From Actinomyces glycerinitolerans (GTDB lineage Bacteria; Actinomycetota; Actinomycetes; Actinomycetales; Actinomycetaceae), in contig NZ_FQTT01000011.1 of assembly GCF_900098745.1 (NCBI RefSeq), positions 220,237 through 284,236 of the forward strand: DNA of 64,000 nt. Direction: 5' to 3'. Positions 1 through 64,000 of the stretch are shown here, piece after piece. Both the position numbers and the translations under genes were made by a program. The notes beneath the pieces are model-generated. The model saw only the letters and a list, made by a program, of their open reading frames with translations. It was not told the DNA's origin and searched no databases. Numbering within the stretch: the first letter of the stretch is position 1; every line of letters begins with the position of its first letter.

Positions 1-63
1 AAGTCGGGGTGATTATGGCCTGGGAGGTTAACCCGGGGCGGTGGTTGACTTTCGGGGGTAGAT

Positions 64-180
64 GTGCGGGCCGTGAGAACACGGTCCCCACGAGCAAGGC
101 TCTGCCCGATCTGTCAGACCCCTATGAAGAAGCCCGGCCGCACCGCCGCAGGCACCCAACGGTGGAAGTGCACCGCCCCG
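64..180 (+). pseudogene. transposase N-terminal zinc-ribbon remnant
   Basis: An open frame from an ATG at 64 encodes CPICQTPMKKPGRTAAGTQR followed by WKC. The CxxC, 'GRTAAGTQRW' and trailing WKC resemble the zinc ribbon that opens IS1249/ISL3-like transposases. The frame then runs directly into the GTTGGACC repeat element at 179, and no DDE catalytic core follows. This is best read as the first ~40 codons of a transposase truncated at or by the repeat. Family membership is inferred from the ribbon alone. Confidence 0.5.
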
Positions 181-293
181 GTTGGACCGCCCACGCCCCG
201 TTGGACCGCCCACGCCCCGTTGGACCGCTGTAACCGGCGGCTACGGCGGTCCAACCGGGGAACAGCGGTCCAACCGGGGAACAGGGGTCCAAC
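179..293. repeat. mirrored 19-bp repeat element A
   Basis: Three copies of GTTGGACCGC start at 181, 200 and 219, exactly 19 bp apart. A centre containing GTAACCGGCGGCTACGGC follows. Then three copies of the inverted motif GCGGTCCAAC (the third one reads GGGGTCCAAC) start at 246, 265 and 284, again 19 bp apart. The last left unit and first right unit are 27 bp apart, as in copies B and C at 54.7 and 56.0 kb. The centre is in the reverse orientation relative to B and C. The whole element can fold into one long imperfect hairpin. Confidence 0.85.
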
Positions 294-540
294 AGACAGG
301 CTCAACAGCCACGCACACCGCCACCCAACCGTGCATCGCCACCCAAGCACTTACACAACAGGACCTAGTGAGCCCGGGGGCGCCCGAACCACACACACGT
401 TCGCGCCGACAACCCCGAAGAAGGCCTCTGGGCCCGCAAAGGCTGGGCCGGACGAACCAGCTAGAACACCCCGACACGCCGGTCTAAAGCAACACGTTCG
501 CGCCTATAACCCGCAACAGCTCGCGACCCGCGGGTGATGT
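294..540. other. intergenic, no gene recognised
   Basis: C- and A-rich sequence between element A and the small reverse-strand reading frame. Open frames exist on both strands but have low-complexity Pro/His/Arg/Thr composition and no recognisable domain or ribosome binding site. It is probably decayed mobile DNA. Confidence 0.5.
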
Positions 541-657
541 TCACCGTGGTGCCGCCTCCACCTCCGCCAGCAGTGCCGACGCCACCAGGCCAAAGGCGCC
601 GAGGGGGATGAAGAGTGAGCAAAAGGCCCAGATCTGGCGGACTGTCGTCGAAAGCAT
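541..657 (-). pseudogene. small membrane ORF or C-terminal membrane-protein remnant
   Basis: The reverse strand encodes 38 residues from an ATG at 657. They include one strongly hydrophobic helix (WAFCSLFIPLGAFGLVASAL) and end in AEVEAAPR and a stop. The frame stays open upstream to about 711 without a better start, so this looks like the C-terminus of a larger integral membrane protein that has been deleted. There is no clear ribosome binding site at the ATG. A stand-alone small membrane protein is the alternative. Confidence 0.4.
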
Positions 658-676
658 TCCGCCGATGATCTGGGCC
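625..676. repeat. inverted repeat, 10 bp perfect plus inner pairs
   Basis: GGCCCAGATC (625-634) is the exact reverse complement of GATCTGGGCC (667-676). Inside it, GGCGG (636-640) pairs with CCGCC (659-663). No T-run follows, so it is not a classical intrinsic terminator. It lies inside the small reverse-strand reading frame. Confidence 0.7.
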
Positions 677-825
677 CTTGCGGCTCTGCGCAGCGTCCTG
701 CTAGGCCGCTGAGATCAACATCTCCGGATGTCTCCGGGGAGTCGGGCGGTTGCCGCCGCTCGGCTCCCCATCATTATGGTGACACAGTCGCGCGATCGAC
801 AAGCCCGATCTGCGGATCACCCGTC

Positions 826-2430
826 CTACTCCCACAGCAGCAGCCCGTCGGCCAGCAGGTCGCGCGCGTCGGCGACCATGCGCGCGGTAAGCGCCTCGGC
901 GTCGGCGCCGGTCAGTGCCGCCACGGCGGTGGCGATCTGTCCGACACTCAGCTCACCGTCGGCCACCTCCACCAGCGCCGCCAGCGCCGTGTCCGCCCGC
1001 ACGGTGCGAGCGAAGCCGCCGCCCTGACGCAGCAGGATCACGCTGGGTTCGCTGTCGCCCGGACGCAGGTGGCGCTCCTCGGTGACGTCGGGCGCGACGA
1101 CGGGGTGCAGCGCCGCCACCTCTACGTCGCTCATGGCGGCCAGGCGGCTGCGCGATGCCACAGACGCCGCCACATGCGGTCCGAGCGGGCCCGTCGGCCG
1201 GGTGCCGACCTCCTCCAGCGCCCGCCAGGGCGCACGGCCCCCGGCATCTGCCTCATCCGGCCGGTGCAGCACCACGTAGCCGAAGCCGACGGCCTCCACC
1301 TTCCGGGCGGCGAAGTCGTCGATCCACGCCCCCAGGGCGGCCTCGAAGCCGGTGCGGTCGCGCTCGGGAATGGTGCCGCCGTCGCGCAGCCACATGGTGG
1401 CGTACTCGACCGGGTCCTGCACCTCCCGTTGAATGACCCAGGCGTCGACGCCCTCCGGCAGCCAGCCGCTCACACGCTCCCGCCAGTCCTGGCCGGCGTG
1501 GTGCTCCCAGTTGCCGAGCATGACGGCGATGCCGCCGCCCGTCAGGTGCGCCCCGAGGGCGGGCAGGAGCATCGGCAGAACGGGGCCGCCGGCGTCGCGG
1601 TACTCCATGAGCGGCAGGCCGGCCGCGCGGACCGCCGGCGGAGTGATGACGAAGGGCGGATTGGTGGCGACCAGGTCGAAGCGGCGCCCGGCCACCGGTT
1701 CCAGGAAGGAGCCGCACAGCAGTTCCAACCGCCCGGGGTCGGTGCCGGCGAGGGCCGCGTTGAAGGCGGTGAAGGCCAGTGCCCGCGCGGAGATGTCGGT
1801 GGCGACGACGTGTTCTGCGTGCCGCAGCAGGTACAGGGTCTGGATGCCGCAGCCGCAGCCGAGGTCCAGGGCGGTGTCCACCGGGGTGCGCGGGGTCAGG
1901 CCGGCCAGGGTCAGGCCGGCTCCGCCAATGCCAAGGACGTGGTCGGGGGCCAACTGCCCCTGCGATACCAGCTCCCCCAGGTCGGAGGCCACCCACCAGC
2001 GCACCTCGCCGACGTCGTCGCGCGCCTCGTGGGGGCGCAGGTCGATGGCGGCCCGCACCCGGTCCGCGACCGCGACGACCAGCCCCATGGCCCGGGCGCC
2101 GGCGGAACCGGTGCGCGGCAGGGCCGCGTCCAGTTCCGCTGCGGACACCGGCTCCCCGAGCATGAACAGAGCGGTCAGCACGGCCACGGGGTCGGCCGCA
2201 CCGCCCGGCTCGGCATCGGTGCGGGCGGAACCCTCGGCACTCAGCACCTCCCGCACCCGCCGCAGGGCGGGGTAGCGCTGCTCGCGACGCAGGGCGGCGT
2301 CGGCGGCGGGACCGAGCAGTTCGGCGACGGCGTCCACGCCCCAGCCGGACGCCTCCAGGTCGGCGCGCAGGGAGGCGGCCTGGGCCGGAGTGGCCACGGG
2401 CGGAGGTGGAGCGGTGGGGGCGTCGGTCAT
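826..2430 (-). CDS. class I SAM-dependent methyltransferase with N-terminal DUF7059-like domain
   Basis: This 534-residue protein has a ~150-residue helical N-terminal region. A Rossmann methyltransferase core follows: the SAM-binding motif is DLGCGCGIQTLY near residue 200, an acidic ATDISARAL strand comes next, and the catalytic-type NPPF motif (ATNPPFVITPP) lies near residue 265. NPPF/NPPY is the mark of N-methyltransferases acting on glutamine, adenine or guanine, so a PrmC- or RsmC-like substrate is possible but unproven. The C-terminal ~200 residues form an accessory domain. It is the last gene of a minus-strand run but is separated from tadC by about 100 bp. Its own substrate cannot be read from the sequence. 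Confidence 0.85.
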   Translation of the reverse strand: MTDAPTAPPPPVATPAQAASLRADLEASGWGVDAVAELLGPAADAALRREQRYPALRRVREVLSAEGSARTDAEPGGAADPVAVLTALFMLGEPVSAAELDAALPRTGSAGARAMGLVVAVADRVRAAIDLRPHEARDDVGEVRWWVASDLGELVSQGQLAPDHVLGIGGAGLTLAGLTPRTPVDTALDLGCGCGIQTLYLLRHAEHVVATDISARALAFTAFNAALAGTDPGRLELLCGSFLEPVAGRRFDLVATNPPFVITPPAVRAAGLPLMEYRDAGGPVLPMLLPALGAHLTGGGIAVMLGNWEHHAGQDWRERVSGWLPEGVDAWVIQREVQDPVEYATMWLRDGGTIPERDRTGFEAALGAWIDDFAARKVEAVGFGYVVLHRPDEADAGGRAPWRALEEVGTRPTGPLGPHVAASVASRSRLAAMSDVEVAALHPVVAPDVTEERHLRPGDSEPSVILLRQGGGFARTVRADTALAALVEVADGELSVGQIATAVAALTGADAEALTARMVADARDLLADGLLLWE

Positions 2431-2528
2431 AGGGGCGACCGTACCGCTTTACCGCGCGCCGGCCACCGCGGGCCGCACGCGTATCCGGTCGTGCCCACCG
2501 CAGCCAGCCGCCCCGCCGTCTCCCGGGT

Positions 2529-3809
2529 TCATCCGGCCAGCATGTCCACGCCTACGCTGAGCACCACCGGGACGATCCCCAGGATGATGAAGGCCGGCAG
2601 AAAGCAGGTGCCCAACGGCAGCACCAGTCGGACCGCCAGGCGCTCGGCGGCCTCCGCGTCTGCGGCCTGCCGGCCGGCCCGCAAGGAGGCGGCGGTGCCG
2701 GCGAGCAGCGGCGCGGGCGAGGCGCCGTCCTCCCAGCCCGGCCGCAGGCACGCCTCGAGCCGGCCGTAGCGGCGCGGCCCCCGCGACTCCGCCCAACCCC
2801 ACCACCGGCGTCGGTGCGGCCCGTTCGCGGCACCACCCTCCTCGGCGCCATCCTGCGAACCGTCCGCGGCAGCGCCCACTCCCCCGCGTCCGGCCCGCCA
2901 TGCCTCGTCCCAGTCGGCCCCCAGCAGCAGGGCCCGACCGACCACGCCCAGCATCTCGTCGTCCAAGGCCCGCCCCAACGCCTGCAGCGTCCCCGGCACC
3001 GACGCGCCGGCCGCGAGCGCGGCCCCGGCCAGGTCCAGGACGAGGGCCTCATCAACCTCCTCCGGGGCGGCAGCCGCGGCCGCGACCAGCCTTCCGGTCA
3101 GCCAGTGGCCGACGCCCATGAGGACCACGCCGGCCACCCCCAGGGCACTGCCCCAGCCGCCGTCGAGGAGCATCCGCCCGGGATGAGCGCCGACCGCGGA
3201 GCCGAGCAGCAGCCCGACCGGCGGCAACAGGGCCAACAGGCGTGCGGTGGACCGCGGCCCGGACAGGGCGGTGCGGCGGGAGGCGTCGGCGTGCCCGGAG
3301 TCGGCCACTCCCCCGGCGACGGCCTCCAGCACACCCGCGAGCGGGGCGCCGAGCGCCGTTGTCAGTCGGCAGGCGGCCACGGCCCCGGGCACCGCCGCGG
3401 CGGTCAGACGCCGACGGGCGTTGCGGGCGCGGCGCCCCGGCAGCGGCGGCTCCCACTGCCAGCGTCCCGCCCGGCGGCGGGGCAGCCAGCCCGTGGGAGG
3501 CTCCCGGGCGAGGGCGCGCAGGGCGGGTGGGACGCCGTCATCGTCGGGCCGAGTGCCCTCGCTGATGCCGGCGCGCTGGAAGGTGCGCTCCCAGGCGCGC
3601 TGCGGGGTCGCGCCGGAGCGCAGCAGGGTGGCGACCTCGGTCAGCACCAGTCCGAGGTCGAGGTCCTCGGCGCCGGGTCGGGGTGGTCGGGCCAGGCGTC
3701 CGGCGTGGTGGGTGCCGAGCGCGGCCGGGGGCTCACGCCGGGCGGGCAGCAGGATCACCGCGGCGGCCAGGGCCACCAGCAGCCCGGCCAATACTTGCGC
3801 GCCGCTCAT
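2529..3809 (-). CDS. TadB/TadC-like type II secretion F-domain protein (fused)
   Basis: A 426-residue inner-membrane protein with two type II secretion system F-like domains in one chain. The first contains LGLVLTEVATLLRSGATPQR near residue 55. The second contains LVLDLAGAALAAGASVPGTL near residue 260. Hydrophobic segments precede and follow each. This is the arrangement expected if TadB and TadC, normally separate platform proteins of the Flp/Tad pilus, are fused. Its start overlaps the end of tadA by 4 bp (ATGA), so the two are translationally coupled. No Flp prepilin, TadE or TadF gene lies downstream: the next gene is a methyltransferase. Confidence 0.85.
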   Translation of the reverse strand: MSGAQVLAGLLVALAAAVILLPARREPPAALGTHHAGRLARPPRPGAEDLDLGLVLTEVATLLRSGATPQRAWERTFQRAGISEGTRPDDDGVPPALRALAREPPTGWLPRRRAGRWQWEPPLPGRRARNARRRLTAAAVPGAVAACRLTTALGAPLAGVLEAVAGGVADSGHADASRRTALSGPRSTARLLALLPPVGLLLGSAVGAHPGRMLLDGGWGSALGVAGVVLMGVGHWLTGRLVAAAAAAPEEVDEALVLDLAGAALAAGASVPGTLQALGRALDDEMLGVVGRALLLGADWDEAWRAGRGGVGAAADGSQDGAEEGGAANGPHRRRWWGWAESRGPRRYGRLEACLRPGWEDGASPAPLLAGTAASLRAGRQAADAEAAERLAVRLVLPLGTCFLPAFIILGIVPVVLSVGVDMLAG

Positions 3810-5140
3810 GTTCGGCTCCTGCGTCCGCCCGCGCGGGTGCGCCTCGGAGACTCGGCGTTGGTCACCGGCGCCACTGCGTCCGGGGCGGGGCTCCGCGCGG
3901 CGTCGACACCCAGGGCGGCGGCGATGGGTGTCTCCCCGATCCGTGCGGCCAGGCGGTCCACGCCGGGACCGGCCGTCACCACGCCGTCGGTGCCGACCAC
4001 CAGGGCGTCCCGACAGCGCATCCGCTCCCCGTCCCGCTCCAGTACCCCGACGGCGACTACCCGGCGCAACGTGGTGGTGCCGGGTCGGGCCTGGCGGCGC
4101 AGATGGACGACGGCGTCGAGGGCGCTGACGGCCTGGGCGGACACGGCGGTCTCACCCATGCCGGCCAGGGCGCCCAGCGCGGTCAGGCGGGCGGGAACGT
4201 CGGCGGGCGAGTTGGCGTGGAGGGTGGCCCAGCCGCCCTCGTGGCCGGTGTTGAGCGCGGTCAGTACGTCGCGGACCTCGGGGCCGCGGCACTCGCCGAG
4301 CACGATCCGGTCCGGCCGCATGCGCAGGGCGGTACGCACCAGGGTGGTCATGGGGACGGCGCCGACACCCTGAACGTTCTCCCCGCGCTCCTGCAGGTGG
4401 ATGACGTGCGGGTGGTCGGGGCGCAGCTCGCTGGCCTCCTCAATGCACACGATCCGTTCATCGCCGGGCACTCGCCCCAGCAGGGCCGCCAGCAGGGTGG
4501 TCTTGCCGGTGCCGGTGGCGCCGGTGACCAGGCAGTTGGCGCGGCATTCCACGAGTGCGGTCAGGACGGCGTCCATGCCGGGGACGATGGTGCCGGCGGC
4601 GACCAACTCGGGCAGGGTGAAGGCGCGGCGCCGTTTGGTGCGCAGGCAGATGAGGGTGCCGTCGGCGCTCAGCGGCGGCAGGACGGCGTTCAGGCGGGTG
4701 CCGTCGGGCAGGGTGACGTCGACGATGGGGCTGGCGTCGTCCAGGCGGCGACCGCAGGCAGCCGCCATGCGCACGGCCAGCGCCCGCGCCTGCGTCTCCG
4801 GCAGGCCGGCGTCGGGGACCGGTTCGAGCCCGCGGCCACGGTCGATCCAGGTGCAGCCGGCGCCTACGAGCACGTCGGTGACGCCGTCCAGCTCCAGCAA
4901 AGGCTGTAGGACGGGGCCGGCACCCGCGACGTCGGCGCGCACGTGTCGGGTGAGGCGGGCCAGGCCGCCCGCGCCGGTGGTGGGGGCGGCCCCGGAGCCG
5001 AGGGCGGCGTCAAGGCTGGCGCCGTGAGCCAGGGCGTTGCGCACCCGGGCCAGCTCGTCGCGGTCGGCGTCCCCGGCGCCCGTTCCCGGAGCTTCTGCCG
5101 GGGTGATGCCCGGGCCGACCGGTGAGGATGCGGCTACCAT
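3806..5140 (-). CDS. tadA: TadA/CpaF family secretion ATPase
   Basis: A 444-residue hexameric-type secretion ATPase of the VirB11/CpaF family that powers Flp/Tad pilus assembly. Visible motifs are Walker A GATGTGKTTLLAALLG near residue 207, the Asp-box region RIVCIEEASELRP, Walker B RPDRIVLGECRGPEV, and the His box GHEGGWATLHANSP. The N-terminal domain carries the usual VTDVLVGAGCTWIDRG strand. Its start overlaps the upstream ssd-like gene by 7 bp and its end overlaps tadB/C by 4 bp, so ssd-tadA-tadBC form one operon. Length is normal for the family. Confidence 0.93.
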   Translation of the reverse strand: MVAASSPVGPGITPAEAPGTGAGDADRDELARVRNALAHGASLDAALGSGAAPTTGAGGLARLTRHVRADVAGAGPVLQPLLELDGVTDVLVGAGCTWIDRGRGLEPVPDAGLPETQARALAVRMAAACGRRLDDASPIVDVTLPDGTRLNAVLPPLSADGTLICLRTKRRRAFTLPELVAAGTIVPGMDAVLTALVECRANCLVTGATGTGKTTLLAALLGRVPGDERIVCIEEASELRPDHPHVIHLQERGENVQGVGAVPMTTLVRTALRMRPDRIVLGECRGPEVRDVLTALNTGHEGGWATLHANSPADVPARLTALGALAGMGETAVSAQAVSALDAVVHLRRQARPGTTTLRRVVAVGVLERDGERMRCRDALVVGTDGVVTAGPGVDRLAARIGETPIAAALGVDAARSPAPDAVAPVTNAESPRRTRAGGRRSRT

Positions 5141-6225
5141 GACGCGCCCTCGGGTGCTTCGACGTCGCCCAGCAGTCGTTCGGCGACGGCGCGCGCCTGG
5201 GCGCGCAGGGTGCCGCGGCCGCGGGTGGGATCGTCACCGCGGGCGATGCGCTGGGCGACGGTGCGCTCGTGCGGGAGGACGGCGAGGATCTCGGTGCGGG
5301 TCATCAGCGCCAACTCGTCGGGGCTGACGTCCTCGCCGAGCTTGCGCACCACCGTGTACAGCCCGGGTGGCGCGTCCGCCCCCGCGCCCGCCGGGGCGGT
5401 ATCCCGCCTCGCCGCCTGGAACCGCGCGGCCAGGGCCTCCGCGGCGACGGCCGAGCGCAGGTCGAGCCCGGACACCAGCAGGACGGTGGCGCCCTGCGGC
5501 ACCGGCCACCCGCGGGGCAGGTCGAGCAGCACCAGGTCATGCTCGGCGCGCAGTGCGTCCAGGACGGGGCGCAGCTGCTGCGGATCGTGGGGGCCGCCGC
5601 GCCCGTCCCCGGTCAGCACGGGCATGCCCAGCCAGGTGGGCAGGGCGGTGGTGAGTTTCTCCGGGCGGAAGGCGGGCTCGTCGTCGGGCAGGTCCGCCCA
5701 GCGCAGCCCGGGCAGTACGCCGTCCCCCATGAGCAGGCCCAGGCAACCGGCGGGGTCGGCGTCGACGATGGCGACGCCGCTGCCGCGGGCGTGGCAGGCG
5801 CGCGCCAGATGCAGCAGGAAGGTACTGGCGCCTAGTCCGCCCCGCGCACCGACAACAACCAGGAGCCGGGCCCGCGGCGGATGCTGCGCGGACAGCAGCA
5901 GGACGAGGAGGTGGTCGGCGCCGTCGGGGGCGCAGCAGCGCTCGAGGCCGCCCACCACGATCCCCGGTTGGGTGGGTACCTCGGGGCTCCCCTGCCGCGT
6001 CAGCAGCAGGACGGCGGAGGTATCCGCTTCGGCGAGCAGGGCCCGGGCGGAGCCGAGCGGATCCTCTCCGGGCACGGTGACGACGGGTTCGGCGCCGGTG
6101 CAGGCCCGCACGATGTCCGCCGGGAAGCCCTCCGGGACTGCGGGCGGTTGGGCGGCAGGCTGCGCGCCGTCGGCGGTGCCGGCGAGGAGTACCCGCACGT
6201 TGGGGACGAGTGGAGCGGTTTCCAT
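5134..6225 (-). CDS. ssd: CpaE/Ssd-like MinD-family ATPase
   Basis: A 363-residue protein starting at the ATG at 6225, which has a good ribosome binding site (GCAGGAGG, 4-5 bp upstream). The longer upstream open frame has shadow-like composition. The C-terminal two thirds are a ParA/MinD-type P-loop domain with a deviant Walker A, VVVGARGGLGASTF, followed by VAIVDADPAG and a LVLLDLPRG Walker B-like strand. The N-terminal ~110 residues look like the pseudo-receiver region of CpaE. In mycobacteria the homologous gene next to tadA is Rv3660c (ssd). Probable role: localisation or regulation of the Tad machinery or septum site. The deviant Walker A is GxRGGxGxST rather than GKGGVGKT, so ATPase activity is uncertain. 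Confidence 0.85.
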   Translation of the reverse strand: METAPLVPNVRVLLAGTADGAQPAAQPPAVPEGFPADIVRACTGAEPVVTVPGEDPLGSARALLAEADTSAVLLLTRQGSPEVPTQPGIVVGGLERCCAPDGADHLLVLLLSAQHPPRARLLVVVGARGGLGASTFLLHLARACHARGSGVAIVDADPAGCLGLLMGDGVLPGLRWADLPDDEPAFRPEKLTTALPTWLGMPVLTGDGRGGPHDPQQLRPVLDALRAEHDLVLLDLPRGWPVPQGATVLLVSGLDLRSAVAAEALAARFQAARRDTAPAGAGADAPPGLYTVVRKLGEDVSPDELALMTRTEILAVLPHERTVAQRIARGDDPTRGRGTLRAQARAVAERLLGDVEAPEGASW

Positions 6226-6371
6226 GGGGCCTCCTGCGCGACGATGCCGGACGGTCGTGACTCGTGCCGACCGCCAACAGGGTGCGCCGGGAGCCGGCAA
6301 TGGTGCCGGCGGCCTGTGGATAGCGTCCGCGCGGGGTGTCTTGAACCGCGCCTGTGGGCTCCGGTCGCGGC

Positions 6372-7367
6372 TCAGCGAACGGCGGTGGTCCCGGCCAGGA
6401 CGGAGCGGCAGATGGCCTGCCCCTCCTGGATACCGACGAGGATCGCCTCCGCCTGCCAAACGATCCAGTCGATCACGCCGTCGGGCTGCCCGGAGGCGTA
6501 GGCGGCGGCCGCATCGGCGTAGGCGCCGGGCGCGCGGCCGGCGTACTGGTCGGTGACGGCCACGCCGGTGGGTTCCAGCCCGTCGCGGGTGATCAGGTAG
6601 CGCACCAGCAGCCGACCGACGGCGGCGTTGGCGGCGATGAAGGGGCGGGCGGTGATCATCTCGCCGTGTACCACGGCGGCGCGCACGAGCGCGGGGACGC
6701 CGGGAAGGTCGAGGAGGCTGAGCAGGGCCGCGATGCGGTCCCGCAGTGCGGCGGCGTCGGGAGCCGCTCCGGGGCCGCCCTCGCGCGGGGACACCCCCGG
6801 GGCGCGCGGGATGGCGACCGCGTCCAAGGGGATTTGTCCGGTAGCGGCGAGGGGGCCGGCGACGTCGCGGTGCAAGGCGGTCAGCAAGGTGCGGGGGCTC
6901 GGTTGGGCGGGTCGGGCGGGGCCGCCCAGGTCGGGCATCCACTCGCCCAGGCGCACGCCGGCGCGCCACAGCCCGGCGGCGGCGTCTAGGGAGGGATCGC
7001 CGGTGGCGGCCTCGGCCAGGCCGCGGGCGGCGACGGCGTCGCGCAGCACCGCGGCGGGCAGGACGACGCCCTCGACGGCGGCGGAGGCGATGGCGCCACG
7101 TATTGCGGTCTCGGCGCGGGCCTCGCGCCAGCGGCGACGTAGGGCCTGGTGCCAGCGCAACTGCGTGGAGGCGTCGCGCACGGCATCCTCGGCGCGCTTG
7201 ACCCGCGGGTGAGCGGCGAGCGCCTCCAGTGCCCGGACGGTGGGATCACTGGTGCGCGCAGGCCGCTGGTGCCGCGCGCGTGGCGCGCCCGCGGACTCGG
7301 CCGCGCGCACGGACGGCACCCCGCGCGCCGGCCGCTCGCCAGGCGGCGGTCCGATCGACACCCCCAT
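6372..7367 (-). CDS. Fic-fold protein with degenerate active site
   Basis: This 331-residue protein has the helical layout of Fic/Doc proteins. At about residues 240-251 it has RPFIAANAAVGR, which aligns without gaps to the Fic core HPFxDGNGRxGR. The catalytic His is Arg, and the acidic, Gly and NGR residues are replaced (AANAA). The flanking VVHGEMITA and GRLLVRYLITRDGL are well conserved. Adenylylation is therefore unlikely: a structural or regulatory role is more probable. It is the first gene of the minus-strand run ending in tadBC. The start is chosen at 7367 because upstream codons fall in the divergent promoter region; there is no strong ribosome binding site. Confidence 0.7.
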   Translation of the reverse strand: MGVSIGPPPGERPARGVPSVRAAESAGAPRARHQRPARTSDPTVRALEALAAHPRVKRAEDAVRDASTQLRWHQALRRRWREARAETAIRGAIASAAVEGVVLPAAVLRDAVAARGLAEAATGDPSLDAAAGLWRAGVRLGEWMPDLGGPARPAQPSPRTLLTALHRDVAGPLAATGQIPLDAVAIPRAPGVSPREGGPGAAPDAAALRDRIAALLSLLDLPGVPALVRAAVVHGEMITARPFIAANAAVGRLLVRYLITRDGLEPTGVAVTDQYAGRAPGAYADAAAAYASGQPDGVIDWIVWQAEAILVGIQEGQAICRSVLAGTTAVR

Positions 7368-7444
7368 GCTGATCACGGAGCCACTGTAGGCGTGCGGGCG
7401 GAGCCCGCCACAAGCCGGTGCGCATGCGACTGCGTCGCAAACAC

Positions 7445-7529
7445 CCGTTATGTGCAACGCACCAAGAGCAGATGTCACACAAGTGCCCGTTGTATGCAAA
7501 GTTCCTCTGGAACATGTCACACAAGTGCC
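7445..7529. repeat. 42-bp tandem duplication upstream of the broken fic gene
   Basis: ATGTCACACAAGTGCC occurs at 7472-7487 and again at 7514-7529, 42 bp apart (four helical turns). The preceding segments (CGTTATGTGCAAC and CGTTGTATGCAAA) also align, so the whole 42-bp unit is duplicated with the 5' half diverged. It ends 12 bp before the ATG at 7541 and lies in the divergent promoter region, so operator sites are a reasonable reading. Confidence 0.75.
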
Positions 7530-7540
7530 GTTAGGCTGAC

Positions 7541-8577
7541 ATGGTGGACCTTGAGATGTTCAAACACAGCTCGATGGGAGAACTCGTCGACATCGCAGGC
7601 TCTGACGCGCTCCTTGGAGACTGGAGACACAAGGCCTTCATCCCGGCATCCTTGGGCGCGCACGAACCTGAGTTGACCGGAGCCACATACCGCTCCATCG
7701 CCCAGGCCCGCGCCGCTCTGGCGGCTTTGGACGCCACCGCTCGTCGCCTGCCGAATCCTTACCTCCTGCGTACGCCCGTACTGCGCCGCGAGGCTCAGTC
7801 AACCTCAGCGTTGGAAGGCACCTACGCTCCGCTTGACGATGTCCTCACAGCCGATGAAGACGCTCCATCCACGCCCCAGATGACTGAGATCCTCAACTAC
7901 GTGGCCATGGCGGATCAGGGCTTCGCCTGGGTTCAGGAGGGACGACCTCTCACCGTCGGTCTCATCGAGGACCTTCAGGGACGTCTGATGCGGGGGACTC
8001 CTTTGGAGCCCGAATCGGGCCACCTGCGCACCACCCAGGTGGTAATCGGCCGTCGCGATGAGGCCGCTTCCGCGACGGCAACGGACGACTCGGACGCTAC
8101 CTGATCGTCCTGACGCTGCTGTCCCTCGGCGTACTAAGTGAGCCGACGCTCACAGTCTCACCCTGGTTTGAGGCTCGCCGCAGCCACTACTACGACGCCC
8201 TCCTCGGGGTGAGCACGAACGGCGACTGGGACACCTTCCTCAGTTTCTTCGCCTCCGGCCTTGCCGCTGCCGCAACCAGCACCCAGAAGCAGATGGAGAC
8301 ACTCACGCAGGTGCAAGGTGAACTCAAACAAGTCATCCATTCCTCGTCTCTGCGTTCCGCACGCGCTGCCGACCTGGTGGACCTGGCGGTGTCGACGCCG
8401 TCTTTCACGGTGCGCACGGTGGCACAGCGACTTGGACTGTCCTACGGGCGAGCCAGTGGTCTGGTGGGGCAGTTGGCCGACTTGGGAGTCCTGCGGACAC
8501 TCAATCCCGACGCACAGCCGCGCCGCTTCACCGCACCCCGAGTGCTAACAGTCCTACTCGCCGGAGACCCGGTGTAG
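7541..8577 (+). pseudogene. fic gene with internal frameshifting deletion
   Basis: The first 188 codons give a Fic N-terminal domain with the inhibitory-helix signature STSALEGTYAPL (S/T-x3-E-G), ending VVIGRRDEA. After about 8070 the correct frame changes. The sequence then encodes FRDGNGRLGRYLIVLTLLSL, the end of the Fic catalytic motif, followed by the normal C-terminal half and a winged helix (LVDLAVSTPSFTVRTVAQRL). The ~70-90 residues that should lie between, including the catalytic HP of HPFxDGNGR, are missing. The gene is thus inactivated by an out-of-frame deletion of roughly 200-270 bp (inferred from family length). Lower GC than its neighbours suggests it was acquired. Confidence 0.8.
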
Positions 8578-8945
8578 CTGCGTACGGGTGGTTACTCGCT
8601 TCGATAGAAGACGGCTTCGTAGGCGTTTACGGGCACGTCGTGTCTCCTGGCTGGCGACCTACTACGACGACGACGCGCGACGGATCCGTCGTGCCCGCCG
8701 CAGAACTCGTCTGCTACGCCACTTCGCCGTTTGGTACGCCGGTTAGAGGTCCGCTGTATACCTCGGAGGCCTTCAACAGACCGCTAAGTGGCGTAGCAGA
8801 GCACAAACCGGCGCAGTAGGCGGTCAAGTGGACAGGCACCCAGCACCGCCGTCCAAGTTGGGGCCTCGGCCCCGCAAGGCCTGCGCAGCTTGTCAAGGAA
8901 GCGACCGGTGCTGTCTGATGTCATAGGTCCGGTACTGTGCGGGAC
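8578..8945. other. intergenic region with a 14-bp inverted repeat
   Basis: No gene is recognised. CTGCTACGCCACTT (8711-8724) and its exact complement AAGTGGCGTAGCAG (8786-8799) form an inverted repeat around a 61-bp loop, which could be the ends of a small non-autonomous element or a large hairpin. A related but imperfect copy of the right arm (GCGCAGTAGGCGGTCAAGTG) follows at about 8811. Confidence 0.55.
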
Positions 8946-10376
8946 ATGACCGGTGAACGAAATGCTCGCGCGTTACCGGCCCAGGCCGACCGCAGCGGCG
9001 CCGCCGCACCGATGGTGCGCACTCGCCCCCGTCCTGATTCCCCGCCCGTCTACTCGGCGGGATCGGACAAGGTGCTGGCCGCCGGCGCCCGTGACTGGGG
9101 CCTCGACGACGTCCTGGACGCCGTCTTCTTCGCCGTCGCCGCGCTGGCCACGCTCTGGCTGGCATGGCTGCTGCTCGGTTCGGGCACCCACCTGAGCCCG
9201 GGGGCGATAGTCAACATCGTGCTGTTCTGGGCGGTGCTGTCCTATCTGGCGCTGCCCCGCCTGCATCAGATACTCACCTGGTTGTACGTGCCCGACTACT
9301 TCATCGGCCGCACCCGTACCGCCGACGGTCTGCTGGGCGATCCGGTCAACCTCGCCGTGCTAGGCGACGAGGAGGACATCCATGCCGCAATGACGAAGGC
9401 CGGCTGGGTGCGCGCCGACCCCATCACGCTGCGCTCGGCATGGGGGATCGTCGTCTCCTCGCTGCTGCGCCGCTCCTACCCGGCCGCACCGGTCTCCGAC
9501 CTACTGCTGTTCGGGCGCAAGCAGGACTTCGCCTACCAGAAGGAGGTGGAGGGCAACCCGGCCCAGCGGCATCACATCCGGTTCTGGCGTGTGCCCGAGG
9601 GCTGGGTCATGCCCGGCGGCCGCCGCGTGGACTGGCTGGCCGGTGCGACCTACGACCGCTCCGTGGGGCTGTCCACCCTCACCTTCCAGGTGACGCACAA
9701 GATCGACGCCGACATCGACGTCGAGCGCGACTATGTGGTCGACGACGTCCGCTGGGCCAATGATGCCGCCTCGCTGGAGATATGGCCGGACTTCTTCACC
9801 GCCTACCACCACCGCAACGGCGGTGGCGACCGGATCGTCACCGACGGCGATCTGTACGTGCTGAACCTGGATCGCCTGGTACCCGACTCCGGTGGCGAAT
9901 TGCAACGGGCACGCAGGACTGAGGCCGAGGTGCGCCGTCGGCGGCCGCCGGAGCTGATTGTGGCCATGGTGCTGGTGGTGTCGCTTCTTTGTGCCAATGC
10001 GCTGAGGCTGTTCGGCGGTGCGGCCATCGACGACATTGCTCGTGAACTGGATGGGAGTGGCGTCGCCGACACCCGTCGACTGGTCGTGGCGACGGCGACG
10101 GTAACCACCGCGGTGATGACGGCCCTGATCCTGGGGCTGGCGGTGGCGGTCTGGCTCGGGCATCCCCGTGCCCGCATCGCCCTGATGGTGGTGCTGGGTC
10201 TGAGCCTCGGTTCGCTCATGACCGAGATCTCCGGGGTCGGGATTCGCCAGGCGAGTTGGGGGCCGATCGTCGCGGCGGCGCTGGGAGTGCTGGCGCTGCT
10301 GGCGATGACGGCCAGACCCATTCCCCGCTGGGAGCGGGAGCACAAAGCCGAACGGCTGCGGGCACGGGCTGAATGA
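8946..10376 (+). CDS. LssY C-terminal domain membrane protein
   Basis: A 476-residue integral membrane protein. Two transmembrane helices lie near residues 50-100, then a ~200-residue soluble LssY_C-type domain (motifs LLLFGRKQDFAYQKEVEGNP, RFWRVPEGW, WLAGATYDRSVG, THKIDADIDVERDYVVDD), and then four C-terminal helices. LssY_C domains are found in DedA/PAP2-associated membrane proteins of unknown function. ATG 8946 is chosen over the in-frame GTG at 8937. Neither has a strong ribosome binding site. The gene ends convergently with the lipoprotein gene at 10586. Confidence 0.75.
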   Translation: MTGERNARALPAQADRSGAAAPMVRTRPRPDSPPVYSAGSDKVLAAGARDWGLDDVLDAVFFAVAALATLWLAWLLLGSGTHLSPGAIVNIVLFWAVLSYLALPRLHQILTWLYVPDYFIGRTRTADGLLGDPVNLAVLGDEEDIHAAMTKAGWVRADPITLRSAWGIVVSSLLRRSYPAAPVSDLLLFGRKQDFAYQKEVEGNPAQRHHIRFWRVPEGWVMPGGRRVDWLAGATYDRSVGLSTLTFQVTHKIDADIDVERDYVVDDVRWANDAASLEIWPDFFTAYHHRNGGGDRIVTDGDLYVLNLDRLVPDSGGELQRARRTEAEVRRRRPPELIVAMVLVVSLLCANALRLFGGAAIDDIARELDGSGVADTRRLVVATATVTTAVMTALILGLAVAVWLGHPRARIALMVVLGLSLGSLMTEISGVGIRQASWGPIVAAALGVLALLAMTARPIPRWEREHKAERLRARAE

Positions 10377-10435
10377 ACCTCGAATGGGCCCTGGAGGAGC
10401 TATGTCGCTCCGGTCGCCACACTCGGTCCTGCTGG

Positions 10436-10458
10436 CCGACCGCCGCGGCGGCGGTCGG
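10436..10458. terminator. GC hairpin after the LssY_C gene
   Basis: CCGACCGCCGC (10436-10446) is followed one base later by its exact complement GCGGCGGTCGG (10448-10458). It lies 60 bp after the stop, in the convergent gap 10377-10585. No T-run follows, so it is a candidate GC-type terminator only. Confidence 0.4.
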
Positions 10459-10585
10459 TGCGAGGTGTTCTGGTGCGGACTTACCCGTCACCGTGTCCCA
10501 TGCTCATCCGCTGTTTACCGTCGGCCGCCCCCCTATACGCGCCCCGCTTCTGGGCGACGCGGGCCGTATTGCTCCCCACCAAGAG

Positions 10586-12124
10586 TCATTTGGCGACAAA
10601 CACCTCCCTGCCGTTCTCGGTGGTCTTCTCGGCCTTGATGGTTCCGGTGATCTCATCACCCGTGACCGTGAGCACGCCGTCGGCGTAGCTGTGCGGCGCG
10701 TTGATCAAGGGGATATTCAGCGATTCCTTGTCAGCGCCGGTGAAGGTCGGCACTCCCAGCACCTGAAGATTCTGCCCCTCACCATTCAGGACCAGAATGG
10801 TGGTGGTCAGCACCACCTTGTCCTTGTAGACGAAGGAACCGCCGTAACCGATCTCATCCAACTTGGGCAGGTGCAGGTAGGCCACCGAAGTATCCGCCTC
10901 GGCGTCGTCGATCTTCTTGATGTCCGGTGCAACGTACTGGTCGGCCTCCTTGATCGCCTCGTCAACCTGACCACCGACCTCGGGGTCAACCTCCTCCGGA
11001 ACGGGGGCCACGTCCTCCAGGAGCATCTCCGTGAGCGTCTTGCCACTGGTGAAGAAGCCGTTCTTCCAGTCGGGCTTGACCGCGTCCAGCAGCACCCCGG
11101 TGATGAATCCGAATGCATAGGACTCCACGTCGACCGATACGTCCAGCGGTTCCTCCTTCAGCAGCGCCGCCTGCCGGGTCTGAAGCTGCTCAGGGGACTG
11201 ATTCTCCTGGATGGACAGCGCCATGTACTCCACGTACCGGGCAGTGCCCTCAACGATGTCGTACTGATGGATGTCCTCGGCCTCGCCCGCGAACTCCGAC
11301 TTCCAGGTGTCCATCCAGTAGCGGGCGTGCCCCAAGTGCTCGGACCGCTTGTCCGCATCCGTTGCCGCCTGGCGCAAGCGGTGCAGCATCATGCGCCGCA
11401 GGGTGCGGGGCTGCGCCTGGTACGGGTAGGGGGTGTCCCTGCTGCTGGAGGCGGTCACATTGATCTCGCCCTGATAGTAGAAGTGGACCAGTTCGTGGGT
11501 CATGAGCGCGAAGGCGTAGGTGGCCGGATCCTTCAGATCCGCGACGGGCTCCGAGGCGCCGGTGGCGGTCACGGACGGCGTGGAGTTCATACCCGCGGCG
11601 GCCCCACCGCCCTCTCTGCCGCTAACCCCCACCGTGGCTGCCTGACCGAGGTTGAGGGTGATGGACGGCTGGTCCTCGAAGGTGATCTTGCCGTAGGAGG
11701 TGGGCACCTCAATGCTCGCGTACTCGTCGGCCTTGAGTTCCCGTTGACCGTCAACCGAGATCGCCCACGCACGTTTCACCTTGAACTGCTCGTCGACCTG
11801 CATGGCCACGATCCGATGCCTGGTGTAATCGACCCCCGGCCACACCTGCCCCATAAGCGGCCAGACACGGGTCACCCAGACGGACACCCCCTCTACCACG
11901 GTCTCGTACTGCTCATCGGACAGCGACGGCGCACCTGCCAGACTGCCGAGCGGGTCCTGCGCTCCCGCGGGGGGCTCGGGGGCCGGCGATGTGGACACCG
12001 GGCTCTTGCCCCGCGAGTCATTGCCGCCCGCGCAGGCCGCCAATGGCAGCAGGAGCGCGGCCCCGATAGCCGCTACGGCAGAGCGGCGCGTGAGTGAGAA
12101 GGAGGTTGGACTGGACTCAGTCAT
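10586..12124 (-). CDS. secreted lipoprotein with HExxH-type zinc-binding motif
   Basis: A 512-residue protein. Its N-terminus has twin arginines (SLTRRSAVAAIGAALLLPLA) and a lipobox LAAC with Cys near residue 32, so it is probably a Tat- or Sec-exported lipoprotein. Mid-protein, FALMTHELVHFYYQGEIN contains HELVH, and ~80 residues later DIVEGTARYVEYMALS supplies a downstream Glu in the style of gluzincin proteases. Substrate and exact peptidase family are not recognised. The start at 12124 is preferred because the in-frame TTG at 12154 only adds residues before the signal peptide. The second lipoprotein gene lies directly upstream on the same strand (102 bp gap). Confidence 0.7.
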   Translation of the reverse strand: MTESSPTSFSLTRRSAVAAIGAALLLPLAACAGGNDSRGKSPVSTSPAPEPPAGAQDPLGSLAGAPSLSDEQYETVVEGVSVWVTRVWPLMGQVWPGVDYTRHRIVAMQVDEQFKVKRAWAISVDGQRELKADEYASIEVPTSYGKITFEDQPSITLNLGQAATVGVSGREGGGAAAGMNSTPSVTATGASEPVADLKDPATYAFALMTHELVHFYYQGEINVTASSSRDTPYPYQAQPRTLRRMMLHRLRQAATDADKRSEHLGHARYWMDTWKSEFAGEAEDIHQYDIVEGTARYVEYMALSIQENQSPEQLQTRQAALLKEEPLDVSVDVESYAFGFITGVLLDAVKPDWKNGFFTSGKTLTEMLLEDVAPVPEEVDPEVGGQVDEAIKEADQYVAPDIKKIDDAEADTSVAYLHLPKLDEIGYGGSFVYKDKVVLTTTILVLNGEGQNLQVLGVPTFTGADKESLNIPLINAPHSYADGVLTVTGDEITGTIKAEKTTENGREVFVAK

Positions 12125-12226
12125 CAGATGCTTCACTTTCAACGGTCGTTTCAACTTCTATGGCTTTCTGAACATTGCACAGCGGTGGTTGAGCGAGTCC
12201 GTTCAACCGACCCGCCCCGCCCGGGT

Positions 12227-13927
12227 TCAGTAGTACTGCTCAATCTCCTCCTTGCAGGTCAAGTCCTTCTCCGGCAGCTCGCCGCGCAGCAGGTAGTTGT
12301 CGATGGTGTTGTCCACGCAGTCACCCTTGCGCTTATAGGCGCCGTGACCGTTGCCCTCCACGGTCAGCAGGCGGGCAGAGTCCAGCTGGGCGGCCAGATC
12401 CTTGGCCCACTGGTACGGGGTGGCGGGGTCTCCGGTGATGCCGACGACGAGGATCGGTGCCGCACCCGTGGCACGGATCTCACCCGGCTGGTTATCGGTG
12501 TGGTGTCCCCAGCCCTTGCAGAACGCGTCGGGGTAGGTCAGCCCCGTGCCGAGCGTGGGCGCCACCTCCTGGATTCTGGCCGCCTGCTCGTCCCACTCGG
12601 ACTCGTCTCCACGGACCGGGTAGTCGAGGCAGTCGATGGCGCTGATGGCGTTCTCATTGGCCGCCTCGCGGGCCTCCTTCTCAGCCAGCTCCTGCGGGTC
12701 CGTCTCATCGTCCACCAGTGACGGATTGGTCAGCACGGCGAGGGCCGTACCGTCATTGTTCTTGATCGCCTGGCTGAGCGCCGCGGTCAGAAGGTCCCAT
12801 GCACTGTTGTCATACATCATGTCGATCAGGGTCTTCGTGAGCGTCGCCCCGTCTACGGAGTCGCCCAGAGTGGACGGCAGCGGCGTGGTGTTGGCCTTCT
12901 CAATGAGTTGCCTGATCTGCTCGACGCCGGAGTCGACATCCCCGGTCAGTGGGCAGTCCTCTCCCGCCTGGCAGTGTTCGACGTAGGCGCGCAGGCTCTT
13001 CTCAATGGCCTCCGCCTGCTGCACCACGTTGTCCGCATTCTCCTGTGAGGGGTCCTGCGCGCTGTCCAGCACCATCCGGCCCACGTTCGCGGGGAACATC
13101 TCCGCGTAGCGCGCTCCCAGGTAGGTCCCGTAAGAGGTTCCCAAGTAGTGCAGGCGCGCATCACCCGATAGCGCCCGCAGCACATCCATGTCACGCGCCA
13201 CCGAGGCGGTGTCCATGTGGTCGATCAGATCGGGTTCAGGCGAGTACTGCTTGCACCTGGCGGCCAGTTCGGCCGCAGTTTGCTCGGTGCTCTCGGCGGT
13301 CTCCTCCTCAAAGTCCACCGGCGTTGAGCCCTGCCGCGGATCGGCGGCATCATTGTCCTGCTGCTGGTTGGTGGCTCCGGAACTCTTCTGCTGCAATGTG
13401 GCCTCGGCCACCTCACTCATCTCCTGCGGGCTGAGGCAGGTCAGGGGCGTGGACTCGCCCACCCCGCGCGGGTCGAAGCCGAGGATGTCGTAGCCCGCTC
13501 GCAGTGCGTCGGAGAAGACGCCCTCCTGCGAGACGTATTCCAGGCCGCTCCCACCGGGTCCTCCGGGATTGGTCAGCAGCGTGCCGATCGGCTTGCCCGA
13601 CGTGGAGGGGAGCTTCTTCAACGCCAAGTCGATGGTCTTACCCGAGGGCTCGTCGTAGTTCAGCGGAACCTTCGCCGTGGCGCACTGGAAAGAGGCGTCG
13701 TCGTCGCATTCCTTCCAGTCGAGCTTCTGATTGTAGAAGGTCTCCAGGCCTGCGGGTACCGGCGGAGCGCTCTGCGCATCCACCGGGATGGCGGATGTCG
13801 TACCGCCCGACGCCGTCGAGCCGCTGCGGTTGTCGCTGACTGCGGTACACGCAGACAATGCCAGGCATGCGACTGCCGCTACCGCAAGCGGAGCAGCAAC
13901 CTTATTGTGAATCATTTTCGTTCTCAT
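12227..13927 (-). CDS. lipoprotein alpha/beta hydrolase, TAP-like peptidase
   Basis: A 566-residue exported serine hydrolase of the tripeptidyl-aminopeptidase type (actinobacterial SlpD/E-like). Signal peptide and lipobox LALSAC lie near residue 30. Core motifs in order are the oxyanion loop TNPGGPGGSG, FDPRGVGEST, the nucleophile elbow LGTSYGTYLG (Ser), and the late TAP-like C-terminal domain with GDPATPY and the catalytic His region EGNGHGAY. Four or more cysteines (for example KECDDDASFQC, LTCLS, HCQAGEDC) fit a folded extracellular enzyme with disulphides. It likely trims peptides at the cell surface. An alternative start is the ATG at 13915. Confidence 0.88.
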   Translation of the reverse strand: MRTKMIHNKVAAPLAVAAVACLALSACTAVSDNRSGSTASGGTTSAIPVDAQSAPPVPAGLETFYNQKLDWKECDDDASFQCATAKVPLNYDEPSGKTIDLALKKLPSTSGKPIGTLLTNPGGPGGSGLEYVSQEGVFSDALRAGYDILGFDPRGVGESTPLTCLSPQEMSEVAEATLQQKSSGATNQQQDNDAADPRQGSTPVDFEEETAESTEQTAAELAARCKQYSPEPDLIDHMDTASVARDMDVLRALSGDARLHYLGTSYGTYLGARYAEMFPANVGRMVLDSAQDPSQENADNVVQQAEAIEKSLRAYVEHCQAGEDCPLTGDVDSGVEQIRQLIEKANTTPLPSTLGDSVDGATLTKTLIDMMYDNSAWDLLTAALSQAIKNNDGTALAVLTNPSLVDDETDPQELAEKEAREAANENAISAIDCLDYPVRGDESEWDEQAARIQEVAPTLGTGLTYPDAFCKGWGHHTDNQPGEIRATGAAPILVVGITGDPATPYQWAKDLAAQLDSARLLTVEGNGHGAYKRKGDCVDNTIDNYLLRGELPEKDLTCKEEIEQYY

Positions 13928-14079
13928 GAACGGGAATGTAAACATCTCCGACACCGTCCGAATCCCCCCGCCGACCGATTGCCCCGTCGGCCACGGTCAT
14001 GCCACGGGAGGAGACCCCTACACCTCAGCCAACGGACGACGCCGAGCACGGCCAACCGCCAATCGTCTAGAATCCGGTT

Positions 14080-15072
14080 GTGGCGCAAGACAAGTCCTCC
14101 CCCGCGACGGCGTCATCGGGGCGAGCCGTCCCCACGCCGTCGACCCCTGATCCCGATCCCGACGGCGTCCGCCAGGCGCCGCGCTCGCGCCGCGGCGACT
14201 ACCTGCTGACCGCCGCCGTCGGCGTGGTGTTGCCGCCGCTGACGCTCGCCCTGGCTGGTGCGACCGCCCAGGCCTCCACCGCCGGCCAGCTGCTGCGCAT
14301 GATCGTGCTCGGGCTGCTCACGCTGCTGTTGTCCGCCCTGGCGCAGTGGCTGTTCGCGGTGCGTTCCTCTTTGGGCGGTCTGGTCGGCGGTGTGGTCGCG
14401 CTGGTGGCGCAGGCAATCATCCTGCTCAGCCCCGAGCGCGCCGCCGCCGCACCCTTCGAGTGGGCCCGCTCCCTGATCCCCACCGGCGCCGTGCTCATCG
14501 TCGCGGGACTGCTGCTGGGCGGTTCCTGGGGGATGCGCCGGGCTCGCCGCGCGGGGCGCGTGGAGGCACGCCTATCGGTAAGGCTTGGTGCGAGCGATCG
14601 GAAACTGGGGGTCACCCCGGCGGCCCCGCCTTCGCGACGGCGCGACCACGTGATCTCCTTCCCGCTTACGGCAGTGGCGGTGGGAGCCGGCCTGACCCTG
14701 CTCGCGGTCGGGTATGCGCCCCTGGTGTCCCCGGGGGCGTCGCTCGGAGGCGCCCTGCTCGAGCCCGCACTGGCACTGGTGCTGCTGGCCCTGGGGGCAA
14801 CCTTGACCGGGCGATCGACCCTGGGGGCCCGCGTCACCGGGGCGCTGCTGGCACTGTTCTCTCTGCCCGCAATGCTGGCGCAGGTGTGGCCGCAGCTGCC
14901 TGGTGCCGGGCTGCTGGCCCGGCTGCTTCCCCACGACCCGACCGGTATCAGCCTGCTGCTGGCGGGCACGGTGCTGGTCACGGTCGGGTGGGGCGCGCAC
15001 CTGGCCCGGCGCCGAGGGCGGGCGGGTGAACTCGCCGAACTGCACTCCCGCGAGACACCGCCGCACGTGTAA
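14080..15072 (+). CDS. polytopic membrane protein of unknown function
   Basis: A 330-residue protein starting at GTG 14080 (GTGGCGCAAGAC). A ~40-residue Pro/Ser/Asp-rich N-terminal tail is followed by about eight hydrophobic helices in two groups of four, separated by a basic linker around residues 150-195 (GMRRARRAGRVEAR, PSRRRDH). No family motif is recognised. The following membrane gene is on the same strand after 131 bp. Confidence 0.6.
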   Translation: MAQDKSSPATASSGRAVPTPSTPDPDPDGVRQAPRSRRGDYLLTAAVGVVLPPLTLALAGATAQASTAGQLLRMIVLGLLTLLLSALAQWLFAVRSSLGGLVGGVVALVAQAIILLSPERAAAAPFEWARSLIPTGAVLIVAGLLLGGSWGMRRARRAGRVEARLSVRLGASDRKLGVTPAAPPSRRRDHVISFPLTAVAVGAGLTLLAVGYAPLVSPGASLGGALLEPALALVLLALGATLTGRSTLGARVTGALLALFSLPAMLAQVWPQLPGAGLLARLLPHDPTGISLLLAGTVLVTVGWGAHLARRRGRAGELAELHSRETPPHV

Positions 15073-15203
15073 GGCGCCGCAGCAGGCCCGGCCTCCGCCG
15101 ACGCCACCTCACCTGCCAACTCGGTCGACTTTCGGCCCCCGCCCGGCACGCCTCCCCGCGGGCGGGTACCCGACCATTACCGTGGGCGGAAAAGGAGGTC
15201 ACG

Positions 15204-16124
15204 ATGAGCACCGACACCACCGCCGGGAACGACCCCGAGGATCAGGCCACCGCTTCCGATCTCGAATCCACGGCCTGGGCCCGCGCATCCGCGCCGGGCG
15301 ACGCCGCGGCCGACGGACCTACGCCCGACGCACCGAACACCGCCGAGCCCGAGCCCAGCGCTGCCGATCTCGCGGCCACCCCCGCCGCCTCCGCGGACGC
15401 CATCCCCACCGCCTCCAGCACGCCGGAGGAGAAGACCACCTCCACCCTGTTCCCACCGGACCCCGCCCCGGCCCCGGCGGCTCAACCGCCGCTCGCCTCA
15501 CAGGACACCGCGGACCTACCGCCCGACACCCAGGCAGACGCCAGCCCCGCCGCAGAGCAACCCGAGCCGCGCGCCCCCAAGGCACGCACGGAGGACGACA
15601 TCCTGCTGGACGGCTCCAGCGTCGTCGGCCGCCCGAAGTCCCGCGCAGCCGCCCACTGGGCCGGCGTGCTGGTCTGGGTGGTAGCCCTTCCCCTGGCCTG
15701 GTACCTCTTCCACGACGGGGCCGCCGCCGCGGTCGACGGCGCCACCCCGCTGAGCTTCGGCACGCCGGTGCGCGCGCTGCTGGAGTTGGGTGCGGGCGCC
15801 GTCGTGCTCGCCATCGCCCTGTGGACGGCAAGCCGCTCCAGCCTGGGATCCTTCGTCGTCGGCGTGGTCTCGCTGCTGGTCGGGGTGCCGTTCCTGGTGG
15901 CACCGACGGCGATGAACGGCTCGATCGGACCGTTACTGGACCGACTCACGGCACATTCGAACCTGGGCGCCTCCCTGTCCAGCTACTTCTGGGCGGACGC
16001 CGTCAGCGGCAAGTTCGTTGCCTTCGGTATGTTCATGATCATGGTTGGCGTGGTCTCGCACAACGCCCGCCGTGCGGGTCGCCGCGAGCAGGAGATCATC
16101 GATCGCGGCCGTCACAACGACTGA
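15204..16124 (+). CDS. membrane protein with long disordered N-terminus
   Basis: A 306-residue protein with a clear ribosome binding site (AAAGGAGG) 7 bp before the ATG. Residues 1-135 are Ala/Pro/Glu/Asp/Thr-rich and probably disordered. The remainder has about four transmembrane helices and ends in a basic tail (NARRAGRREQEIIDRGRHND). No function is recognised. Its layout resembles the preceding gene and suggests a paired or duplicated membrane-protein family. Confidence 0.65.
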   Translation: MSTDTTAGNDPEDQATASDLESTAWARASAPGDAAADGPTPDAPNTAEPEPSAADLAATPAASADAIPTASSTPEEKTTSTLFPPDPAPAPAAQPPLASQDTADLPPDTQADASPAAEQPEPRAPKARTEDDILLDGSSVVGRPKSRAAAHWAGVLVWVVALPLAWYLFHDGAAAAVDGATPLSFGTPVRALLELGAGAVVLAIALWTASRSSLGSFVVGVVSLLVGVPFLVAPTAMNGSIGPLLDRLTAHSNLGASLSSYFWADAVSGKFVAFGMFMIMVGVVSHNARRAGRREQEIIDRGRHND

Positions 16125-16244
16125 CCCCAACACCGATGCGTCCGCGGCGGTGCCGCCCACAGGCAGGTCGGCCCCGAACAGCGGCGCGGTCTCACCATGA
16201 AACCAACGGCGCTCCCGCGCCCGCCGGCGGCCTAACCTGGGCCG

Positions 16245-17024
16245 GTGCCCGCTCCCCGTACCTCCCCCACCGGCCCGCGCCCGGCGTCCGCGTCCCGCCC
16301 GGCGTCGCTGCCGATGGTGACGAGGCGCGACGCCGCCCGCGACGCCGTGCCGGTCGTAATCGGCTACATCACGCTTGGCCTGGCGGCCGGCCTGCTACTG
16401 GTCGCCGAGGGCCTGAACTGGTGGTGGGCGCCGCTTTGGAGCGTGCTCATCTACTCGGGCACCATGCAGATGCTGCTGGTACCGCTGGCCGGTGCCGGGG
16501 AGCCGCTGGCGGCGATCGCCGCCTCCACACTGTTCGTTTCCGGCAGGCACGTCTTCTACGGACTGGGTTTTCCCCTGGACCGGGTGCGCGGCCGCCTGGT
16601 CACCCGCCTGTATGCGATCCATGCCATCACCGACGAGGTGTACGCCCTGTTGGCCTCGCGGGAGCGGACGGCGATGAGCGGGCGCTACATCGTCACCGTC
16701 GAGGTCATGAGCCACTGCGCGTGGATCTTCGGCACCACGGCGGGGGCGCTTGCGGGTACGGGTCTGGCTGCCCTGGTCGGGGAGCGGGTGGAACTGCTCG
16801 GCTTCGTGCTGACGGCGCTGTTCGTGGTCCTGGCGATTGAAAACTGGCGTTCCCACCCGGACCTGGCGGTGCTGCTGATCGGGTTCGTGGCCGGCGCAGT
16901 CGGACTGGCGGTGGGCGGATCGGCGGCCCTGCTCAGCGCCCTGGGTACTCTCGCCGTCGCACTGATCGCGCTGTACACCTGGCGGCAACGCGCCGCCCGG
17001 ACCGCCGGCGAGGAGGCGCGCTGA
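16245..17024 (+). CDS. azlC: AzlC family branched-chain amino acid exporter subunit
   Basis: A 259-residue large subunit of an AzlCD/BrnFE exporter, which effluxes branched-chain amino acids or methionine. Family features are IGYITLGLAAGLLL, the YSGTMQMLLVPL segment, and FVSGRHVFYGLGFPLDRVRG with TDEVYALL, with about six or seven helices. GTG 16245 gives a short Pro-rich tail; the ATG at 16315 is an alternative start. Its stop codon overlaps the azlD start by one base (TGATG), so the pair is coupled. Confidence 0.9.
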   Translation: MPAPRTSPTGPRPASASRPASLPMVTRRDAARDAVPVVIGYITLGLAAGLLLVAEGLNWWWAPLWSVLIYSGTMQMLLVPLAGAGEPLAAIAASTLFVSGRHVFYGLGFPLDRVRGRLVTRLYAIHAITDEVYALLASRERTAMSGRYIVTVEVMSHCAWIFGTTAGALAGTGLAALVGERVELLGFVLTALFVVLAIENWRSHPDLAVLLIGFVAGAVGLAVGGSAALLSALGTLAVALIALYTWRQRAARTAGEEAR

Positions 17025-17347
17025 TGCTGACCAACTCCCAGCTGGCGCTGACCGTCGTGGTGGTGGCGGCGATCACCTTCGCCTGCCGTATCGCGCCCTT
17101 CGTGCTCCTGCGCGGCCGCGGCCGCGTACCTTTGCTGACCTTCCTCGGCGACGCCATGCCACTGGGCGTCATGATCGTGCTGGTGGCCTACACGCTCGAC
17201 GGCGTGACCACCTCCCCGGCCACCTGGCTGCCCGCCGTCGTCGGTATCGGCACTACTGCCGGACTGCACCTGTGGCGCCATGCGATGGGCCTGTCCCTGG
17301 TCGGGGGTACCGCCGTCTACGTGGCGGCCTCGCTACTGATGGCCTGA
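17024..17347 (+). CDS. azlD: AzlD family exporter small subunit
   Basis: A 107-residue membrane protein with four helices, normal length for AzlD/BrnE. It starts at the ATG overlapping the azlC stop. The characteristic ACRIAPFVLLRGR segment after helix 1 and FLGDAMPLGVMIVLVAYTL are visible. It acts as the obligate partner of AzlC in branched-chain amino acid export. Confidence 0.9.
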   Translation: MLTNSQLALTVVVVAAITFACRIAPFVLLRGRGRVPLLTFLGDAMPLGVMIVLVAYTLDGVTTSPATWLPAVVGIGTTAGLHLWRHAMGLSLVGGTAVYVAASLLMA

Positions 17348-17473
17348 ACCACTTCGCTCCGCGGCCACCAGCCGAGCGCTCCGCGAGCACAGCATGAACC
17401 TCGCTCGGGGATGGATCGGACCTCCCTCGGGAACACGCCGGCCCTCGGCACTCGACAATCGGGCGACGCCGGT

Positions 17474-17687
17474 GACGGTTCACGCCTTCGTCTGACGGTT
17501 CGTGTACTCACCCAGCGGTCCGGCACCTTCGCCCGACGGTTCGTGCGCTGGCCTGACGGTTCGTACGTTGCGGTCGACGATTCGGCACATCCGGTGACGG
17601 TTCGTGGGGTAGGGGTACGAACCGTCGTCGTTCATGCCGAACCGTTGCTGCTACCTGACGAACCGTCACCGGAACACACGAACCGTC
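17474..17687. repeat. mirrored motif array in 20-21 bp register
   Basis: Seven left units of GACGGTTCGT or close variants begin at 17474, 17494, 17514 (degenerate), 17535, 17555, 17576 and 17596. Four inverted units (ACGAACCGTC or variants) begin at 17617, 17637, 17658 and 17678. The spacing is 20-21 bp throughout, including the switch of orientation, so all eleven sites sit two helical turns apart on one face of the DNA. The core differs from the GTTGGACC elements, but the architecture (direct copies, then inverted copies) is the same. No gene lies in 17348-17899. Confidence 0.85.
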
Positions 17688-17899
17688 CATACCCGCAACG
17701 GCGCCGACGACGTCCTCATCAACCCGAGAACGACCTCGCCAGCCCGACGTCGACCTCCCACACCCAAACACGACCACCACACCCCGACCGCCAGCCCGAA
17801 CCACCACCCCCACAAACACGAACAGCTCTTTCAAGCAATGTCGGTGAAGGGCCGCGGCAGACCGAGCGGGCATCGACGTCTTACCAGTAGGCTGCCGCT
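17688..17899. other. C/A-rich intergenic tail with interspersed 20-mer
   Basis: No gene is seen. The stretch is C-, A- and G-poor in T and contains ACCACCCCCACAAACACGAA at 17803-17822. Close variants recur at 32301-32320 (reverse strand) and 32712-32731. The downstream hydrolase gene has no strong ribosome binding site, so its promoter must lie near 17850-17895. Confidence 0.4.
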
Positions 17900-19024
17900 G
17901 TGCAAGCCACCGTGACTCGTCCCGGACCGTGGACCCACCGCCACGTCACCGCAGGCGGTACTCGTTTCCACGTCGTCCTGGCCGGCCCCGAGGCTCCGCT
18001 GGCCTCCGCCGTCCCGCCCCCGGCCTCACCGGCGGCACGCAACCCCGAGACGGCCGCGCCGGCCGGACACCCGGTCCTGCTGCTGCACGGCTTCCCCGAG
18101 TGCTGGTGGACGTGGCGACATGTGATCCCGGCGCTGGCGGACGCAGGCCACCGCGTGATCGCCGTCGACCTGCGCGGCTTCGGCGGCTCCGACCGCCCGC
18201 CGTCGGGATACGACCTGGTCACTCTCGCTCGCGACGTCGCCGCCGTGGTGCGCGCGCTCGGGCACGACCACGCGATCATCGTCGGCGCCGGGCTCGGCGG
18301 GCAGGTCGGCTGGACGCTGGCCAGCCTGGAACCAGAGCTGACGGTGGGGCTGGTGCCGATTGGGGCGCCGCATCCTCTGGCCGTGCGCTCCCTGCCCATG
18401 CGCACCGTCATGGGCTCCACGGTGCAGCACCTGTTCTTCAACGTCCCCCTGCTGCCCGAACGCAGCCTGCGGACGACGGCGGGCGTCGAGCGGCTGCTGC
18501 GCTCCTGGGCGGCCCCAGCCACGCGCCCACTGGTCACCGAGGGCGCCGAGTATTACGCCGCACTGCTGGCGCGCCCGGGCGCGGCGCATTCCGCACTGGA
18601 GAGCACCCGCCGCTCCACCCTCACACGCGCCGAGGTGCAGGCGCTGAACCGGCCGACGACGGTGCCGGTGTTGTCCGTGCAGGGCGAGTTCGACCCGGTG
18701 CAGCCCGCCCGGGCCCACGCCCGCGACACCCACCATGTGGTCGGCGTCCTGCAGCAGGTGACCATCCGCGGCGTCGGGCACTTCCCGCAGGAGGAGGCAC
18801 CCGAGCGGCTGGTTGACGTGCTGCTGCCCTTCCTCACCGAGCTGGCGGCCCCGCCCCGACAGGCCCAGTCCCAGTCGCACTCCTCCATCCGTAGGCAGCG
18901 GACCGGCGCGCGCCGCAGGACGTCGTTCATACGCCCACCCGGGGGCATAGCCCGGCGGCGTTCAGCGCGCACGCCTCGCAGCGGGGAGCGCGGGCGCGGC
19001 ACACCGTCCTCCCGTGCTCAATGA
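17900..19024 (+). CDS. alpha/beta hydrolase, epoxide-hydrolase-like, nucleophile missing
   Basis: A 374-residue alpha/beta hydrolase. VLLLHGFPECWWTWRHVIPA carries the HGxP oxyanion motif, and VDLRGFGGSDRP follows. At the nucleophile elbow the sequence is IIVGAGLGGQVG, where Gly131 occupies the position normally held by Asp (GHDWGG) or Ser (GHSxGG). A late GEFDPV acid and RGVGHFPQEE His are present. The protein is therefore probably not a classical hydrolase unless another residue serves. The C-terminal ~55 residues are basic and overlap the end of nth on the other strand by 98 bp, so the true functional end may be earlier. Start is GTG 17900. Confidence 0.75.
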   Translation: MQATVTRPGPWTHRHVTAGGTRFHVVLAGPEAPLASAVPPPASPAARNPETAAPAGHPVLLLHGFPECWWTWRHVIPALADAGHRVIAVDLRGFGGSDRPPSGYDLVTLARDVAAVVRALGHDHAIIVGAGLGGQVGWTLASLEPELTVGLVPIGAPHPLAVRSLPMRTVMGSTVQHLFFNVPLLPERSLRTTAGVERLLRSWAAPATRPLVTEGAEYYAALLARPGAAHSALESTRRSTLTRAEVQALNRPTTVPVLSVQGEFDPVQPARAHARDTHHVVGVLQQVTIRGVGHFPQEEAPERLVDVLLPFLTELAAPPRQAQSQSHSSIRRQRTGARRRTSFIRPPGGIARRRSARTPRSGERGRGTPSSRAQ

Positions 19025-19670
19025 GCCGGTGACACCCGCCCGTCCACCGCGCCGGTTCCCACAGGGCGGCAAGATCGCGTTCGACGGCGAGCGGATCGCG
19101 CGCCGTCGTCCAGCCCAGGCGGCGCGATAGGCGGCCCACATGCGTGTCCACGGTGATCGCGGGCACGCCGAAGGCGTCGCCGAGCACCACGTTGGCGGTC
19201 TTGCGCCCCACTCCGGGCAGGGCCACCAACGCCTTCCGGTCCGCGGGCACCGCGCCGCCGTGAGCGGCTACCAGCTCGGCACCCAGCGCGATCAGTCGGG
19301 CCGCACGGGTGTGGTGCATGCCCAAGGGCCGCAGCCGCGCCTCCAGGTCGACCCGGTCCGCGCCAGCGAGCGCGGCCGCATCCGGGTAGCGGGCGAACAG
19401 TTCCGGGGTGATGGTGTTGACGCGGGCGTCGGTGGTCTGGGCGGACAGGACCGTCGCCACCAGCAGCTGAAAGGGGCTGTCGTGGTCCAGGGTGCAGCGG
19501 GCGTCCGGGTACAGGCCGATCAGGACGTCGTCGACGGCGGCGGCCCGCCGGGCGGCCGCGTCACTCGGGGCGTCTGGCTCACCCGGGGTGGGAACCGGCG
19601 CGCCCGGGCTAGGGGTCGACCCGCCCGGACCCGTCGACGTGGCCGATGACTCGATGATTTGACCTGGCAC
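18927..19670 (-). CDS. nth: endonuclease III
   Basis: A 247-residue base-excision-repair glycosylase/AP lyase that removes oxidised pyrimidines. The helix-hairpin-helix LPGVGRKTANVVLGDAFG contains the catalytic Lys. TVDTHVGRLSRRLGW supplies the catalytic Asp, and LLVATVLSAQTTDARVN is the N-terminal core. Four C-terminal cysteines form the iron-sulphur site with spacing x6-x2-x7, two residues longer in the last gap than in E. coli Nth (x6-x2-x5). A ~40-residue Pro/Gly-rich N-terminal extension precedes the fold. It is divergent from crp, as in mycobacteria. Confidence 0.93.
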   Translation of the reverse strand: MPGQIIESSATSTGPGGSTPSPGAPVPTPGEPDAPSDAAARRAAAVDDVLIGLYPDARCTLDHDSPFQLLVATVLSAQTTDARVNTITPELFARYPDAAALAGADRVDLEARLRPLGMHHTRAARLIALGAELVAAHGGAVPADRKALVALPGVGRKTANVVLGDAFGVPAITVDTHVGRLSRRLGWTTARDPLAVERDLAALWEPARWTGGCHRLIEHGRTVCRARAPRCEACALNAAGLCPRVGV

Positions 19671-19711
19671 ACAGTGAGACTACAATGCTCGTCGGCGTGC
19701 CACAGGTCACA
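19659..19711 (+). promoter_or_regulatory. crp promoter with candidate Crp/GlxR site
   Basis: A -35 TTGACC (19659-19664) and a -10 TACAAT (19681-19686) are separated by 16 bp and point toward crp. CGTGC-cacagg-TCACA at 19696-19711 fits the Crp-type TGTGA-N6-TCACA palindrome, with one perfect half-site and three of five matches in the other. It lies just downstream of the predicted start point, suggesting autorepression (inference). Confidence 0.5.
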
Positions 19712-19788
19712 AGCCGTGGCTAGGATATGACGTAAGAGGCCCCGCTCGTTTCCGGGCCCGCCCTACTACACACCACAGGAGGACCCTC

Positions 19789-20466
19789 GTGGAAGACAGC
19801 ATCATCTCCAAGATCCCACTGTTTGAGGGGATGAATCCGGAGGAGCGGGAAGAGCTGCGCAACATGATGACGCAGACCACCCTGCGCCGCGGCGAGATCC
19901 TCTTCAACGAGGGTGACCCGGGCGACCGCCTGTACATCCTCCTATCCGGCAAGATCAAGCTCGGCCACGCCTCCGCCGACGGGCGGGAGAACCTGCTCGC
20001 GGTGCTCGGCCCCGGCGAGGTCGTCGGCGAACTGACCCTGTTCGATCCGGGCCCGCGCTCCACCACGGCCACCGCGGTCGCCCCCACCGACCTGTTGGCG
20101 CTGGAGCACACCCAGCTGATGAGCTTCATCGAGACGCACCCCACCCTGGCCAAGGACATGCTGCGCGCCCTGGCCCAGCGGCTGCGCCGTACCAACACGG
20201 CCCTGGCCGACCTGGTCTTCTCCGATGTGCCCGGCCGCGTCGCCAAGGCCCTGCTGGACCTCGCCGACCGCTTCGGCTCCACCACGGAGGACGGGGTGCA
20301 CGTGCCGCACGACCTCACCCAGGAGGAGCTCGCCCAGCTGGTCGGCGCCTCCCGCGAGACGGTCAACAAGTCGCTGGCGGAGTTCGTCTCCCGCGGCTGG
20401 ATCCGTCTGGAGGGGCGCGCCGTCACTCTGCTCGACGTCGACCGCCTGCGTCGTCGCGCCCGCTGA
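19789..20466 (+). CDS. crp: Crp/Fnr family cAMP-responsive regulator (GlxR/Crp-like)
   Basis: A 225-residue global regulator of normal length, start GTG 19789 with a strong ribosome binding site (CAGGAGGA). The N-terminal cyclic-nucleotide domain contains GEILFNEGDPGDRLYILLSG and VVGELTLFDPGPRSTTATA, matching the phosphate-binding cassette (GEL ... RS/T T A). The C-terminal helix-turn-helix LTQEELAQLVGASRETVNKS has the Crp recognition-helix pattern (RETVNK). Its closest known counterparts are M. tuberculosis Rv3676 and Corynebacterium GlxR, with the same neighbours (nth upstream, divergent). Confidence 0.93.
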   Translation: MEDSIISKIPLFEGMNPEEREELRNMMTQTTLRRGEILFNEGDPGDRLYILLSGKIKLGHASADGRENLLAVLGPGEVVGELTLFDPGPRSTTATAVAPTDLLALEHTQLMSFIETHPTLAKDMLRALAQRLRRTNTALADLVFSDVPGRVAKALLDLADRFGSTTEDGVHVPHDLTQEELAQLVGASRETVNKSLAEFVSRGWIRLEGRAVTLLDVDRLRRRAR

Positions 20467-20504
20467 CGCCCGCATCTCCTTCGCCGCAAGCTCGGCGCGG
20501 ATAA

Positions 20505-20545
20505 AACGCCGAAACCGGCACGAATGACGTGCCGGTTTCGGCGTT
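20505..20545. terminator. perfect 17-bp hairpin after crp
   Basis: AACGCCGAAACCGGCAC (20505-20521) and its exact complement GTGCCGGTTTCGGCGTT (20529-20545) flank a 7-base loop, 38 bp after the crp stop. No long T-run follows, but the stem is very stable. It is the likely crp terminator. Confidence 0.75.
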
Positions 20546-20573
20546 CGTTGCTGCTGGCGCGGCCGCTCGGAGT

Positions 20574-20615
20574 GGTCGGCGGTCCGGCCGACCGCGGTTA
20601 CCCGGACCGCCGACC
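20574..20615. terminator. second perfect 14-bp hairpin between convergent genes
   Basis: GGTCGGCGGTCCGG (20574-20587) pairs exactly with CCGGACCGCCGACC (20602-20615). It lies 11 bp after the stop of the convergent DUF4177 gene and probably ends that transcript. With the crp hairpin it forms a two-sided terminator block. Confidence 0.7.
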
Positions 20616-20626
20616 GCAACCACGTC

Positions 20627-20821
20627 TCAGGCCAGTGGCCGCTTCAAATAGGCGACCAGGTTGTCCGAGCCGGTCGGGCCGGGAACCACCTGCACGAGCT
20701 CCCAGCCGTCGGCGCCCCACTGGTCGAGGATCTGCTTGGTGGCGTGGACGAGCAGGGGCACGGTGGCGTACTCCCACCGGGTAATTCCCGGGGCATTGCT
20801 GTTGCTTGTTGCGTCGGTCAT
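20627..20821 (-). CDS. DUF4177 family small protein
   Basis: A 64-residue cytosolic protein with the DUF4177 core WEYATVPLLVHATKQILDQW then GADGWELVQVVPGP. The same family member sits between crp and whiB in mycobacteria (Rv3678A). Function is unknown. It is likely co-transcribed after whiB or from its own promoter in the 135-bp gap. Confidence 0.85.
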   Translation of the reverse strand: MTDATSNSNAPGITRWEYATVPLLVHATKQILDQWGADGWELVQVVPGPTGSDNLVAYLKRPLA

Positions 20822-20956
20822 GACCTAAAGCCTATGGGGCAAGAAGCACAGCCGAAAGCTCAGCGGCGGCGTGGCCGCGCATTCCGCCCCGCAAAGCAAC
20901 GAGCACATACGGGCGCGCTGCGGACCCAGTTACCGCGGGCCCAACACCGGCGCCGG

Positions 20957-21280
20957 TCACCGCACGCGCGCGAGGATGCGGGGAGCGCGTCGGGCATGAA
21001 TCTCGGCGACCAGTTCGTCGTCCTCGCGGCGCAGCCACTCGCTCCAGTCGGTGACCTCCGGGAACCGCCGCAGCAGCGCTCGACGTTCACGCTCGGTGAG
21101 CCCTCCCCAGACGCCGAAGCTCAACTCCGAGTCCAGGGCCTCCGCCAGGCACTCCATGCGTACCGGGCAGGTGAAGCACAGCGAACGGGCATCGCGCTGC
21201 TCCGCCCCCTTGCCGAACAGCCGGTCGGGCTGGACGCTTGCGCAGGCCGCACGGGCCGCCCAAGTCTGGTCGCTCGTCAT
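20957..21280 (-). CDS. WhiB family iron-sulphur regulator (WhiB4-like position)
   Basis: A 107-residue Wbl protein. The four cluster ligands are C13, C35, C38 and C44 (LCFTCPVRMEC). The GVWGG turn (LSFGVWGGLTERERRALLRR) and a basic C-terminus follow. Wbl proteins bind a [4Fe-4S] cluster and act with sigma factors or DNA in redox and developmental control. It is divergent from the class A PBP gene, the arrangement of whiB4 and ponA2 in M. tuberculosis (Rv3681c-Rv3682), so WhiB4 orthology is likely but not proven. Confidence 0.9.
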   Translation of the reverse strand: MTSDQTWAARAACASVQPDRLFGKGAEQRDARSLCFTCPVRMECLAEALDSELSFGVWGGLTERERRALLRRFPEVTDWSEWLRREDDELVAEIHARRAPRILARVR

Positions 21281-21535
21281 TTCTCACTCCCCTACCGCTG
21301 CGGTCGACTACAATGTCGGCCGGATCACACGTAGACGGTATGCCAACCGATGGTCATTTGCCAAATTGGCATCCGCACAAGGGTTCGTGCGCCGACCAAG
21401 CACCCCCGCACTCCCCACCATGCGGCCGTCGACCACACCACGACCACCACGCACCGGCGCCTCCAAGGCGTTTTCCAGCCGCTGTTCGTCGTAGCCCGGT
21501 GCACAAACACACCATTTCGCCGTAGTGTGGACACC

Positions 21536-23731
21536 ATGTCGAAGTCTTCCTCCCGCGGCAGGTCCTTATCGTCCCCTGCCCAGGTCGTGGCGATGCTGCT
21601 GGTCTTCCTGCTGCTGTCCGGCGCAGGCGGAGTACTGGCGGCGGGCTTCGCCATGCCCGCCGTCGGCGTCGCCTCCGCAATCACCAACGCCTCCGCACAG
21701 CTCTTCGACGAGCTGCCCGACGACTTCAACGTCCTCGAGCCCAGCCAGGTCTCGGTGATCAAGGCCTCCGACGGCAGCCAGATCGCCCAGTTCTACGCCG
21801 AGAACCGCATCGTCGTCTCCCTGGACGACATCGCCCCGAGCATGCAGAACGCCATCGTGGCGGTTGAGGACCAGCGCTTCTACCAGCACAAGGGCGTCGA
21901 CCCGGCCGGCATTGTCCGCGCCGTGGTCTCCAACGCCAACGGCGGCTCACAGGGCGCCTCCACGCTCACCCAGCAGTACGTCCGCAACGTCCTGGTCGAG
22001 GCGGGGCTGCAGAACGACGACGACGCCGCCATCGCCGCCGCCAAGGCGCCGACCGCGGCCCGCAAGCTGCGAGAGATCAAGTACGCGCTCACCCTGGAGC
22101 AGAAGTACTCCAAGCAGCAGATCCTCGAGGGCTACCTCAACATCGCCTCCTTCGGCCCGTCCACCTACGGGGTCGAGGCATCCGCGCAGCACTACTTCTC
22201 CCATTCGGCCAAGGACCTGTCGATCGCGGAGTCGGCACTGCTGGCCGGCTTGACCAATGCCCCCGGCGCCTACGACCCGGTCCAGTACCCGGACAAGGCC
22301 AAGAGCCGCATGGACTGGGTGCTGCAGAAGATGTACGAGGAGGAGTTCATCACCGCCGACGAGTACCAGGCGGGTCTGGACACCCAGATCGCCGACATGC
22401 TCAACGTCACCGACTCCGTGGGAGGCTGTGGGGCCGCAGGCTCGGCAGCCTACTTCTGTGAGTACGTGGTCGGGGAGATCGAGAACTCGGACATCTTCGG
22501 CGACACCGAGGCCGAACGACGCCAACTGTTGCTGCGCGGCGGCCTGGAGATCACCACCACGCTGGACCCCGCCAAGCAGAAGAACGCCAACGACACGATC
22601 CAGGCCTACGTGCCCACCGGCGACCCGTCGAACGTCAAGTCCGCCCTGGTGTCGATCGAGCCGGGCACCGGCCGTATCCTGGCCATGGCGCAGAACACCA
22701 ACTACGGCGACGCCACGGGCTCCGACCCCACCGCCACCCAGATCTCCTACTCGGCGGATTACCTGCACGGCGGCATGGAGTCGAACGGCTTCCAGCCGGG
22801 GTCGGCCTTCAAGACCTTCGCCTTGGCCCAGTGGTACCAGGAGGGGCGCTCCGGGTACACGGTTACGAACACCACCCCGCGCACCTTCTACTCCTCCGAC
22901 TGGACCATCTCCTGCGACCCTGACCTCCATCCGGAGGCCTGGGCGCCCAAGAATGCCGACCCCAGCGAGAATGGCCGACACACGGTGATTGAGGACACCG
23001 CCATGTCGATCAACGTCGGCTATGCGGAAATGCTGGCGCAGATGGACGTGTGCTCCGTGACCCAGTTGGCGGCCGACATGGGCGTGACCAAGGCCAGCGG
23101 GGATCCAGTCGACCCCTACCCGTCCGTGGTACTCGGCGGCACCGAGACCACCCCGGTGTCCATGGCCAACGCCTATGCGACCTTCGCCGCCCACGGCGTG
23201 TACTGCACCCCCGTCGCCATTGACTCGATCATCGACGCCGACGGCAATGAGATGAGCACTCCGTCGGCCAGTTGCAGCCAGGTCATGAGCGCCACCGCGG
23301 CGGACCAGGTGACGCTCACGCTCCAGTCGGTGCTGACCAGTAAGGGCACCGGCCCTGGGGCCGCCCTGAGCGGGCGCCCGGCGGCCGGAAAGACCGGCAC
23401 CACCGACTTGATGGACAACGCCTGGTTCATCGGCTACACCCCGCAGCTGGCCACCGCCATCTGGGCCGGCCACTCCGACGGCTACTACGCCATGAATCAC
23501 CAGTACATCGGCGGGCGCTACTACGCCACCATGTACGGTGCCGACCTGCCAGCGCCCATGTTCAAGACCTACATGGACGCGGCCCTGGCCGGCGAGCCGG
23601 TGGAGGCCTTCAACCAGGTGAGCCTGGGCGCCGGTGCGCCAACATCCAGTAACTCAAACAACGGCGGCCAGGCGCAGCAAAACTCCGCCGGGTCCCATGA
23701 CGGCGACGACGACTCCGACGACGAGGACTGA
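21536..23731 (+). CDS. bifunctional class A penicillin-binding protein
   Basis: A 731-residue cell-wall synthase (PonA2-like by context). One N-terminal membrane anchor lies at residues 15-45. The glycosyltransferase 51 domain has AVEDQRFYQHKGVDPAGIVR with its catalytic Glu near residue 108, and QGASTLTQQYVRN. The transpeptidase domain has SxxK in GSAFKTFAL (Ser near 422), SxN in MSINVGYAEM, and KTGTTDLMDNAWF. There is no PASTA domain. The tail is Asn/Gln/Asp-rich and ends in a run of acidic residues. The start is set at 21536; upstream codons have non-coding composition. The metallophosphoesterase follows after 1 bp. Confidence 0.93.
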   Translation: MSKSSSRGRSLSSPAQVVAMLLVFLLLSGAGGVLAAGFAMPAVGVASAITNASAQLFDELPDDFNVLEPSQVSVIKASDGSQIAQFYAENRIVVSLDDIAPSMQNAIVAVEDQRFYQHKGVDPAGIVRAVVSNANGGSQGASTLTQQYVRNVLVEAGLQNDDDAAIAAAKAPTAARKLREIKYALTLEQKYSKQQILEGYLNIASFGPSTYGVEASAQHYFSHSAKDLSIAESALLAGLTNAPGAYDPVQYPDKAKSRMDWVLQKMYEEEFITADEYQAGLDTQIADMLNVTDSVGGCGAAGSAAYFCEYVVGEIENSDIFGDTEAERRQLLLRGGLEITTTLDPAKQKNANDTIQAYVPTGDPSNVKSALVSIEPGTGRILAMAQNTNYGDATGSDPTATQISYSADYLHGGMESNGFQPGSAFKTFALAQWYQEGRSGYTVTNTTPRTFYSSDWTISCDPDLHPEAWAPKNADPSENGRHTVIEDTAMSINVGYAEMLAQMDVCSVTQLAADMGVTKASGDPVDPYPSVVLGGTETTPVSMANAYATFAAHGVYCTPVAIDSIIDADGNEMSTPSASCSQVMSATAADQVTLTLQSVLTSKGTGPGAALSGRPAAGKTGTTDLMDNAWFIGYTPQLATAIWAGHSDGYYAMNHQYIGGRYYATMYGADLPAPMFKTYMDAALAGEPVEAFNQVSLGAGAPTSSNSNNGGQAQQNSAGSHDGDDDSDDED

Positions 23732-23732
23732 T

Positions 23733-24698
23733 ATGCCCGCGGCTCGTAACGCCGTACTCGGCGGTCTGGCCGCCGGCGCCGGCTTGCTCGGCTATGCCCT
23801 GATCGAGGCTCGCCTGCCGGTGCTGCGCCGGGTGGACGTGCCCGTGCTGGCGGCCGGCCAGCGTCCGCTGACGATCCTGCACCTGTCGGACTTGCACCTG
23901 ACCGATCACACCGAGGCACGTGTGGCCTGGGTGCGCGGCCTGGCGGAAGCCCGCCCCGACGTCGTCGTCAACACCGGTGACAACCTGTCCTTCGCCAGCG
24001 GCCTGGAGCCGCTCAGCCGGGCCCTGGAGCCCTTCGCGCACCTGCCGGGCGCCTTCGTCTTGGGCGACCACGACTACCGCACCACGGTGTTCAAGCTGCC
24101 CACTCGCTATCTGCGCCGCGATCCGCGCTCGGGCGATGACCCCGAGCAGGAGGCCGCCGTCGAGCCGCTTCCCTGGCGGGAGGTTCGCGAGCTGCAGACG
24201 GGCGCCGGCTGGGTCGATCTGAGCAATGCCCGCGGCGCCCTCGACGTCGGTGGCCGCCGTGTCGAGCTGGTCGGGGTGGATGATCCGCATGTGGATCGGG
24301 ACGCCTTCCCACCACCCGCCCTGGTGGTCCCGAGCGCCGACGACGGTGAGCCGGTCCTCGACCGCAGTGGCAGGCCGCTGCGGTTGGGACTGATGCACGC
24401 CCCTTACCGGCGGGTTCTGGACGCCATGGTGGCAGACGGCGTGGAACTGGCCTTCGCCGGGCACACCCACGGCGGGCAGTTGTGCCTGCCCGGCTACGGG
24501 GCGCTGGTGACCAACTGCGACCTGGACCGCCGCCGCGCCTCGGGCCTGTCCCACTGGCCGGACGCCCGCCCCGGAGACCGGGAGGCCGACGCCATGTTTC
24601 TGCATGTGTCCGCCGGCCTGGGCACCAGCCCATACACGCCGGTGCGCGTGGCCTGTCACCCGGAGGCGACGCTGCTGACGCTGCGCCCCGCCGGCTAG
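23733..24698 (+). CDS. membrane-anchored metallophosphoesterase (Rv3683-like)
   Basis: A 321-residue calcineurin-like phosphoesterase. A hydrophobic N-terminal anchor ([20 protein letters not shown]) is followed by metal ligands in the usual order: [21 protein letters not shown] and [10 protein letters not shown]. The third block reads GDHD instead of the common GNHD, replacing an Asn metal ligand by Asp. It starts one base after the PBP stop, so it is coupled to cell-wall synthesis, as the mycobacterial gene after ponA2 is. A phospholipid or undecaprenyl-type substrate is possible (inference). Confidence 0.88.
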
Positions 24699-24827
24699 GG
24701 CCCCGACGCCGTCAGAGGACAGCCACGGAACCTGTGATCTCGCTCTCCCGTGGCCCGGCGGGTGACCGACCCCTCAGAGACACGATTTCCCCCACCGGCG
24801 CGACGGCGGCTATAGTCGTGCCGCACA

Positions 24828-24894
<67 letters not shown>

Positions 24895-24901
<7 letters not shown>

Positions 24902-25129
24902 CGATAAGAAGATCCATGAGCTTGCTCATGAGATCTTCGCAGAGGAGGGAGTAAGAGGCCGTCAGGCCGAATACCCCGACGACGAGGGCGCCCGTGAGCT
25001 TGCTCGTTAGGCGTCCGAGGAGGAAGGGGTAACAAGGCCGCCAGGCCGAATACCCCGACGATAAGAAGATCCATGAGCTTGCTCATGAGATCTTCGCAGA
25101 GGAGGGAGTAAGAGGCCGTCAGGCCGAAT
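24895..25129 (+). repeat. 78/79/78-bp tandem repeat with covarying hairpin
   Basis: Three units begin with ACCCCGACGA at 24895, 24973 and 25052; the boundary recurs partially at 25130. Units 1 and 3 are identical; unit 2 is diverged. Units 1 and 3 form the stem GAAGATC-CATGAGC / GCTCATG-a-GATCTTC. In unit 2 the outer stem reads GGGCGCC / GGCGTCC, changed on both sides so that pairing is kept. A second small stem, GGCC-N4-GGCC, is also kept. Unit 1 begins inside the tRNA-Pro acceptor strand. Reading frames in either direction are broken by the 1-nt length difference, so a structured RNA is more likely than a peptide. Confidence 0.85.
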
Positions 25130-25263
25130 ACCCCTGCAAACGGTCGTTGCCCAAGCGGGCGGCGGCCGTTCGTCGTTCGCAGCAGCGAGCGAGGGGTTGA
25201 CACGCCTTGGATACTTGAGGGGAAGGCGCGCCGCGCGAATCCCGCACAAAGGAGGGATGTACT

Positions 25264-25482
25264 GTGAGCACTGCAGTTGCGCCGCCTCGCGGCGTGGTAA
25301 AACACTTTACACGCCCGGAGCTAGAGGCCCGCAAACGAGACATCGTCAATGAATTAGAGCGCCGTTTCGGCAGCCTGGACGCGGCGCTTGCCCAGGAGTA
25401 CACCGGAGACTACCCCTCGGAAGACCTGCGGCTATTCGGTGCCTACCATGACGTGCTGTTCTTACTAGAGCATGACCGATAG
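25264..25482 (+). CDS. small unknown protein, first of a pair
   Basis: A 72-residue protein starting at GTG 25264, 7 bp after a strong AAAGGAGGG ribosome binding site. Charged helical composition (FTRPELEARKRDIVNELERR, then FGSLDAALAQEYTGDYPSED) suggests a compact helical protein. Its last 11 bases overlap the start of the next gene (ATGACCGATAG). A small helical protein overlapping a second gene is the layout of antitoxin-toxin pairs, but no family is recognised. AT content is higher than in flanking core genes. Confidence 0.65.
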   Translation: MSTAVAPPRGVVKHFTRPELEARKRDIVNELERRFGSLDAALAQEYTGDYPSEDLRLFGAYHDVLFLLEHDR

Positions 25483-26009
25483 CGTCGACGAGCAGACCTT
25501 ACGGTTTGCCAACGGCCTGACTCACACGGTCCGGGCGGTGACCATGGAAGCTCCCGAGTTTCAGGTCAACGTTGCTGGCGATGATCCGTGGTTCGCCACC
25601 GTCCGCCCTGAAGACGAGGCCGCAATCAACCTGACCATAGGTGGTAGATGCCTGCTTGACCTCACGGTCTCTTTCCAATGCACGCTGTCTCAGAAGCATC
25701 CGTACATGCTCATCGAGCGGTCACAGTTCGGCTTGCGCCCACACGGTGGCGGGGAATGGCTTGTCCGCCTTGACTACGAGCATCACCCGGCAGGGAACCT
25801 TCCTTGTTCCCACCTTCACGTACACGCCCAATGCGATGGAAGCCCTGACGCAGGCTCGCGCTGACTGGCGACTGGAACAAACCAAGTCCATCGTTGCATC
25901 GTCGCAAGATACCGCCGCAGATGTTCTCCGTGGCCTTGGGTGGAGTGTCACCCCACCGGATGGATACGAGCCCAAGCCGGCCTTACCTGACTGGCTTTAT
26001 CGTTACTGA
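25472..26009 (+). pseudogene. unknown protein, probably frameshifted near its 3' third
   Basis: From ATG 25472 the frame gives 130 residues (for example TVRAVTMEAPEFQVNVAGDD, LIERSQFGLRPHGGGEWLVR, NLPCSHLHVHAQ) and stops at 25864. The +1 frame continues with normal protein character from about 25838 to 26009 (EALTQARADWRLEQTKSIVA ... PALPDWLYRY). One single-base indel near 25840-25860 would join them into a ~178-residue protein. Alternatively two genes overlap. No domain is recognised. It is coupled to the preceding 72-residue gene. Confidence 0.5.
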
Positions 26010-26276
26010 TCTAACTCAGCTGAGGTACTGCGGTCCCCGATTCCTATGCTTTATGAGACCCATCCACCATCGCCGGAAGGGCGAGGGCTTCTCGACGTCC
26101 GCGGCGGGCGGACACGCGCCGGGAGCCGAGCCGCGTGTACTACCCTGGTCGCGACGTCGGGCCGCGACGGGCCCCGGGCTCCAACATAAGCCGCCACGAG
26201 CGGCCATCGCGCCGACTGGCGCTCTCCGGCCCGACGTCCCTTAGACGGCACCGAAACCGCGCAGAGCAGGACGCCG

Positions 26277-27296
26277 TCAGCGGCCCTCGGAAAGCACCGG
26301 GCGCTGCTTCTCAATGGCCACGGCGCGGATCTTGCCGCGCGGACGGCGCGCCATGTGCACCACCATGATCTCCCCGGTCTTCAGCCACGGGTCCCGGTCC
26401 GGAACCGAGCGCAGAAGCTTGCCGGGCGCATAGTCCGAGATCGCCTCCATGACGGTCGGCAGCACCGGGCGGTGCGTGCACACGGCCACCGGCACGTCGC
26501 GCCGACGCAGCACCTTGGAAACCACCTTACGGGCGGCCTTCGGCTTGGCGGCGTGCGCCGCCTCCGTCAGCGCCGGCTCGGTCACCAGCTCCAGGCCGGC
26601 CGCCTGCGTGTACGGGGCGACGGTGTCGTAGCAGCGCCGCCACGGGCTGGTGATCACCTGGGCGACGCCGTAGGCGGCCAGCACCGGCACCAGCGCCCGG
26701 GCGCGCACCTCCCCCTGGTCCTTGGTCAGCGGACGAGTCGCCTCGTCGGTCTCCGCGTCCCGCTCCTTGGGTCGGTTCCACACCGAGCGCTTGACCGCGC
26801 GGGCATGGCGCACCAGTACGAAAGTCCAGGTGTCGAGCTTGCCGTCTTCCCACAGGTCCACCAGGGAACCGAGCAGATCCCGGTCAGCCGGGTGAGTGAG
26901 CAACGTGCGGGCCTTCTTCGAGCGCACCCATTCGACGTCGTCGATCTCCGCCGCATCGGCCGGGCTCACCGGTGTGCGGGCGCGCAGGGCCGGAGAGTCG
27001 CCGGAGAGCTCGCGACCGGCCCAGTAGCGGACCTCCTTGCGGGCGCCGTCGGGCAGCTTGTAGCGCACCGTGTCCAGCGGCTGCCCGAGGGCGACCTGGA
27101 TGCCGGTCTCCTCGGCCACCTCGCGCACCGCGCAGGTGCGCACCGACTCCCCCGGCTCCACCTTGCCCTTGGGGAAGGACCAGTCGTCGTAGCGGGGACG
27201 GTGTACCAGAAGAATCTCCAGGTGTCCGTTCGTCTCACGCCACACCAGGGCACCCGCCGCCCGGATCACCGCTTCTGTTTTGGACTTATCTGCCAT
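26277..27296 (-). CDS. Nudix hydrolase fused to histidine phosphatase (MutT1-like)
   Basis: This 339-residue two-domain enzyme starts with a Nudix domain whose box is complete (GKVEPGESVRTCAVREVAEE, then TGI). From about residue 155 a histidine-phosphatase domain starts with FVLVRHARAVKRSVWN. ITSPWRRCYDTV and VAVCTHRPVLP supply the remaining phosphate-pocket residues. This is the MutT1/Rv2985 architecture, which hydrolyses 8-oxo-(d)GTP or diadenosine polyphosphates. It is 18 bp from ppk on the same strand, the same pairing as in mycobacteria. Confidence 0.9.
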   Translation of the reverse strand: MADKSKTEAVIRAAGALVWRETNGHLEILLVHRPRYDDWSFPKGKVEPGESVRTCAVREVAEETGIQVALGQPLDTVRYKLPDGARKEVRYWAGRELSGDSPALRARTPVSPADAAEIDDVEWVRSKKARTLLTHPADRDLLGSLVDLWEDGKLDTWTFVLVRHARAVKRSVWNRPKERDAETDEATRPLTKDQGEVRARALVPVLAAYGVAQVITSPWRRCYDTVAPYTQAAGLELVTEPALTEAAHAAKPKAARKVVSKVLRRRDVPVAVCTHRPVLPTVMEAISDYAPGKLLRSVPDRDPWLKTGEIMVVHMARRPRGKIRAVAIEKQRPVLSEGR

Positions 27297-27314
27297 TTCC
27301 GGAGATTCCCGCTG

Positions 27315-29939
27315 TCAGTGCCCGCTCCGCAGACGCGAACGCGCCCGGGTCATGAGCGTGGTCTGGATGTCCTCCAGCCGATTGCCCTCGGCGTCGTGGG
27401 TGTGCCGGGTCCAGCTGCCATCGGGCTCCAGCCACCAGGAGGAGACCGCGTCGGAGGCGGCGTGGGTGACCAGCCACTCGAGCTGGGCGATCATCACCGG
27501 ATCGGTGATGCGCACCAGCGCCTCCACGCGGCGGTCGAGGTTGCGGTGCATCAGGTCCGCCGAGCCGATGAACAGGTCGGTCTCGCCGTCGTTGCAGAAG
27601 GCGTAAATGCGGGAGTGCTCCAGGTAGCGGCCCAGGATCGAGCGGACCCGGATGTTGTCGCTGAGCCCGGGCACGCCGGCGCGCAGGCCGCAGATGCCGC
27701 GCACCACGATGTCGACGTCGACGCCGGCCCGGCTGGCCCGGTACAGGGCGTCGATGCAGGCCTCGTCGATGATCGAGTTGACCTTGATGCGGATCCAGGC
27801 GGGCTTGCCGGCCCGCTTGTTGGCGATCTCGCGTTCGATGCGTTCGATTAGCCCGTCGCGCACGGTGCGGGGCGCCACCAGCAGGCGGCGGAAGCGGGCG
27901 CGCGGAGCGTAGCCGGACAACTGGTTGAACAGGGTGGTCAGGTCCTGGGCGACGTCGCGGTCGCAAGTGAGCAGGCCCAGGTCCTCGTACCCGCGGGCGG
28001 TCTTGGGGTGGTAGTTCCCGGTGCCGACGTGGCAGTAGCGGCGCAGACCGTCGGACTCCTGGCGCACCACCAGCAGCAGTTTGCAGTGGGTCTTGAGCCC
28101 CACCATGCCGTACACGACGTGCACGCCGGCGCGCTCCAGTTTGCGGGCCCAGGAGATGTTGTTCTCCTCATCGAAACGGGCCTTGATCTCCACGATCGCC
28201 ACCACCTGCTTGCCGGCCTCGGCGGCCTCAATCAGGGCGTCGACGATCGGGGAGTCGCCGCTGGTGCGGTACAGGGTCTGCTTGATGGCCAGCACCTTGG
28301 GGTCGGCCGCCGCTTGCGAGACGAACTCCTGCACGGAGGTGGAGAAGGAGTCATAGGGGTGGTGCAGCAGCACGTCGTGCTCGCGCATGGCCGCGAAGAT
28401 GTCCCCCGGAGTGCTGGACTCCTGGGGGGCCAGGCCGGCGGCGGTCACCGGCACGAACCGCGGGTACTTCAGTTCGGGGAGGTCCAGGTCGTGCAGCTGG
28501 TTGAGGCTGGTCAGGTCCAGCGGCGCCGGCAGCTCGAAGACGTCGTCGTCGTGCAGGTTCAAGGCGCGCACCAGGTAGCGGCGCACGAAGGGGCTGATGG
28601 TGTCCTCCACCTCCAGGCGCACACTGGCGCCGAAGCGACGGCGCTCCAGCTCCTTCTCCATGGCGGTCAGGAGGTTCTCGGCGTCGTCCTCCTCCACCTC
28701 GAGGTTCTCGTTGCGGGTCACCCGGAACAGGTGGTGCTCGAGGATGTCCATCCCCGGGAACAGGTGGTCCAGGTGCCGGGCGATGACGATCTCGATCGGG
28801 ATGAAGGCGGTGCCGGCCTGCTTGTTCTTGGGGTCGAGCTCCCGCCCGGGCACGGTGATCAGGCGCGGCAGCGACTGCGGCACCTTGACGCGGGCGAAGT
28901 GCTCCTTGCCGGAGCGGGGGTTGCGCAGCAGCACCGCCAGGTTCAGTGACAGACCAGAGATATAGGGGAAGGGGTGAGAGGGGTCCACGGCCAGCGGAGT
29001 GAGCACGGGGAAGATCTGGTGACGGAAGTAGCGAGTGATCTTCTCGGCCTGCTCGGGCTCAAGCTGTTCCCAGTCGAGGATCTCAATGTTGTGCTCGGCG
29101 AGCTTGGGACGGATGTCATCCTGGAACAGGGCCGCCTGCCTGGCCATGAGCTCCTTGGTGCGCTCGGTGATGGCGGCGACAACCTGGTGGGCGTCCAGAC
29201 CGGAGGCACGCACGGGTGTGATGCCGGCCTTGATGCGGCGCATCAACCCGGCCACACGCACCATGTAGAACTCGTCGAGGTTGGAGGAGAAGATTGCGGT
29301 GAACCAGGCGCGCTCCAGCAGCTGCAGGTCTTGGTCCTCGGCCTGCTCCAGGACCCGCTGGTTGAAGTCCAGCCAGGTGAGTTCACGGTCGGTGAAGCGG
29401 TCGGTGAAGGAGTCCAGCGGCGGCAGGTCGGCTTCGGGGTCGTCGACGACGACGTCACCGGCGGCATCCGGTCCGGCCGCGGCATCCGTGGAGGTGTGTG
29501 CGGTGGCGGACTCGGCCTCGGGCAGCGGCGTGGGATCCGCGGCGTCGAAGAAGCCGGTCTGCTCGTTGGCGTCGGGGGGCGAGACCGGGGTTATACCGGT
29601 GTCATCGCCCCGATTGCCCTCGGCAGCGGGGGCATCCTCGTCGAAGTCCTCGTCCTCGTACTGGGGGCCGGCGTCATCGTCGACGAAGTCGCGAGGATCG
29701 GCCGCCTCAATGACGTGATCCTCAATGATGTCCAGGTCGTCCTGGGACAACGCCTCGGCGTCGCCCGCATCCGCAGACGGCGCCGAGGCCGCGGCGAGCG
29801 TATCGGCCTCCTCGGGACTGACCGGAGAGGAACCCGGGTCGGCGGCATGCCGGGCCTGCGCGCGTGCCCAGCCGCCCAGGAAGGAGGCCAGCGGCGCGGA
29901 GTTCGTGGAGGGGGTCGCTTCGGGGTCGGGCGTCGTCAT
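27315..29939 (-). CDS. ppk: polyphosphate kinase 1
   Basis: An 874-residue enzyme that makes polyphosphate from ATP. After an unusually long acidic N-terminal extension (~165 residues rich in Asp, Ala, Glu), the PPK N domain starts at [20 protein letters not shown]. Later conserved blocks are [33 protein letters not shown], the catalytic-His region [15 protein letters not shown] and [18 protein letters not shown], and [20 protein letters not shown]. The extension is predicted to be disordered and absent from the E. coli enzyme. It is upstream of and probably co-transcribed with the MutT1-like gene. Confidence 0.95.
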
Positions 29940-30085
29940 GGGGAAATCGTCCCACGTCTAGGCCGGCAGCGGGCCGTGAACCGCGCCGAGGAACCCCGTG
30001 CGGAGAGCGCCGACGCCCGGCGCCGGGATCTGCGGCAGGCGCCTGCGGGAGAAGTTCGTGCGGGCCCGCACAATGTCGGGCAATC

Positions 30086-30775
30086 TCAGTCCAGCAGACC
30101 GACGTCGGCACGGCGGGCCGCCTCGGCCAGTTCGTCGGCGGTGGCCAGCAGCGCGGATTCGCGGCGGGTGACGCGGTGTGCCAGCTCGTCGGCGTCGTCG
30201 TCGATCCAGACCGGGCTAGAGCCGGCGGCCAGGGCCCGCAGGAAGCCGGACGTGGTGGTCAGGATGGGTACGAGCGCGGGCACGGAACCCGCAAGGCCAC
30301 CCGCGAGGACGTCGTCCAGGGCAGCACGTACATCCTCCGGGGCGGGGGCCGGGCGGGCATCGACCAGGGCCGCGTCGAGGCGGACGCGCGCGGCGGCGGC
30401 CGCGGCCTCGCTAGTGATGGCGGTCAGGTCCACGACGGTGGCGTAGCGCCGCTCAACCAGCTCCGGGTCGCGGCGGATCCACTCGCGCACGAGAAACAGC
30501 CGCCAGAGCGTGCCCGGCAGGGTGGTTGCCGGGGAGTCCGCCCACAGCTCGGCTACGGCGTCGACTCCGTGGCCGGCGACGGCGGCTACCACGCCGGCGC
30601 GGGTGATCAGCTCGACGGAGGCGTCGGTCTCGGGTGCGTCCTCGGGGAAGCCGCCGATCAGGGCCTGGGCGGCGCGGTGGGCGAGTTCGGAGGCGACGGC
30701 GGGGTCGTCGCTGCCCTCGATGTTCTCGGCCGCTTCGGGGTCGAGTCGGGCGGGGCGATGGAACTGGCGAGCCAT
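30086..30775 (-). CDS. conserved unknown protein
   Basis: A 229-residue soluble protein, start ATG 30775 with an AAGGAG site 6 bp upstream. It is rich in Ala, Asp, Glu and Leu, mostly helical, with no signal peptide, membrane segment or cysteine cluster. The opening MARQFHRPARLDP is a distinctive conserved-looking start. It lies 146 bp upstream of ppk on the same strand. I do not recognise a domain. Confidence 0.6.
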   Translation of the reverse strand: MARQFHRPARLDPEAAENIEGSDDPAVASELAHRAAQALIGGFPEDAPETDASVELITRAGVVAAVAGHGVDAVAELWADSPATTLPGTLWRLFLVREWIRRDPELVERRYATVVDLTAITSEAAAAAARVRLDAALVDARPAPAPEDVRAALDDVLAGGLAGSVPALVPILTTTSGFLRALAAGSSPVWIDDDADELAHRVTRRESALLATADELAEAARRADVGLLD

Positions 30776-31126
30776 AGGAACTCCTTGTGATCCGCGGGTG
30801 TTTGCCGGGTTGGCCGTTTCGGCGGCGCGTCGACGGCGAGTAGCCCGGTTCGCGTTGCTGGTGGCATTGTCCCGCATGGGTGAGCGGAAGCGTGAGTGGC
30901 ACCCGGCGCGCGTGGTGAACAACGCACGCACGGGCAGCCCACGTGCCTGCCGCAGGCGCTTCCTGGAACCGATGGCGCACGCACGGCTCACCGACCAGTA
31001 GGGCGGCAAGTTCGTAGGTGCGGCCGGGCCCGATCGCGCGCACAGCTCGCCGGCAGGGGGCGGCTGCGGAATCGGCTATGCTGACGGCGCCGACCGCGTC
31101 AGGGTTCTACTCCCGGCCGGGGGCGC
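30776..31126. other. intergenic, no gene recognised
   Basis: Upstream of the unknown gene and of tRNA-Lys. Open frames on both strands have shadow composition and no ribosome binding site. It presumably holds the divergent promoters of the unknown gene and the tRNA. Confidence 0.5.
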
Positions 31127-31203
31127 GCCCCTCTAGCTCAGTTGGTCAGAGCTGCGGACTTTTAATCCGAAGGTCGTGGGTTCGAGCCCCACGGGGGGCA
31201 CCA
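31127..31203 (+). tRNA. tRNA-Lys (TTT)
   Basis: Acceptor GCCCCTC pairs with GGGGGGC. The D arm TAGCTCAGTTGGTCAGAGC is typical. The anticodon loop CTTTTAA gives anticodon TTT. The T arm is GTGGGTTCGAGCCCCAC. The CCA end is encoded (31201-31203). Confidence 0.95.
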
Positions 31204-31311
31204 GCGAGATGCCGCTGCCGCACCCGCATACTCCCCGCCATCACGCCCCAAAGTGCGAAACATCCGTCGCCGAGGCCACCGTGCGCGCGGCACCGGGAGA
31301 GGGCCCGGCGA

Positions 31312-31518
31312 CTACGACCAGAGCCGGCGAGCTATCAGCAGCGCGATGACCGACGCCAGCGCGACCACCCCTGCGGCCGGAATCAGGAAGGGCACCACCG
31401 CGACGTCGGCGCCACCCTCCGCTAGTAGCTCGATGGCCCCTTCGAGGAGCGTCAACGCGAGCACGGCGAGCAGCACACCGATTATATTCGCGACAACGGC
31501 AGTAATCACTGACCGCAC
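31312..31518 (-). CDS. small two-helix membrane protein
   Basis: A 68-residue protein starting at GTG 31518 after a strong AAGGAGGAGG site. Two hydrophobic helices (ITAVVANIIGVLLAVLALTL and VVPFLIPAAGVVALASVIAL) are joined by an acidic turn (EGGAD). It ends IARRLWS. Function is unknown. The next minus-strand gene upstream is another small membrane protein, suggesting a stress-type membrane cluster. Confidence 0.7.
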   Translation of the reverse strand: MRSVITAVVANIIGVLLAVLALTLLEGAIELLAEGGADVAVVPFLIPAAGVVALASVIALLIARRLWS

Positions 31519-31738
31519 CGTTCCCTCCTCCTTATGTACAGCGTCCCGTCACCCAGTATTCCGGTCAGCTGCAACCAGTGCGACCGCCCGGTGAAGCGGA
31601 CAGAAAATGTTGGCCTGCCCTATTCTGGCGCGCAGCCATATGCGGACTAGCAATGACCTCGATTACCCGGGCCACGCAATTGAATGCCGGCACGCGGCGT
31701 GGCGAGGGGCCCACATGCCGCCTCGCCACGCCCGCGCC

Positions 31739-31996
31739 TCACCGCCTGCGCGCAACGGCCAGGTAGATGTAGATCGCGATCATGGCGGCGATCAGCGACA
31801 GGAGCCAGCGGATCCAGTCGATACCTGGGGTTGCGTCCACGCCGAGCGCCCCCGCGAGCCAGCCACCAACCAGTGCGCCCACGGCCCCCAGCACGATGGT
31901 CCACAGGATCGACAGATTCTGGTCACCCCGCATAATGAGCCTGGCCAGGGCACCGATAATGCCACCGAATACGACCATTCCAATGAGCTCACCCAT
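31739..31996 (-). CDS. GlsB/YeaQ/YmgE family membrane protein
   Basis: An 85-residue three-helix membrane protein of the transglycosylase-associated (GlsB/YeaQ) family, start ATG 31996 with GAAGGGAA upstream. The family pattern GxxxGxLARLIMRG is visible (VVFGGIIGALARLIMRGDQN), then LGAVGALVGGWLAGALGV. Members are induced under stress and entry to stationary phase. Direct function is unknown. Confidence 0.88.
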   Translation of the reverse strand: MGELIGMVVFGGIIGALARLIMRGDQNLSILWTIVLGAVGALVGGWLAGALGVDATPGIDWIRWLLSLIAAMIAIYIYLAVARRR

Positions 31997-32266
31997 GACG
32001 CATTCCCTTCATCTAGTGCGAAACGATGCACTCAACGCCGCAATCACCGCGTGGAGTACCGGCGCCCTAAACGCCTGGAATCAACATACACCAGGAATTC
32101 CCCGCTGTGAGACCGCTCTCCCCCGGATGCGTTAAAGCAACCGCCCACACATGCTTTTCCCGTCACCTTCCCACGTCATTCCGGTACGAACTCCAGGAAA
32201 TGCACACCTTCCAGTCCGAACCTCAATGAATCCTGAGGACCGGGTGGGCCTGCTCCGGCCGCCGCG

Positions 32267-32755
32267 GGTTATCGGCGTGGACGTAGTGGTTAAGCGGCTC
32301 TTCGTGTTTTGGGGTGTGGTGGTTAGTACTGATGTGGCAGTCGGTGCGCGGGCGTCGCGTGCGGTGGCAGTGCCGAGAGCCGTCTACTACTCCGGTTGGT
32401 GCTCTACTACGCCTGTTCGGCGTCTGTTGAAGGGTCCTGAGCCCTTCAACAAACACCCAAGAGGCGCACCAGACGCCGAACAGGCGTACCCAACACCACC
32501 TGCCACACGCCATACACCACCTACCGCCATCCCCCACCCCCAGCGACCCCTACACCACACCGCGGACCCGCCCTGCCATGCCTGACGCACCCACGGCCCG
32601 CAGACCGAGGACAAGAGACACTAGCCGAAGTGACCATGTCCAATACTCCCAGTCACGCCGCAACGACTAGGGCAGAGGAACACCCCAACGGACACAAAAC
32701 AGAACCACCCCACCACACCCACAAACACGAAGAACCCGATAACCGGCCGACGCCA
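32267..32755. mobile_element. MITE-like inverted-repeat region
   Basis: The outer arms share GGTTATCGG and TTCGTGTTTkGGGkTGTGGT in inverted orientation (32301-32320 on plus; 32712-32731 as the complement). Near the middle, TACGCCTGTTCGGCGTCTG (32408-32426) is the exact 19-bp complement of 32470-32488. Inside that lies a second hairpin, GTTGAAGGG/CCCTTCAAC (32426-32434/32442-32450). No protein gene is recognised. Nested inverted repeats without a gene fit a non-autonomous element or a large cruciform RNA. Target duplications were not found by eye. Confidence 0.45.
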
Positions 32756-32763
32756 ACAAGAAC

Positions 32764-32794
32764 GCCCCGCCCGGTCATGAAGACCGGGCGGGGC
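32764..32794. terminator. 13-bp GC hairpin after the gntK-gntP remnant
   Basis: GCCCCGCCCGGTC (32764-32776) pairs exactly with GACCGGGCGGGGC (32782-32794) around a 5-base loop. It lies 42 bp after the stop of the gntP remnant, in the expected terminator position for the minus-strand gntK transcript. Confidence 0.75.
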
Positions 32795-32835
32795 GGCACC
32801 CTGACGCCTGCGCACGATGGCGCCGGGTTTGCCCG

Positions 32836-32938
32836 CTACAGCACCCCGATAAGCAGGGCGACCAGCGCGATGACCAGCATTGCCGTTACCGACAGGATCG
32901 TCTCCATGAGCGACCAGGTCTTGAAGGTCTGCCCCACG
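32836..32938 (-). pseudogene. C-terminal remnant of a GntP-family gluconate permease
   Basis: Directly after the gntK stop the reverse strand encodes VGQTFKTWSLMETILSVTAM then LVIALVALLIGVL and a stop. The FKTW-x-METI-S-V pattern followed by one hydrophobic helix is how GntP/GntT permeases end. Only this last ~33-residue segment remains and there is no room for the other helices, so a deletion has joined the end of gntK to the end of gntP. An independent small membrane peptide starting at GTG is the alternative. Confidence 0.65.
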
Positions 32939-32939
32939 G

Positions 32940-33461
32940 TCAGGCCGGCGCGGCGGCCTCGAGCGCGGCAAGGATCGCTCCGAAGGTCTCTTCGGGGGTG
33001 GCACGCGAGACCACGGTGACGCCGTCCTCGTCGTCGGCCAGGGGCTCGAGGGTGGCGAATTGCGATGGCAGGAGGCTCGGGGGCATGAAGTGCCCCTCTC
33101 GGTGCTCCATGCGTTCGCGCAGCTCATCCTGCTCGGCGACCAGGTGGATGAAGAGGACGCGCCCGTCCGCCTGGGAGAGCAGGTCCCGGTAGGCCCGTTT
33201 CAGTGCGGAGCAGGTGACGACGGTCTTTGTGCCACTGGCCGCCTGCTCGCTCATCCAGTCGCGTAGGGAGTCCAGCCAGGGGCGGCGGTCGGCGTCGGTC
33301 AGCGGCACGCCCTGGGACATCTTGTCGATGTTCGCCTGTGGGTGGAAATCATCCGCCTCGGCCACTGGCCAGCCCAACGCGGCATGGAGATTGGCCGCGG
33401 CAGTGGTCTTTCCGCAGCCTGCGACGCCCATAAGCACCAGATGCTCGACGGGTTGTTTCAT
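32940..33461 (-). CDS. gntK: gluconokinase
   Basis: A 173-residue GntK-type kinase that phosphorylates gluconate to 6-phosphogluconate. Walker A is MGVAGCGKTTAAANLHAALG. The substrate region EADDFHPQANIDKMSQGVPL followed by TDADRRPWL is diagnostic. VVTCSALKRAYRDLLSQ and the lid region EHREGHFMPPSLLPSQFATL, then EPL, complete the fold. Length is normal. It should work with a gluconate permease, but only a permease remnant is left downstream, so uptake must rely on another transporter or the gene serves intracellular gluconate. Confidence 0.93.
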   Translation of the reverse strand: MKQPVEHLVLMGVAGCGKTTAAANLHAALGWPVAEADDFHPQANIDKMSQGVPLTDADRRPWLDSLRDWMSEQAASGTKTVVTCSALKRAYRDLLSQADGRVLFIHLVAEQDELRERMEHREGHFMPPSLLPSQFATLEPLADDEDGVTVVSRATPEETFGAILAALEAAAPA

Positions 33462-33599
33462 GGTGGCCTCCTTTGACCTCGTTACCCCTGAACCGCATTG
33501 TCTCCCCTAGTCATCCGCTGGCAGTTGTAGGTATCGCCCGAGGTCTCCGAGCTCGGCACCCTCACCTAGCTGCGCGCCGCCATCGACCCCGTTGGCGGC

Positions 33600-34634
33600 T
33601 CACAGCACCGCCGCGGCGAGCAGCACCACCGGCACGAATCCCGCCGTCGTGAGCAGCACGGCGTCGCGGGCGAGCGGCTTGGCCACCCCGTAGCGGGAGG
33701 CGTACATGAACACGTTCTGCGCCGTCGGCAATGACGCCGTCGTCACCGGCATCAACAGCGCGGAGCCGTGCAGCCCGGCCACCAGCCCCAGCCCCACGGC
33801 CAGGCCGGGCACGACCAGCAGCTTCCAAGCCACGGCCCAACGCAGAGCGGTGCGGCTGGCGGCGTCGTGCACCGGCTCGGGCGGCACGTTGACGACGCGG
33901 GGCACCGCTCCACCCGTCCCTTCAGCGCCACCGGCCCGGCCGGACTTCGGCGCGCCGGCCACGTTCTGCGGCGGCCGCAGCCGGGAGGCGGCCAGGCTCA
34001 TGCCCAGCGAGAGCATCATCAGCGGCACGGCGATCCGCCCCAGCGTGTCGAGCAACTCGGCGAGGTGCCCGCGCAGGGCGGCATCCAGGTCAAAGCCGCT
34101 GAGGTTGACCAGGACGCCGACCAGCACGGCGAGCACCAGCGGGTTGCGCAGCGGCAGGGTGTAGGTGGCGAAGCGGGAGGGACTGCCGCGGCGGGTCACG
34201 GCATCCAGCACGGTGAAGGCGAGCGGCGTGAGTACCAGCAGTTGCAGCAGCAGGATCGGGGCGACCGCGGTGGCGTCGCCGAGCACCAGTACCAGCACCG
34301 GTATGCCCAGATTGGCGGCGTTGACGTAGGCGGAGGCGAGCGCCCCGAGCATCGCCTCGGCCACCGGCCGGTGCAGCAGGCAGCGGTGCACGCACCAGGC
34401 GGTCACCAGCCCCAGCAGTTCAGCCCCGATGGCGACGGCGGTGCCCAGGGAGGTGACGGCCGCAAGGTCGGCGCCGGCGAGGGTGGTGATGAGCAGGGCG
34501 GGGGTGGCGGCGAAGAAGCACAGTCGGGTCAGGACGGTGTCGGATCCCACGGGCACGGCCCCGGTACGCACCAGCACCCAGCCCACCGCGATGACGACGG
34601 CGAAGACCGCCAAGCCCCCGATGACATCCGACAC
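33600..34634 (-). CDS. AEC (auxin efflux carrier) family transporter
   Basis: A 344-residue protein with about ten helices in two five-helix halves joined by a charged linker near residues 215-250. The first-half conserved elements LCFFAATPALLITTLAGADL and ASAYVNAANLGIPVLVLVLG (the N-x-x-N/G-x-P motif) and the second-half LMPVTTASLPTAQNVFMYAS are the family hallmarks. Substrates are usually organic anions such as malate, but none can be assigned here. The EEP gene upstream ends 18 bp from its start. Confidence 0.88.
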   Translation of the reverse strand: MSDVIGGLAVFAVVIAVGWVLVRTGAVPVGSDTVLTRLCFFAATPALLITTLAGADLAAVTSLGTAVAIGAELLGLVTAWCVHRCLLHRPVAEAMLGALASAYVNAANLGIPVLVLVLGDATAVAPILLLQLLVLTPLAFTVLDAVTRRGSPSRFATYTLPLRNPLVLAVLVGVLVNLSGFDLDAALRGHLAELLDTLGRIAVPLMMLSLGMSLAASRLRPPQNVAGAPKSGRAGGAEGTGGAVPRVVNVPPEPVHDAASRTALRWAVAWKLLVVPGLAVGLGLVAGLHGSALLMPVTTASLPTAQNVFMYASRYGVAKPLARDAVLLTTAGFVPVVLLAAAVL

Positions 34635-34652
34635 GCCCCCACCTTATGCGCT

Positions 34653-35648
34653 TTAAACCGCGGCCTCGAGGTCGATCCAGGTGCCGGCATGGTCGGAGAC
34701 GACGAAGCTGTGAGTGCCGGCGGCGACGGCGTGCAGCCGGGGCCCGACCGGCAGACCGCCACCGGACGCGGCCGCCTCCGGGACGGCGGTTTCGCTCGCC
34801 GTCGGCGACGGGCCGTTGGCGGCGGACCCCGGGTCGGTGAGGAAGTGGTCGATGCGGCGAACGGGGCGGGCGGCGGGGAAGGTGGGCCCGTCGCCGAGCA
34901 TCCGCGCCACCCCGAGGGCCGCGATCTGATCGGCGGGCAGGTTGAGGTCGCCGGCCAGTAGGTGGGGGCCGGGGAGGGCGGCGAGTCCGGACCAGGCCGC
35001 GGCGAGTTGCCTTGCGGCGGTGTCGGCGCGGGTGGCCAGATGAGTGACGCCCAGATTGAGCGCGTCGACGCCGGGCAGCACCCCCTCCGGCGGCTCCAGG
35101 CGACCGACCAGCAGATTGCGGGCGGTGGCGGTGAATAGACGATAGGAGCGCGGGTCGACCGGACTGCCACGGCGCAGGAGGGTGGCCGGACCGCGCCCCA
35201 ACCGCATCACCCGCCAGACGGTGACGGGGTACCGGCTCAACAACGCGTTCCCGAAGCCGACCGGCCCCTGGCCGAGCCAGGCACGGGCGGGACCGAGCAC
35301 GTCGTCGCCGGGGCCGGTCAGGGCGGTGCGCAATGGGCGACGGCGCAGCCCGGCGACGGGGCCCGCGTAGGCGGCGGCGAAACGGCGGTAGCGCCACCCG
35401 AGCAGCTCGGCCAGGGTTGTCGCCTGGTCCAGCCGTCCGGAGCGGGCCTGGCCGAGGTCCACCTCTTGTAAGGCGACCACGTCGGGGGCGAGCTCGGCGA
35501 TCTCCTCCGCCAAGGCCGCCAGCACGGCGCGGGCGGTGGCGGGGTCGTGGATGTCGGCGCCGGCCAGTGACCCGCTGACAGCGGTCCCGTCGCCCGCGCC
35601 GACGCCGGGCTGACCGTGTTGCAGGTTCAGAGTCAGCACACGCAGCAC
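34653..35648 (-). CDS. endonuclease/exonuclease/phosphatase family protein
   Basis: A 331-residue EEP-fold hydrolase. Conserved catalytic blocks in order are LTLNLQHG, ALQEVDLGQARS (metal Glu), GVTHLATRADTAARQL, LLAGDLNLPADQI (Asp/Asn), RRIDHFL and VVSDHAGTW (catalytic Asp-His). No signal peptide or membrane segment is seen. Substrate could be nucleic acid, a phospholipid head group or an inositol phosphate. It is probably co-transcribed with the AEC carrier (18 bp apart). Confidence 0.85.
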   Translation of the reverse strand: MLRVLTLNLQHGQPGVGAGDGTAVSGSLAGADIHDPATARAVLAALAEEIAELAPDVVALQEVDLGQARSGRLDQATTLAELLGWRYRRFAAAYAGPVAGLRRRPLRTALTGPGDDVLGPARAWLGQGPVGFGNALLSRYPVTVWRVMRLGRGPATLLRRGSPVDPRSYRLFTATARNLLVGRLEPPEGVLPGVDALNLGVTHLATRADTAARQLAAAWSGLAALPGPHLLAGDLNLPADQIAALGVARMLGDGPTFPAARPVRRIDHFLTDPGSAANGPSPTASETAVPEAAASGGGLPVGPRLHAVAAGTHSFVVSDHAGTWIDLEAAV

Positions 35649-35710
35649 GTTGGGCCTCCTATTGGCGCTACCGGTATCGAGCCGCGGTGTAGGCGCTCCC
35701 CGGGCCGGGT

Positions 35711-36166
35711 CTAGGCCTCGGCGGAGTCCAGGTCGGGCTCGAAGCTCAGGCTAACGGAGTTCATGCAGTAGCGCTGGCCGGTAGGAGTGCTGGGGGCGTC
35801 GTCGAAGACGTGCCCGAGGTGACTGTTGCAGGCCGCGCAGCGAACCTCGGTGCGCACCATGCCGTGCGAGGTGTCCGTGGACAGCACCACGGCGTCGGTG
35901 TGGGACGGGTCGTAGAAGGAGGGCCAGCCGCAGTGAGAGTCGAACTTGGTGGTGGACCGGAACAGCTCCGCCCCGCAGGCACGGCACCGATAAATGCCCT
36001 CGCGATGCTCGTCGAGCAGTTCCCCCGTGTAGGGGCGCTCGGTGCCGGCCTCGCGCAGCACGTGGTACTCCAGCGGGCTGAGCGCGGCCCGCCACTCGGC
36101 GTCGGTGCGCGCGACGGCAGCGGGGTCGAGGCGCGGACCAGAACTCGTGTTTTCGTTGGCGGTCAT
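35711..36166 (-). CDS. msrB: peptide methionine-R-sulfoxide reductase
   Basis: A 151-residue MsrB. Zinc-binding CxxC pairs lie in [12 protein letters not shown] and [35 protein letters not shown] is the conserved active-site strand, and the catalytic Cys is in [13 protein letters not shown] (RYCxNS). The enzyme reduces methionine-R-sulfoxide in oxidised proteins with thioredoxin. It is monocistronic or the first gene of the run toward the EEP gene, 62 bp away. Confidence 0.95.
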
Positions 36167-36355
36167 GGCGCCATACTGGCCCGGCCGCAGCGGGCCGACA
36201 ACCCCGCACCGGCGTGGATAGTCTCACCTGAACAAGGCGTGTCAGCGGGAATACCACCGACGCTCGTCTAGCTCGGATCCCCCACACCCGACGGCCACCC
36301 ACGCCCTCCTCTTTTTGCCCTTAGCCGCACGGCCCCATACACGTATTAATTAGGG

Positions 36356-36392
36356 TTGACATACCTCACTACGTTGGATAGCGTCGTTATCC
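36356..36392 (+). promoter_or_regulatory. promoter and candidate operator of the carboxylesterase gene
   Basis: TTGACA (36356-36361), a 17-bp spacer and TAGCGT (36379-36384) form a near-consensus promoter. GGATA-N7-TATCC (36376-36380/36388-36392) straddles the -10 region and could be a repressor operator. The stretch 36167-36355 is AT-richer and has no gene. Confidence 0.5.
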
Positions 36393-36509
36393 AGCTGTGG
36401 AAGCTCATTGAGGAGAGGTCCGAGGTGATCGGCAGGGCCACGCACACGCGCCGGCCGGCACAGACCCGGCGGCGGACCCTGGCCGCCGCGCAAGAGGAGG
36501 AACACAGTC

Positions 36510-38000
36510 ATGCTGGTCCACACCGCGATCGGAACACTCCGAGCCGAAAGGGTCGGCCCGACCAACACCCCGGTTTACCGCATCCTCGGCATCCCCTACG
36601 CCCACGCAGAGCGCTTCCGGGCGCCGGAGCCAGTGACAACCGACCCGGGCGACGGCGTCGTCAACTCCGGGCGCGGACATTGCTTCCCCCAGCGACTCAT
36701 GCCGGGCTTCATGAACCTGTTCCTGCGTCATTTTCAGCTGCGCCCCGAATGGCAGCCGCGCCACGACATTCAGAGCGAGGACGCACTGCGCGTTAACGTC
36801 TGGACCTCCGGTTCGGACACCCCCAAGCCGGTGCTCGTATTCATCCACGGCGGTGACTGCGGCTCGGGCACGCTCCCCATCTACGACGGCACCCACCTGG
36901 CCGCGCAGGGCATTGTGGTGGTCACCGTCACCTACCGGATCGGAGTGCTGGGACACCTGCACGTGGTCGACGGCGACCGGATCAGCTGCGACCGCGCCCT
37001 GCTGGACCAGCAGGCTGCGTTGCGCTGGATCAAGGACAACATCTCCGCCCTCGGCGGCGACCCCGAGCGGATCACCCTGATGGGCCACTGCGGCGGCGCC
37101 CAGTACGCCCTCTACCAGGCACTCAACCCGGATAACCGCGACCTGTTCCACCGCCTCATCCTGTGCAGCGGACAGCGCGCCACCCCGCAGCCGCTGGACC
37201 CCGACGCCGAGCGGGACGCCTTCGCCCGCCTGCTGGCGGACAACCACCTGCGCGATTACCGGGAGTTGGCCGCCGCGCCGCTGAGCCGCTTGCTGCGGCT
37301 GGCACAGCCCACCATGACCCTGTCCACCACCATGGATCAGCCCTTCTTCAAGGTCGATCCGCGCGACGTACTGCGCGAGGGCGCTTTCCCGCATGTGGCG
37401 GTGCTGGTGGGCTCCACCAGCGACGAGTTCTCCATGATTGAGATCCCCATGTGGTATCGGCGCATGGGGATCGCCAAGACCCCGGAGGAGTTCGACCGCA
37501 CCACCACGCGCCTATACGGCCGCTGGGCCGCCCCCATCGCCGACGCCCTGCGCCCGGAGTCCACGGACCTGCCGGATCTGCAGATCAAGATGATGGAGCT
37601 GCTGGTTTTTCACAGCGCGGCACTGAACCTGATGGAACGACTATCGGCCCACACCACGGTCTACGGCTACCGCTTCGAGTACGTCCCGAACCTCTACCGG
37701 GGGCTGCGCTGCGCCTACCACGGCGCGGAAGTAGCGATCTTCTTCGGCAACCTGGATCGCATGCGCATCCCCATCACCGACGACAACCGCCGGGCGATGG
37801 CCGTCACGCAGCGGGACTGGCTCGGCTTCGTGAGGGACGGCGTCATGCCGCATCGGCCCGCCTTCGATGCGCAGGCGCGGATCACCCGCTACCGGGGCGA
37901 CGGCGAGACGATCCCATTCCCGCACCTGGAGCTGCTGCGCGAACTGGAGGGGACCGATCTGGCCCAGCGGGTGGTGAACGCCTATATGAGTCGCCGTTGA
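36510..38000 (+). CDS. type B carboxylesterase-like protein with Cys at the nucleophile position
   Basis: A 496-residue protein of the COesterase family, ATG 36510 after AGAGGAGGAA. Family landmarks are YRILGIPYA, EDALRVNVWTSG, the oxyanion loop VFIHGGDCGSG, ALRWIKDNISALGGDPERIT, the acid in GSTSDEFSMI and the His in CAYHGAEVAIFFGN. The elbow reads LMGHCGGAQ where the family has GESAGG, so Cys194 replaces the catalytic Ser and His replaces the preceding Glu. No signal peptide is seen. It may be a thiol hydrolase or a non-catalytic member; the rest of the triad is intact. Confidence 0.82.
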   Translation: MLVHTAIGTLRAERVGPTNTPVYRILGIPYAHAERFRAPEPVTTDPGDGVVNSGRGHCFPQRLMPGFMNLFLRHFQLRPEWQPRHDIQSEDALRVNVWTSGSDTPKPVLVFIHGGDCGSGTLPIYDGTHLAAQGIVVVTVTYRIGVLGHLHVVDGDRISCDRALLDQQAALRWIKDNISALGGDPERITLMGHCGGAQYALYQALNPDNRDLFHRLILCSGQRATPQPLDPDAERDAFARLLADNHLRDYRELAAAPLSRLLRLAQPTMTLSTTMDQPFFKVDPRDVLREGAFPHVAVLVGSTSDEFSMIEIPMWYRRMGIAKTPEEFDRTTTRLYGRWAAPIADALRPESTDLPDLQIKMMELLVFHSAALNLMERLSAHTTVYGYRFEYVPNLYRGLRCAYHGAEVAIFFGNLDRMRIPITDDNRRAMAVTQRDWLGFVRDGVMPHRPAFDAQARITRYRGDGETIPFPHLELLRELEGTDLAQRVVNAYMSRR

Positions 38001-38181
38001 CATCGACTCCGCACAACACTGCGGCGGAAAAGGTCCATCGGTGCCCACTTTGACGCGCACCACGCCCTACGACCGCCGCACCACTCGGCCTTTTCCGCCA
38101 TATCAAGCGGTTTCCGCCAGCGGCCGTATTGCGTCCCTCTGCCAAAATGGGCACCGATGGACATTCTGGCGTCTTCAACGG

Positions 38182-39780
38182 TCAGTCGTCGGCCTCGTCG
38201 GCATCCGTGCTGGACTTGCCGATGCCGAGCTTGCCGGTGGCGGGCGGGTTCGCGTCCAGGTAGGCCTGCTGTTCCTGGGTGGAGATGACGCCGGTCGCCT
38301 CGCCGGTGTCCACCGCCGGGCGGGCGGGCATGTCGGAGCCATCGGCGACGGCACCGCCCTGCGCCGCATCCCGGGCGAGTATGCGCCGACGCCGCACCTT
38401 GTCCCGGCGGGCGCGGCGGAGCTTCGCCCGCCCCTTGGCGACGGCGCGCAGGCGTGCGGCCTCGATCGGGTCGTCCGCTATGGGACGCTGCACGGCCGTG
38501 GCCTCCCCCACCGGCTCAACGCCGTCGGCGTTCGGTTTTTGCAGGGTGACGAGCTCCTCGGCCAGGCGCGCCACCTTCTCCGGCGTGGGGTCGTGGGCGA
38601 CGTCCACGTTGTCGACCTCCACGCGGGTGCGCGGCAGGGCGTAGGGGGCCTCCCGCTGCAGCCAGGCGACCAGCTCCTCGCGCAGCTGGCACTGGAGGGT
38701 GAACACGTCGGCGTTATTGGCGCCGGAGACGGCCACCCGCACGGTGACGGTACCCGCGGAGGTATCGGTGACGTCCACGGAGGCGACCCGCCCGTCCCAC
38801 ACGGACGAACCGGACAGGATCCGTTCCACCTCGGCGCGCAGGGCCGCCACCGGCGCGCGCCAGTCCAGGTCGATGGTGAAGGTACCGGTCAGCTGACTGC
38901 CGCGGCGCGACCAGTTGGCGAAGGGGTTCTGAGTGAAGTAGGTGGAGGGGAAGATCAGGCGCCGCCCGTCCCACACGCGCACCACCACGTAGGTCAGGGT
39001 GATCTCCTCGATGAAGCCCTGCTCGTCGTTGACCACCACGACGTCGTCCACGCGGATGGCGTCGGTGGTGGCCAGCTGGATGCCGGCGAAGAGATTGCCC
39101 AGGGTCGACTGGGCGGCCAGGCCGGCAACGACCGAGACCAGTCCGGCGGAGGCCAGCAGGGAGGCCATGGCCACACGCGCCGAGGGGAAGGTCATGGCGG
39201 CGCCGACGAGCCCGCAGATCACGATGATGAACTCCGCTACGCGCCGCAGCACCTGCGCCTGAGTGGTGATGCGCTTGGTGCGGTCGACGTCGCCGTGGGC
39301 GCGCACCCCGATTACGATGGAGGACTCCACCGCCTTGGCCACTCCCACCACCACCCAGGTGGCGGACAGGATGATGCCGATCACCAGGGCGTGGAGCACG
39401 AACTGCGCCCAGTCCGGCTGGGAGAGGTCGAAGAAGGCGATCTGCCCGCCGACGAAGGCTCCGATCAGCGCCGCCAGCACGTACATGGGGTTGCGGCAGA
39501 AGCGGATCAGCTCGGCGTACAGCGCCCGACGCTGCCCCATGGCGCGCAGGACGACGACGAGTATGAGTACCAGCGCAATGCCGATGAGCACCCCAATACC
39601 CGCCCGCCAGGCCAGCGCGAATACGTCGGCGGTGGCCTCCACGACCGCCTCGGCGGCGTCGGCAGCACCTTCGGTGGCCGAGGAGGTGGCGGAATCGCTG
39701 GGGTTATCGGCACTCAGGACCGCGGTCAGGGCTGTGAGGGCGCGTGCTGGTGCGGCTAGTGCAGCGGGTGCGATGACCAT
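38182..39780 (-). CDS. MscS family mechanosensitive channel
   Basis: A 532-residue channel protein from ATG 39780; a GTG at 39846 would give 554 residues, and neither has a clear ribosome binding site. Five hydrophobic segments precede the pore helix region VAMASLLASAGLVSVVAGLA and AAQSTLGNLFAGIQLATTDA. The beta domain has DDVVVVNDEQGFIEEITLTY and RRLIFPSTYFTQNPFANWSR. The C-terminal ~150 residues are charged, partly basic (AKGRAKLRRARRDKVRRRR) and probably cytosolic. It protects against hypo-osmotic shock. Confidence 0.9.
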   Translation of the reverse strand: MVIAPAALAAPARALTALTAVLSADNPSDSATSSATEGAADAAEAVVEATADVFALAWRAGIGVLIGIALVLILVVVLRAMGQRRALYAELIRFCRNPMYVLAALIGAFVGGQIAFFDLSQPDWAQFVLHALVIGIILSATWVVVGVAKAVESSIVIGVRAHGDVDRTKRITTQAQVLRRVAEFIIVICGLVGAAMTFPSARVAMASLLASAGLVSVVAGLAAQSTLGNLFAGIQLATTDAIRVDDVVVVNDEQGFIEEITLTYVVVRVWDGRRLIFPSTYFTQNPFANWSRRGSQLTGTFTIDLDWRAPVAALRAEVERILSGSSVWDGRVASVDVTDTSAGTVTVRVAVSGANNADVFTLQCQLREELVAWLQREAPYALPRTRVEVDNVDVAHDPTPEKVARLAEELVTLQKPNADGVEPVGEATAVQRPIADDPIEAARLRAVAKGRAKLRRARRDKVRRRRILARDAAQGGAVADGSDMPARPAVDTGEATGVISTQEQQAYLDANPPATGKLGIGKSSTDADEADD

Positions 39781-39888
39781 GTGCCCAAGACTAGGGCCCG
39801 GCGCTGTGCCCGAGCTGTGCAGGTCCGGGACATGGTCGTCATTCACATCACTGCGGTTCCGACCACTCGGGCGTCGGCCGCGCCACCG

Positions 39889-40836
39889 TCAACCGGTGAC
39901 CAGCGGTAGCCCCGCGAGGACGGATCCCAGGGCGAGCAGCTCGCGGGGAAGGTACTCGGCCACCGTCAGCCCGACGACGTCGGCCGCCTCGCCGAGGTCG
40001 GCAATCAGGCGGTGCACCTGGGCGGCAGTGAGCCCGCCGGATACCCGCCCGAGACCGAGGGCGACCTCGTCGGCGTCGATCGTGTCGACGTCGAAGTGGA
40101 TAGCCAGGCGGGAGGCGCCGGTGGCGTGGAGCCAGTCGATGAGGGGGCGGGTGTCCACGCGCAGATCATCCGGCCCGAAGGCGGTAATGCCCCAGCTCGA
40201 CACGTGCTCGTCGCAGTCGGGCTCCCACTCGTGCAGGCCGGCCCAGGCGATGCGGGAGGGGTCGATGCGGGACGGCAGATGTGACAGGACCTCGGCATCG
40301 CCCCTGCCGGCCAGGGCGGTTACGGCCATGGCGTGGTAGCCGTCGTAGCCGGTGTCGGGGGTGTCGACGTCGGGGTGGGAGTCGATCCAGACCACGGCGA
40401 GGTCGTCGCCGTACTTGTTGGCGAGCCAGGCGAATGGGGCGACGGAGACGGAGCACTCGCCGCCGATGGTGAGGATGCGCTCGACGCCCGGGTGGGAGTC
40501 GATGGTCCGCACGGCGGCGTCGATGCCGGCCAGGATGGCGCTGCGCGATTCGATGCCGCCGGTGGAGCCCTCGGGGCCGTCCGGGCCGGCGAGCTCGGTC
40601 AGATCGACGGGGACCGTCGCGGTGGGGCCGGCGGCGGGCGGGAGCAGGGCGGCCAGGGCACGGGCGCCGGCCATGTAGCCGCGACGGGCGACCGGCGCCG
40701 GGAGTTCCGGGACGAGCGCGCCGGCGTTGCCATAGCCGGCACCCTGCCATTGGGGCCAGATCAGCCGCAGGGTGGCGGGGTCGTCGTTGGGCGGGTAGGA
40801 GGGGAGGAATCCGGGGACGTGCTGCGCTGCGCTCAC
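39889..40836 (-). CDS. arginase/agmatinase family (ureohydrolase) protein
   Basis: A 315-residue protein, start GTG 40836 because upstream codons fall in the divergent promoter. Manganese-ligand blocks are recognisable: ILTIGGECSVSVAPFAWLA (GGxH becomes GGEC), VVWIDSHPDVDTPDTGYDGY (the DAHxD motif reads DSHPD) and AIHFDVDTID. The usual GGDHS His is replaced by Glu-Cys, so one metal ligand is altered and true arginase activity is uncertain. It could act on another guanidino compound. It is divergent from padR. Confidence 0.8.
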   Translation of the reverse strand: MSAAQHVPGFLPSYPPNDDPATLRLIWPQWQGAGYGNAGALVPELPAPVARRGYMAGARALAALLPPAAGPTATVPVDLTELAGPDGPEGSTGGIESRSAILAGIDAAVRTIDSHPGVERILTIGGECSVSVAPFAWLANKYGDDLAVVWIDSHPDVDTPDTGYDGYHAMAVTALAGRGDAEVLSHLPSRIDPSRIAWAGLHEWEPDCDEHVSSWGITAFGPDDLRVDTRPLIDWLHATGASRLAIHFDVDTIDADEVALGLGRVSGGLTAAQVHRLIADLGEAADVVGLTVAEYLPRELLALGSVLAGLPLVTG

Positions 40837-40884
40837 GGCTTCAGGGTAGGCGTAAGAGAGGAACAGCCAGCAATAGACCACTAG

Positions 40885-40909
40885 ACGTACTACGTCTGCC
40901 GTAGTACGT
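40885..40909. promoter_or_regulatory. perfect palindrome, probable PadR operator
   Basis: ACGTACTACG (40885-40894) and its complement CGTAGTACGT (40900-40909) flank the 5-base spacer TCTGC. It lies between the divergent arginase-family and padR genes, 70 bp before padR. Its dyad symmetry and place fit autoregulation by PadR and perhaps joint control of the divergent gene. Confidence 0.65.
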
Positions 40910-40916
40910 TGGACGT

Positions 40917-40982
40917 ATGGACACCGTCGCAACCCTCGATCGGCCCCCCGCGGCCGCACGACCCCGGAGATCGTCGCCATGA
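40917..40982 (+). CDS. possible 21-residue leader peptide before padR
   Basis: An ATG eight bases after the palindrome opens a frame of 21 codons, Pro/Ala/Arg-rich. Its TGA overlaps the padR ATG (CCATGATC), giving a 4-base start-stop overlap. No ribosome binding site precedes it, so if real it would be translated from a leaderless transcript and couple translation to padR. Confidence 0.3.
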   Translation: MDTVATLDRPPAAARPRRSSP

Positions 40983-41332
40983 TCAGCGCCGACGCCATCC
41001 GCGGCTACATCGACCTGATCGCGCTCACACTGTTGCGCGACCGTCCCTCCTACGCCTACGAGCTCGCCAAGACCATCGCCGAGGTGGCACAGGGGCAGTA
41101 CACGATCAAGCAGACCACGCTGTACTCCGCACTCAAACGCCTGGAGTCGGCGGGACTGGTCTCCTCCTTCGCGGACACCAGCGAGTCGGGCAAGCCCCGC
41201 ACCTACTACCGCCTCACGGACGCCGGACGTACCCACCTGAACGACAAGCTCGCCGAGTGGGAGGACACCAAGGCCCTCATCGACCGCTTCGCCCTGTACG
41301 CCTCCGCTCACCCCTCCTCCGCTGAGCCCTGA
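40979..41332 (+). CDS. PadR family transcriptional regulator
   Basis: A 117-residue winged-helix repressor of normal PadR subfamily length. The domain is clear: GYIDLIALTLLRDRPSYAYE, LYSALKRLESAGLVSSF (the TLYxxLxRLExxGLV recognition element) and RTYYRLTDAGRTHL. It is followed after 59 bp by a membrane protein with a permease-prefix domain, the usual partner of PadR genes, which it probably represses together with itself through the upstream palindrome. Confidence 0.92.
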   Translation: MISADAIRGYIDLIALTLLRDRPSYAYELAKTIAEVAQGQYTIKQTTLYSALKRLESAGLVSSFADTSESGKPRTYYRLTDAGRTHLNDKLAEWEDTKALIDRFALYASAHPSSAEP

Positions 41333-41391
41333 TCCACCGACCGCCCGTAAAGGCGCGAATCACCCGCCCCCTCCAAGCAGACAAGGAGCCC

Positions 41392-42492
41392 ATGATGGAC
41401 ACCATCGACACTTTTCTCGAGGCCATGTTCGCCCCCTACCCAGCCACCCCGCGCCTGTTGGAGGCCAAGCAGGAGCTCCACGCCATGATGGAGGACGCCT
41501 ACGCCGACGCCATCGCCTCCGGGAAGTCACACAACGAGGCGGTCGGGTCGGTGATCACCGACTTCGGCAATCTGGAGGAACTGGCGCCCGTGCTCGGCAT
41601 CCTTCCCGATATCCGTGGCGCCGAGGCCGGGACGACCGCTGCTGGCGAGCACGGCGCCGCGAGCAGCAGCGACACCGGCACCCCGACCACGCCCGGCACG
41701 ACGTCGTCGGAGTACCCCGTCATCACGCTGCCGGAGGCGCAGGCACTGGCCGAGGCGCGTCGCACCACCGGCACCCTGCTCGGCAATGGCGTCGCCCTGT
41801 GCGTGCTGGCGGCGGTGCCGCTGTTCCTGCTCCCCGGTCTGTCGCGGAACGACGGCCTGGGTCTCATCCCCCTGAACGAGGACCAGGCTTCAACGCTCGG
41901 ACTCGTTCTGACGCTTGTCCTAGTGGCGCTCGCGGTATCCGTGCTGATACGCCGCCACCGGGCCTTCACCGGCCTCACCCACCTGACGGACGGAAAGTTC
42001 ACGCGTAATCCGGTCGTCTCCGCTTGGACCGCGAGACTGCGGCTGGAGCACGAGGGAGTGCGGTCGCGGGCGCTGAGCATCGCCGTCGCCCTGTGGATCA
42101 TGGCTCCAATCCCCACCGTGGGGGCAGGCATCCTATTCCAGGAGTCAGCCGACCGCTCCGGGCCGCCGCTGGGTCTAGTCCTCACCCTGTTCATGGTCGC
42201 GGCCGGTCTGCGGATCTTCCTGCCGACCACATGGGCGTCCATGACGCATACGACCGTCACCGAGGAGGGCCGTCCCGCCGACGCCGCACCCACCTGGCGC
42301 AACCCCGAGGAGAACCCGTTCATTGAGGCGATCGCCGGGCCATACTGGATCGGCTGTGTAGTCATCTACCTCGCCTGGTCCTTCATCTCCTCCGACTGGG
42401 GCATCACCTGGATGATCTGGCCGATTGCGGGCGCCCTGTTCGGCGCGATCGCCGCAGGCGAGGCCGGCCTGCGCTCCTGGCGCTCCCGCTGA
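41392..42492 (+). CDS. permease-prefix (HAAS-like) domain membrane protein
   Basis: A 366-residue protein after an AAGGAG site. Residues 1-75 form the helical prefix seen in PadR-linked permeases (ATPRLLEAKQELHAMMEDAY, then ADAIASGKSHNEAVGSVITD and FGNLEEL). A Ser/Thr/Gly linker follows, then about six transmembrane helices in pairs. The family is thought to link membrane stress to PadR control. There is no ATPase partner in the operon. It ends at the CRISPR leader. Confidence 0.8.
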   Translation: MMDTIDTFLEAMFAPYPATPRLLEAKQELHAMMEDAYADAIASGKSHNEAVGSVITDFGNLEELAPVLGILPDIRGAEAGTTAAGEHGAASSSDTGTPTTPGTTSSEYPVITLPEAQALAEARRTTGTLLGNGVALCVLAAVPLFLLPGLSRNDGLGLIPLNEDQASTLGLVLTLVLVALAVSVLIRRHRAFTGLTHLTDGKFTRNPVVSAWTARLRLEHEGVRSRALSIAVALWIMAPIPTVGAGILFQESADRSGPPLGLVLTLFMVAAGLRIFLPTTWASMTHTTVTEEGRPADAAPTWRNPEENPFIEAIAGPYWIGCVVIYLAWSFISSDWGITWMIWPIAGALFGAIAAGEAGLRSWRSR

Positions 42493-42821
42493 CAAACCGC
42501 CGTGCCGCAGCGTCCCCGCATCACTGAGATCGGTTGAACCTGTTTCGATGAGGGTAACCTGGCGCGTGTAGGCACTGCGAGTTCGAGGAGGAACATCTCA
42601 TGCTCGTCAACCAACACGCAGGCTCACCGAACCGAAGGACGCCGACTGCGTGCGAGCGCTCCGGTGCCGACCGATTCCCTGGGAAGCGCTCGAGTTCGCG
42701 GCATGACGCGGTTTTCTTACCATTCGCCGAGCAGGGCACCGTGGCTGAGTCATGCGTTTCAACGGCAGCGCTCGCGAGATCAGGTACAATCCTTGGCATG
42801 CTGCGGCAAAATTAGCGAGCT
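42493..42821 (+). promoter_or_regulatory. CRISPR leader with promoter
   Basis: This non-core stretch precedes the first CRISPR repeat. The last repeats at the far right end of the array are degenerate, which places the leader here. TACAAT at 42785-42790, 32 bp before repeat 1, is a candidate -10 for the array transcript. A second promoter-like pair (TTGAAC then TAACCT near 42534-42560) precedes a ribosome-binding-site-led small frame in the leader. Confidence 0.65.
42601..42816 (+). CDS. possible small ORF inside the CRISPR leader
   Basis: GAGGAGG stands 8 bp before an ATG at 42601 that opens a 71-codon frame ending TAG six bases before the first repeat. The product is Arg/Ser/Ala-rich with three Cys and matches no family I know. 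The ribosome binding site is the only positive evidence. It may be a remnant or a leader ORF whose translation reaches the array start. Confidence 0.25.
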
Positions 42822-45800
42822 GTCTTCCCGGTCTCCACGACCGGGCTCCATTGAGGCAGGCCGTCGGCGGCTTGCTGCGCGAAGTAGCCAGTCGTCTTCC
42901 CGGTCTCCACGACCGGGCTCCATTGAGGCCTAGTCTCCGGTAACGTACACGTCCCTTGCTTGGCGTCTTCCCGGTCTCCACGACCGGGCTCCATTGAGGC
43001 ATTGTCGAGATTGGCGGCCGCGTGGCTAGCAGGGAGGTCTTCCCGGTCTCCACGACCGGGCTCCATTGAGGCTGAACGGCAACGCGGTCACGAAGATCGT
43101 TCAGGGCGTCTTCCCGGTCTCCACGACCGGGCTCCATTGAGGCAGGCTGATACTCGGTGTAGTCGTAACCCATCGCCGGTCTTCCCGGTCTCCACGACCG
43201 GGCTCCATTGAGGCCTTCCTAGTCTCAGGGTCCGATCCTGACGATGCTGAGTCTTCCCGGTCTCCACGACCGGGCTCCATTGAGGCTGATGGATCAGGAC
43301 CAGCTCGGTGAGCGTGACGGCGCGTCTTCCCGGTCTCCACGACCGGGCTCCATTGAGGCTAGATGGAGCCGGTACTGAGCTCCGGCGGAACATAAGTCTT
43401 CCCGGTCTCCACGACCGGGCTCCATTGAGGCCTTCGAACAGCTGGCCGAATTCCTCCGCGTCGTATGTGCGGGTCTTCCCGGTCTCCACGACCGGGCTCC
43501 ATTGAGGCTCTGCCTGCCCGAGGTACTCGACGAGAGCCTGCGTGGTCTTCCCGGTCTCCACGACCGGGCTCCATTGAGGCGCGTACATCTGCAGATGCGA
43601 CTCGGTCAGGGCCGTCATGTCTTCCCGGTCTCCACGACCGGGCTCCATTGAGGCCTTGTCTCCTTCTCGGTCGTGTTTACGGCGTCGATTGTCTTCCCGG
43701 TCTCCACGACCGGGCTCCATTGAGGCCATGATGGCCTGCCGTGTGGCAGGCGGGAATCCGGGTCTTCCCGGTCTCCACGACCGGGCTCCATTGAGGCTCC
43801 GCGAGAGACACGGTGTCGAACGCCTGCCCACTGGTCTTCCCGGTCTCCACGACCGGGCTCCATTGAGGCGTCGGGGTTGGGTTGGTGCTCATTGCTTCTC
43901 CTAGGTCTTCCCGGTCTCCACGACCGGGCTCCATTGAGGCTCGCTACTCATCAGGGCCACGTACTCGGCCAGATCGTCTTCCCGGTCTCCACGACCGGGC
44001 TCCATTGAGGCAACTCGACAGGGGACTGGGCGCTACGACCCTGCGCCCGTCTTCCCGGTCTCCAAGGCCGGGCTCCATTGAGGCCCCACGCACGGGTGAG
44101 CTTGAACTGATCGCGCATGCGTCTTCCCGGTCTCCAAGGCCGGGCTCCATTGAGGCTGAACCAGCCCCGCAAACACGACAGTGGCCGGGGAGGTCTTCCC
44201 GGTCTCCAAGGCCGGGCTCCATTGAGGCGATCTTGTAGTCGTTCTGCTGCCACTCCATCATCTGGTCTTCCCGGTCTCCAAGGCCGGGCTCCATTGAGGC
44301 TTGCCGGCGGTCGCCCACGTGCTGGGAATGAACTGGTCTTCCCGGTCTCCACGACCGGGCTCCATTGAGGCCCGTAGGTGAGGGTGGACAGGTCGCGTCC
44401 GCATCGGGTCTTCCCGGTCTCCACGACCGGGCTCCATTGAGGCCATCGTCAGCCTCCTTGTCGACGAGGGCCCTAAGCGGTCTTCCCGGTCTCCACGACC
44501 GGGCTCCATTGAGGCGATTCATCTCAGGTGCTCACGTATGGGTGCCTGCCGGTCTTCCCGGTCTCCACGACCGGGCTCCATTGAGGCGAGGCTGGTCGCC
44601 GCTACATCTCTCCGGTCAGCTACGTCTTCCCGGTCTCCACGACCGGGCTCCATTGAGGCACGTCGCCGGAGTTGGCTCGGCTCATAGCCTCAACGAGTCT
44701 TCCCGGTCTCCAAGGCCGGGCTCCATTGAGGCGACGGGTCCTCCTGCAAGTCCGGGCGCAGCGACACGTCTTCCCGGTCTCCAAGGCCGGGCTCCATTGA
44801 GGCGGGGTAGGTGATGAATCCGAGGGTGTTGGGGTTTTCGTCTTCCCGGTCTCCAAGGCCGGGCTCCATTGAGGCTGGAGGATTGGGTCAGTCATTGTTG
44901 TGCTCCAAGGCGTCTTCCCGGTCTCCACAACCGGGCTCCATTGAGGCGTGTTGACCTGAGCCGGGTAGCTCAGCGGCGCGGGCGTCTTCCCGGTCTCCAC
45001 GACCGGGCTCCATTGAGGCACGAGCTCGGCAGGCGCGGGCTCGCCACGCGATCCCGTCTTCCCGGTCTCCAAGGCCGGGCTCCATTGAGGCTCTGCCCAG
45101 TGTCCACAGTGAATCCTGACCACGCCCGTCTTCCCGGTCTCCAAGGCCGGGCTCCATTGAGGCCTGAGGTCGGTGGGGGTGACCTGGGCGAAGGGGTCGA
45201 GTCTTCCCGGTCTCCAAGGCCGGGCTCCATTGAGGCGAACTCCCAGCCTCCGGAGTACGTACTCCCCGGGTGTCTTCCCGGTCTCCACGACCAGGCTCCA
45301 TTGAGGCATTCCGTCAACCTGGGCGCAGTACGGGATGGACGGGTCTTCCCGATCTCCACGACCGGGCTCCATTGAGGCGGTCCGACCGCTGGCCTACGGC
45401 ACCAATCATCCGCATGTCTTCCCGGTCTCCACGACCGGGCTCCATTGAGGCGCTCCACCGAAAAGCGTATCCGTCCTATGGGCACTCGGTCTTCCCGGTC
45501 TCCACGACCGGGCTCCATTGAGGCATCATGAGAGTCGCATTGACCACGCCGGCGATACCGTGTCTTCCCGGTCTTCAAGGCCGGGCTCCATTGAGGCGGC
45601 GCCGGCTGGTTGAGGTCGATTGGTGCAGTGCGCAGGTCTTCCCGGTCTTCAAGGCCGGGCTCCATTGAGGCCGATCGGCAGCTGCTGCGATGCCCGGCTC
45701 GTCGACGTCTTCCCGGTCTCCAAGGCCAGGCTCCATTGAGGCTCATTGGGCCTCCCTGTAGGTGTCGACCGCGCTGGGTCTTCCCGGTCTCCAAGGCCGG

Positions 45801-45886
45801 GCTCCACTGAGGCTGGACCAGCAACGCGCGCATGGTGATCGCACCGCTGCGTCTTCCCGGTCCCCACGACCGGGCTCCACTGAAGC
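42822..45886 (+). CRISPR. CRISPR array, 43 repeats and 42 spacers
   Basis: 43 repeats of 36 bp (first 42822-42857, last 45851-45886) alternate with 42 spacers of 35-41 bp, mostly 35-37. The repeat begins GTCTTCCCGGTCTCC and ends GGGCTCCATTGAGGC, with the stem CCCGGTC/GACCGGG in the middle. The 3' ATTGAGGC resembles the ATTGAAAC handle of Cas6-processed crRNAs, so transcription is probably on the plus strand. Repeats 1-17, 22-26, 31, 35-38 and 43 carry CACGAC. Repeats 18-21, 27-29, 32-34 and 39-42 carry CAAGGC; repeat 30 has CACAAC. Repeats 35, 36, 39-43 carry extra changes, marking the old end. No cas gene is present in the window, so the type cannot be assigned. Confidence 0.98.
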
Positions 45887-46200
45887 GCGGCGACAAAACG
45901 GGCTTGTTCGACTCGGGGAGTGGAGTGGGGGACGTGACGTGGTGTTTGGCACCTGCGATGTCGGATGCTGGCCTGCTCGCCGGTCACCGTCGACGCCGGG
46001 CAGCTTGCCGCTAGCGCATATTCCGGCGGGCGAAGGCAGGGAGTGTCCAGATCTATGACAAACGAGGTAGGAGGCGGCAGCAGCCGCGGGCAGAACGTTG
46101 GAATCATGCGGGTGTCAGATCGGCTCTCGCGGTCGTAGGCGGCGTTTGTCATCGATTTTGACAACCATAGGAGCATCATTCCGTCCCACGGCGGGGCCCC
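45887..46200. other. region after the array, no gene recognised
   Basis: About 310 bp between the terminal repeat and the decayed receiver domain. No cas1/cas2-like or other recognisable frame is seen on either strand. GC is slightly lower than in core genes. Confidence 0.5.
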
Positions 46201-46239
46201 CGGGGTACACACCCCACACCACCCACACCCACTAACCAG

Positions 46240-46560
46240 AAGAGCCTCTTCACGGATACCACAACGACCGGCAGGTTGTGGGTCTCGGCGCGCTCACGCA
46301 ACCGGGCCAGCAGGCCGTCTCCGGACACGCGCGGCAGCATGCCACTCCACCCGGCGGTTTCCAGTCTGGGCCGTCTCCGGACACGCGCGGCAACGTGAGG
46401 TCCACAGGGACGACGTCGATCCCCTGGCCGCGCTCCGCTCCAGCGCGGCGGCGGCCTCAACGACCAGGACTGCGGGGGCACCCATACCGCCGAACGCCGA
46501 TGATGGCAACCACCGCAACCGTGGCCAGAAACGAGCGAAGCCCCCGGGACCTTGTGGGTC
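46240..46560 (-). pseudogene. decayed response-regulator receiver domain
   Basis: The reverse strand encodes, in broken frames, AVLVVEAAAALER, then ERGQGIDVVPVDLTLPRVSG and finally LPRVSGDGLLARLRERAETH followed by NLPVVVVSVK. The D-L-x-L-P-x-x-S-G-x-x-L-L-x-x-L-R ... P-V-V-V-V-S pattern is that of a CheY-like receiver. A 24-bp direct repeat (46313-46336 and 46369-46392) duplicates the LPRVSGDG coding segment and breaks the frame. No output domain or start is present. Confidence 0.45.
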
Positions 46561-46576
46561 CCGAGGGCCATCGCCG

Positions 46577-46649
46577 TGGCTCCGACCGGCGTCGATCCGG
46601 TGACCTTTCGATTTTCAGTCGAACGCTCTACCAACTGAGCTACAGAGCC
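46577..46649 (-). tRNA. tRNA-Phe (GAA)
   Basis: On the reverse strand the gene reads GGCTCTGTAGCTCAGTTGGT at the 5' end. The anticodon loop ACTGAAAAT gives GAA. The acceptor GGCTCTG pairs with CGGAGCC with one wobble. No CCA is encoded. Confidence 0.93.
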
Positions 46650-46696
46650 GAGGTGCGCGATCGCCCAGCCGTTTCCGACTGAGCGACCCGCATCCG

Positions 46697-46770
46697 CGAC
46701 CTCGACGGGACTTGAACCCGCGACCTCCGCCGTGACAGGGCGGCGCGCTAACCAACTGCGCCACGAGGCC
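46697..46770 (-). tRNA. tRNA-Asp (GTC)
   Basis: On the reverse strand the 5' end is GGCCTCGTGGCGCAGTTGGT. The anticodon loop CTGTCAC gives GTC. The T arm is GCGGGTTCAAGTCCCGT. It lies between tRNA-Glu and tRNA-Phe in a three-tRNA cluster. Confidence 0.93.
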
Positions 46771-46795
46771 AATATGTCATCACTTACGTGAATCG

Positions 46796-46868
46796 TACCC
46801 CCAACGGGATTCGAACCCGTGTTACCGCCGTGAAAGGGCGGGGTCCTAGGCCGCTAGACGATGGGGGC
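46796..46868 (-). tRNA. tRNA-Glu (TTC)
   Basis: On the reverse strand the acceptor GCCCCCA pairs with TGGGGGT. The anticodon loop CTTTCAC gives TTC. The T arm is CACGGGTTCGAATCCCGT. It is the first gene of the Glu-Asp-Phe cluster transcribed leftward. Confidence 0.93.
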
Positions 46869-47030
46869 CCGGTGCCCTTGGCGTCGTCGCGCCTTGAACC
46901 GGGATGTACGGTATTGGGGCGGGACCCGTCCGCGCAAATCTTACGGGCGTGACTCTGCTCACCGCCCGTCGAAGTCCCGCAGACAGCCTCCCCCAAACGG
47001 CCGCCGGCCGGCGCATGGCAGGCTGTTCCC

Positions 47031-47420
47031 ATGACCCCGATCCGCCTGTCCGACGCCGAGTTCGAGTCCGCCGTCGCCGACGCCCTGGACGCCATCCCGG
47101 AGGAACTGGCCGCCGAAATGGACAACGTGGTGGTGCTGGTCCAGGACGAACCGGATGCGGACATGCTCGGCCCCGGCGACTACGACGCCGCCGGCCACCC
47201 CACCCTGCTGGGCCTGTACGACGGCGTGCCGCTGACCGAGCGCGGCGCCGACTGGTCCCTGGCGCTGCCCGATCGCATCCTCATCTTCCAGGGCCCGCTG
47301 CAGCGCTGGTGCCGCAGCCGGGAGGAACTGGTGGAGCAGGTGGCGGTAACCGTGATTCATGAGGTCGGCCACCACTTCGGCATCTCCGACGCCCGCCTGC
47401 ACGAGCTCGGCTGGGAGTAG
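47031..47420 (+). CDS. zincin-like metallopeptidase family protein (DUF1025 type)
   Basis: A 129-residue cytosolic protein with the family zinc motif VIHEVGHHFGISDARLHELG, in which HEVGHH supplies two His ligands and Glu, and the downstream D/E-rich segment supplies the third. The N-terminal MDNVVVLVQDEP strand is typical. Members are minimal metalloproteases of unknown substrate, widespread in Actinomycetota. Length is normal. Confidence 0.88.
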   Translation: MTPIRLSDAEFESAVADALDAIPEELAAEMDNVVVLVQDEPDADMLGPGDYDAAGHPTLLGLYDGVPLTERGADWSLALPDRILIFQGPLQRWCRSREELVEQVAVTVIHEVGHHFGISDARLHELGWE

Positions 47421-47483
47421 GCGTACACATTCACACGGGGCGCAAGCTTCACTCCCGGCGCGATTACGTGTGACACTACCGTT

Positions 47484-48653
47484 ATGACCACAGTTGCACC
47501 CGGGGAATCCTCCTCGCCCGAGGCGCGTCACCTGAGCACCTCATCCACGCCGCCCCGCCGCGAGACACGCATGAGCCGCCGTCACCCGGAGGGGCTGATG
47601 GCTCACGGACCGGTCGGGGATCCGGTGGTAACCGCCCGCAACCTGTCCAAGCTCTTCGGCGACGGCGAGAGCGCGGTCACGGCCCTGGAGTCGGTGGACG
47701 CGCATATCGCTCAAGGCCGCTTCACCGCCATCCTGGGCCCCTCCGGCGCAGGCAAGACGACCCTGCTGCGCTGCCTGGCGGGCCTGGAGACGCCCACCTC
47801 GGGGACGATCATCCTCGACGACGAAGAGATATCCCTGCTGAACCAGCGGCGCCTGACCCGCCTGCGGCGTGAACGGATCGGCCTGATCTTCCAGTCCCAC
47901 AACCTCGTCCCCTCCCTGAGCGTTGTCGAGAACATCACCCTGCCGCTGACGCTGGCCCGGCGGCCCATCGATACCGCGCGCCTGGACCGGATCGTCGACG
48001 TCGTCGGCCTGCGGGGCCGTCTCGATTACCGCCCCGACGAGCTCAGTCCGGAGATGGCCCAGCGAGTGGCCAGTGCCCGCGCACTCCTCGGCGCTCCGGC
48101 GGTGGTGCTCGCCGACGAGCCGACCGGCTCCCTCGGCTCGCCGGCCGCCACGCAGATCCTGCGCATCCTGCGCACCGCGGTCGACGAACTGGAGCAGAGC
48201 GTCATCGTCGCCACTCACAACGCCGACGTGGCCGCCCACGCGGACACCGTCCTGTTCCTGCAAGACGGCAATATCGTTGCCGAGATGAACCAGCCGGACC
48301 GGGATCGGCTCCTGGATGCTCTACACGATCTGGGCGACACAGCCAACGCCAGCATCGGCGTCGGCAACGTCGAGCGGGAAGTCTCGCAGGTGGAGGAGGC
48401 CTGGGCGCAACCGCTCGGCGCTCGAGGATCCGCCCGCTCCCACACCCGCGGTAACCGTCCCCACGACTGGGACGACCCCGGTGAGCGCCCCCGCCCCGGA
48501 AGGTCCGCACGCGACTACGACGCCGCCCCCCACGACTGGGACGACCCCGGCAACCGTCCGACCCGACCCGGGCGACGGCCGCATCGGGCCGCCGGATCCG
48601 GCGGCGCCGGAGCGGACGGCGCAGACCGCAACGACCCCTGGGGCTACCAGTGA
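47484..48653 (+). CDS. ABC transporter ATPase, LolD/MacB-like, altered signature
   Basis: A 389-residue ATPase partner of the following FtsX-type permease. Walker A is ILGPSGAGKTTLLRCLAGLE near residue 84, the Q-loop is GLIFQSHNLVP, Walker B is VVLADEPTGSLG, and the H-loop is IVATHNADVAAH. The signature LSGGQ is replaced by LSPEMAQR near residue 187, and the D-loop is changed (SLGSP). After about residue 265 a ~120-residue Arg/Pro/Asp-rich tail contains two PHDWDDPG repeats. ATP-driven closure is therefore probably weakened. The stop overlaps the permease start. Confidence 0.85.
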   Translation: MTTVAPGESSSPEARHLSTSSTPPRRETRMSRRHPEGLMAHGPVGDPVVTARNLSKLFGDGESAVTALESVDAHIAQGRFTAILGPSGAGKTTLLRCLAGLETPTSGTIILDDEEISLLNQRRLTRLRRERIGLIFQSHNLVPSLSVVENITLPLTLARRPIDTARLDRIVDVVGLRGRLDYRPDELSPEMAQRVASARALLGAPAVVLADEPTGSLGSPAATQILRILRTAVDELEQSVIVATHNADVAAHADTVLFLQDGNIVAEMNQPDRDRLLDALHDLGDTANASIGVGNVEREVSQVEEAWAQPLGARGSARSHTRGNRPHDWDDPGERPRPGRSARDYDAAPHDWDDPGNRPTRPGRRPHRAAGSGGAGADGADRNDPWGYQ

Positions 48654-50017
48654 TCCGGGCGGCCTGGCGCGGCGTGCGCATGCGGCCCGGTCCCGCTCTC
48701 CTGCTTGCCGTGGTCGTCGCCGCGGCCACGGTCATCATGGTCGGCGCCTTCGCGCTTGTCGCCGCCGACCGGGACGGCGGATCGGTGGTAAGCGGACAGG
48801 CCGACTCGTTGGCTCGGGCCGGCACAAATGCACTGGTGCTGGGCCTCGGCGGCTTGACGGGACTCATGCTCGCGCTGATCGTCGCCGAGGCGTTCAGCAC
48901 GAGCCTGCGTCGGCGCGCCGGGGTGTTCGCGCTCCTGCGGGCCACCGGGGCGTCCACGTCGCTGTTGGCGGGGGCCATCCTCCTCCAGGCGCTCGTCATC
49001 GGCCTGTTGGGCAGTGCGCTCGGCCTGCTCGGCAGCATCGTGGCGCCGCGCCTGCTCACCGCCGAACTCGCCTCGGCCCTCAAGCCGACCTGGGACTCCG
49101 GCGAGGCGCTGCTGCCGCAGGAGCTCGCCGTCGGCACGGCCCTACTGGCCACGCTCGTCGGCACCCTGCCGCCCGCCTTACGCGCAGTCACCGCCCCACC
49201 GGGGACGACGCCGGCCGCGCCCTCCAAACCGCAGCAGCCACCGCCGGCACGCGGCGTCATCGGCGCAGTGTTGCTTGTTGTGGGTGCGGTTGGCAGCGTC
49301 GTGGTCTGGCGCGTGGATGTCCTGCCTCACCGCGTCGGCGTGCTGTGGGCAGCGGCCGGAGTGCTGCTCGTCGGGCTGCTCATTGCACTGCCGCAGGCGG
49401 TGCGCGCGCTGGTCGCCGTATTGGGACTGCCGGCGCGACTCGGTTCCAGCGGCCGGCTGGCGCTGCGGCAAATGACGGCAACACCCCGCAGTGCGGCCAC
49501 CATCGCGGTGGCCCCGCTGCTCGCCACTGCGGCGGTCTGCGCGGGCGCGCCGCTCGCCGTCTCACTGCGCGCCACCGTGGCGGATGAGGCCGTCCCCGGA
49601 CGGGCGGCTGCACAACTGGATGTACTGCCCACGTTGCTGATCTGTGTGAGCGCACTCGCCGGTCTGTGCGCAGCCGGAGCCCTGGCGGCATCGGCCGCTG
49701 AGCGGACGGGTGAGAGTGCGCTCATGCGAGCGGTAGGGCAGGGCCGCGGGCAACGGGCCGCGCAGCTCCTGTGTGAATTCACTCTCGCCTGCGTAGCCGG
49801 ACTGGTCCTGGGCGCGGCGACCGGACTGCTGCTGGCCGGGGCGGGAGGAGCCGTGCTGGCCGACCAGGGAATTGGCGGCTTCGCGATCCCCTGGCGGCAA
49901 CTGCTGCCACTGCTGGCGATCGGCTGCGGCGTCGGCGTGCTATCCGCGCTGGCACCGGTGCTGAAACCAGCACCGCAAGTCGTGTCAACCACAGAACCGG
50001 ACGGGGCGCCTGCATAA
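48650..50017 (+). CDS. FtsX/MacB-like ABC permease
   Basis: A 455-residue membrane protein starting at GTG 48650, overlapping the ATPase stop by 4 bp. One N-terminal helix, a very short extracellular part, then two FtsX-type helix bundles: LGLGGLTGLMLALIVAEAFS with RRRAGVFALLRATGAS, and LAGLCAAGALAASAAERTGE with MRAVGQGRGQRAAQLL. It lacks the large periplasmic domain of MacB. It acts with the preceding ATPase in export or signalling (bacitracin-type systems). No two-component genes are adjacent. Confidence 0.85.
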   Translation: MIRAAWRGVRMRPGPALLLAVVVAAATVIMVGAFALVAADRDGGSVVSGQADSLARAGTNALVLGLGGLTGLMLALIVAEAFSTSLRRRAGVFALLRATGASTSLLAGAILLQALVIGLLGSALGLLGSIVAPRLLTAELASALKPTWDSGEALLPQELAVGTALLATLVGTLPPALRAVTAPPGTTPAAPSKPQQPPPARGVIGAVLLVVGAVGSVVVWRVDVLPHRVGVLWAAAGVLLVGLLIALPQAVRALVAVLGLPARLGSSGRLALRQMTATPRSAATIAVAPLLATAAVCAGAPLAVSLRATVADEAVPGRAAAQLDVLPTLLICVSALAGLCAAGALAASAAERTGESALMRAVGQGRGQRAAQLLCEFTLACVAGLVLGAATGLLLAGAGGAVLADQGIGGFAIPWRQLLPLLAIGCGVGVLSALAPVLKPAPQVVSTTEPDGAPA

Positions 50018-50146
50018 CCCCGCCCCAGTCCGTTACCATGCCATTACCTTCCCGTAAGCCCGCGATGAGGTGGTCGACTCTTGTCGGCTCTCGCCGCACC
50101 CGGCCACTGGAGGTACCAGACCCGCCCGCGCCTGTTGAGGAATGCC

Positions 50147-50758
50147 ATGGCGAAAACCACCATCTTCATCTTTCATCCCGATCTCAGCCAGTCCACCATC
50201 AACCTGCGCCTGGCGCAGGCGGCGGAGGGACTGGAAGGAGTCGAGATCCGCGACATGTACGCCCTGTACCCCGACTTCAACTTCGACGTCGAGGCCGAGC
50301 AGGACTTGCTGGAACGCACCGATCGGATCGTGCTTCAGTTCCCGATCCAGTGGTACTCCAGTCCGCCGCTGTTGAAGAAGTGGGAGGACGACGTCCTGAC
50401 CTGGGGATGGGCCTACGGCACCAACGGAGACGCCCTGCAGGGCAAGGAGCTGCTGCTGGCCGTGTCCGCCGGCGCCGTGGCCGCACACTACCGGCGCTTC
50501 GACACCCGCCGTTCGGTGACCGACGTGCTGTTCCGACGGCGTCGGCGCGATCGGGACGCCGCCTCCTCCGGCTACACCATGAACGACGTGCTGCGCCCCT
50601 TCCAGGCCACCAGCGTCATCATCGGCACCGACTACCTGGAGCCCTTCGTCACCCCGGGGGCGACGACGATGCACACCGCCGACCTGGAGGCGCGGGCCAA
50701 GGCCTACGCCCGCTACGTGACCTCACGCAAGCTGCGCATCCTGGACACCTACCAGTAG
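50147..50758 (+). CDS. flavodoxin-fold NAD(P)H oxidoreductase (MdaB/KefF-like)
   Basis: A 203-residue quinone-reductase-type flavoprotein from ATG 50147 (GAGG site upstream). Characteristic strands are TIFIFHPDLSQSTINLRLAQ, VEIRDMYALYPDFNFDVEAE, and IVLQFPIQWYSSPPLLKKWE (the FPxxWYSxPxLLKxW motif). AYGTNGDALQGKELLLAVSA follows. An insertion of Arg residues (FRRRRRDRD) at about residue 128 interrupts the usual TxGG loop region. It probably reduces quinones or electrophiles. Confidence 0.87.
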   Translation: MAKTTIFIFHPDLSQSTINLRLAQAAEGLEGVEIRDMYALYPDFNFDVEAEQDLLERTDRIVLQFPIQWYSSPPLLKKWEDDVLTWGWAYGTNGDALQGKELLLAVSAGAVAAHYRRFDTRRSVTDVLFRRRRRDRDAASSGYTMNDVLRPFQATSVIIGTDYLEPFVTPGATTMHTADLEARAKAYARYVTSRKLRILDTYQ

Positions 50759-50928
50759 CGCCCGCCGCTCGGCCGGTGTCGGGGCCCCGACACCGGGTCC
50801 GCTCCCGGCACGGGCACCCCGGCATGGACCGGAACCCGCGCCGACGCCTATTCCCGCCTTCGAAGCGTCCCTTCCCACACCGATCGGGCGGCGCCCGTTT
50901 GCTCGGGGGCGGCTAGCCTCATGCCACC

Positions 50929-52914
50929 ATGGCCGACTCTCGAATGCCCCGCGCCGCCGTCCGACGGCTGCTGCCGCAGCCCGACGCCCCGCTCCCCCAG
51001 CCGCCCGTCGGCACGTCACCGGGGAGACTGCTGCGCTGGCTGCTGCGCCGCGCCGCCGCACCGCTGGCAGTCGCCACCGCGGCGGCGATCGTCTCCAGCA
51101 TTATCCAGGCGATCGTGCCGTCCTTCCTCGGCGCCGCCCTGGACGCGGGCATCGAGCATGGCCTGAACCCGCGCGTGTGGGCGATTGCGCTGACCCTGCT
51201 GGGGCTGTTCGTGGTCTACGCGGTGGGCGACACCCTGCTGTCCTACTTCCGTGTGCACGGGTGGATGCGAATCAACTTCGACATCACGCGTCTGGTGGGG
51301 CGGCAGGTGTCCACCACCGGCGCCGACTTGCCCCGGCAGGTCTCCTCCGGGGAGGTCGCCTCAATCGTCGCCTCGGACGCCCAGTACATCGGAAACTTCG
51401 CCGAGCGGCTGCCGGAGCTGATCGGGTCCGCCTGCGCCTTCCTGGTGGTGGCGGTGGTCATGCTGAGCACGTCGGTGCGGCTGGGCGTGATCGTGCTGGT
51501 GGGGATGCCGGTGGTGGCGTGGGCGATCACCCCGGTTATCCGGCCGTTGCAACGTCGCCAGTCGGTGCAGCGGGAGGCACAGTCGGCACTTACCACCATC
51601 ACCACCGACACGGTGGCGGGTCTGCGGATTCTGCGCGGGATCGGCGGGGAGGACGTGTTCGCCCACCGCTACCGGGAGGCCTCCCAGGAGCTGCGGCGCC
51701 GTGGCGTCGACGTCGCCGGGGCCCAGTCGCTGTTGATGAGCCTGCAGGTGCTGCTGCCGGGACTGTTCGTCGCCGTCGTCGTGTGGGCGGCGGCCCGCAT
51801 GGCCATCACCGGGGCGATCACGGCCGGTGAACTGGTCACCTTCTACGGCTACACCGCCTACCTGTCCTGGCCACTGATGGTCTTCTCCTACTCGGTGCAG
51901 GACTTCACACGCGCCCTGGTGGGCAGTCGGCGCCTGGCGCGCCTGCTCGCGGTTGAACCGGTCGCCGGGGGCGTTGCCGAACGGCTGGTGCTCGATCCGG
52001 CCCGCCCGGTGCCGGTCGACGGCGAGCTGGTGGACTCCGCCTCGGGGGTGGTGCTGGCGCCCGGGCGCATGACCGCGCTTGTCGCCGCCGATCCGGATGC
52101 CTCCGCCGCGCTGGCCACCCGCCTGGGCCGCTTCGACGACGCGGCTCCGGCCGTCACGCTCGCCGGGCGGGCCCTGACCGACATGCCCTTGGAGCAGGTG
52201 CGCGCCTCGATCGTGGTCTCCGGGGCGACGGCGCAGCTGTTCACCGGCACCCTGCGCGAGGCGCTGGACGTGCGCGGCGGGGCGGCACCCGCACCGGTTG
52301 ACGTTGTCACTCTGGTGGCCGCCGAACGAGAGCGGTCCGGGGTCGCCGATGTGGACCAGAACGTGCACGCGGCGGTGACCCGCGCGGACGGCGACGAGCG
52401 CCTGCTGGCCGCCCTGGAGGTGGCCGACGCCCACGACGTTCTCTCCTCCCTGGACCTGGGGCTGGCGGGCATGATCACCGAGCGGGGGCGGTCACTGTCC
52501 GGCGGGCAACGGCAGCGCGTGGCGTTGGCCCGGGCGCTGCTCACGCAGGCGCCGACGCTGGTACTGATCGAGCCGACCAGCGCTCTGGACTCGCATACGG
52601 AGGCCCGGGTGGCGCGGCGGGTACGCGCCGCCCGCACGGGGCGCACCACGATCGTCACCACCGCCTCCCCGCTGGTGCTGGAGGTCTGCGATGAGGTCGT
52701 CTTCCTCGACGACGCCGGCCGCGAGCGCCTGCGCGCCCCGCACCGAGAGCTGCTGGCCCGCGCCCGGGCCGGTGACCCCGACGCCGTCGCCTACCGCGCC
52801 GTCGTCGCCCGGGCCACGGGGGAGCAACCGCAGGCGGGCACGACCCAAACCCCACGGACCCCGCCGTCGGCGCGACCGAACGCCGTCGCCCCCACCGAGG
52901 AGGCGACCCGCTGA
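50929..52914 (+). CDS. ABC exporter half with degenerate nucleotide-binding domain
   Basis: A 661-residue fused membrane-NBD protein with six helices (residues 45-330). In the NBD the P-loop region reads ALVAADPDASAALATRLG near residue 380, without GKS/T. The Q-loop is lost (VVSGATAQLF) and Walker B is LVLIEPTSALDS (Asp to Ile). The H-loop His is replaced (IVTTASPLVLEV). Only the signature LSGGQRQRVALARALL is intact, near residue 522. The gene is coupled to the next by TGATG. This half can thus only contribute the signature to the partner's ATP site. Confidence 0.88.
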   Translation: MADSRMPRAAVRRLLPQPDAPLPQPPVGTSPGRLLRWLLRRAAAPLAVATAAAIVSSIIQAIVPSFLGAALDAGIEHGLNPRVWAIALTLLGLFVVYAVGDTLLSYFRVHGWMRINFDITRLVGRQVSTTGADLPRQVSSGEVASIVASDAQYIGNFAERLPELIGSACAFLVVAVVMLSTSVRLGVIVLVGMPVVAWAITPVIRPLQRRQSVQREAQSALTTITTDTVAGLRILRGIGGEDVFAHRYREASQELRRRGVDVAGAQSLLMSLQVLLPGLFVAVVVWAAARMAITGAITAGELVTFYGYTAYLSWPLMVFSYSVQDFTRALVGSRRLARLLAVEPVAGGVAERLVLDPARPVPVDGELVDSASGVVLAPGRMTALVAADPDASAALATRLGRFDDAAPAVTLAGRALTDMPLEQVRASIVVSGATAQLFTGTLREALDVRGGAAPAPVDVVTLVAAERERSGVADVDQNVHAAVTRADGDERLLAALEVADAHDVLSSLDLGLAGMITERGRSLSGGQRQRVALARALLTQAPTLVLIEPTSALDSHTEARVARRVRAARTGRTTIVTTASPLVLEVCDEVVFLDDAGRERLRAPHRELLARARAGDPDAVAYRAVVARATGEQPQAGTTQTPRTPPSARPNAVAPTEEATR

Positions 52915-54650
52915 TGGCACTGCCCGTAGCCCCCGGCAAGGTGGCCATGCGCAAGACCTTCGGGATCATGGCCTCCTACCGCATGCGCTTCGTGTGGGTG
53001 CTGATGTTGCAGATCACGGCGGTGCTGGCCACTTTGGTGGCCCCGCAGCTGCTGGGTCGGCTGGTGACTCGCGTGTCCGCAGGCACCGCCACCGTCGACT
53101 ACGTCGACAAGATCGTCCTGGTGATCGTCTTGGTCACGCTAGTCGGCGCGATTATCAATCGGTTCGCCCAGCTGCGTGCACGCACGCTCGGGGAGTCGGT
53201 GTTCGCCGACCTGCGTGAGCGCATGATGACCCGCGTGGTGCACCTGCCCCTGTCCGCCGTCGAGTCCGCGGGGACCGGCGACCTGGTGGGGCGGACCACC
53301 AATGACGTCTCTCGCATCGAGTTCCTGGTGCGGGTGGGCGTGCCCCAGATCATGGTGTGTACGGTGACGATCGTGTTCACGATCGCCGCGGCGGCGGTGT
53401 CGGATCCGCTGCTGGCGGCGGGGCTGCTGCTGGTGGGCCCTCCGGTGTGGGCGATGATGAGCTGGTACTTGCCGATCTCGGTGCCCGCCTACCGTGCCGG
53501 CTCTGCCGCCGATGCGCGAGTCAACGGCGTCGTCTCCGAGACTGTCGACCACGCCTTCACCGTCGACGCCCTGGGGATTGGCCGCCGCCGGGAGGAGGTC
53601 ATCGCCGCGTCGATCGCGGAGGCCTGGAGCCTGGAGAAGTTCACCGCCTGGCTGCGACTGCGCCTGTACCTGGTGCTGGACGTGGCCTGGCGCGCGCCGG
53701 TGGTGGTGATCCTGTTGTGGGGCGGTTTCCTGGCCTCCCGCGGCTGGGCGAGCCTGGGGGCGATCACCACCGTGACCCTGTACGCCATGGAGCTGCGCAA
53801 GCCGATCGGCCAGCTGATGTACTGGATCGACCAGGTGCAGGTGTCCCAGGCGTCGCTCACGCGCATCCTGGGGGTGGAGGAGGTGCCCGAGGACCGTACT
53901 CCCACCGGGGCCGTGCCCGAGGACACGCGTATGCGTCTGCGCGATGTCCGCTTCTCCTACCGCCGGGGCGTGGAGGTGCTGCACGGCATCGACCTGGATC
54001 TGGTGCCCGGGGAGCGGCTCGCCGTCGTCGGCCCGTCGGGCTCTGGCAAGTCGACGCTGGGGCGAATGCTGGCGGGCATCAACCCGCCCACCTCCGGGTC
54101 GGTGACGGTGGGCGGTGTGCCGTTGACGGACTTGACGGAGACGGAGCTGCGCCGGCATGTGGCCCTGGTGACACAGGAACAGCATGTGTTCTCCGGCACG
54201 ATTGCCGACAACGTGCGCCTGGGCCGCCCGGACGCGGACGACGCCACCATTGCCCGCGCGATCACGGCCATCGGCGCGCAGGCGTGGGTGGAGGCGCTAC
54301 CCGATGGCATGCACACGCGGGTTGGCTCGGGAAACCTGACGCTCACGCCCGCGCAGGCCCAGGAGGTGGCGCTGGCACGATTGGTGCTGCTCGATCCTCA
54401 TACGCTGATCCTGGACGAGGCGACCTCCCTGCTGGACCCCCACGCCGCGCGCACCCTGGAGCGGACGCTGTCCACGGCGCTGGCTGGGCGCACGGTGATC
54501 GAGGTGGCGCACCGGCTGTACACCGCGCAGGACGCGGACCGGGTGGCCGTCATGCTGGATGGGCGGATCGTGGAGCTGGGTACGCATGACGAGCTGGTCG
54601 CCCGCGGCGGGGAATACGCGAGCCTGTGGGAGGCCTGGAGCCAGGAGTAG
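52914..54650 (+). CDS. ABC exporter half with intact P-loop and lost signature
   Basis: A 578-residue partner of the preceding half-transporter. Six helices are followed by an NBD with canonical Walker A VVGPSGSGKSTLGRMLAGIN near residue 372, Q-loop LVTQEQHVFSGTIADNVRLG, Walker B LILDEATSLLDPHA and H-loop EVAHRLYTAQDADRV. The signature is replaced by LTLTPAQAQEVALARL (no GGQ). With the first half this leaves one complete composite ATP site. Substrate is unknown; the class includes multidrug, lipid and siderophore exporters. Confidence 0.9.
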   Translation: MALPVAPGKVAMRKTFGIMASYRMRFVWVLMLQITAVLATLVAPQLLGRLVTRVSAGTATVDYVDKIVLVIVLVTLVGAIINRFAQLRARTLGESVFADLRERMMTRVVHLPLSAVESAGTGDLVGRTTNDVSRIEFLVRVGVPQIMVCTVTIVFTIAAAAVSDPLLAAGLLLVGPPVWAMMSWYLPISVPAYRAGSAADARVNGVVSETVDHAFTVDALGIGRRREEVIAASIAEAWSLEKFTAWLRLRLYLVLDVAWRAPVVVILLWGGFLASRGWASLGAITTVTLYAMELRKPIGQLMYWIDQVQVSQASLTRILGVEEVPEDRTPTGAVPEDTRMRLRDVRFSYRRGVEVLHGIDLDLVPGERLAVVGPSGSGKSTLGRMLAGINPPTSGSVTVGGVPLTDLTETELRRHVALVTQEQHVFSGTIADNVRLGRPDADDATIARAITAIGAQAWVEALPDGMHTRVGSGNLTLTPAQAQEVALARLVLLDPHTLILDEATSLLDPHAARTLERTLSTALAGRTVIEVAHRLYTAQDADRVAVMLDGRIVELGTHDELVARGGEYASLWEAWSQE

Positions 54651-54662
54651 GCCCGCCCTCCG

Positions 54663-54874
54663 CATGGGAAAGCGAGTGCCATGCCGTTGGACCGCCGCGC
54701 CCCCGTTGGACCGCTGTTCCCCGGTTGGACCGCTGAGCCCCCGTTGGACCGCCGTAGCCGCCGGTTACGGCGGTCCAACCGCGCGTAAGCGGTCCAACCG
54801 CGCGTAAGCGGTCCAACCGCGCGTAAGCGGTCCAACCGCGCGTAAGCGGTCCAACCGCGCGTGAGCGGTCCAAC
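54663..54874. repeat. mirrored 19-bp repeat element B
   Basis: It begins with CATGGGAAAGCGAGTGCCA (54663-54681), identical to the start of element C. Four GTTGGACCGC units begin at 54686, 54705, 54724 and 54743, then six GCGGTCCAAC units at 54770, 54789, 54808, 54827, 54846 and 54865. Register is exactly 19 bp in both arms, with 27 bp between them. Left-arm linkers vary, whereas right-arm linkers are nearly identical (CGCGTAA), suggesting recent expansion of the right arm. It lies between convergent genes and may also act as a terminator. Confidence 0.9.
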
Positions 54875-54888
54875 CGGGCTGAACCGCA

Positions 54889-55815
54889 TCAGCGCACAGG
54901 GCGGATACCAGCTCCAGCAAGGATCTCCAGCAGACCTTGTTCCCTCCAGGCGTCGTCCCAAAGCCAACGTACGACTCGCATGCCGGTAGCGCTCTCAATG
55001 TCAAGCTCTCGGCGCCGCTCGGCGAGTAGGACCTCATCCACCGGTCTGCCCGTCAGCTCCCGTCCGTACTTAACCCGACCGTCGAACTCCCCGATCACGC
55101 CGTGCTCAGGCCAGATGAAGTCCACCCGTCCAAGCAGCCCGCCGTGCCGATCCCGCACCGGCTCCTGCAAAGCGGGCATGGGTAGGTGATGTTCGATCAT
55201 CACCGCCCGGCTCAGGCTCTCTCCCGGTGACTCGGCATTCGGATCGGCCACCTCGATCGTCCGGTACAGCCTTGGTCGTCCCCGCGAGCGCTCCGGAGCC
55301 GCAGCGGCGATATCCTCCTTCGTCACTCGACCGGCTCTCAGCATGGCGTCAAAGCCGGCCAGTACATCGCGCAGTGGGCGACGACGTCCAAGATCCGCCA
55401 AGGTCTGCGCCACCGAGGCCACCGGGACGCCATCGTCCAGCACGGTCTGGAAGCCGTGGCCGGCACGCAGCGTACGAATCCCCGACGACATTCGTCCACC
55501 GTCGCGCCCGGGTCGTACCACCTGCACCTGTTGAGGAATCGCTCCTACGAGAGGGATGCCGTGTATCACGGCAGCAGACTCCCTGGCCAGTACGGCACCA
55601 TCCAGTGCCCCGGTGAGTTGGGCAGCGATCACCTTGACCACGTGTGCCTGCTGCCTACTCAAACTGCTGAACTCACTTCGCCGCACGTAGACACCGCGAC
55701 GGATACGAATGAGTTCTCCTCCAGAACGCGCGGCTTCTTGAGCGAGGACGTCGCTACGCCGCCCCTGTCCGGCGAGATCCGAAGACAAAATGATCGGAAT
55801 CGGTGAAGTCCACAT
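54889..55815 (-). CDS. AbiEi-like regulator with C-terminal DUF559/Vsr-like nuclease fold
   Basis: A 308-residue protein from ATG 55815 (weak GTGGA site). The first ~170 residues resemble AbiEi-type antitoxin/winged-helix proteins (IRRGVYVRRSEF, VLARESAAVIHGIPLVGAIP, VASVAQTLADLGRRRPLRDV). The C-terminus has the DUF559-like pattern LGRVDFIWPEHGVIGEFDGR then VKYG (D ... E-x-D-G ... K), and ends MRVVRWLWDDAW. No AbiEii toxin is adjacent. The gene is bracketed by direct copies of the mirrored 19-bp element (B downstream, C upstream). AT content is higher than in neighbours, consistent with acquisition. Confidence 0.75.
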   Translation of the reverse strand: MWTSPIPIILSSDLAGQGRRSDVLAQEAARSGGELIRIRRGVYVRRSEFSSLSRQQAHVVKVIAAQLTGALDGAVLARESAAVIHGIPLVGAIPQQVQVVRPGRDGGRMSSGIRTLRAGHGFQTVLDDGVPVASVAQTLADLGRRRPLRDVLAGFDAMLRAGRVTKEDIAAAAPERSRGRPRLYRTIEVADPNAESPGESLSRAVMIEHHLPMPALQEPVRDRHGGLLGRVDFIWPEHGVIGEFDGRVKYGRELTGRPVDEVLLAERRRELDIESATGMRVVRWLWDDAWREQGLLEILAGAGIRPVR

Positions 55816-55935
55816 GTTTCCACTGTGCACACCGGCAGTGGCGTGCATCCGAAGGCCTGTGAATGCGCCGAGCGGTGCCCTGCGCGAACCCGGCCTGTGG
55901 ACCTTGGTGAACTTCGGCGACGCGGCCGCCCTCCA

Positions 55936-56071
55936 CATGGGAAAGCGAGTGCCACGCCGTTGGACCGCTGAGCCCCCGTTGGACCGCCGCGCCCCCGTTG
56001 GACCGCCGTAGCCGCCGGTTACGGCGGTCCAACCGCGCGTAAGCGGTCCAACCGCGCGTAAGCGGTCCAAG
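55936..56071. repeat. mirrored 19-bp repeat element C
   Basis: The 19-base header of element B recurs exactly at 55936-55954. Three GTTGGACCGC units begin at 55959, 55978 and 55997, then three inverted units at 56024, 56043 and 56062 (the last one diverges after GCGGTCCAA). Header-to-first-unit distance (23 bp) and centre gap (27 bp) match element B. It lies upstream of the AbiEi-like gene. The rest of 55816-56301 holds no recognised gene. Confidence 0.9.
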
Positions 56072-56301
56072 CAGATCCCCGGAGGCGCACTCCCCGAGGA
56101 CAGGGGCCGGGACACGACCACACCGACGCGCCGCAACGTCACCATTCGGTTGCACTACTCCTGCTGCCGACGAATCAGACACTTACGCAGGGGCGGCAAG
56201 CTGCCGCTCAGGCCCGGCATGTGAGATTCTGGTGCAAGCAGTAGGAGCGGCCGTCCGCCGCCCCGGGATTGTTCATCAGCAGGCATGAGAAGGTCGGTTC
56301 C

Positions 56302-56769
56302 ATGAGCCAGCAGGCCCAACAACCCAAACAGCCCCCAGCGGCGTCCTCGTCATCCGCCTCGGCGGCGCAGCCGACGCTCGGCGAGCTCGTGACCCGGATC
56401 TCGGACAACATCTCCGCGCTGGTGCATGGTGAGATCGACCTGGCCAAGGCAAAGGGCAAGCGCATGGCCACCACCATGGGCGTGGGCGGTGCCCTGCTTG
56501 CCGTGGGCGGGGTCGTCGCCCTGTACGGCGTGGGCTTCCTGCTGGGAACCATCGTGGAGTTGATTGCGCTCGCGCTGCCCCTGTGGGCGGCCAAGCTCAT
56601 CGTCGCCGTGGTGCTGCTGATCGTCGCCGCCATCGCCGCACTACTTGGCGTCAAGCGCCTCCAGGCCGCTAAGGCCGACATGCCCGACCCGAAGGGCGCC
56701 CTCCAGCATGATCTGAACACCGTCAAGTCCGCCGCCACCACCGGCTTCGAGAAGGGCAGCCAGCAGTGA
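56302..56769 (+). CDS. actinobacterial Holin-X family protein
   Basis: A 155-residue protein from ATG 56302. A Gln/Ala/Ser-rich tail is followed by TLGELVTRISDNISALVHGE and IDLAKAKGKR, the amphipathic helix that opens Holin-X (phage_holin_3-like) proteins, then two pairs of hydrophobic segments and a charged C-terminus. In Actinomycetota these are chromosomal membrane proteins, not phage lysis proteins. The stop overlaps the DUF3618 start (GTGA). Confidence 0.88.
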   Translation: MSQQAQQPKQPPAASSSSASAAQPTLGELVTRISDNISALVHGEIDLAKAKGKRMATTMGVGGALLAVGGVVALYGVGFLLGTIVELIALALPLWAAKLIVAVVLLIVAAIAALLGVKRLQAAKADMPDPKGALQHDLNTVKSAATTGFEKGSQQ

Positions 56770-57176
56770 GTGAGAACAATTCGGCCGCAGCGGCTACCCC
56801 GGAAGAGATCGAGGCCCGGCTGGCCGACCTGCGCGCATCGGTTGTGAACGACGTTGAGGAGCTGACTCAACGCCTGGCCCCCAACGCCCTCAAGGCGGTG
56901 GCCCGCTCCACCACCGAGGCAACCGTGGCCGACCTGCGCGAACGTGCCCGGTCGGCGGCCACCGGTCTGAAGGCCCGCCTGCAGGGCGACGCCGGCGCTC
57001 CACTGGTGTCGGCCGACGCGCCGAGAACCGACAGCCTGTCACTCATCGAGCGGGCCCGGCGTCTGCTCGACGACGCCCAGGACGGAGATCCGCAGGCACT
57101 GGCCCTGGTCACCGGAGCCGTGGCGGGGCTGGCCGGGTTGAGCGTGTTCGCCCTGATCAAGGCCCTGCGCCGCTAG
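56766..57176 (+). CDS. DUF3618 family protein
   Basis: A 136-residue protein starting at GTG 56766, overlapping the Holin-X stop by 4 bp. The DUF3618 opening TPEEIEARLADLRASVVNDV and then EELTQRLAPNAL is clear, followed by a charged linker and one C-terminal helix (LVTGAVAGLAGLSVFALIKA). It is co-translated with the Holin-X gene; together they are a common actinobacterial membrane pair of unknown function. Confidence 0.85.
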   Translation: MSENNSAAAATPEEIEARLADLRASVVNDVEELTQRLAPNALKAVARSTTEATVADLRERARSAATGLKARLQGDAGAPLVSADAPRTDSLSLIERARRLLDDAQDGDPQALALVTGAVAGLAGLSVFALIKALRR

Positions 57177-57391
57177 GCGCGCGCCGCCGCCATCCCGCGC
57201 GCCGCCCGACCCCGCCCACACCCGTATTCCCAGCATGCGGCGCCCCATCCGTGGGCCTTACCACGACCGAAGCGCCGCCTGTGGAATGGTGTTTCGGCGC
57301 GGTGACGTTGTACGGTTGCCTCACGACACATTTGCCCAGTTGCTGCGCGCCCACGTGCGCGCCCAGAGATATGTTGGAGGGGGTCGAGCCT

Positions 57392-57601
57392 ATGGGGCGC
57401 GGCCGTCAGAAGGCCAAGGCGACCAAGGTCGCCCGCAAGCTCAAGTACTTCAGCCCGGAGACCGACTATGCGGCACTCGAACGCGAGCTCGCCACAGCGT
57501 CCTCCGCAGCGTCCCCCGACGTCGAGTCCGACGACGACATGTATGAGGAGTTGGCCGCAAAGTATGCGGTCGACGACGACTGGGACGACGAGGACGCCTG
57601 A
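57392..57601 (+). CDS. DUF3073 family small protein
   Basis: A 69-residue protein from ATG 57392 (GGAGGGGG upstream). It has the diagnostic MGRGRQKAKATKVARKLKYF then SPETDYAALERELA, and an acidic tail ending DDDWDDEDA. The family is restricted to Actinomycetota, is highly expressed and has no known function. The longer upstream frame is excluded because the family always begins at MGRGR. Confidence 0.92.
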   Translation: MGRGRQKAKATKVARKLKYFSPETDYAALERELATASSAASPDVESDDDMYEELAAKYAVDDDWDDEDA

Positions 57602-57725
57602 CACCCGCCCCGGGCGCCTCGCCGTACGCAGCCATGCGCGAGTGCGGCACCTGAGCGTCTCCGCGTGACGCCGCGACGCGCCGCCGGGCCCACAGCGGCT
57701 CCGGCGGCCCCGCCCCGGTGTCGGC

Positions 57726-58877
57726 TCAAGCGATCCGATAGGTCCCCAGCAGGTCCACGCCACCACCGTCGACGCCCTTGGTGCCGGCAATCAGCCGGCC
57801 CCGGGGCGCGTAGTCGGCGGCGTCCTCGACGCTGCCCAGCACCCAGGCGGGCACGCCCGCGGCCTCGGCTCCGCCCAGCACCGCATCGGCGGCGTCCGGG
57901 GATACCACCGCGACCATGCCCACCCCCAGGTTGAGGGTGGACTCCAGGTCGTCCCACGGGACCGCGCCCAGGCGGCGCACGACGTCGAATACCGCGGGCA
58001 CCACCCAGGTACCGCGGTCGACGACGGCGATGGTCCCGGCGGGCAGGACGCGGGCCAGGTTCGCCCCCAGGCCGCCGCCGGTGACGTGCGCCAGGGCGCG
58101 GATGCGCAACTCGGCGGGGTCGACGTCGGCGGGGTCGATCTGGGCGATGAGGTCAAGCAGCACCCGCGTGTACAGACGTGTGGGCTCCAGCAGCTCCTGC
58201 CCGACGGTGCGGCCGAACTCGGGCACCTCCCGGTCCAGGGACCAGCCGGCCTGATCCACCACGCGGCGCACCAGTGAGTAGCCGTTCGAGTGCAGACCGG
58301 AGGACGCCAAGGCCACGAGCACGTCGCCGGGGCGCACCCGCTGCGCGCCGAGCGCCCGGTCGGCCTCCACCACGCCGGTGGCGGCACCGGCGACGTCGTA
58401 GTCGTCCGGGCCCATCAGCCCGGGATGCTCGGCGGTCTCCCCACCCAACAGGGGGGTGCCGACGGCGGCGCAGGCCTGGGCCACGCCGCGCACGATGTCG
58501 GCGATGCGCTGCGGGATCACCTTGCCGCAGGCGATGTAGTCGGTCATCAGCAGGGGGCGGGCGCCGACCACCACGATGTCGTCGATGACCATGCCCACCA
58601 GGTCCTGACCGATGGTGTCGTGGATGTCGAGGGCCTGGGCGATGGCGACCTTGGTGCCGACCCCGTCGGTGGAGGTGGCCAGCAGGGGGCGGCGGTAGCT
58701 GCGCAGCTCGGAGACGTCGACCATTCCGGCGAAGCCGCCCACCTCCCCGACGACGGCGGGGGTCATGGTGGCGGCAACCGACGCCTTCATAAGTTCGACC
58801 GCCCGGTCGCCCGCGGCCGTGTCGACGCCGGCGGCGGCGTAGGTGATGGGGGCGTTGGGGGCGTCGCTCTGGCTCAT
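57726..58877 (-). CDS. purM: phosphoribosylformylglycinamidine cyclo-ligase
   Basis: A 383-residue AIR synthetase, step five of purine synthesis. It starts at ATG 58877 with GGAAGGAA upstream and overlaps the purF stop by 4 bases. Conserved blocks are YAAAGVDTAAGDRAVELMK, LLATSTDGVGTKVAIAQALD, VGARPLLMTDYIACGKV, GGETAEHPGLM, ASSGLHSNGYSLVRRVV and LAHVTGGGLGANLARVLP. Length is normal. It is coupled to purF. Confidence 0.96.
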   Translation of the reverse strand: MSQSDAPNAPITYAAAGVDTAAGDRAVELMKASVAATMTPAVVGEVGGFAGMVDVSELRSYRRPLLATSTDGVGTKVAIAQALDIHDTIGQDLVGMVIDDIVVVGARPLLMTDYIACGKVIPQRIADIVRGVAQACAAVGTPLLGGETAEHPGLMGPDDYDVAGAATGVVEADRALGAQRVRPGDVLVALASSGLHSNGYSLVRRVVDQAGWSLDREVPEFGRTVGQELLEPTRLYTRVLLDLIAQIDPADVDPAELRIRALAHVTGGGLGANLARVLPAGTIAVVDRGTWVVPAVFDVVRRLGAVPWDDLESTLNLGVGMVAVVSPDAADAVLGGAEAAGVPAWVLGSVEDAADYAPRGRLIAGTKGVDGGGVDLLGTYRIA

Positions 58878-60673
58878 CGGACGGTTCCTTCCGGTGCGGG
58901 GTCGGCGGGGGTGGCGGCGTGCCGGGTGGATGCGGTGTCGGCACCCGAAGACGTGGCGGCCTCGGGGTCGGCCGGGGCCCGGTGGGGACTGCCGGCGCTC
59001 AGGTCCGGGCGGGTGACGCGGCGCGGGGCCGCGGGGACGGGTGCGGCATCGGTGTCGGCGCGACGACGCCGGTAGGCGCCGGGGACGCGGGCGGCCGGCG
59101 CACCGGGTAGCGGGCCCGTGGTGGGCGTGGCGGTGGGGTAGTTGCCGGTGAAGCAGGCGGTGCACAGGGCGTCGGCGTCCTGCCCGGAGGCGGCGACCAT
59201 ACCGTCCACCGACAGGTAGCCGAGGGAGTCGGCGCCGAGGGAGTCGCGGATCTCCTCCACGCTCATGCCGGTGGCGATCAACTCGGCGCGGGTGGCGAAG
59301 TCGATGCCGTAGTAGCAGGGCCACAGCACCGGCGGGGAGGAGATGCGCACATGCACCTGCGCGGCGCCGGCCTCCCGCAGCATGCGCACCAGGGCGCGCT
59401 GGGTGTTGCCGCGCACAATCGAGTCGTCGACGACGATGAGGCGCTTGCCGGCGATGACCTCACGCACCGGGTTGAGCTTGAGCCGGATGCCGAGCTGACG
59501 CAGGGTCTGGGTGGGCTGGATGAAGGTACGGCCGACGTAGGTGTTCTTCACCAGTCCCTGCCCATAGGGGATGCCGGAGGCCTGGGCGTAGCCGATGGCG
59601 GCAGGGGTACCGGATTCGGGGGTGGCGATGACCAGGTCGGCGTCGACCGGGTGCTCGCGAGCCAGGGCCGCCCCCATGGCGTTGCGGGCGGCGATCACCG
59701 AGGTGCCGGCGATGCGCGTGTCCGGGCGGGCGAGGTAGACGTACTCGAATACGCAGCCGGCCCGGCGGGGCGTGGCGAAGCGGGTCGAGCGCACGCCGTC
59801 GGCGTCGATCTCGATCAGCTCGCCGGGCTCGATCTCGCGGACGAAGGCGGCCCCGAGGATGTCCAGGGCGGCGCTCTCGGAGGCGACCACCCAGCCGCGC
59901 TGCAGGCGGCCGAGCACCAGTGGACGCACGCCGTGCGGGTCGCGGGCGGCGTACAGCGTGTGCTCATCCATGAACACCAGGGAGAAGGCGCCGCGCAGCA
60001 GGGGCAGCACCCGCCGGGCGGTGGCGGAGATGCTCAACGGCGGAGCGGCGTCGGCATCGGTCACCGGGAGGTACAGGGGGGTGTCGGCGTCGACGGCGTC
60101 ATAGTCCCAGGCGTCCAGGCGGCCACGCTGGGAGACCAGCTCCATGAGGGCGGCGATGACGGCGGTGTCGGTGGAGGAGCCGCGGCCGAGTTCGCCGGTG
60201 AGGTCCTCCCCGCTGGTGCGGTGGACCGCCTCCATGAGTTCCCGGGTGTTGGTGAGGTTGCCGTTGTGGGTCAGCGCCAGGGTGGAGCCGGCGGCGGGCC
60301 CGAGCATCGGCTGCGCGTTCTCCCAGGTGCCGGCGCCCTGGGTCGCGTAGCGGACGTGTCCGACGGCGAGGTGGCCGGTGAGGCTGGACAACGTGCCGTC
60401 GTCGAAGATCTGGGAGACCAAGCCGAGGTCCTTGTAGACCAGGATCTTGCTGCCGTCGGTGGAGGCGATGCCGGCGGCCTCCTGGCCGCGGTGCTGGAGG
60501 GCGTACAGACCGAAGTAGGTAAGCCGCGCGGCCTCCTCCCCCGGCGCCCAGACGCCGAAGACGCCGCACTCCTCGTTCACCTCCTCGCCGAGGGCGAGCG
60601 GCGGAGCGGGGCGGGCAGGGGCGAGTGTGCCGCCGGAGGGCGGGGTGGTCCGGTCGGGGTCACCAAAGCTCAC
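58874..60673 (-). CDS. purF: amidophosphoribosyltransferase
   Basis: A ~599-residue enzyme that catalyses the first step of purine synthesis. The Ntn glutaminase Cys is in NEECGVFGVWAPG near residue 34, so a propeptide is probably removed. YFGLYALQHRGQEAAGIAS, GHVRYATQGAGTWENAQPML and LTHNGNLTNTREL follow, and the PRPP loop is LIVVDDSIVRGNTQRALVRM. The last ~95 residues are a Pro/Ala/Arg-rich extension beyond the usual end. Start is uncertain: GTG 60673 is preferred over TTG 60691. The stop overlaps purM. Confidence 0.95.
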   Translation of the reverse strand: MSFGDPDRTTPPSGGTLAPARPAPPLALGEEVNEECGVFGVWAPGEEAARLTYFGLYALQHRGQEAAGIASTDGSKILVYKDLGLVSQIFDDGTLSSLTGHLAVGHVRYATQGAGTWENAQPMLGPAAGSTLALTHNGNLTNTRELMEAVHRTSGEDLTGELGRGSSTDTAVIAALMELVSQRGRLDAWDYDAVDADTPLYLPVTDADAAPPLSISATARRVLPLLRGAFSLVFMDEHTLYAARDPHGVRPLVLGRLQRGWVVASESAALDILGAAFVREIEPGELIEIDADGVRSTRFATPRRAGCVFEYVYLARPDTRIAGTSVIAARNAMGAALAREHPVDADLVIATPESGTPAAIGYAQASGIPYGQGLVKNTYVGRTFIQPTQTLRQLGIRLKLNPVREVIAGKRLIVVDDSIVRGNTQRALVRMLREAGAAQVHVRISSPPVLWPCYYGIDFATRAELIATGMSVEEIRDSLGADSLGYLSVDGMVAASGQDADALCTACFTGNYPTATPTTGPLPGAPAARVPGAYRRRRADTDAAPVPAAPRRVTRPDLSAGSPHRAPADPEAATSSGADTASTRHAATPADPAPEGTVR

Positions 60674-60707
60674 CGGAGCATCATCCCACAAGCCGATCCG
60701 GCGGACC

Positions 60708-62987
60708 CTAGTCGCGTCGGCGGGCGGTCAGCAGGGTGCCACCGCCCATGAGGCCGAGGGCGAGCAAGCCGAGGGCGATCGGCGCGCCGGTGCGGGCCAG
60801 GGCACCGCGCGAGCCGTGCCCCGTGGCGGGCGTACCGGCGACTACCGGGACCACGCCGGCCGTCGTCGGAGCCCCGGTGGCCGGCCCCACCGCCGCGCTG
60901 GGCGTCGACGGTGCCGGCGTCTCCGGCGAGACCGCGCGCACGACCTGGGCGGTGACGGCGAGCGTCTCGGTGGACTCGTCGGCCCTGGTGATGGTGAAGG
61001 AGACGGTCGCGCACGTCGTGCTCACGCCGTCGACCGTGCAGTCCTGGGTGGCGACGCCGTCGGGAAGCGTGAAGGTGAGCGTCGCCTGGCCGGTCTCGGG
61101 CAGGCCCGGGGTGACCGACTGGTCGATGTCGCTCGTCGTCAGGGTGCGGGTGGTGCCGTCGGCCATGTCGACGGTGGCGGCGATCGAGGTGGCCGCGTCG
61201 CGCACGCCCTGCTCGGCGGTGGCCGAATAGCTGAGTCCGGTGAAGCGGGCCGTCACGGTGTCGCCGTCGACGGCGAGCGAGGTGCCGACCTGGTGCTTGT
61301 CGTAGGAGGCGGTGGCCGGGGAGATGCGCACCAGGTACTCGGAGGTGACCGTGCGGTCGAGGATGCCGGTGTTGATCATCGTCTTCTCGCCCAGGGTGTC
61401 GAAGTTGTCGCCGCCCGCGAGCAGGAAGGTGTTGGAGGCGACCGTGACGGTCGCCGCGTCGTCGAGCAGCTCGCCGTCGATGTAGACGGCGTCGATGACC
61501 CGCGAGCGCGCGTCGGCGATGTCGTCGGCGAGGCTCTCGACCAGTGCGCTCCGTTCCGCCTCGGAGGCGGCGGTGGAGATCTGCGTGAAGTAGTCCTCGA
61601 GCTGGTCGGCGGCGTCCTGGTCGAGGTAGACCTCGACGTTGTCCGAGGTTCCGAGCATGAGCGCGGCGCGCGTCGTCGTCGGCTGGAACTGCTCGGCGAG
61701 CACCTGCTTTACCTGGGCGCCCGTGTAGGTGGCGTAGGCCATCTCGTTGCCGAAGGGCTGCACCGTGTAGGCCTCCCCCGCGGTGAGCTCGCCGGCCAGG
61801 TAGTCGGCGCGCACCCCGCCGGGGTTCATCAATCCGATCGCGTAGTCGCTGGACGGCTGAATGTCCTCGGCCAGCCAGGAGGCGAAGGAGGTGGCGATGA
61901 GGTTGGAGGCGGTGGACTCGGTGGAGCGGTTGGCCCCGTAGTCCGTGCCCGTGTCGGTGCCGCGGTAGAAGTTCGAGCCGAGGGTCGTGAGGACCTCGTT
62001 GCCGGCGGCCTCGGAGTCCGTCTTCGCCTTCGCGACGATGTCGGCCACGCCGTAGGCGTCGGTGGTGCAGTCGGACTCCGCCAGGTCGAGGTTGCGGGCG
62101 GTGGCGGCGGTGACGTCCTTGGTGCCGTCCGCGGCGGTGGTCACCGTCAGGGAGATCTCGCCGAGTTTGAGGCCGTAGTGGTCGGGCTGGACGACGGCGA
62201 TGTCCGTGCCGTCGGTCGACTTGACGACGTCGGCGAAGGGCACGTGGGTGTGGCCGGCGACGACGGCGTCGACGGCGCCGTTGAACTGGTTGCCATAGAT
62301 GGCGGCGTCCTCGTGGGCCAGGACGACGACGACGTCGGCCTCTCCGTTGGCGGCGTCGCCGTCCTTCAGCGCGGTGGCGCGCGCGTTGGCGGTGGCGGTC
62401 GCGTCGGAGACCGTGAGGCCTTCGAGCGCGGACTTGGACACCAGGCTGGGCAGCTCTTCGGTGACGACGCCGATGAAGCCGACCGTGACGCCGTCGACCT
62501 CGGTGATCCAGGTGCCGTTGCCGGAGCCCTCGGCGCCCAGGGCGGCGTTGCCGGTGACGTTCGCGGACAGGATCGGGGCGTTGAAGGCGGGCAGGAGGCG
62601 GTCGGCGAGGTCGGTGATGCCCTTGTCGAACTCGTGGTTGCCGGCGCTGGTGACGTCCAGGCCGATGGCGTTCAGGACGTCGATGGTGGGCTGGTCGTCG
62701 AGGATCGAGGAGATGTAGGCGCTGCCGCCGACGTTGTCACCATTGGAGACGAAGAGCGTGCTGGGGTTGCGCTCGCGGGCGGCGGCGACCTCGCAGGCCA
62801 GGGTGACGGCGCCGGGCTCGTCGCCGGTGGTTTCGATGTGGCCGTGCAGGTCGGTGATGCCGAGGATGGAAAGCGTGGTGGTGTCGGCGGCCTCCGCGGC
62901 CGTGGCCGGGGCGGTGATTGCCGGCGCGAAGGCACCGAGGGCCAGGGCCGCCGTGAAGGCGACGAGGCGGCGATATAGGTGTGGCAT
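60708..62987 (-). CDS. cell-wall-anchored 5'-nucleotidase (UshA/NadN-like)
   Basis: A 759-residue secreted enzyme. A signal peptide (residues 1-30) is followed by the metallophosphatase domain with ILGITDLHGHIETTGD, SNGDNVGG, TSAGNHEFDKG and VVAGHTHVPF. The 5'-nucleotidase C-terminal domain has MNPGGVRADYLAG, VQPFGNEMAYATYTGAQV and NTFLLAGGDNF. The end is a Pro/Thr linker, an LARTG sorting motif, a hydrophobic helix and RRRD, so a sortase should link it to peptidoglycan. It releases nucleosides or phosphate from extracellular nucleotides. Confidence 0.93.
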   Translation of the reverse strand: MPHLYRRLVAFTAALALGAFAPAITAPATAAEAADTTTLSILGITDLHGHIETTGDEPGAVTLACEVAAARERNPSTLFVSNGDNVGGSAYISSILDDQPTIDVLNAIGLDVTSAGNHEFDKGITDLADRLLPAFNAPILSANVTGNAALGAEGSGNGTWITEVDGVTVGFIGVVTEELPSLVSKSALEGLTVSDATATANARATALKDGDAANGEADVVVVLAHEDAAIYGNQFNGAVDAVVAGHTHVPFADVVKSTDGTDIAVVQPDHYGLKLGEISLTVTTAADGTKDVTAATARNLDLAESDCTTDAYGVADIVAKAKTDSEAAGNEVLTTLGSNFYRGTDTGTDYGANRSTESTASNLIATSFASWLAEDIQPSSDYAIGLMNPGGVRADYLAGELTAGEAYTVQPFGNEMAYATYTGAQVKQVLAEQFQPTTTRAALMLGTSDNVEVYLDQDAADQLEDYFTQISTAASEAERSALVESLADDIADARSRVIDAVYIDGELLDDAATVTVASNTFLLAGGDNFDTLGEKTMINTGILDRTVTSEYLVRISPATASYDKHQVGTSLAVDGDTVTARFTGLSYSATAEQGVRDAATSIAATVDMADGTTRTLTTSDIDQSVTPGLPETGQATLTFTLPDGVATQDCTVDGVSTTCATVSFTITRADESTETLAVTAQVVRAVSPETPAPSTPSAAVGPATGAPTTAGVVPVVAGTPATGHGSRGALARTGAPIALGLLALGLMGGGTLLTARRRD

Positions 62988-63046
62988 GAGCAGTCTCGGG
63001 AGGTTAGTGGGGTGGAAGACGCGACGAGTGTAACCCCTTTCACACG

Positions 63047-63087
63047 GCGTCCGGGCCCGAGTGGCAATCCCACCCGGGCCCGGACGC
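63047..63087. terminator. 13-bp hairpin after the PTS gene
   Basis: CGGGCCCGGACGC (63075-63087) pairs exactly with GCGTCCGGGCCCG (63047-63059), and GTGG/CCAC extends the stem inside. It lies 28 bp after the PTS stop on the minus strand, so it should end that transcript before the 5'-nucleotidase promoter. Confidence 0.8.
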
Positions 63088-63114
63088 TTCGGACCGACTC
63101 AGTCGACGGTCGGA

Positions 63115-64000
63115 TCAGGCGGCAACCGCCTCGGCGGCGGCTTCAGCCAAGAGCTTGCGAGCCCGGGCCTGCTTGAGGACGAGCACGCCGATGGCGGTGA
63201 CCAACATGCCCGCGATGATCGAGATGAAGAACCCGAGCAGGTTGTCGATCGCGAAGAACACGAAGATACCGCCGTGCGGAGCACGCGAACCCACGTGCAG
63301 CGCCATGGACAGGGCGCCGGTCACGGCGCCGCCCACCATGGACGGCGGGATGATGCGCAGCGGGTCGGCGGCGGCGAAGGGGATGGCGCCCTCGGAGATG
63401 AAGGAGGCGCCCAGCAGCCAGGCGGCCCGCCCGTTGTCCCGCTCGACGTCGGTGAACAGGCCCGGGCGCACCGTGGTGGCCAGCGCGAGGGCCAGCGGCG
63501 GCACCATGCCGGCCGCCATAACCGCGGCCATGATCTCGTAGGAGGCGGTGGTCGCCGCGGACAGGCCGGCGGTGGCGAACAGGTAGGCGGCCTTGTTGAC
63601 CGGACCGCCCAGGTCGAAGCACATCATCAGGCCCAGGATGATGCCCAGGAAGATGGCGGAGCCGGAGTCTGCCATGGAGGTCAGCGAGTCGCTCATCCAG
63701 GTCATGAAGGAGGCCAGCGGGTTGCCGAGGACCATGTACATCAGGGAACCGACCACCAGTGTGGTGGACAGCGGGATGATGACCACCGGCATGAGGCTGC
63801 GCAGCCACCGGGGCACGTCCAGCCCCGCGAGCCAGGAGGCCATGTAGCCGGCGAGCAGCCCGCCGATCAGACCGCCGATGAAGCCGGCACCGATGGCCAC
63901 CGACAGCGCGCCCATGGCGAAGCCGGGGGCGATGCCGGGGCGTCCGGCCAGGCCGAAGGCGGTGTACCCGGCCAGGGCCGGCACCAGGAAGTTCATGGCC
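63115..64000 (-). CDS. PTS fructose-family EIIC domain, partial
   Basis: The last 294+ residues of a fructose-specific IIC membrane domain; the 5' part lies beyond the window. Family segments include the GFIGGLIGGLLAGYMASWLA entry helix, MMCFDLGGPVNKAAYLFATA, the FISEGAIPFAAADPLRIIPP motif (substrate-binding Glu) and SRAPHGGIFVFF. The visible start residues read as internal (VPALAGYTAFGLAGRPGIAP), so EIIA/EIIB domains are probably fused upstream as in FruA. It imports fructose or a related sugar with phosphorylation. Confidence 0.93.
   Translation of the reverse strand, partial: AMNFLVPALAGYTAFGLAGRPGIAPGFAMGALSVAIGAGFIGGLIGGLLAGYMASWLAGLDVPRWLRSLMPVVIIPLSTTLVVGSLMYMVLGNPLASFMTWMSDSLTSMADSGSAIFLGIILGLMMCFDLGGPVNKAAYLFATAGLSAATTASYEIMAAVMAAGMVPPLALALATTVRPGLFTDVERDNGRAAWLLGASFISEGAIPFAAADPLRIIPPSMVGGAVTGALSMALHVGSRAPHGGIFVFFAIDNLLGFFISIIAGMLVTAIGVLVLKQARARKLLAEAAAEAVAA

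Follow-up and report, generated by a model that had tools for sequence, protein, structure and literature searches.

Mirrored arrays in the Actinomyces window

The window analysed here, a stretch of 64,000 nucleotides of Actinomyces glycerinitolerans, contains three mirrored arrays (A, B and C) of the short unit GTTGGACCGC, and the question is whether these arrays form a defined repeat family and, if so, which protein reads them. The initial annotation described 3-4 direct units, a 27-bp centre step and 3-6 inverted units, and recomputation from the sequence reproduced the units, orientations and coordinates (Table 1). In each array the direct units lead across the fixed 27-bp centre step to the inverted ones; every unit step in the window is 19 bp, and there is one mismatch in the last unit of A and likewise in that of C. 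The header CATGGGAAAGCGAGTGCCA, 19 bases that are identical in B and C and start 23 bp before the first unit, and the reverse orientation of the centre of A, which lies on the opposite strand relative to B and C, were found as described. Near-matches to the unit numbered 29 in the window versus at most 19 in its dinucleotide shuffles. An ABC transporter gene (ending at 54650) and the probable cognate gene P0001 converge on copy B, which lies between their stops, and copy C lies approximately 143 bp upstream of the P0001 start. The proposed capacity for long hairpins was borne out by folding with RNA parameters, with z of -11.2 for B, -10.6 for C and -7.7 for A.

Table 1. Coordinates of the arrays and associated features in the window
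Feature	Position	Strand	Description
Sequence left of copy A	64..180	+	Start of an ORF reading CPICQTPMKKPGRTAAGTQRWKC; same flanks recur at other copies
Array copy A	181..293	+	GTTGGACCGC units, 3 direct and 3 inverted; unit step 19 bp, centre step 27 bp
Right terminal inverted repeat (TIR) of miniature IS-like element carrying copy A	349..368	+	ACTTACACAACAGGACCTAG; from window sequence; same TIR around other copies
Header of copy B	54663..54681	+	19 bases, same as header of C
Array copy B	54686..54874	+	4 direct + 6 inverted units
P0001, probable cognate gene	54889..55815	-	308 aa; AbiEi-like N-terminal part, DUF559/Vsr-like PD-(D/E)XK-type C-terminal part
Header of copy C	55936..55954	+	19 bases, same as header of B
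Array copy C	55959..56071	+	3 direct + 3 inverted units; direct repeat of copy B

Spacing and dispersal of the family

Chance occurrence elsewhere and freely varying spacing had been named beforehand as observations that would speak against a defined family, and neither was seen. The pattern GTTGGACCGC-N9-GTTGGACCGC occurred 77 times in the source genome (G000), versus 0 for the reversed-pattern control. When the centre gap was left free from 4 to 34, it was 17 at all 30 sites of G000 and at all 36 sites of the relative G029. The search of the source genome and its relatives that had been suggested thus found copies dispersed in both G000 and G029, and in the 82 arrays of these two genomes the centre step was 27 in 82/82. 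Same-direction steps were 19 in 374 of 413, 20 in 36 and 17-18 in 3, with a mild bias in these counts because units with two mismatches were counted only at distance 19 or 27 from another unit. The claim that unit number varies while spacing does not therefore holds for the window, where every step is 19 or 27, and is relaxed by the 20-bp and 17-18-bp steps of the two genomes. Arrays of the window dialect are 75-417 bp long and built of 19-20 bp units. The mirrored arrays are a real, defined repeat family that is able to form long hairpins.

Copy A is carried within an IS-like miniature element. Both TIRs (CTAGGTCCTGTTGTGTAAGT) were present within 420 bp of 13/34 arrays in G000 and 16/48 in G029, and one TIR was near a further 12/34 and 17/48. 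Because at least one IS-like TIR is thus near 25/34 and 33/48 arrays, the number of arrays in the two genomes is partly driven by the carrier. No TIR was near the remaining 9/34 and 15/48 (24/82 in all), B and C among them. The CPICQTPMKKPGRTAAGTQRWKC stretch of the ORF left of copy A has what we take to be the look of a transposase zinc ribbon; a Pfam scan of this ORF gave 0 matches. Since the same left flanks recur at other copies, the carrier of copy A seems to be nested in a second repeated element.

The gene between copies B and C

Residues 9-168 of P0001 resemble AbiEi (PADLOC AbiEi profile, E 2.1e-8), and the C-terminal part matched a DUF559-family profile (hhalign 99.8%, E 2.2e-27; the target was 12 proteins from loci passing the DUF559 cut-off). 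The catalytic-type residues D232, E243, D245 and K249 were invariant in 28 aligned sequences, and this homology, together with the conserved D..ExD..K pattern, predicts a member of the DUF559/PD-(D/E)XK nucleases. Single-protein Pfam and NCBIfam scans of P0001 returned no match, DUF559 being missed by the former, and a Pfam scan of the 28 aligned sequences returned only AbiEi_1 (4 members) and AbiEi_4 (1 member), with no HUH/Y1 transposase domain. The homolog L359 was excluded from the alignment, without reading through its internal stop, and L370 was used for flanks and is absent from the alignment (A2). No PDB relative of P0001 was found by sequence, and the AlphaFold model of the single sequence (pLDDT 38) was set aside. 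P0001 is solitary: its neighbours in the window are the ABC transporter gene and a holin-X-like gene, and no AbiEii nucleotidyltransferase toxin gene was found beside it in this window.

Repeats bracket most homologs of P0001

From comparison of their flanks, most genes examined in this family are bracketed by mirrored repeats. Of the 50 Actinomyces homologs, 39 had a repeat shared by the two flanks (local score at least 60), compared with 4 of 694 controls (Fisher, 2.5e-50, such values treating related genes as independent), and copies in the two flanks were direct at 38 of 50 (direct score at least 60). Hairpins of at least 14 were present in both flanks of 11/29 homologs versus 0/300 sampled controls, and in either flank of 20/29 versus 41/300. 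At the 17 loci with hairpins on both sides, the two copies of a locus were much more alike than copies of different loci (median 111 versus 16; 0/10000 permutations). Among the 11 of 50 homologs with no common two-flank repeat at a score of at least 60, 2 lie at contig ends, 3 are truncated and 6 are unexplained, and several have an array on one side; the G005 homolog has differing variants on its two sides (score 33).

The window sequence is, on this comparison, one dialect of a class found in other species with other sequences and mostly with a similar ruler of 18-20 bp. When the direct period was searched from 12 to 30, the sole best value in 41 flank hairpins was 19 in 26, 20 in 2 and 18 in 3 (18-20 bp, 31/41), and 10/41 had another or a tied best period. 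Close homologs use one dialect and paralogs differing ones: for the 36 genes (of 50) that have a hairpin in a flank, the dialect was common to 36 of 38 protein pairs at an identity of at least 70%, which are not 38 independent events because orthologs at the same locus inherit their flanks from a common ancestor, to 1 of 592 pairs below 70%, and to 0 of 6 same-genome paralog pairs. Below 70%, hairpin similarity did not correlate with protein identity (Mantel rho -0.06), so the co-divergence of dialect and protein is seen only as a threshold.

Arrays of a dialect are also dispersed without a gene. A second, independent dialect was present in 7 of 49 genomes (control, 0); it flanks a homolog in G003, G006, G001 and G011 and occurs elsewhere as well. 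Many arrays are present in the sister genome G066, which lacks a close homolog, and copies of the second dialect are present in G069, where no homolog was found. Across the 49 genomes, 18 were array-positive by model, 18 had a homolog of at least 180 bits and 13 had both (p 1.3e-4, with the cut-off picked after viewing the table), and counts of PF04480 per genome did not single out the array-positive ones. Across the order, 252 of the 396 genomes searched, and 77 of the 109 genera, have homologs at E<=1e-15; those on plasmids were 4 distant records, and no phage homologs were found. At one locus, both the occupied and the gene-less state were found: the gene-less site in G066 has one array, whose left flank corresponds to the B side and right flank to the C side, which is the state expected after array-array recombination.

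Proposed mechanism

We consider it probable, from the sequence evidence, that the arrays are cognate recognition elements of the nuclease-like AbiEi-DUF559 protein whose gene lies between B and C, and that the two jointly form a two-part, probably selfish element. The initial reading of a defined, hairpin-forming family stands, and its repeatedly binding protein is the most likely reader of the arrays; the probable cognate gene, the carrier of copy A and the dialects had been overlooked. We infer binding, cutting and movement of the element as follows. The winged-helix-type N-terminal half would bind half-sites of approximately 10 bp, the target being at least two tandem half-sites facing at least two inverted ones, and the nuclease half would nick or cut at the array or at the hairpin extruded from it. 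Homologous recombination, acting as the repair step, could then copy the array-gene-array unit into gene-less arrays in a homing-like manner, delete it again by the same route, and add or remove 19-bp units. In G000 and G029, arrays may also spread to new sites by riding IS5-like miniature elements such as that around copy A.

Alternative explanations

The arrays might instead be operators only, bound by an AbiEi-like regulator (or a solitary antitoxin or defence protein) that controls its own and other genes without mobility. AbiEi and Rv2827c are described as binding 23-bp inverted repeats in their own promoters, four in the case of Rv2827c, neither binding the sites of the other (PMC7319586), and an array lies approximately 105-280 bp upstream of many homologs. 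However, arrays are also found 3′ of the gene, as the direct copies noted above, and at dozens of other sites, and promoter regions are not the main location: divergent gaps hold 10/34 arrays in G000 and 3/46 classed arrays in G029, versus 0.34 and 0.17 of intergenic bases. With the invariant nuclease-type residues also against it, we regard this explanation as unlikely.

Still less probable are transcription terminators or mRNA 3′-end hairpins without a partner protein. The hairpins are very stable, the position of B is exactly between two convergent stops, recR in G005 and an ABC gene in several species are followed by arrays, and G029 shows a mild tilt, with 20/46 classed arrays in convergent gaps versus 0.32 of intergenic bases beside the low divergent count given above. 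G000 lacks this tilt, however (convergent, 9/34 versus 0.23), the nearest 3′ gene end was within 60 bp of the array in only 5/24 (G000) and 3/43 (G029) cases, and this reading would leave unexplained the ruler, why one gene family is bracketed, and why dialects follow the protein.

Ordinary MITE or IS debris, in which arrays would simply belong to the interior of IS5-like miniature elements, with an incidental link to the gene, fits copy A and the arrays with TIRs but is the least credible of the three, and in its MITE-only form was rejected, given B, C and the other TIR-less arrays and the hairpins of other species, which have other sequences, lie outside the element and bracket the same gene family with a mostly similar ruler. 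Iterons, CRISPR, DNA-uptake sequences and parS were considered and dropped in view of the mirrored arrays, dispersed sites and bracketed gene.

Relation to known systems

The best reading is a two-part, probably selfish system that works like REPIN-RAYT with an unrelated nuclease-like protein. In the REP/REPIN-RAYT system (REPtron), a single-copy protein gene is flanked by cognate palindromic repeats that are also dispersed in the genome, the type of repeat corresponds to the protein, and mobility is inferred largely by comparison (PMC3116915, PMC8266576). Genes of the P0001 family likewise were found with repeats in their flanks and dispersed copies. The proteins differ, RAYT/TnpAREP being an HUH-family transposase acting on single strands and P0001 an AbiEi-DUF559 protein (PD-(D/E)XK-like), and so do the repeats: REPs are short palindromes with a GTAG-type tag, whereas the present ones are mirrored half-site arrays, mostly on the 18-20 bp ruler, and are not 20-40 nt palindromes with a GTAG/CGTC end tag. 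By eye, GTAG occurs inside the stems of several dialects (the window centre, G031, G011 and G068) and is absent from the flank hairpins of G024 and G030, and no common end tag was seen.

AbiEi and Rv2827c share with P0001 a related N-terminal part and bind several inverted sites without cross-binding (PMC7319586); unlike them, P0001 has a C-terminal nuclease-type domain, arrays that are also 3′ and dispersed, and no toxin gene beside it in the window. Of an AbiE type IV toxin-antitoxin pair, the window thus holds the AbiEi-like protein and no adjacent AbiEii. Homing endonuclease genes are similar in that a nuclease-type gene is flanked by its presumed target and the site exists with and without the gene, but P0001 lies outside any intron or intein, its presumed target is a dispersed multi-copy array, and its cutting is putative. 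The solitary Vsr-like endonuclease VsrA of Caulobacter is also a DUF559 protein of the PD-(D/E)XK superfamily, but is linked to cytosine methylation, with repeats unmentioned in the available part of the report (PMC12907096). Copy A travels in a MITE, whereas arrays in general are also found outside it and in other dialects rather than always inside TIRs.

Implications

No description of these repeats or of this system was found among the papers listed by the literature searches, which included one by 10-mer sequence. To our knowledge, RAYT transposases are the one kind of protein partner well documented for dispersed bacterial palindromic repeats, and a REPIN-RAYT-like lifestyle has apparently evolved in a non-homologous nuclease-type family, with a ruler of approximately 19 bp and fast-changing dialects. 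We give roughly even chances to a wider proposal, that a hitherto unrecognised class of selfish DNA with two parts exists across the Actinomycetales, in which solitary AbiEi-DUF559 nucleases (possibly also other DUF559/MTES_1575-type ones) own private dialects, are bracketed by direct-repeat arrays, and spread or convert arrays via targeted cutting and recombination. If this is true, many orphan 'AbiEi antitoxin' or 'DUF559' genes would be enzymes of REPIN-like elements, and not antitoxins or repair enzymes. The present data suggest that the label AbiEi antitoxin is wrong for some of the genes that carry it, and they offer a testable role for a large orphan family together with many natural protein-site pairs for reading DNA specificity.

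Geometry and distribution of the arrays

The coordinates of the three mirrored arrays (A, B and C) checked out, as did their steps of 19 bp between units and 27 bp across the centre, and the capacity to form hairpins was borne out by predicted folds much stabler than those of dinucleotide shuffles (z = -7.7 for A, -11.2 for B and -10.6 for C). The initial annotation had also held that spacing is constant while unit number varies. Among 82 arrays at 77 loci in the window's own genome (G000) and a relative (G029), the centre step was 27 in 82/82 and units per arm differed widely, from 1 to 8, but 39 of the 413 unit steps were not 19 (374 were 19, 36 were 20 and 3 were 17-18). When the centre gap was left free between 4 and 34, it was 17 at 30/30 sites in G000 and 36/36 in G029. 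An extreme array in G005 (L165:5439-5855) is lopsided, with arms of 3 and 19 units, and two G029 arrays 2451 bp apart (L139:3884-3977 and 6335-6428) are identical, flanks included.

Features of the window discussed in the text
Feature	Position	Strand	Description
Array A	181-293		mirrored GTTGGACCGC units
Miniature element TIR	349-368		CTAGGTCCTGTTGTGTAAGT; many loci in G000 and G029
Array B	54686-54874		mirrored GTTGGACCGC units
P0001	54889-55815	minus	308 aa, between B and C
Array C	55959-56071		mirrored GTTGGACCGC units

A search of the own and related genomes for the spaced repeat upheld the reading as a defined family: four genomes out of 59, G000 among them, contained the exact two-unit motif (77 in G000, 77 in G029, 9 in G005 and 2 in G012), and the reversed control pattern gave 0 occurrences in the same search. 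A collection scan matched Actinomyces succiniciruminis, A. ruminicola and A. ruminis; the single further record with the motif was one pair in a Chloroflexota bin (L062). Only 2/48 arrays in G029 and 0/34 in G000 lay within a predicted gene. A covariance model built from 24 array centres matched the element in 18/49 genomes of the genus, own counted. In the model-building alignment, pairing was 86.5% versus 83.2 in shuffled or slid controls and the covariation score 0.161 versus 0.117 +/- 0.011, and pairs altered on both sides were not in excess (9 versus 10.2 in shuffles).

Bracketing of P0001 homologs by repeats

Residues 9-168 of P0001 matched AbiEi (PADLOC, E = 2.1e-8). The single sequence had no match in Pfam or NCBIfam scans; aligned with 27 homologs, it matched 12 aligned proteins of loci that score for DUF559 (99.8%, E = 2.2e-27), and E195, E199, D232, E243, D245 and K249 were invariant in the 28 rows. 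DUF559 is described in PMC12907096 as a Vsr-like PD-(D/E)XK domain.

Homologs were matched in 46/49 genomes of the genus. Genes were called by a heuristic, GC by codon position. We compared the two flanks (450 bp on the 5' side, about 400 bp on the 3' side) of 50 homologs, comprising 29 genes (one per genome) and 21 more (13 second or third copies in sampled genomes, 8 from further genomes), leaving out the duplicate L374. A repeat common to both flanks at a score of at least 60 was found for 39/50 homologs, which are related by descent, versus 4/694 control genes, drawn from samples of three genomes only (G005, G007 and G020). In 38 of the 39 the direct orientation reached this score, and the flank repeats displayed belonged to many dialects, in the form of mirrored arrays or hairpins. 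Two of three flank-positive controls examined were one integrase-like 436-aa ORF with inverted ends; the third was DUF559-like, with a weak MTES_1575 match. Among the 11 homologs without such a repeat, two were at contig ends, three were truncated, and several of the rest had an array on one side. Hairpins of at least 14 were present in both flanks of 11/29 homologs versus 0/300 sampled controls, and in either flank of 20/29 versus 41/300. That the arrays are instead transcription terminators or mRNA 3'-end hairpins with no partner protein is very improbable.

Presence was also associated across the genus: of 49 genomes, 18 were array-positive, 18 had a strong homolog (at least 180 bits, a cut-off picked once the table had been seen) and 13 had both (p = 1.3e-4). 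The array-positive genomes lacking a strong homolog were G066, G014, G021, G061 and G064, with truncated homologs in G014 and G021; where a strong homolog came without a model match (G008, G023, G034, G032 and G004), its flank repeats were of other dialects.

Order-wide, 252/396 genomes matched the 28-row alignment at 1e-15. In other genera, 7/24 loci had flank repeats scoring at least 60, the control genes all being from G005, G007 and G020 and none from those genera; in one such genome (G182) a mirrored CGACGGCGGCACAG array stands on both sides of the homolog locus.

Both-flank scores were reached by 3/18 other DUF559-family genes (L321, L337 and L319), with repeats of other sequences. In the 400-kb sample of G020, a further dispersed palindrome, GGCTCCCATGTGC-N15-GCACATGGGAGCC, has 11 copies, two of which bracket a 319-aa DUF559-like gene (weak MTES_1575) as direct repeats (L308:11500-13100); this has the appearance of another such system, independent of the first.

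A prevailing ruler and many dialects

The arrays are a class that has a ruler, the unit period of about 19 bp, and many sequences instead of one. A motif-blind scan (X..X..rcX..rcX, periods 12-30) of 400-kb systematic samples of G005, G007 and G020, the window and 60 ortholog loci found 26 arrays, B and C being counted twice (window and ortholog locus), versus 1 in mono-nucleotide shuffles. Periods were (19,19) in 17, (20,20) in 6 and others in 3; cores were TTGGACC, GGACCAC, TCGACCG, GGACAAC, CACGACC and ATCTCGT, and the G007 sample held 0 arrays. Arrays of 20-bp period have the core CACGACC (G005, G064) or ATCTCGT (G020) at L271:3695, L194:551, L296:10893, L299:6764 and L307:11505. In 41 flank hairpins (range 12-30), the sole best period was 19 in 26, 20 in 2, 18 in 3, and other or tied in 10; the ruler is prevailing (18-20 in 31/41), not near-universal.

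Judged by sequence comparison, dialect follows the protein and is shared by close homologs only. Among 36 genes with a flank hairpin, it was common to 36/38 pairs at protein identity of at least 70% and to 1/592 below, counts that whole-locus descent inflates; paralogs and dispersed copies are better controls. Paralogs in the same genome shared a dialect in 0/6 pairs. The three in G008 have three dialects, two matching that of the nearest protein elsewhere (G068, G018), and the two in G011 each have the dialect of their own clade elsewhere. Within a locus, the hairpins on the two sides of the gene matched (17 loci; 0/10000 permutations), and below 70% identity a Mantel test gave no graded dialect-protein correlation.

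One other dialect, GCCGGGCATTNNTCGCGTAGCCC, occurred in 7/49 genomes (control 0), with 15 matches in G003 and 18 in G006, each half-hairpin counted separately. It adjoins a homolog in G003, G006, G001 and G011 and is also found at other sites, e.g. 3' of recR in G003. In three genomes with copies (G022, G060 and G069) no homolog of this dialect was found, and in G069 the genus search found no homolog at all.

Gene-bearing and gene-less arrays, and their carriers

At the locus of the ABC transporter gene beside B, the order is array-gene-array in G000 and G029. In G066, whose ABC protein is identical over the 216 residues compared, this place holds a single array and no homolog. About 22 bp of sequence left of this array, judged by eye, are the flank of copy B in G029; starting at the array, the alignment is to copy C and the sequence on its right (613/675 G066 bases identical, window 55960-56663). 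Such a state is as expected from B-C recombination or from the reverse process, an insertion. The B flank of G000 now resembles C, which suggests its conversion. By coordinates, a homolog lies next to the ABC gene in at least seven genomes, in both orientations, and among 30 orthologs with downstream DNA read, several have a hairpin of different dialect downstream. In G024, the GGACAAC dialect brackets a homolog on one contig and follows the ABC gene, gene-less, on another.

Many arrays are carried by the CTAGGTCCTGTTGTGTAAGT miniature element, whose target is CTAG/TA-like. Its TIRs lay on both sides of the array within 420 bp in 13/34 cases in G000 and 16/48 in G029, one TIR was present at 12 and 17, and none at 9 and 15, respectively; for B and C none was found. 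Copy A belongs to the arrays with a carrier; the sequence flanking it, seen again at several other copies, includes what we take to be a transposase-like zinc-ribbon start, although a Pfam scan of this ORF start beside A gave no match. Some miniature copies have an apparent transposase C-terminus remnant (by eye) and others are nested within a second repeated element. Immediately before the window begins (L083), two near-identical carriers are separated by an assembly gap of ten N; the assembly may therefore have collapsed or mis-joined a tandem duplication at this point.

Interpretation

Comparison establishes the bracketing, the prevailing ruler, the dialects of close homologs, the dispersal and the difference in gene presence at one locus. 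On these grounds we favor, with fair confidence, the arrays as cognate recognition elements of the P0001-type nuclease-like protein, in a two-part, probably selfish element. The AbiEi-like half would bind the array, for which the precedent is operator binding by AbiEi and Rv2827c, reported in PMC7319586 to bind inverted repeats without cross-binding; the DUF559-like half would cut, and copying would be driven by homology. The closest analogue in behaviour is REPIN-RAYT (PMC3116915, PMC8266576), but the array/P0001 system lacks the transposase and the palindrome tag that define it and is therefore not filed as a member. The chances seem about even that solitary AbiEi-DUF559 nucleases with private array dialects constitute an unrecognised class of two-part selfish DNA across Actinomycetales.
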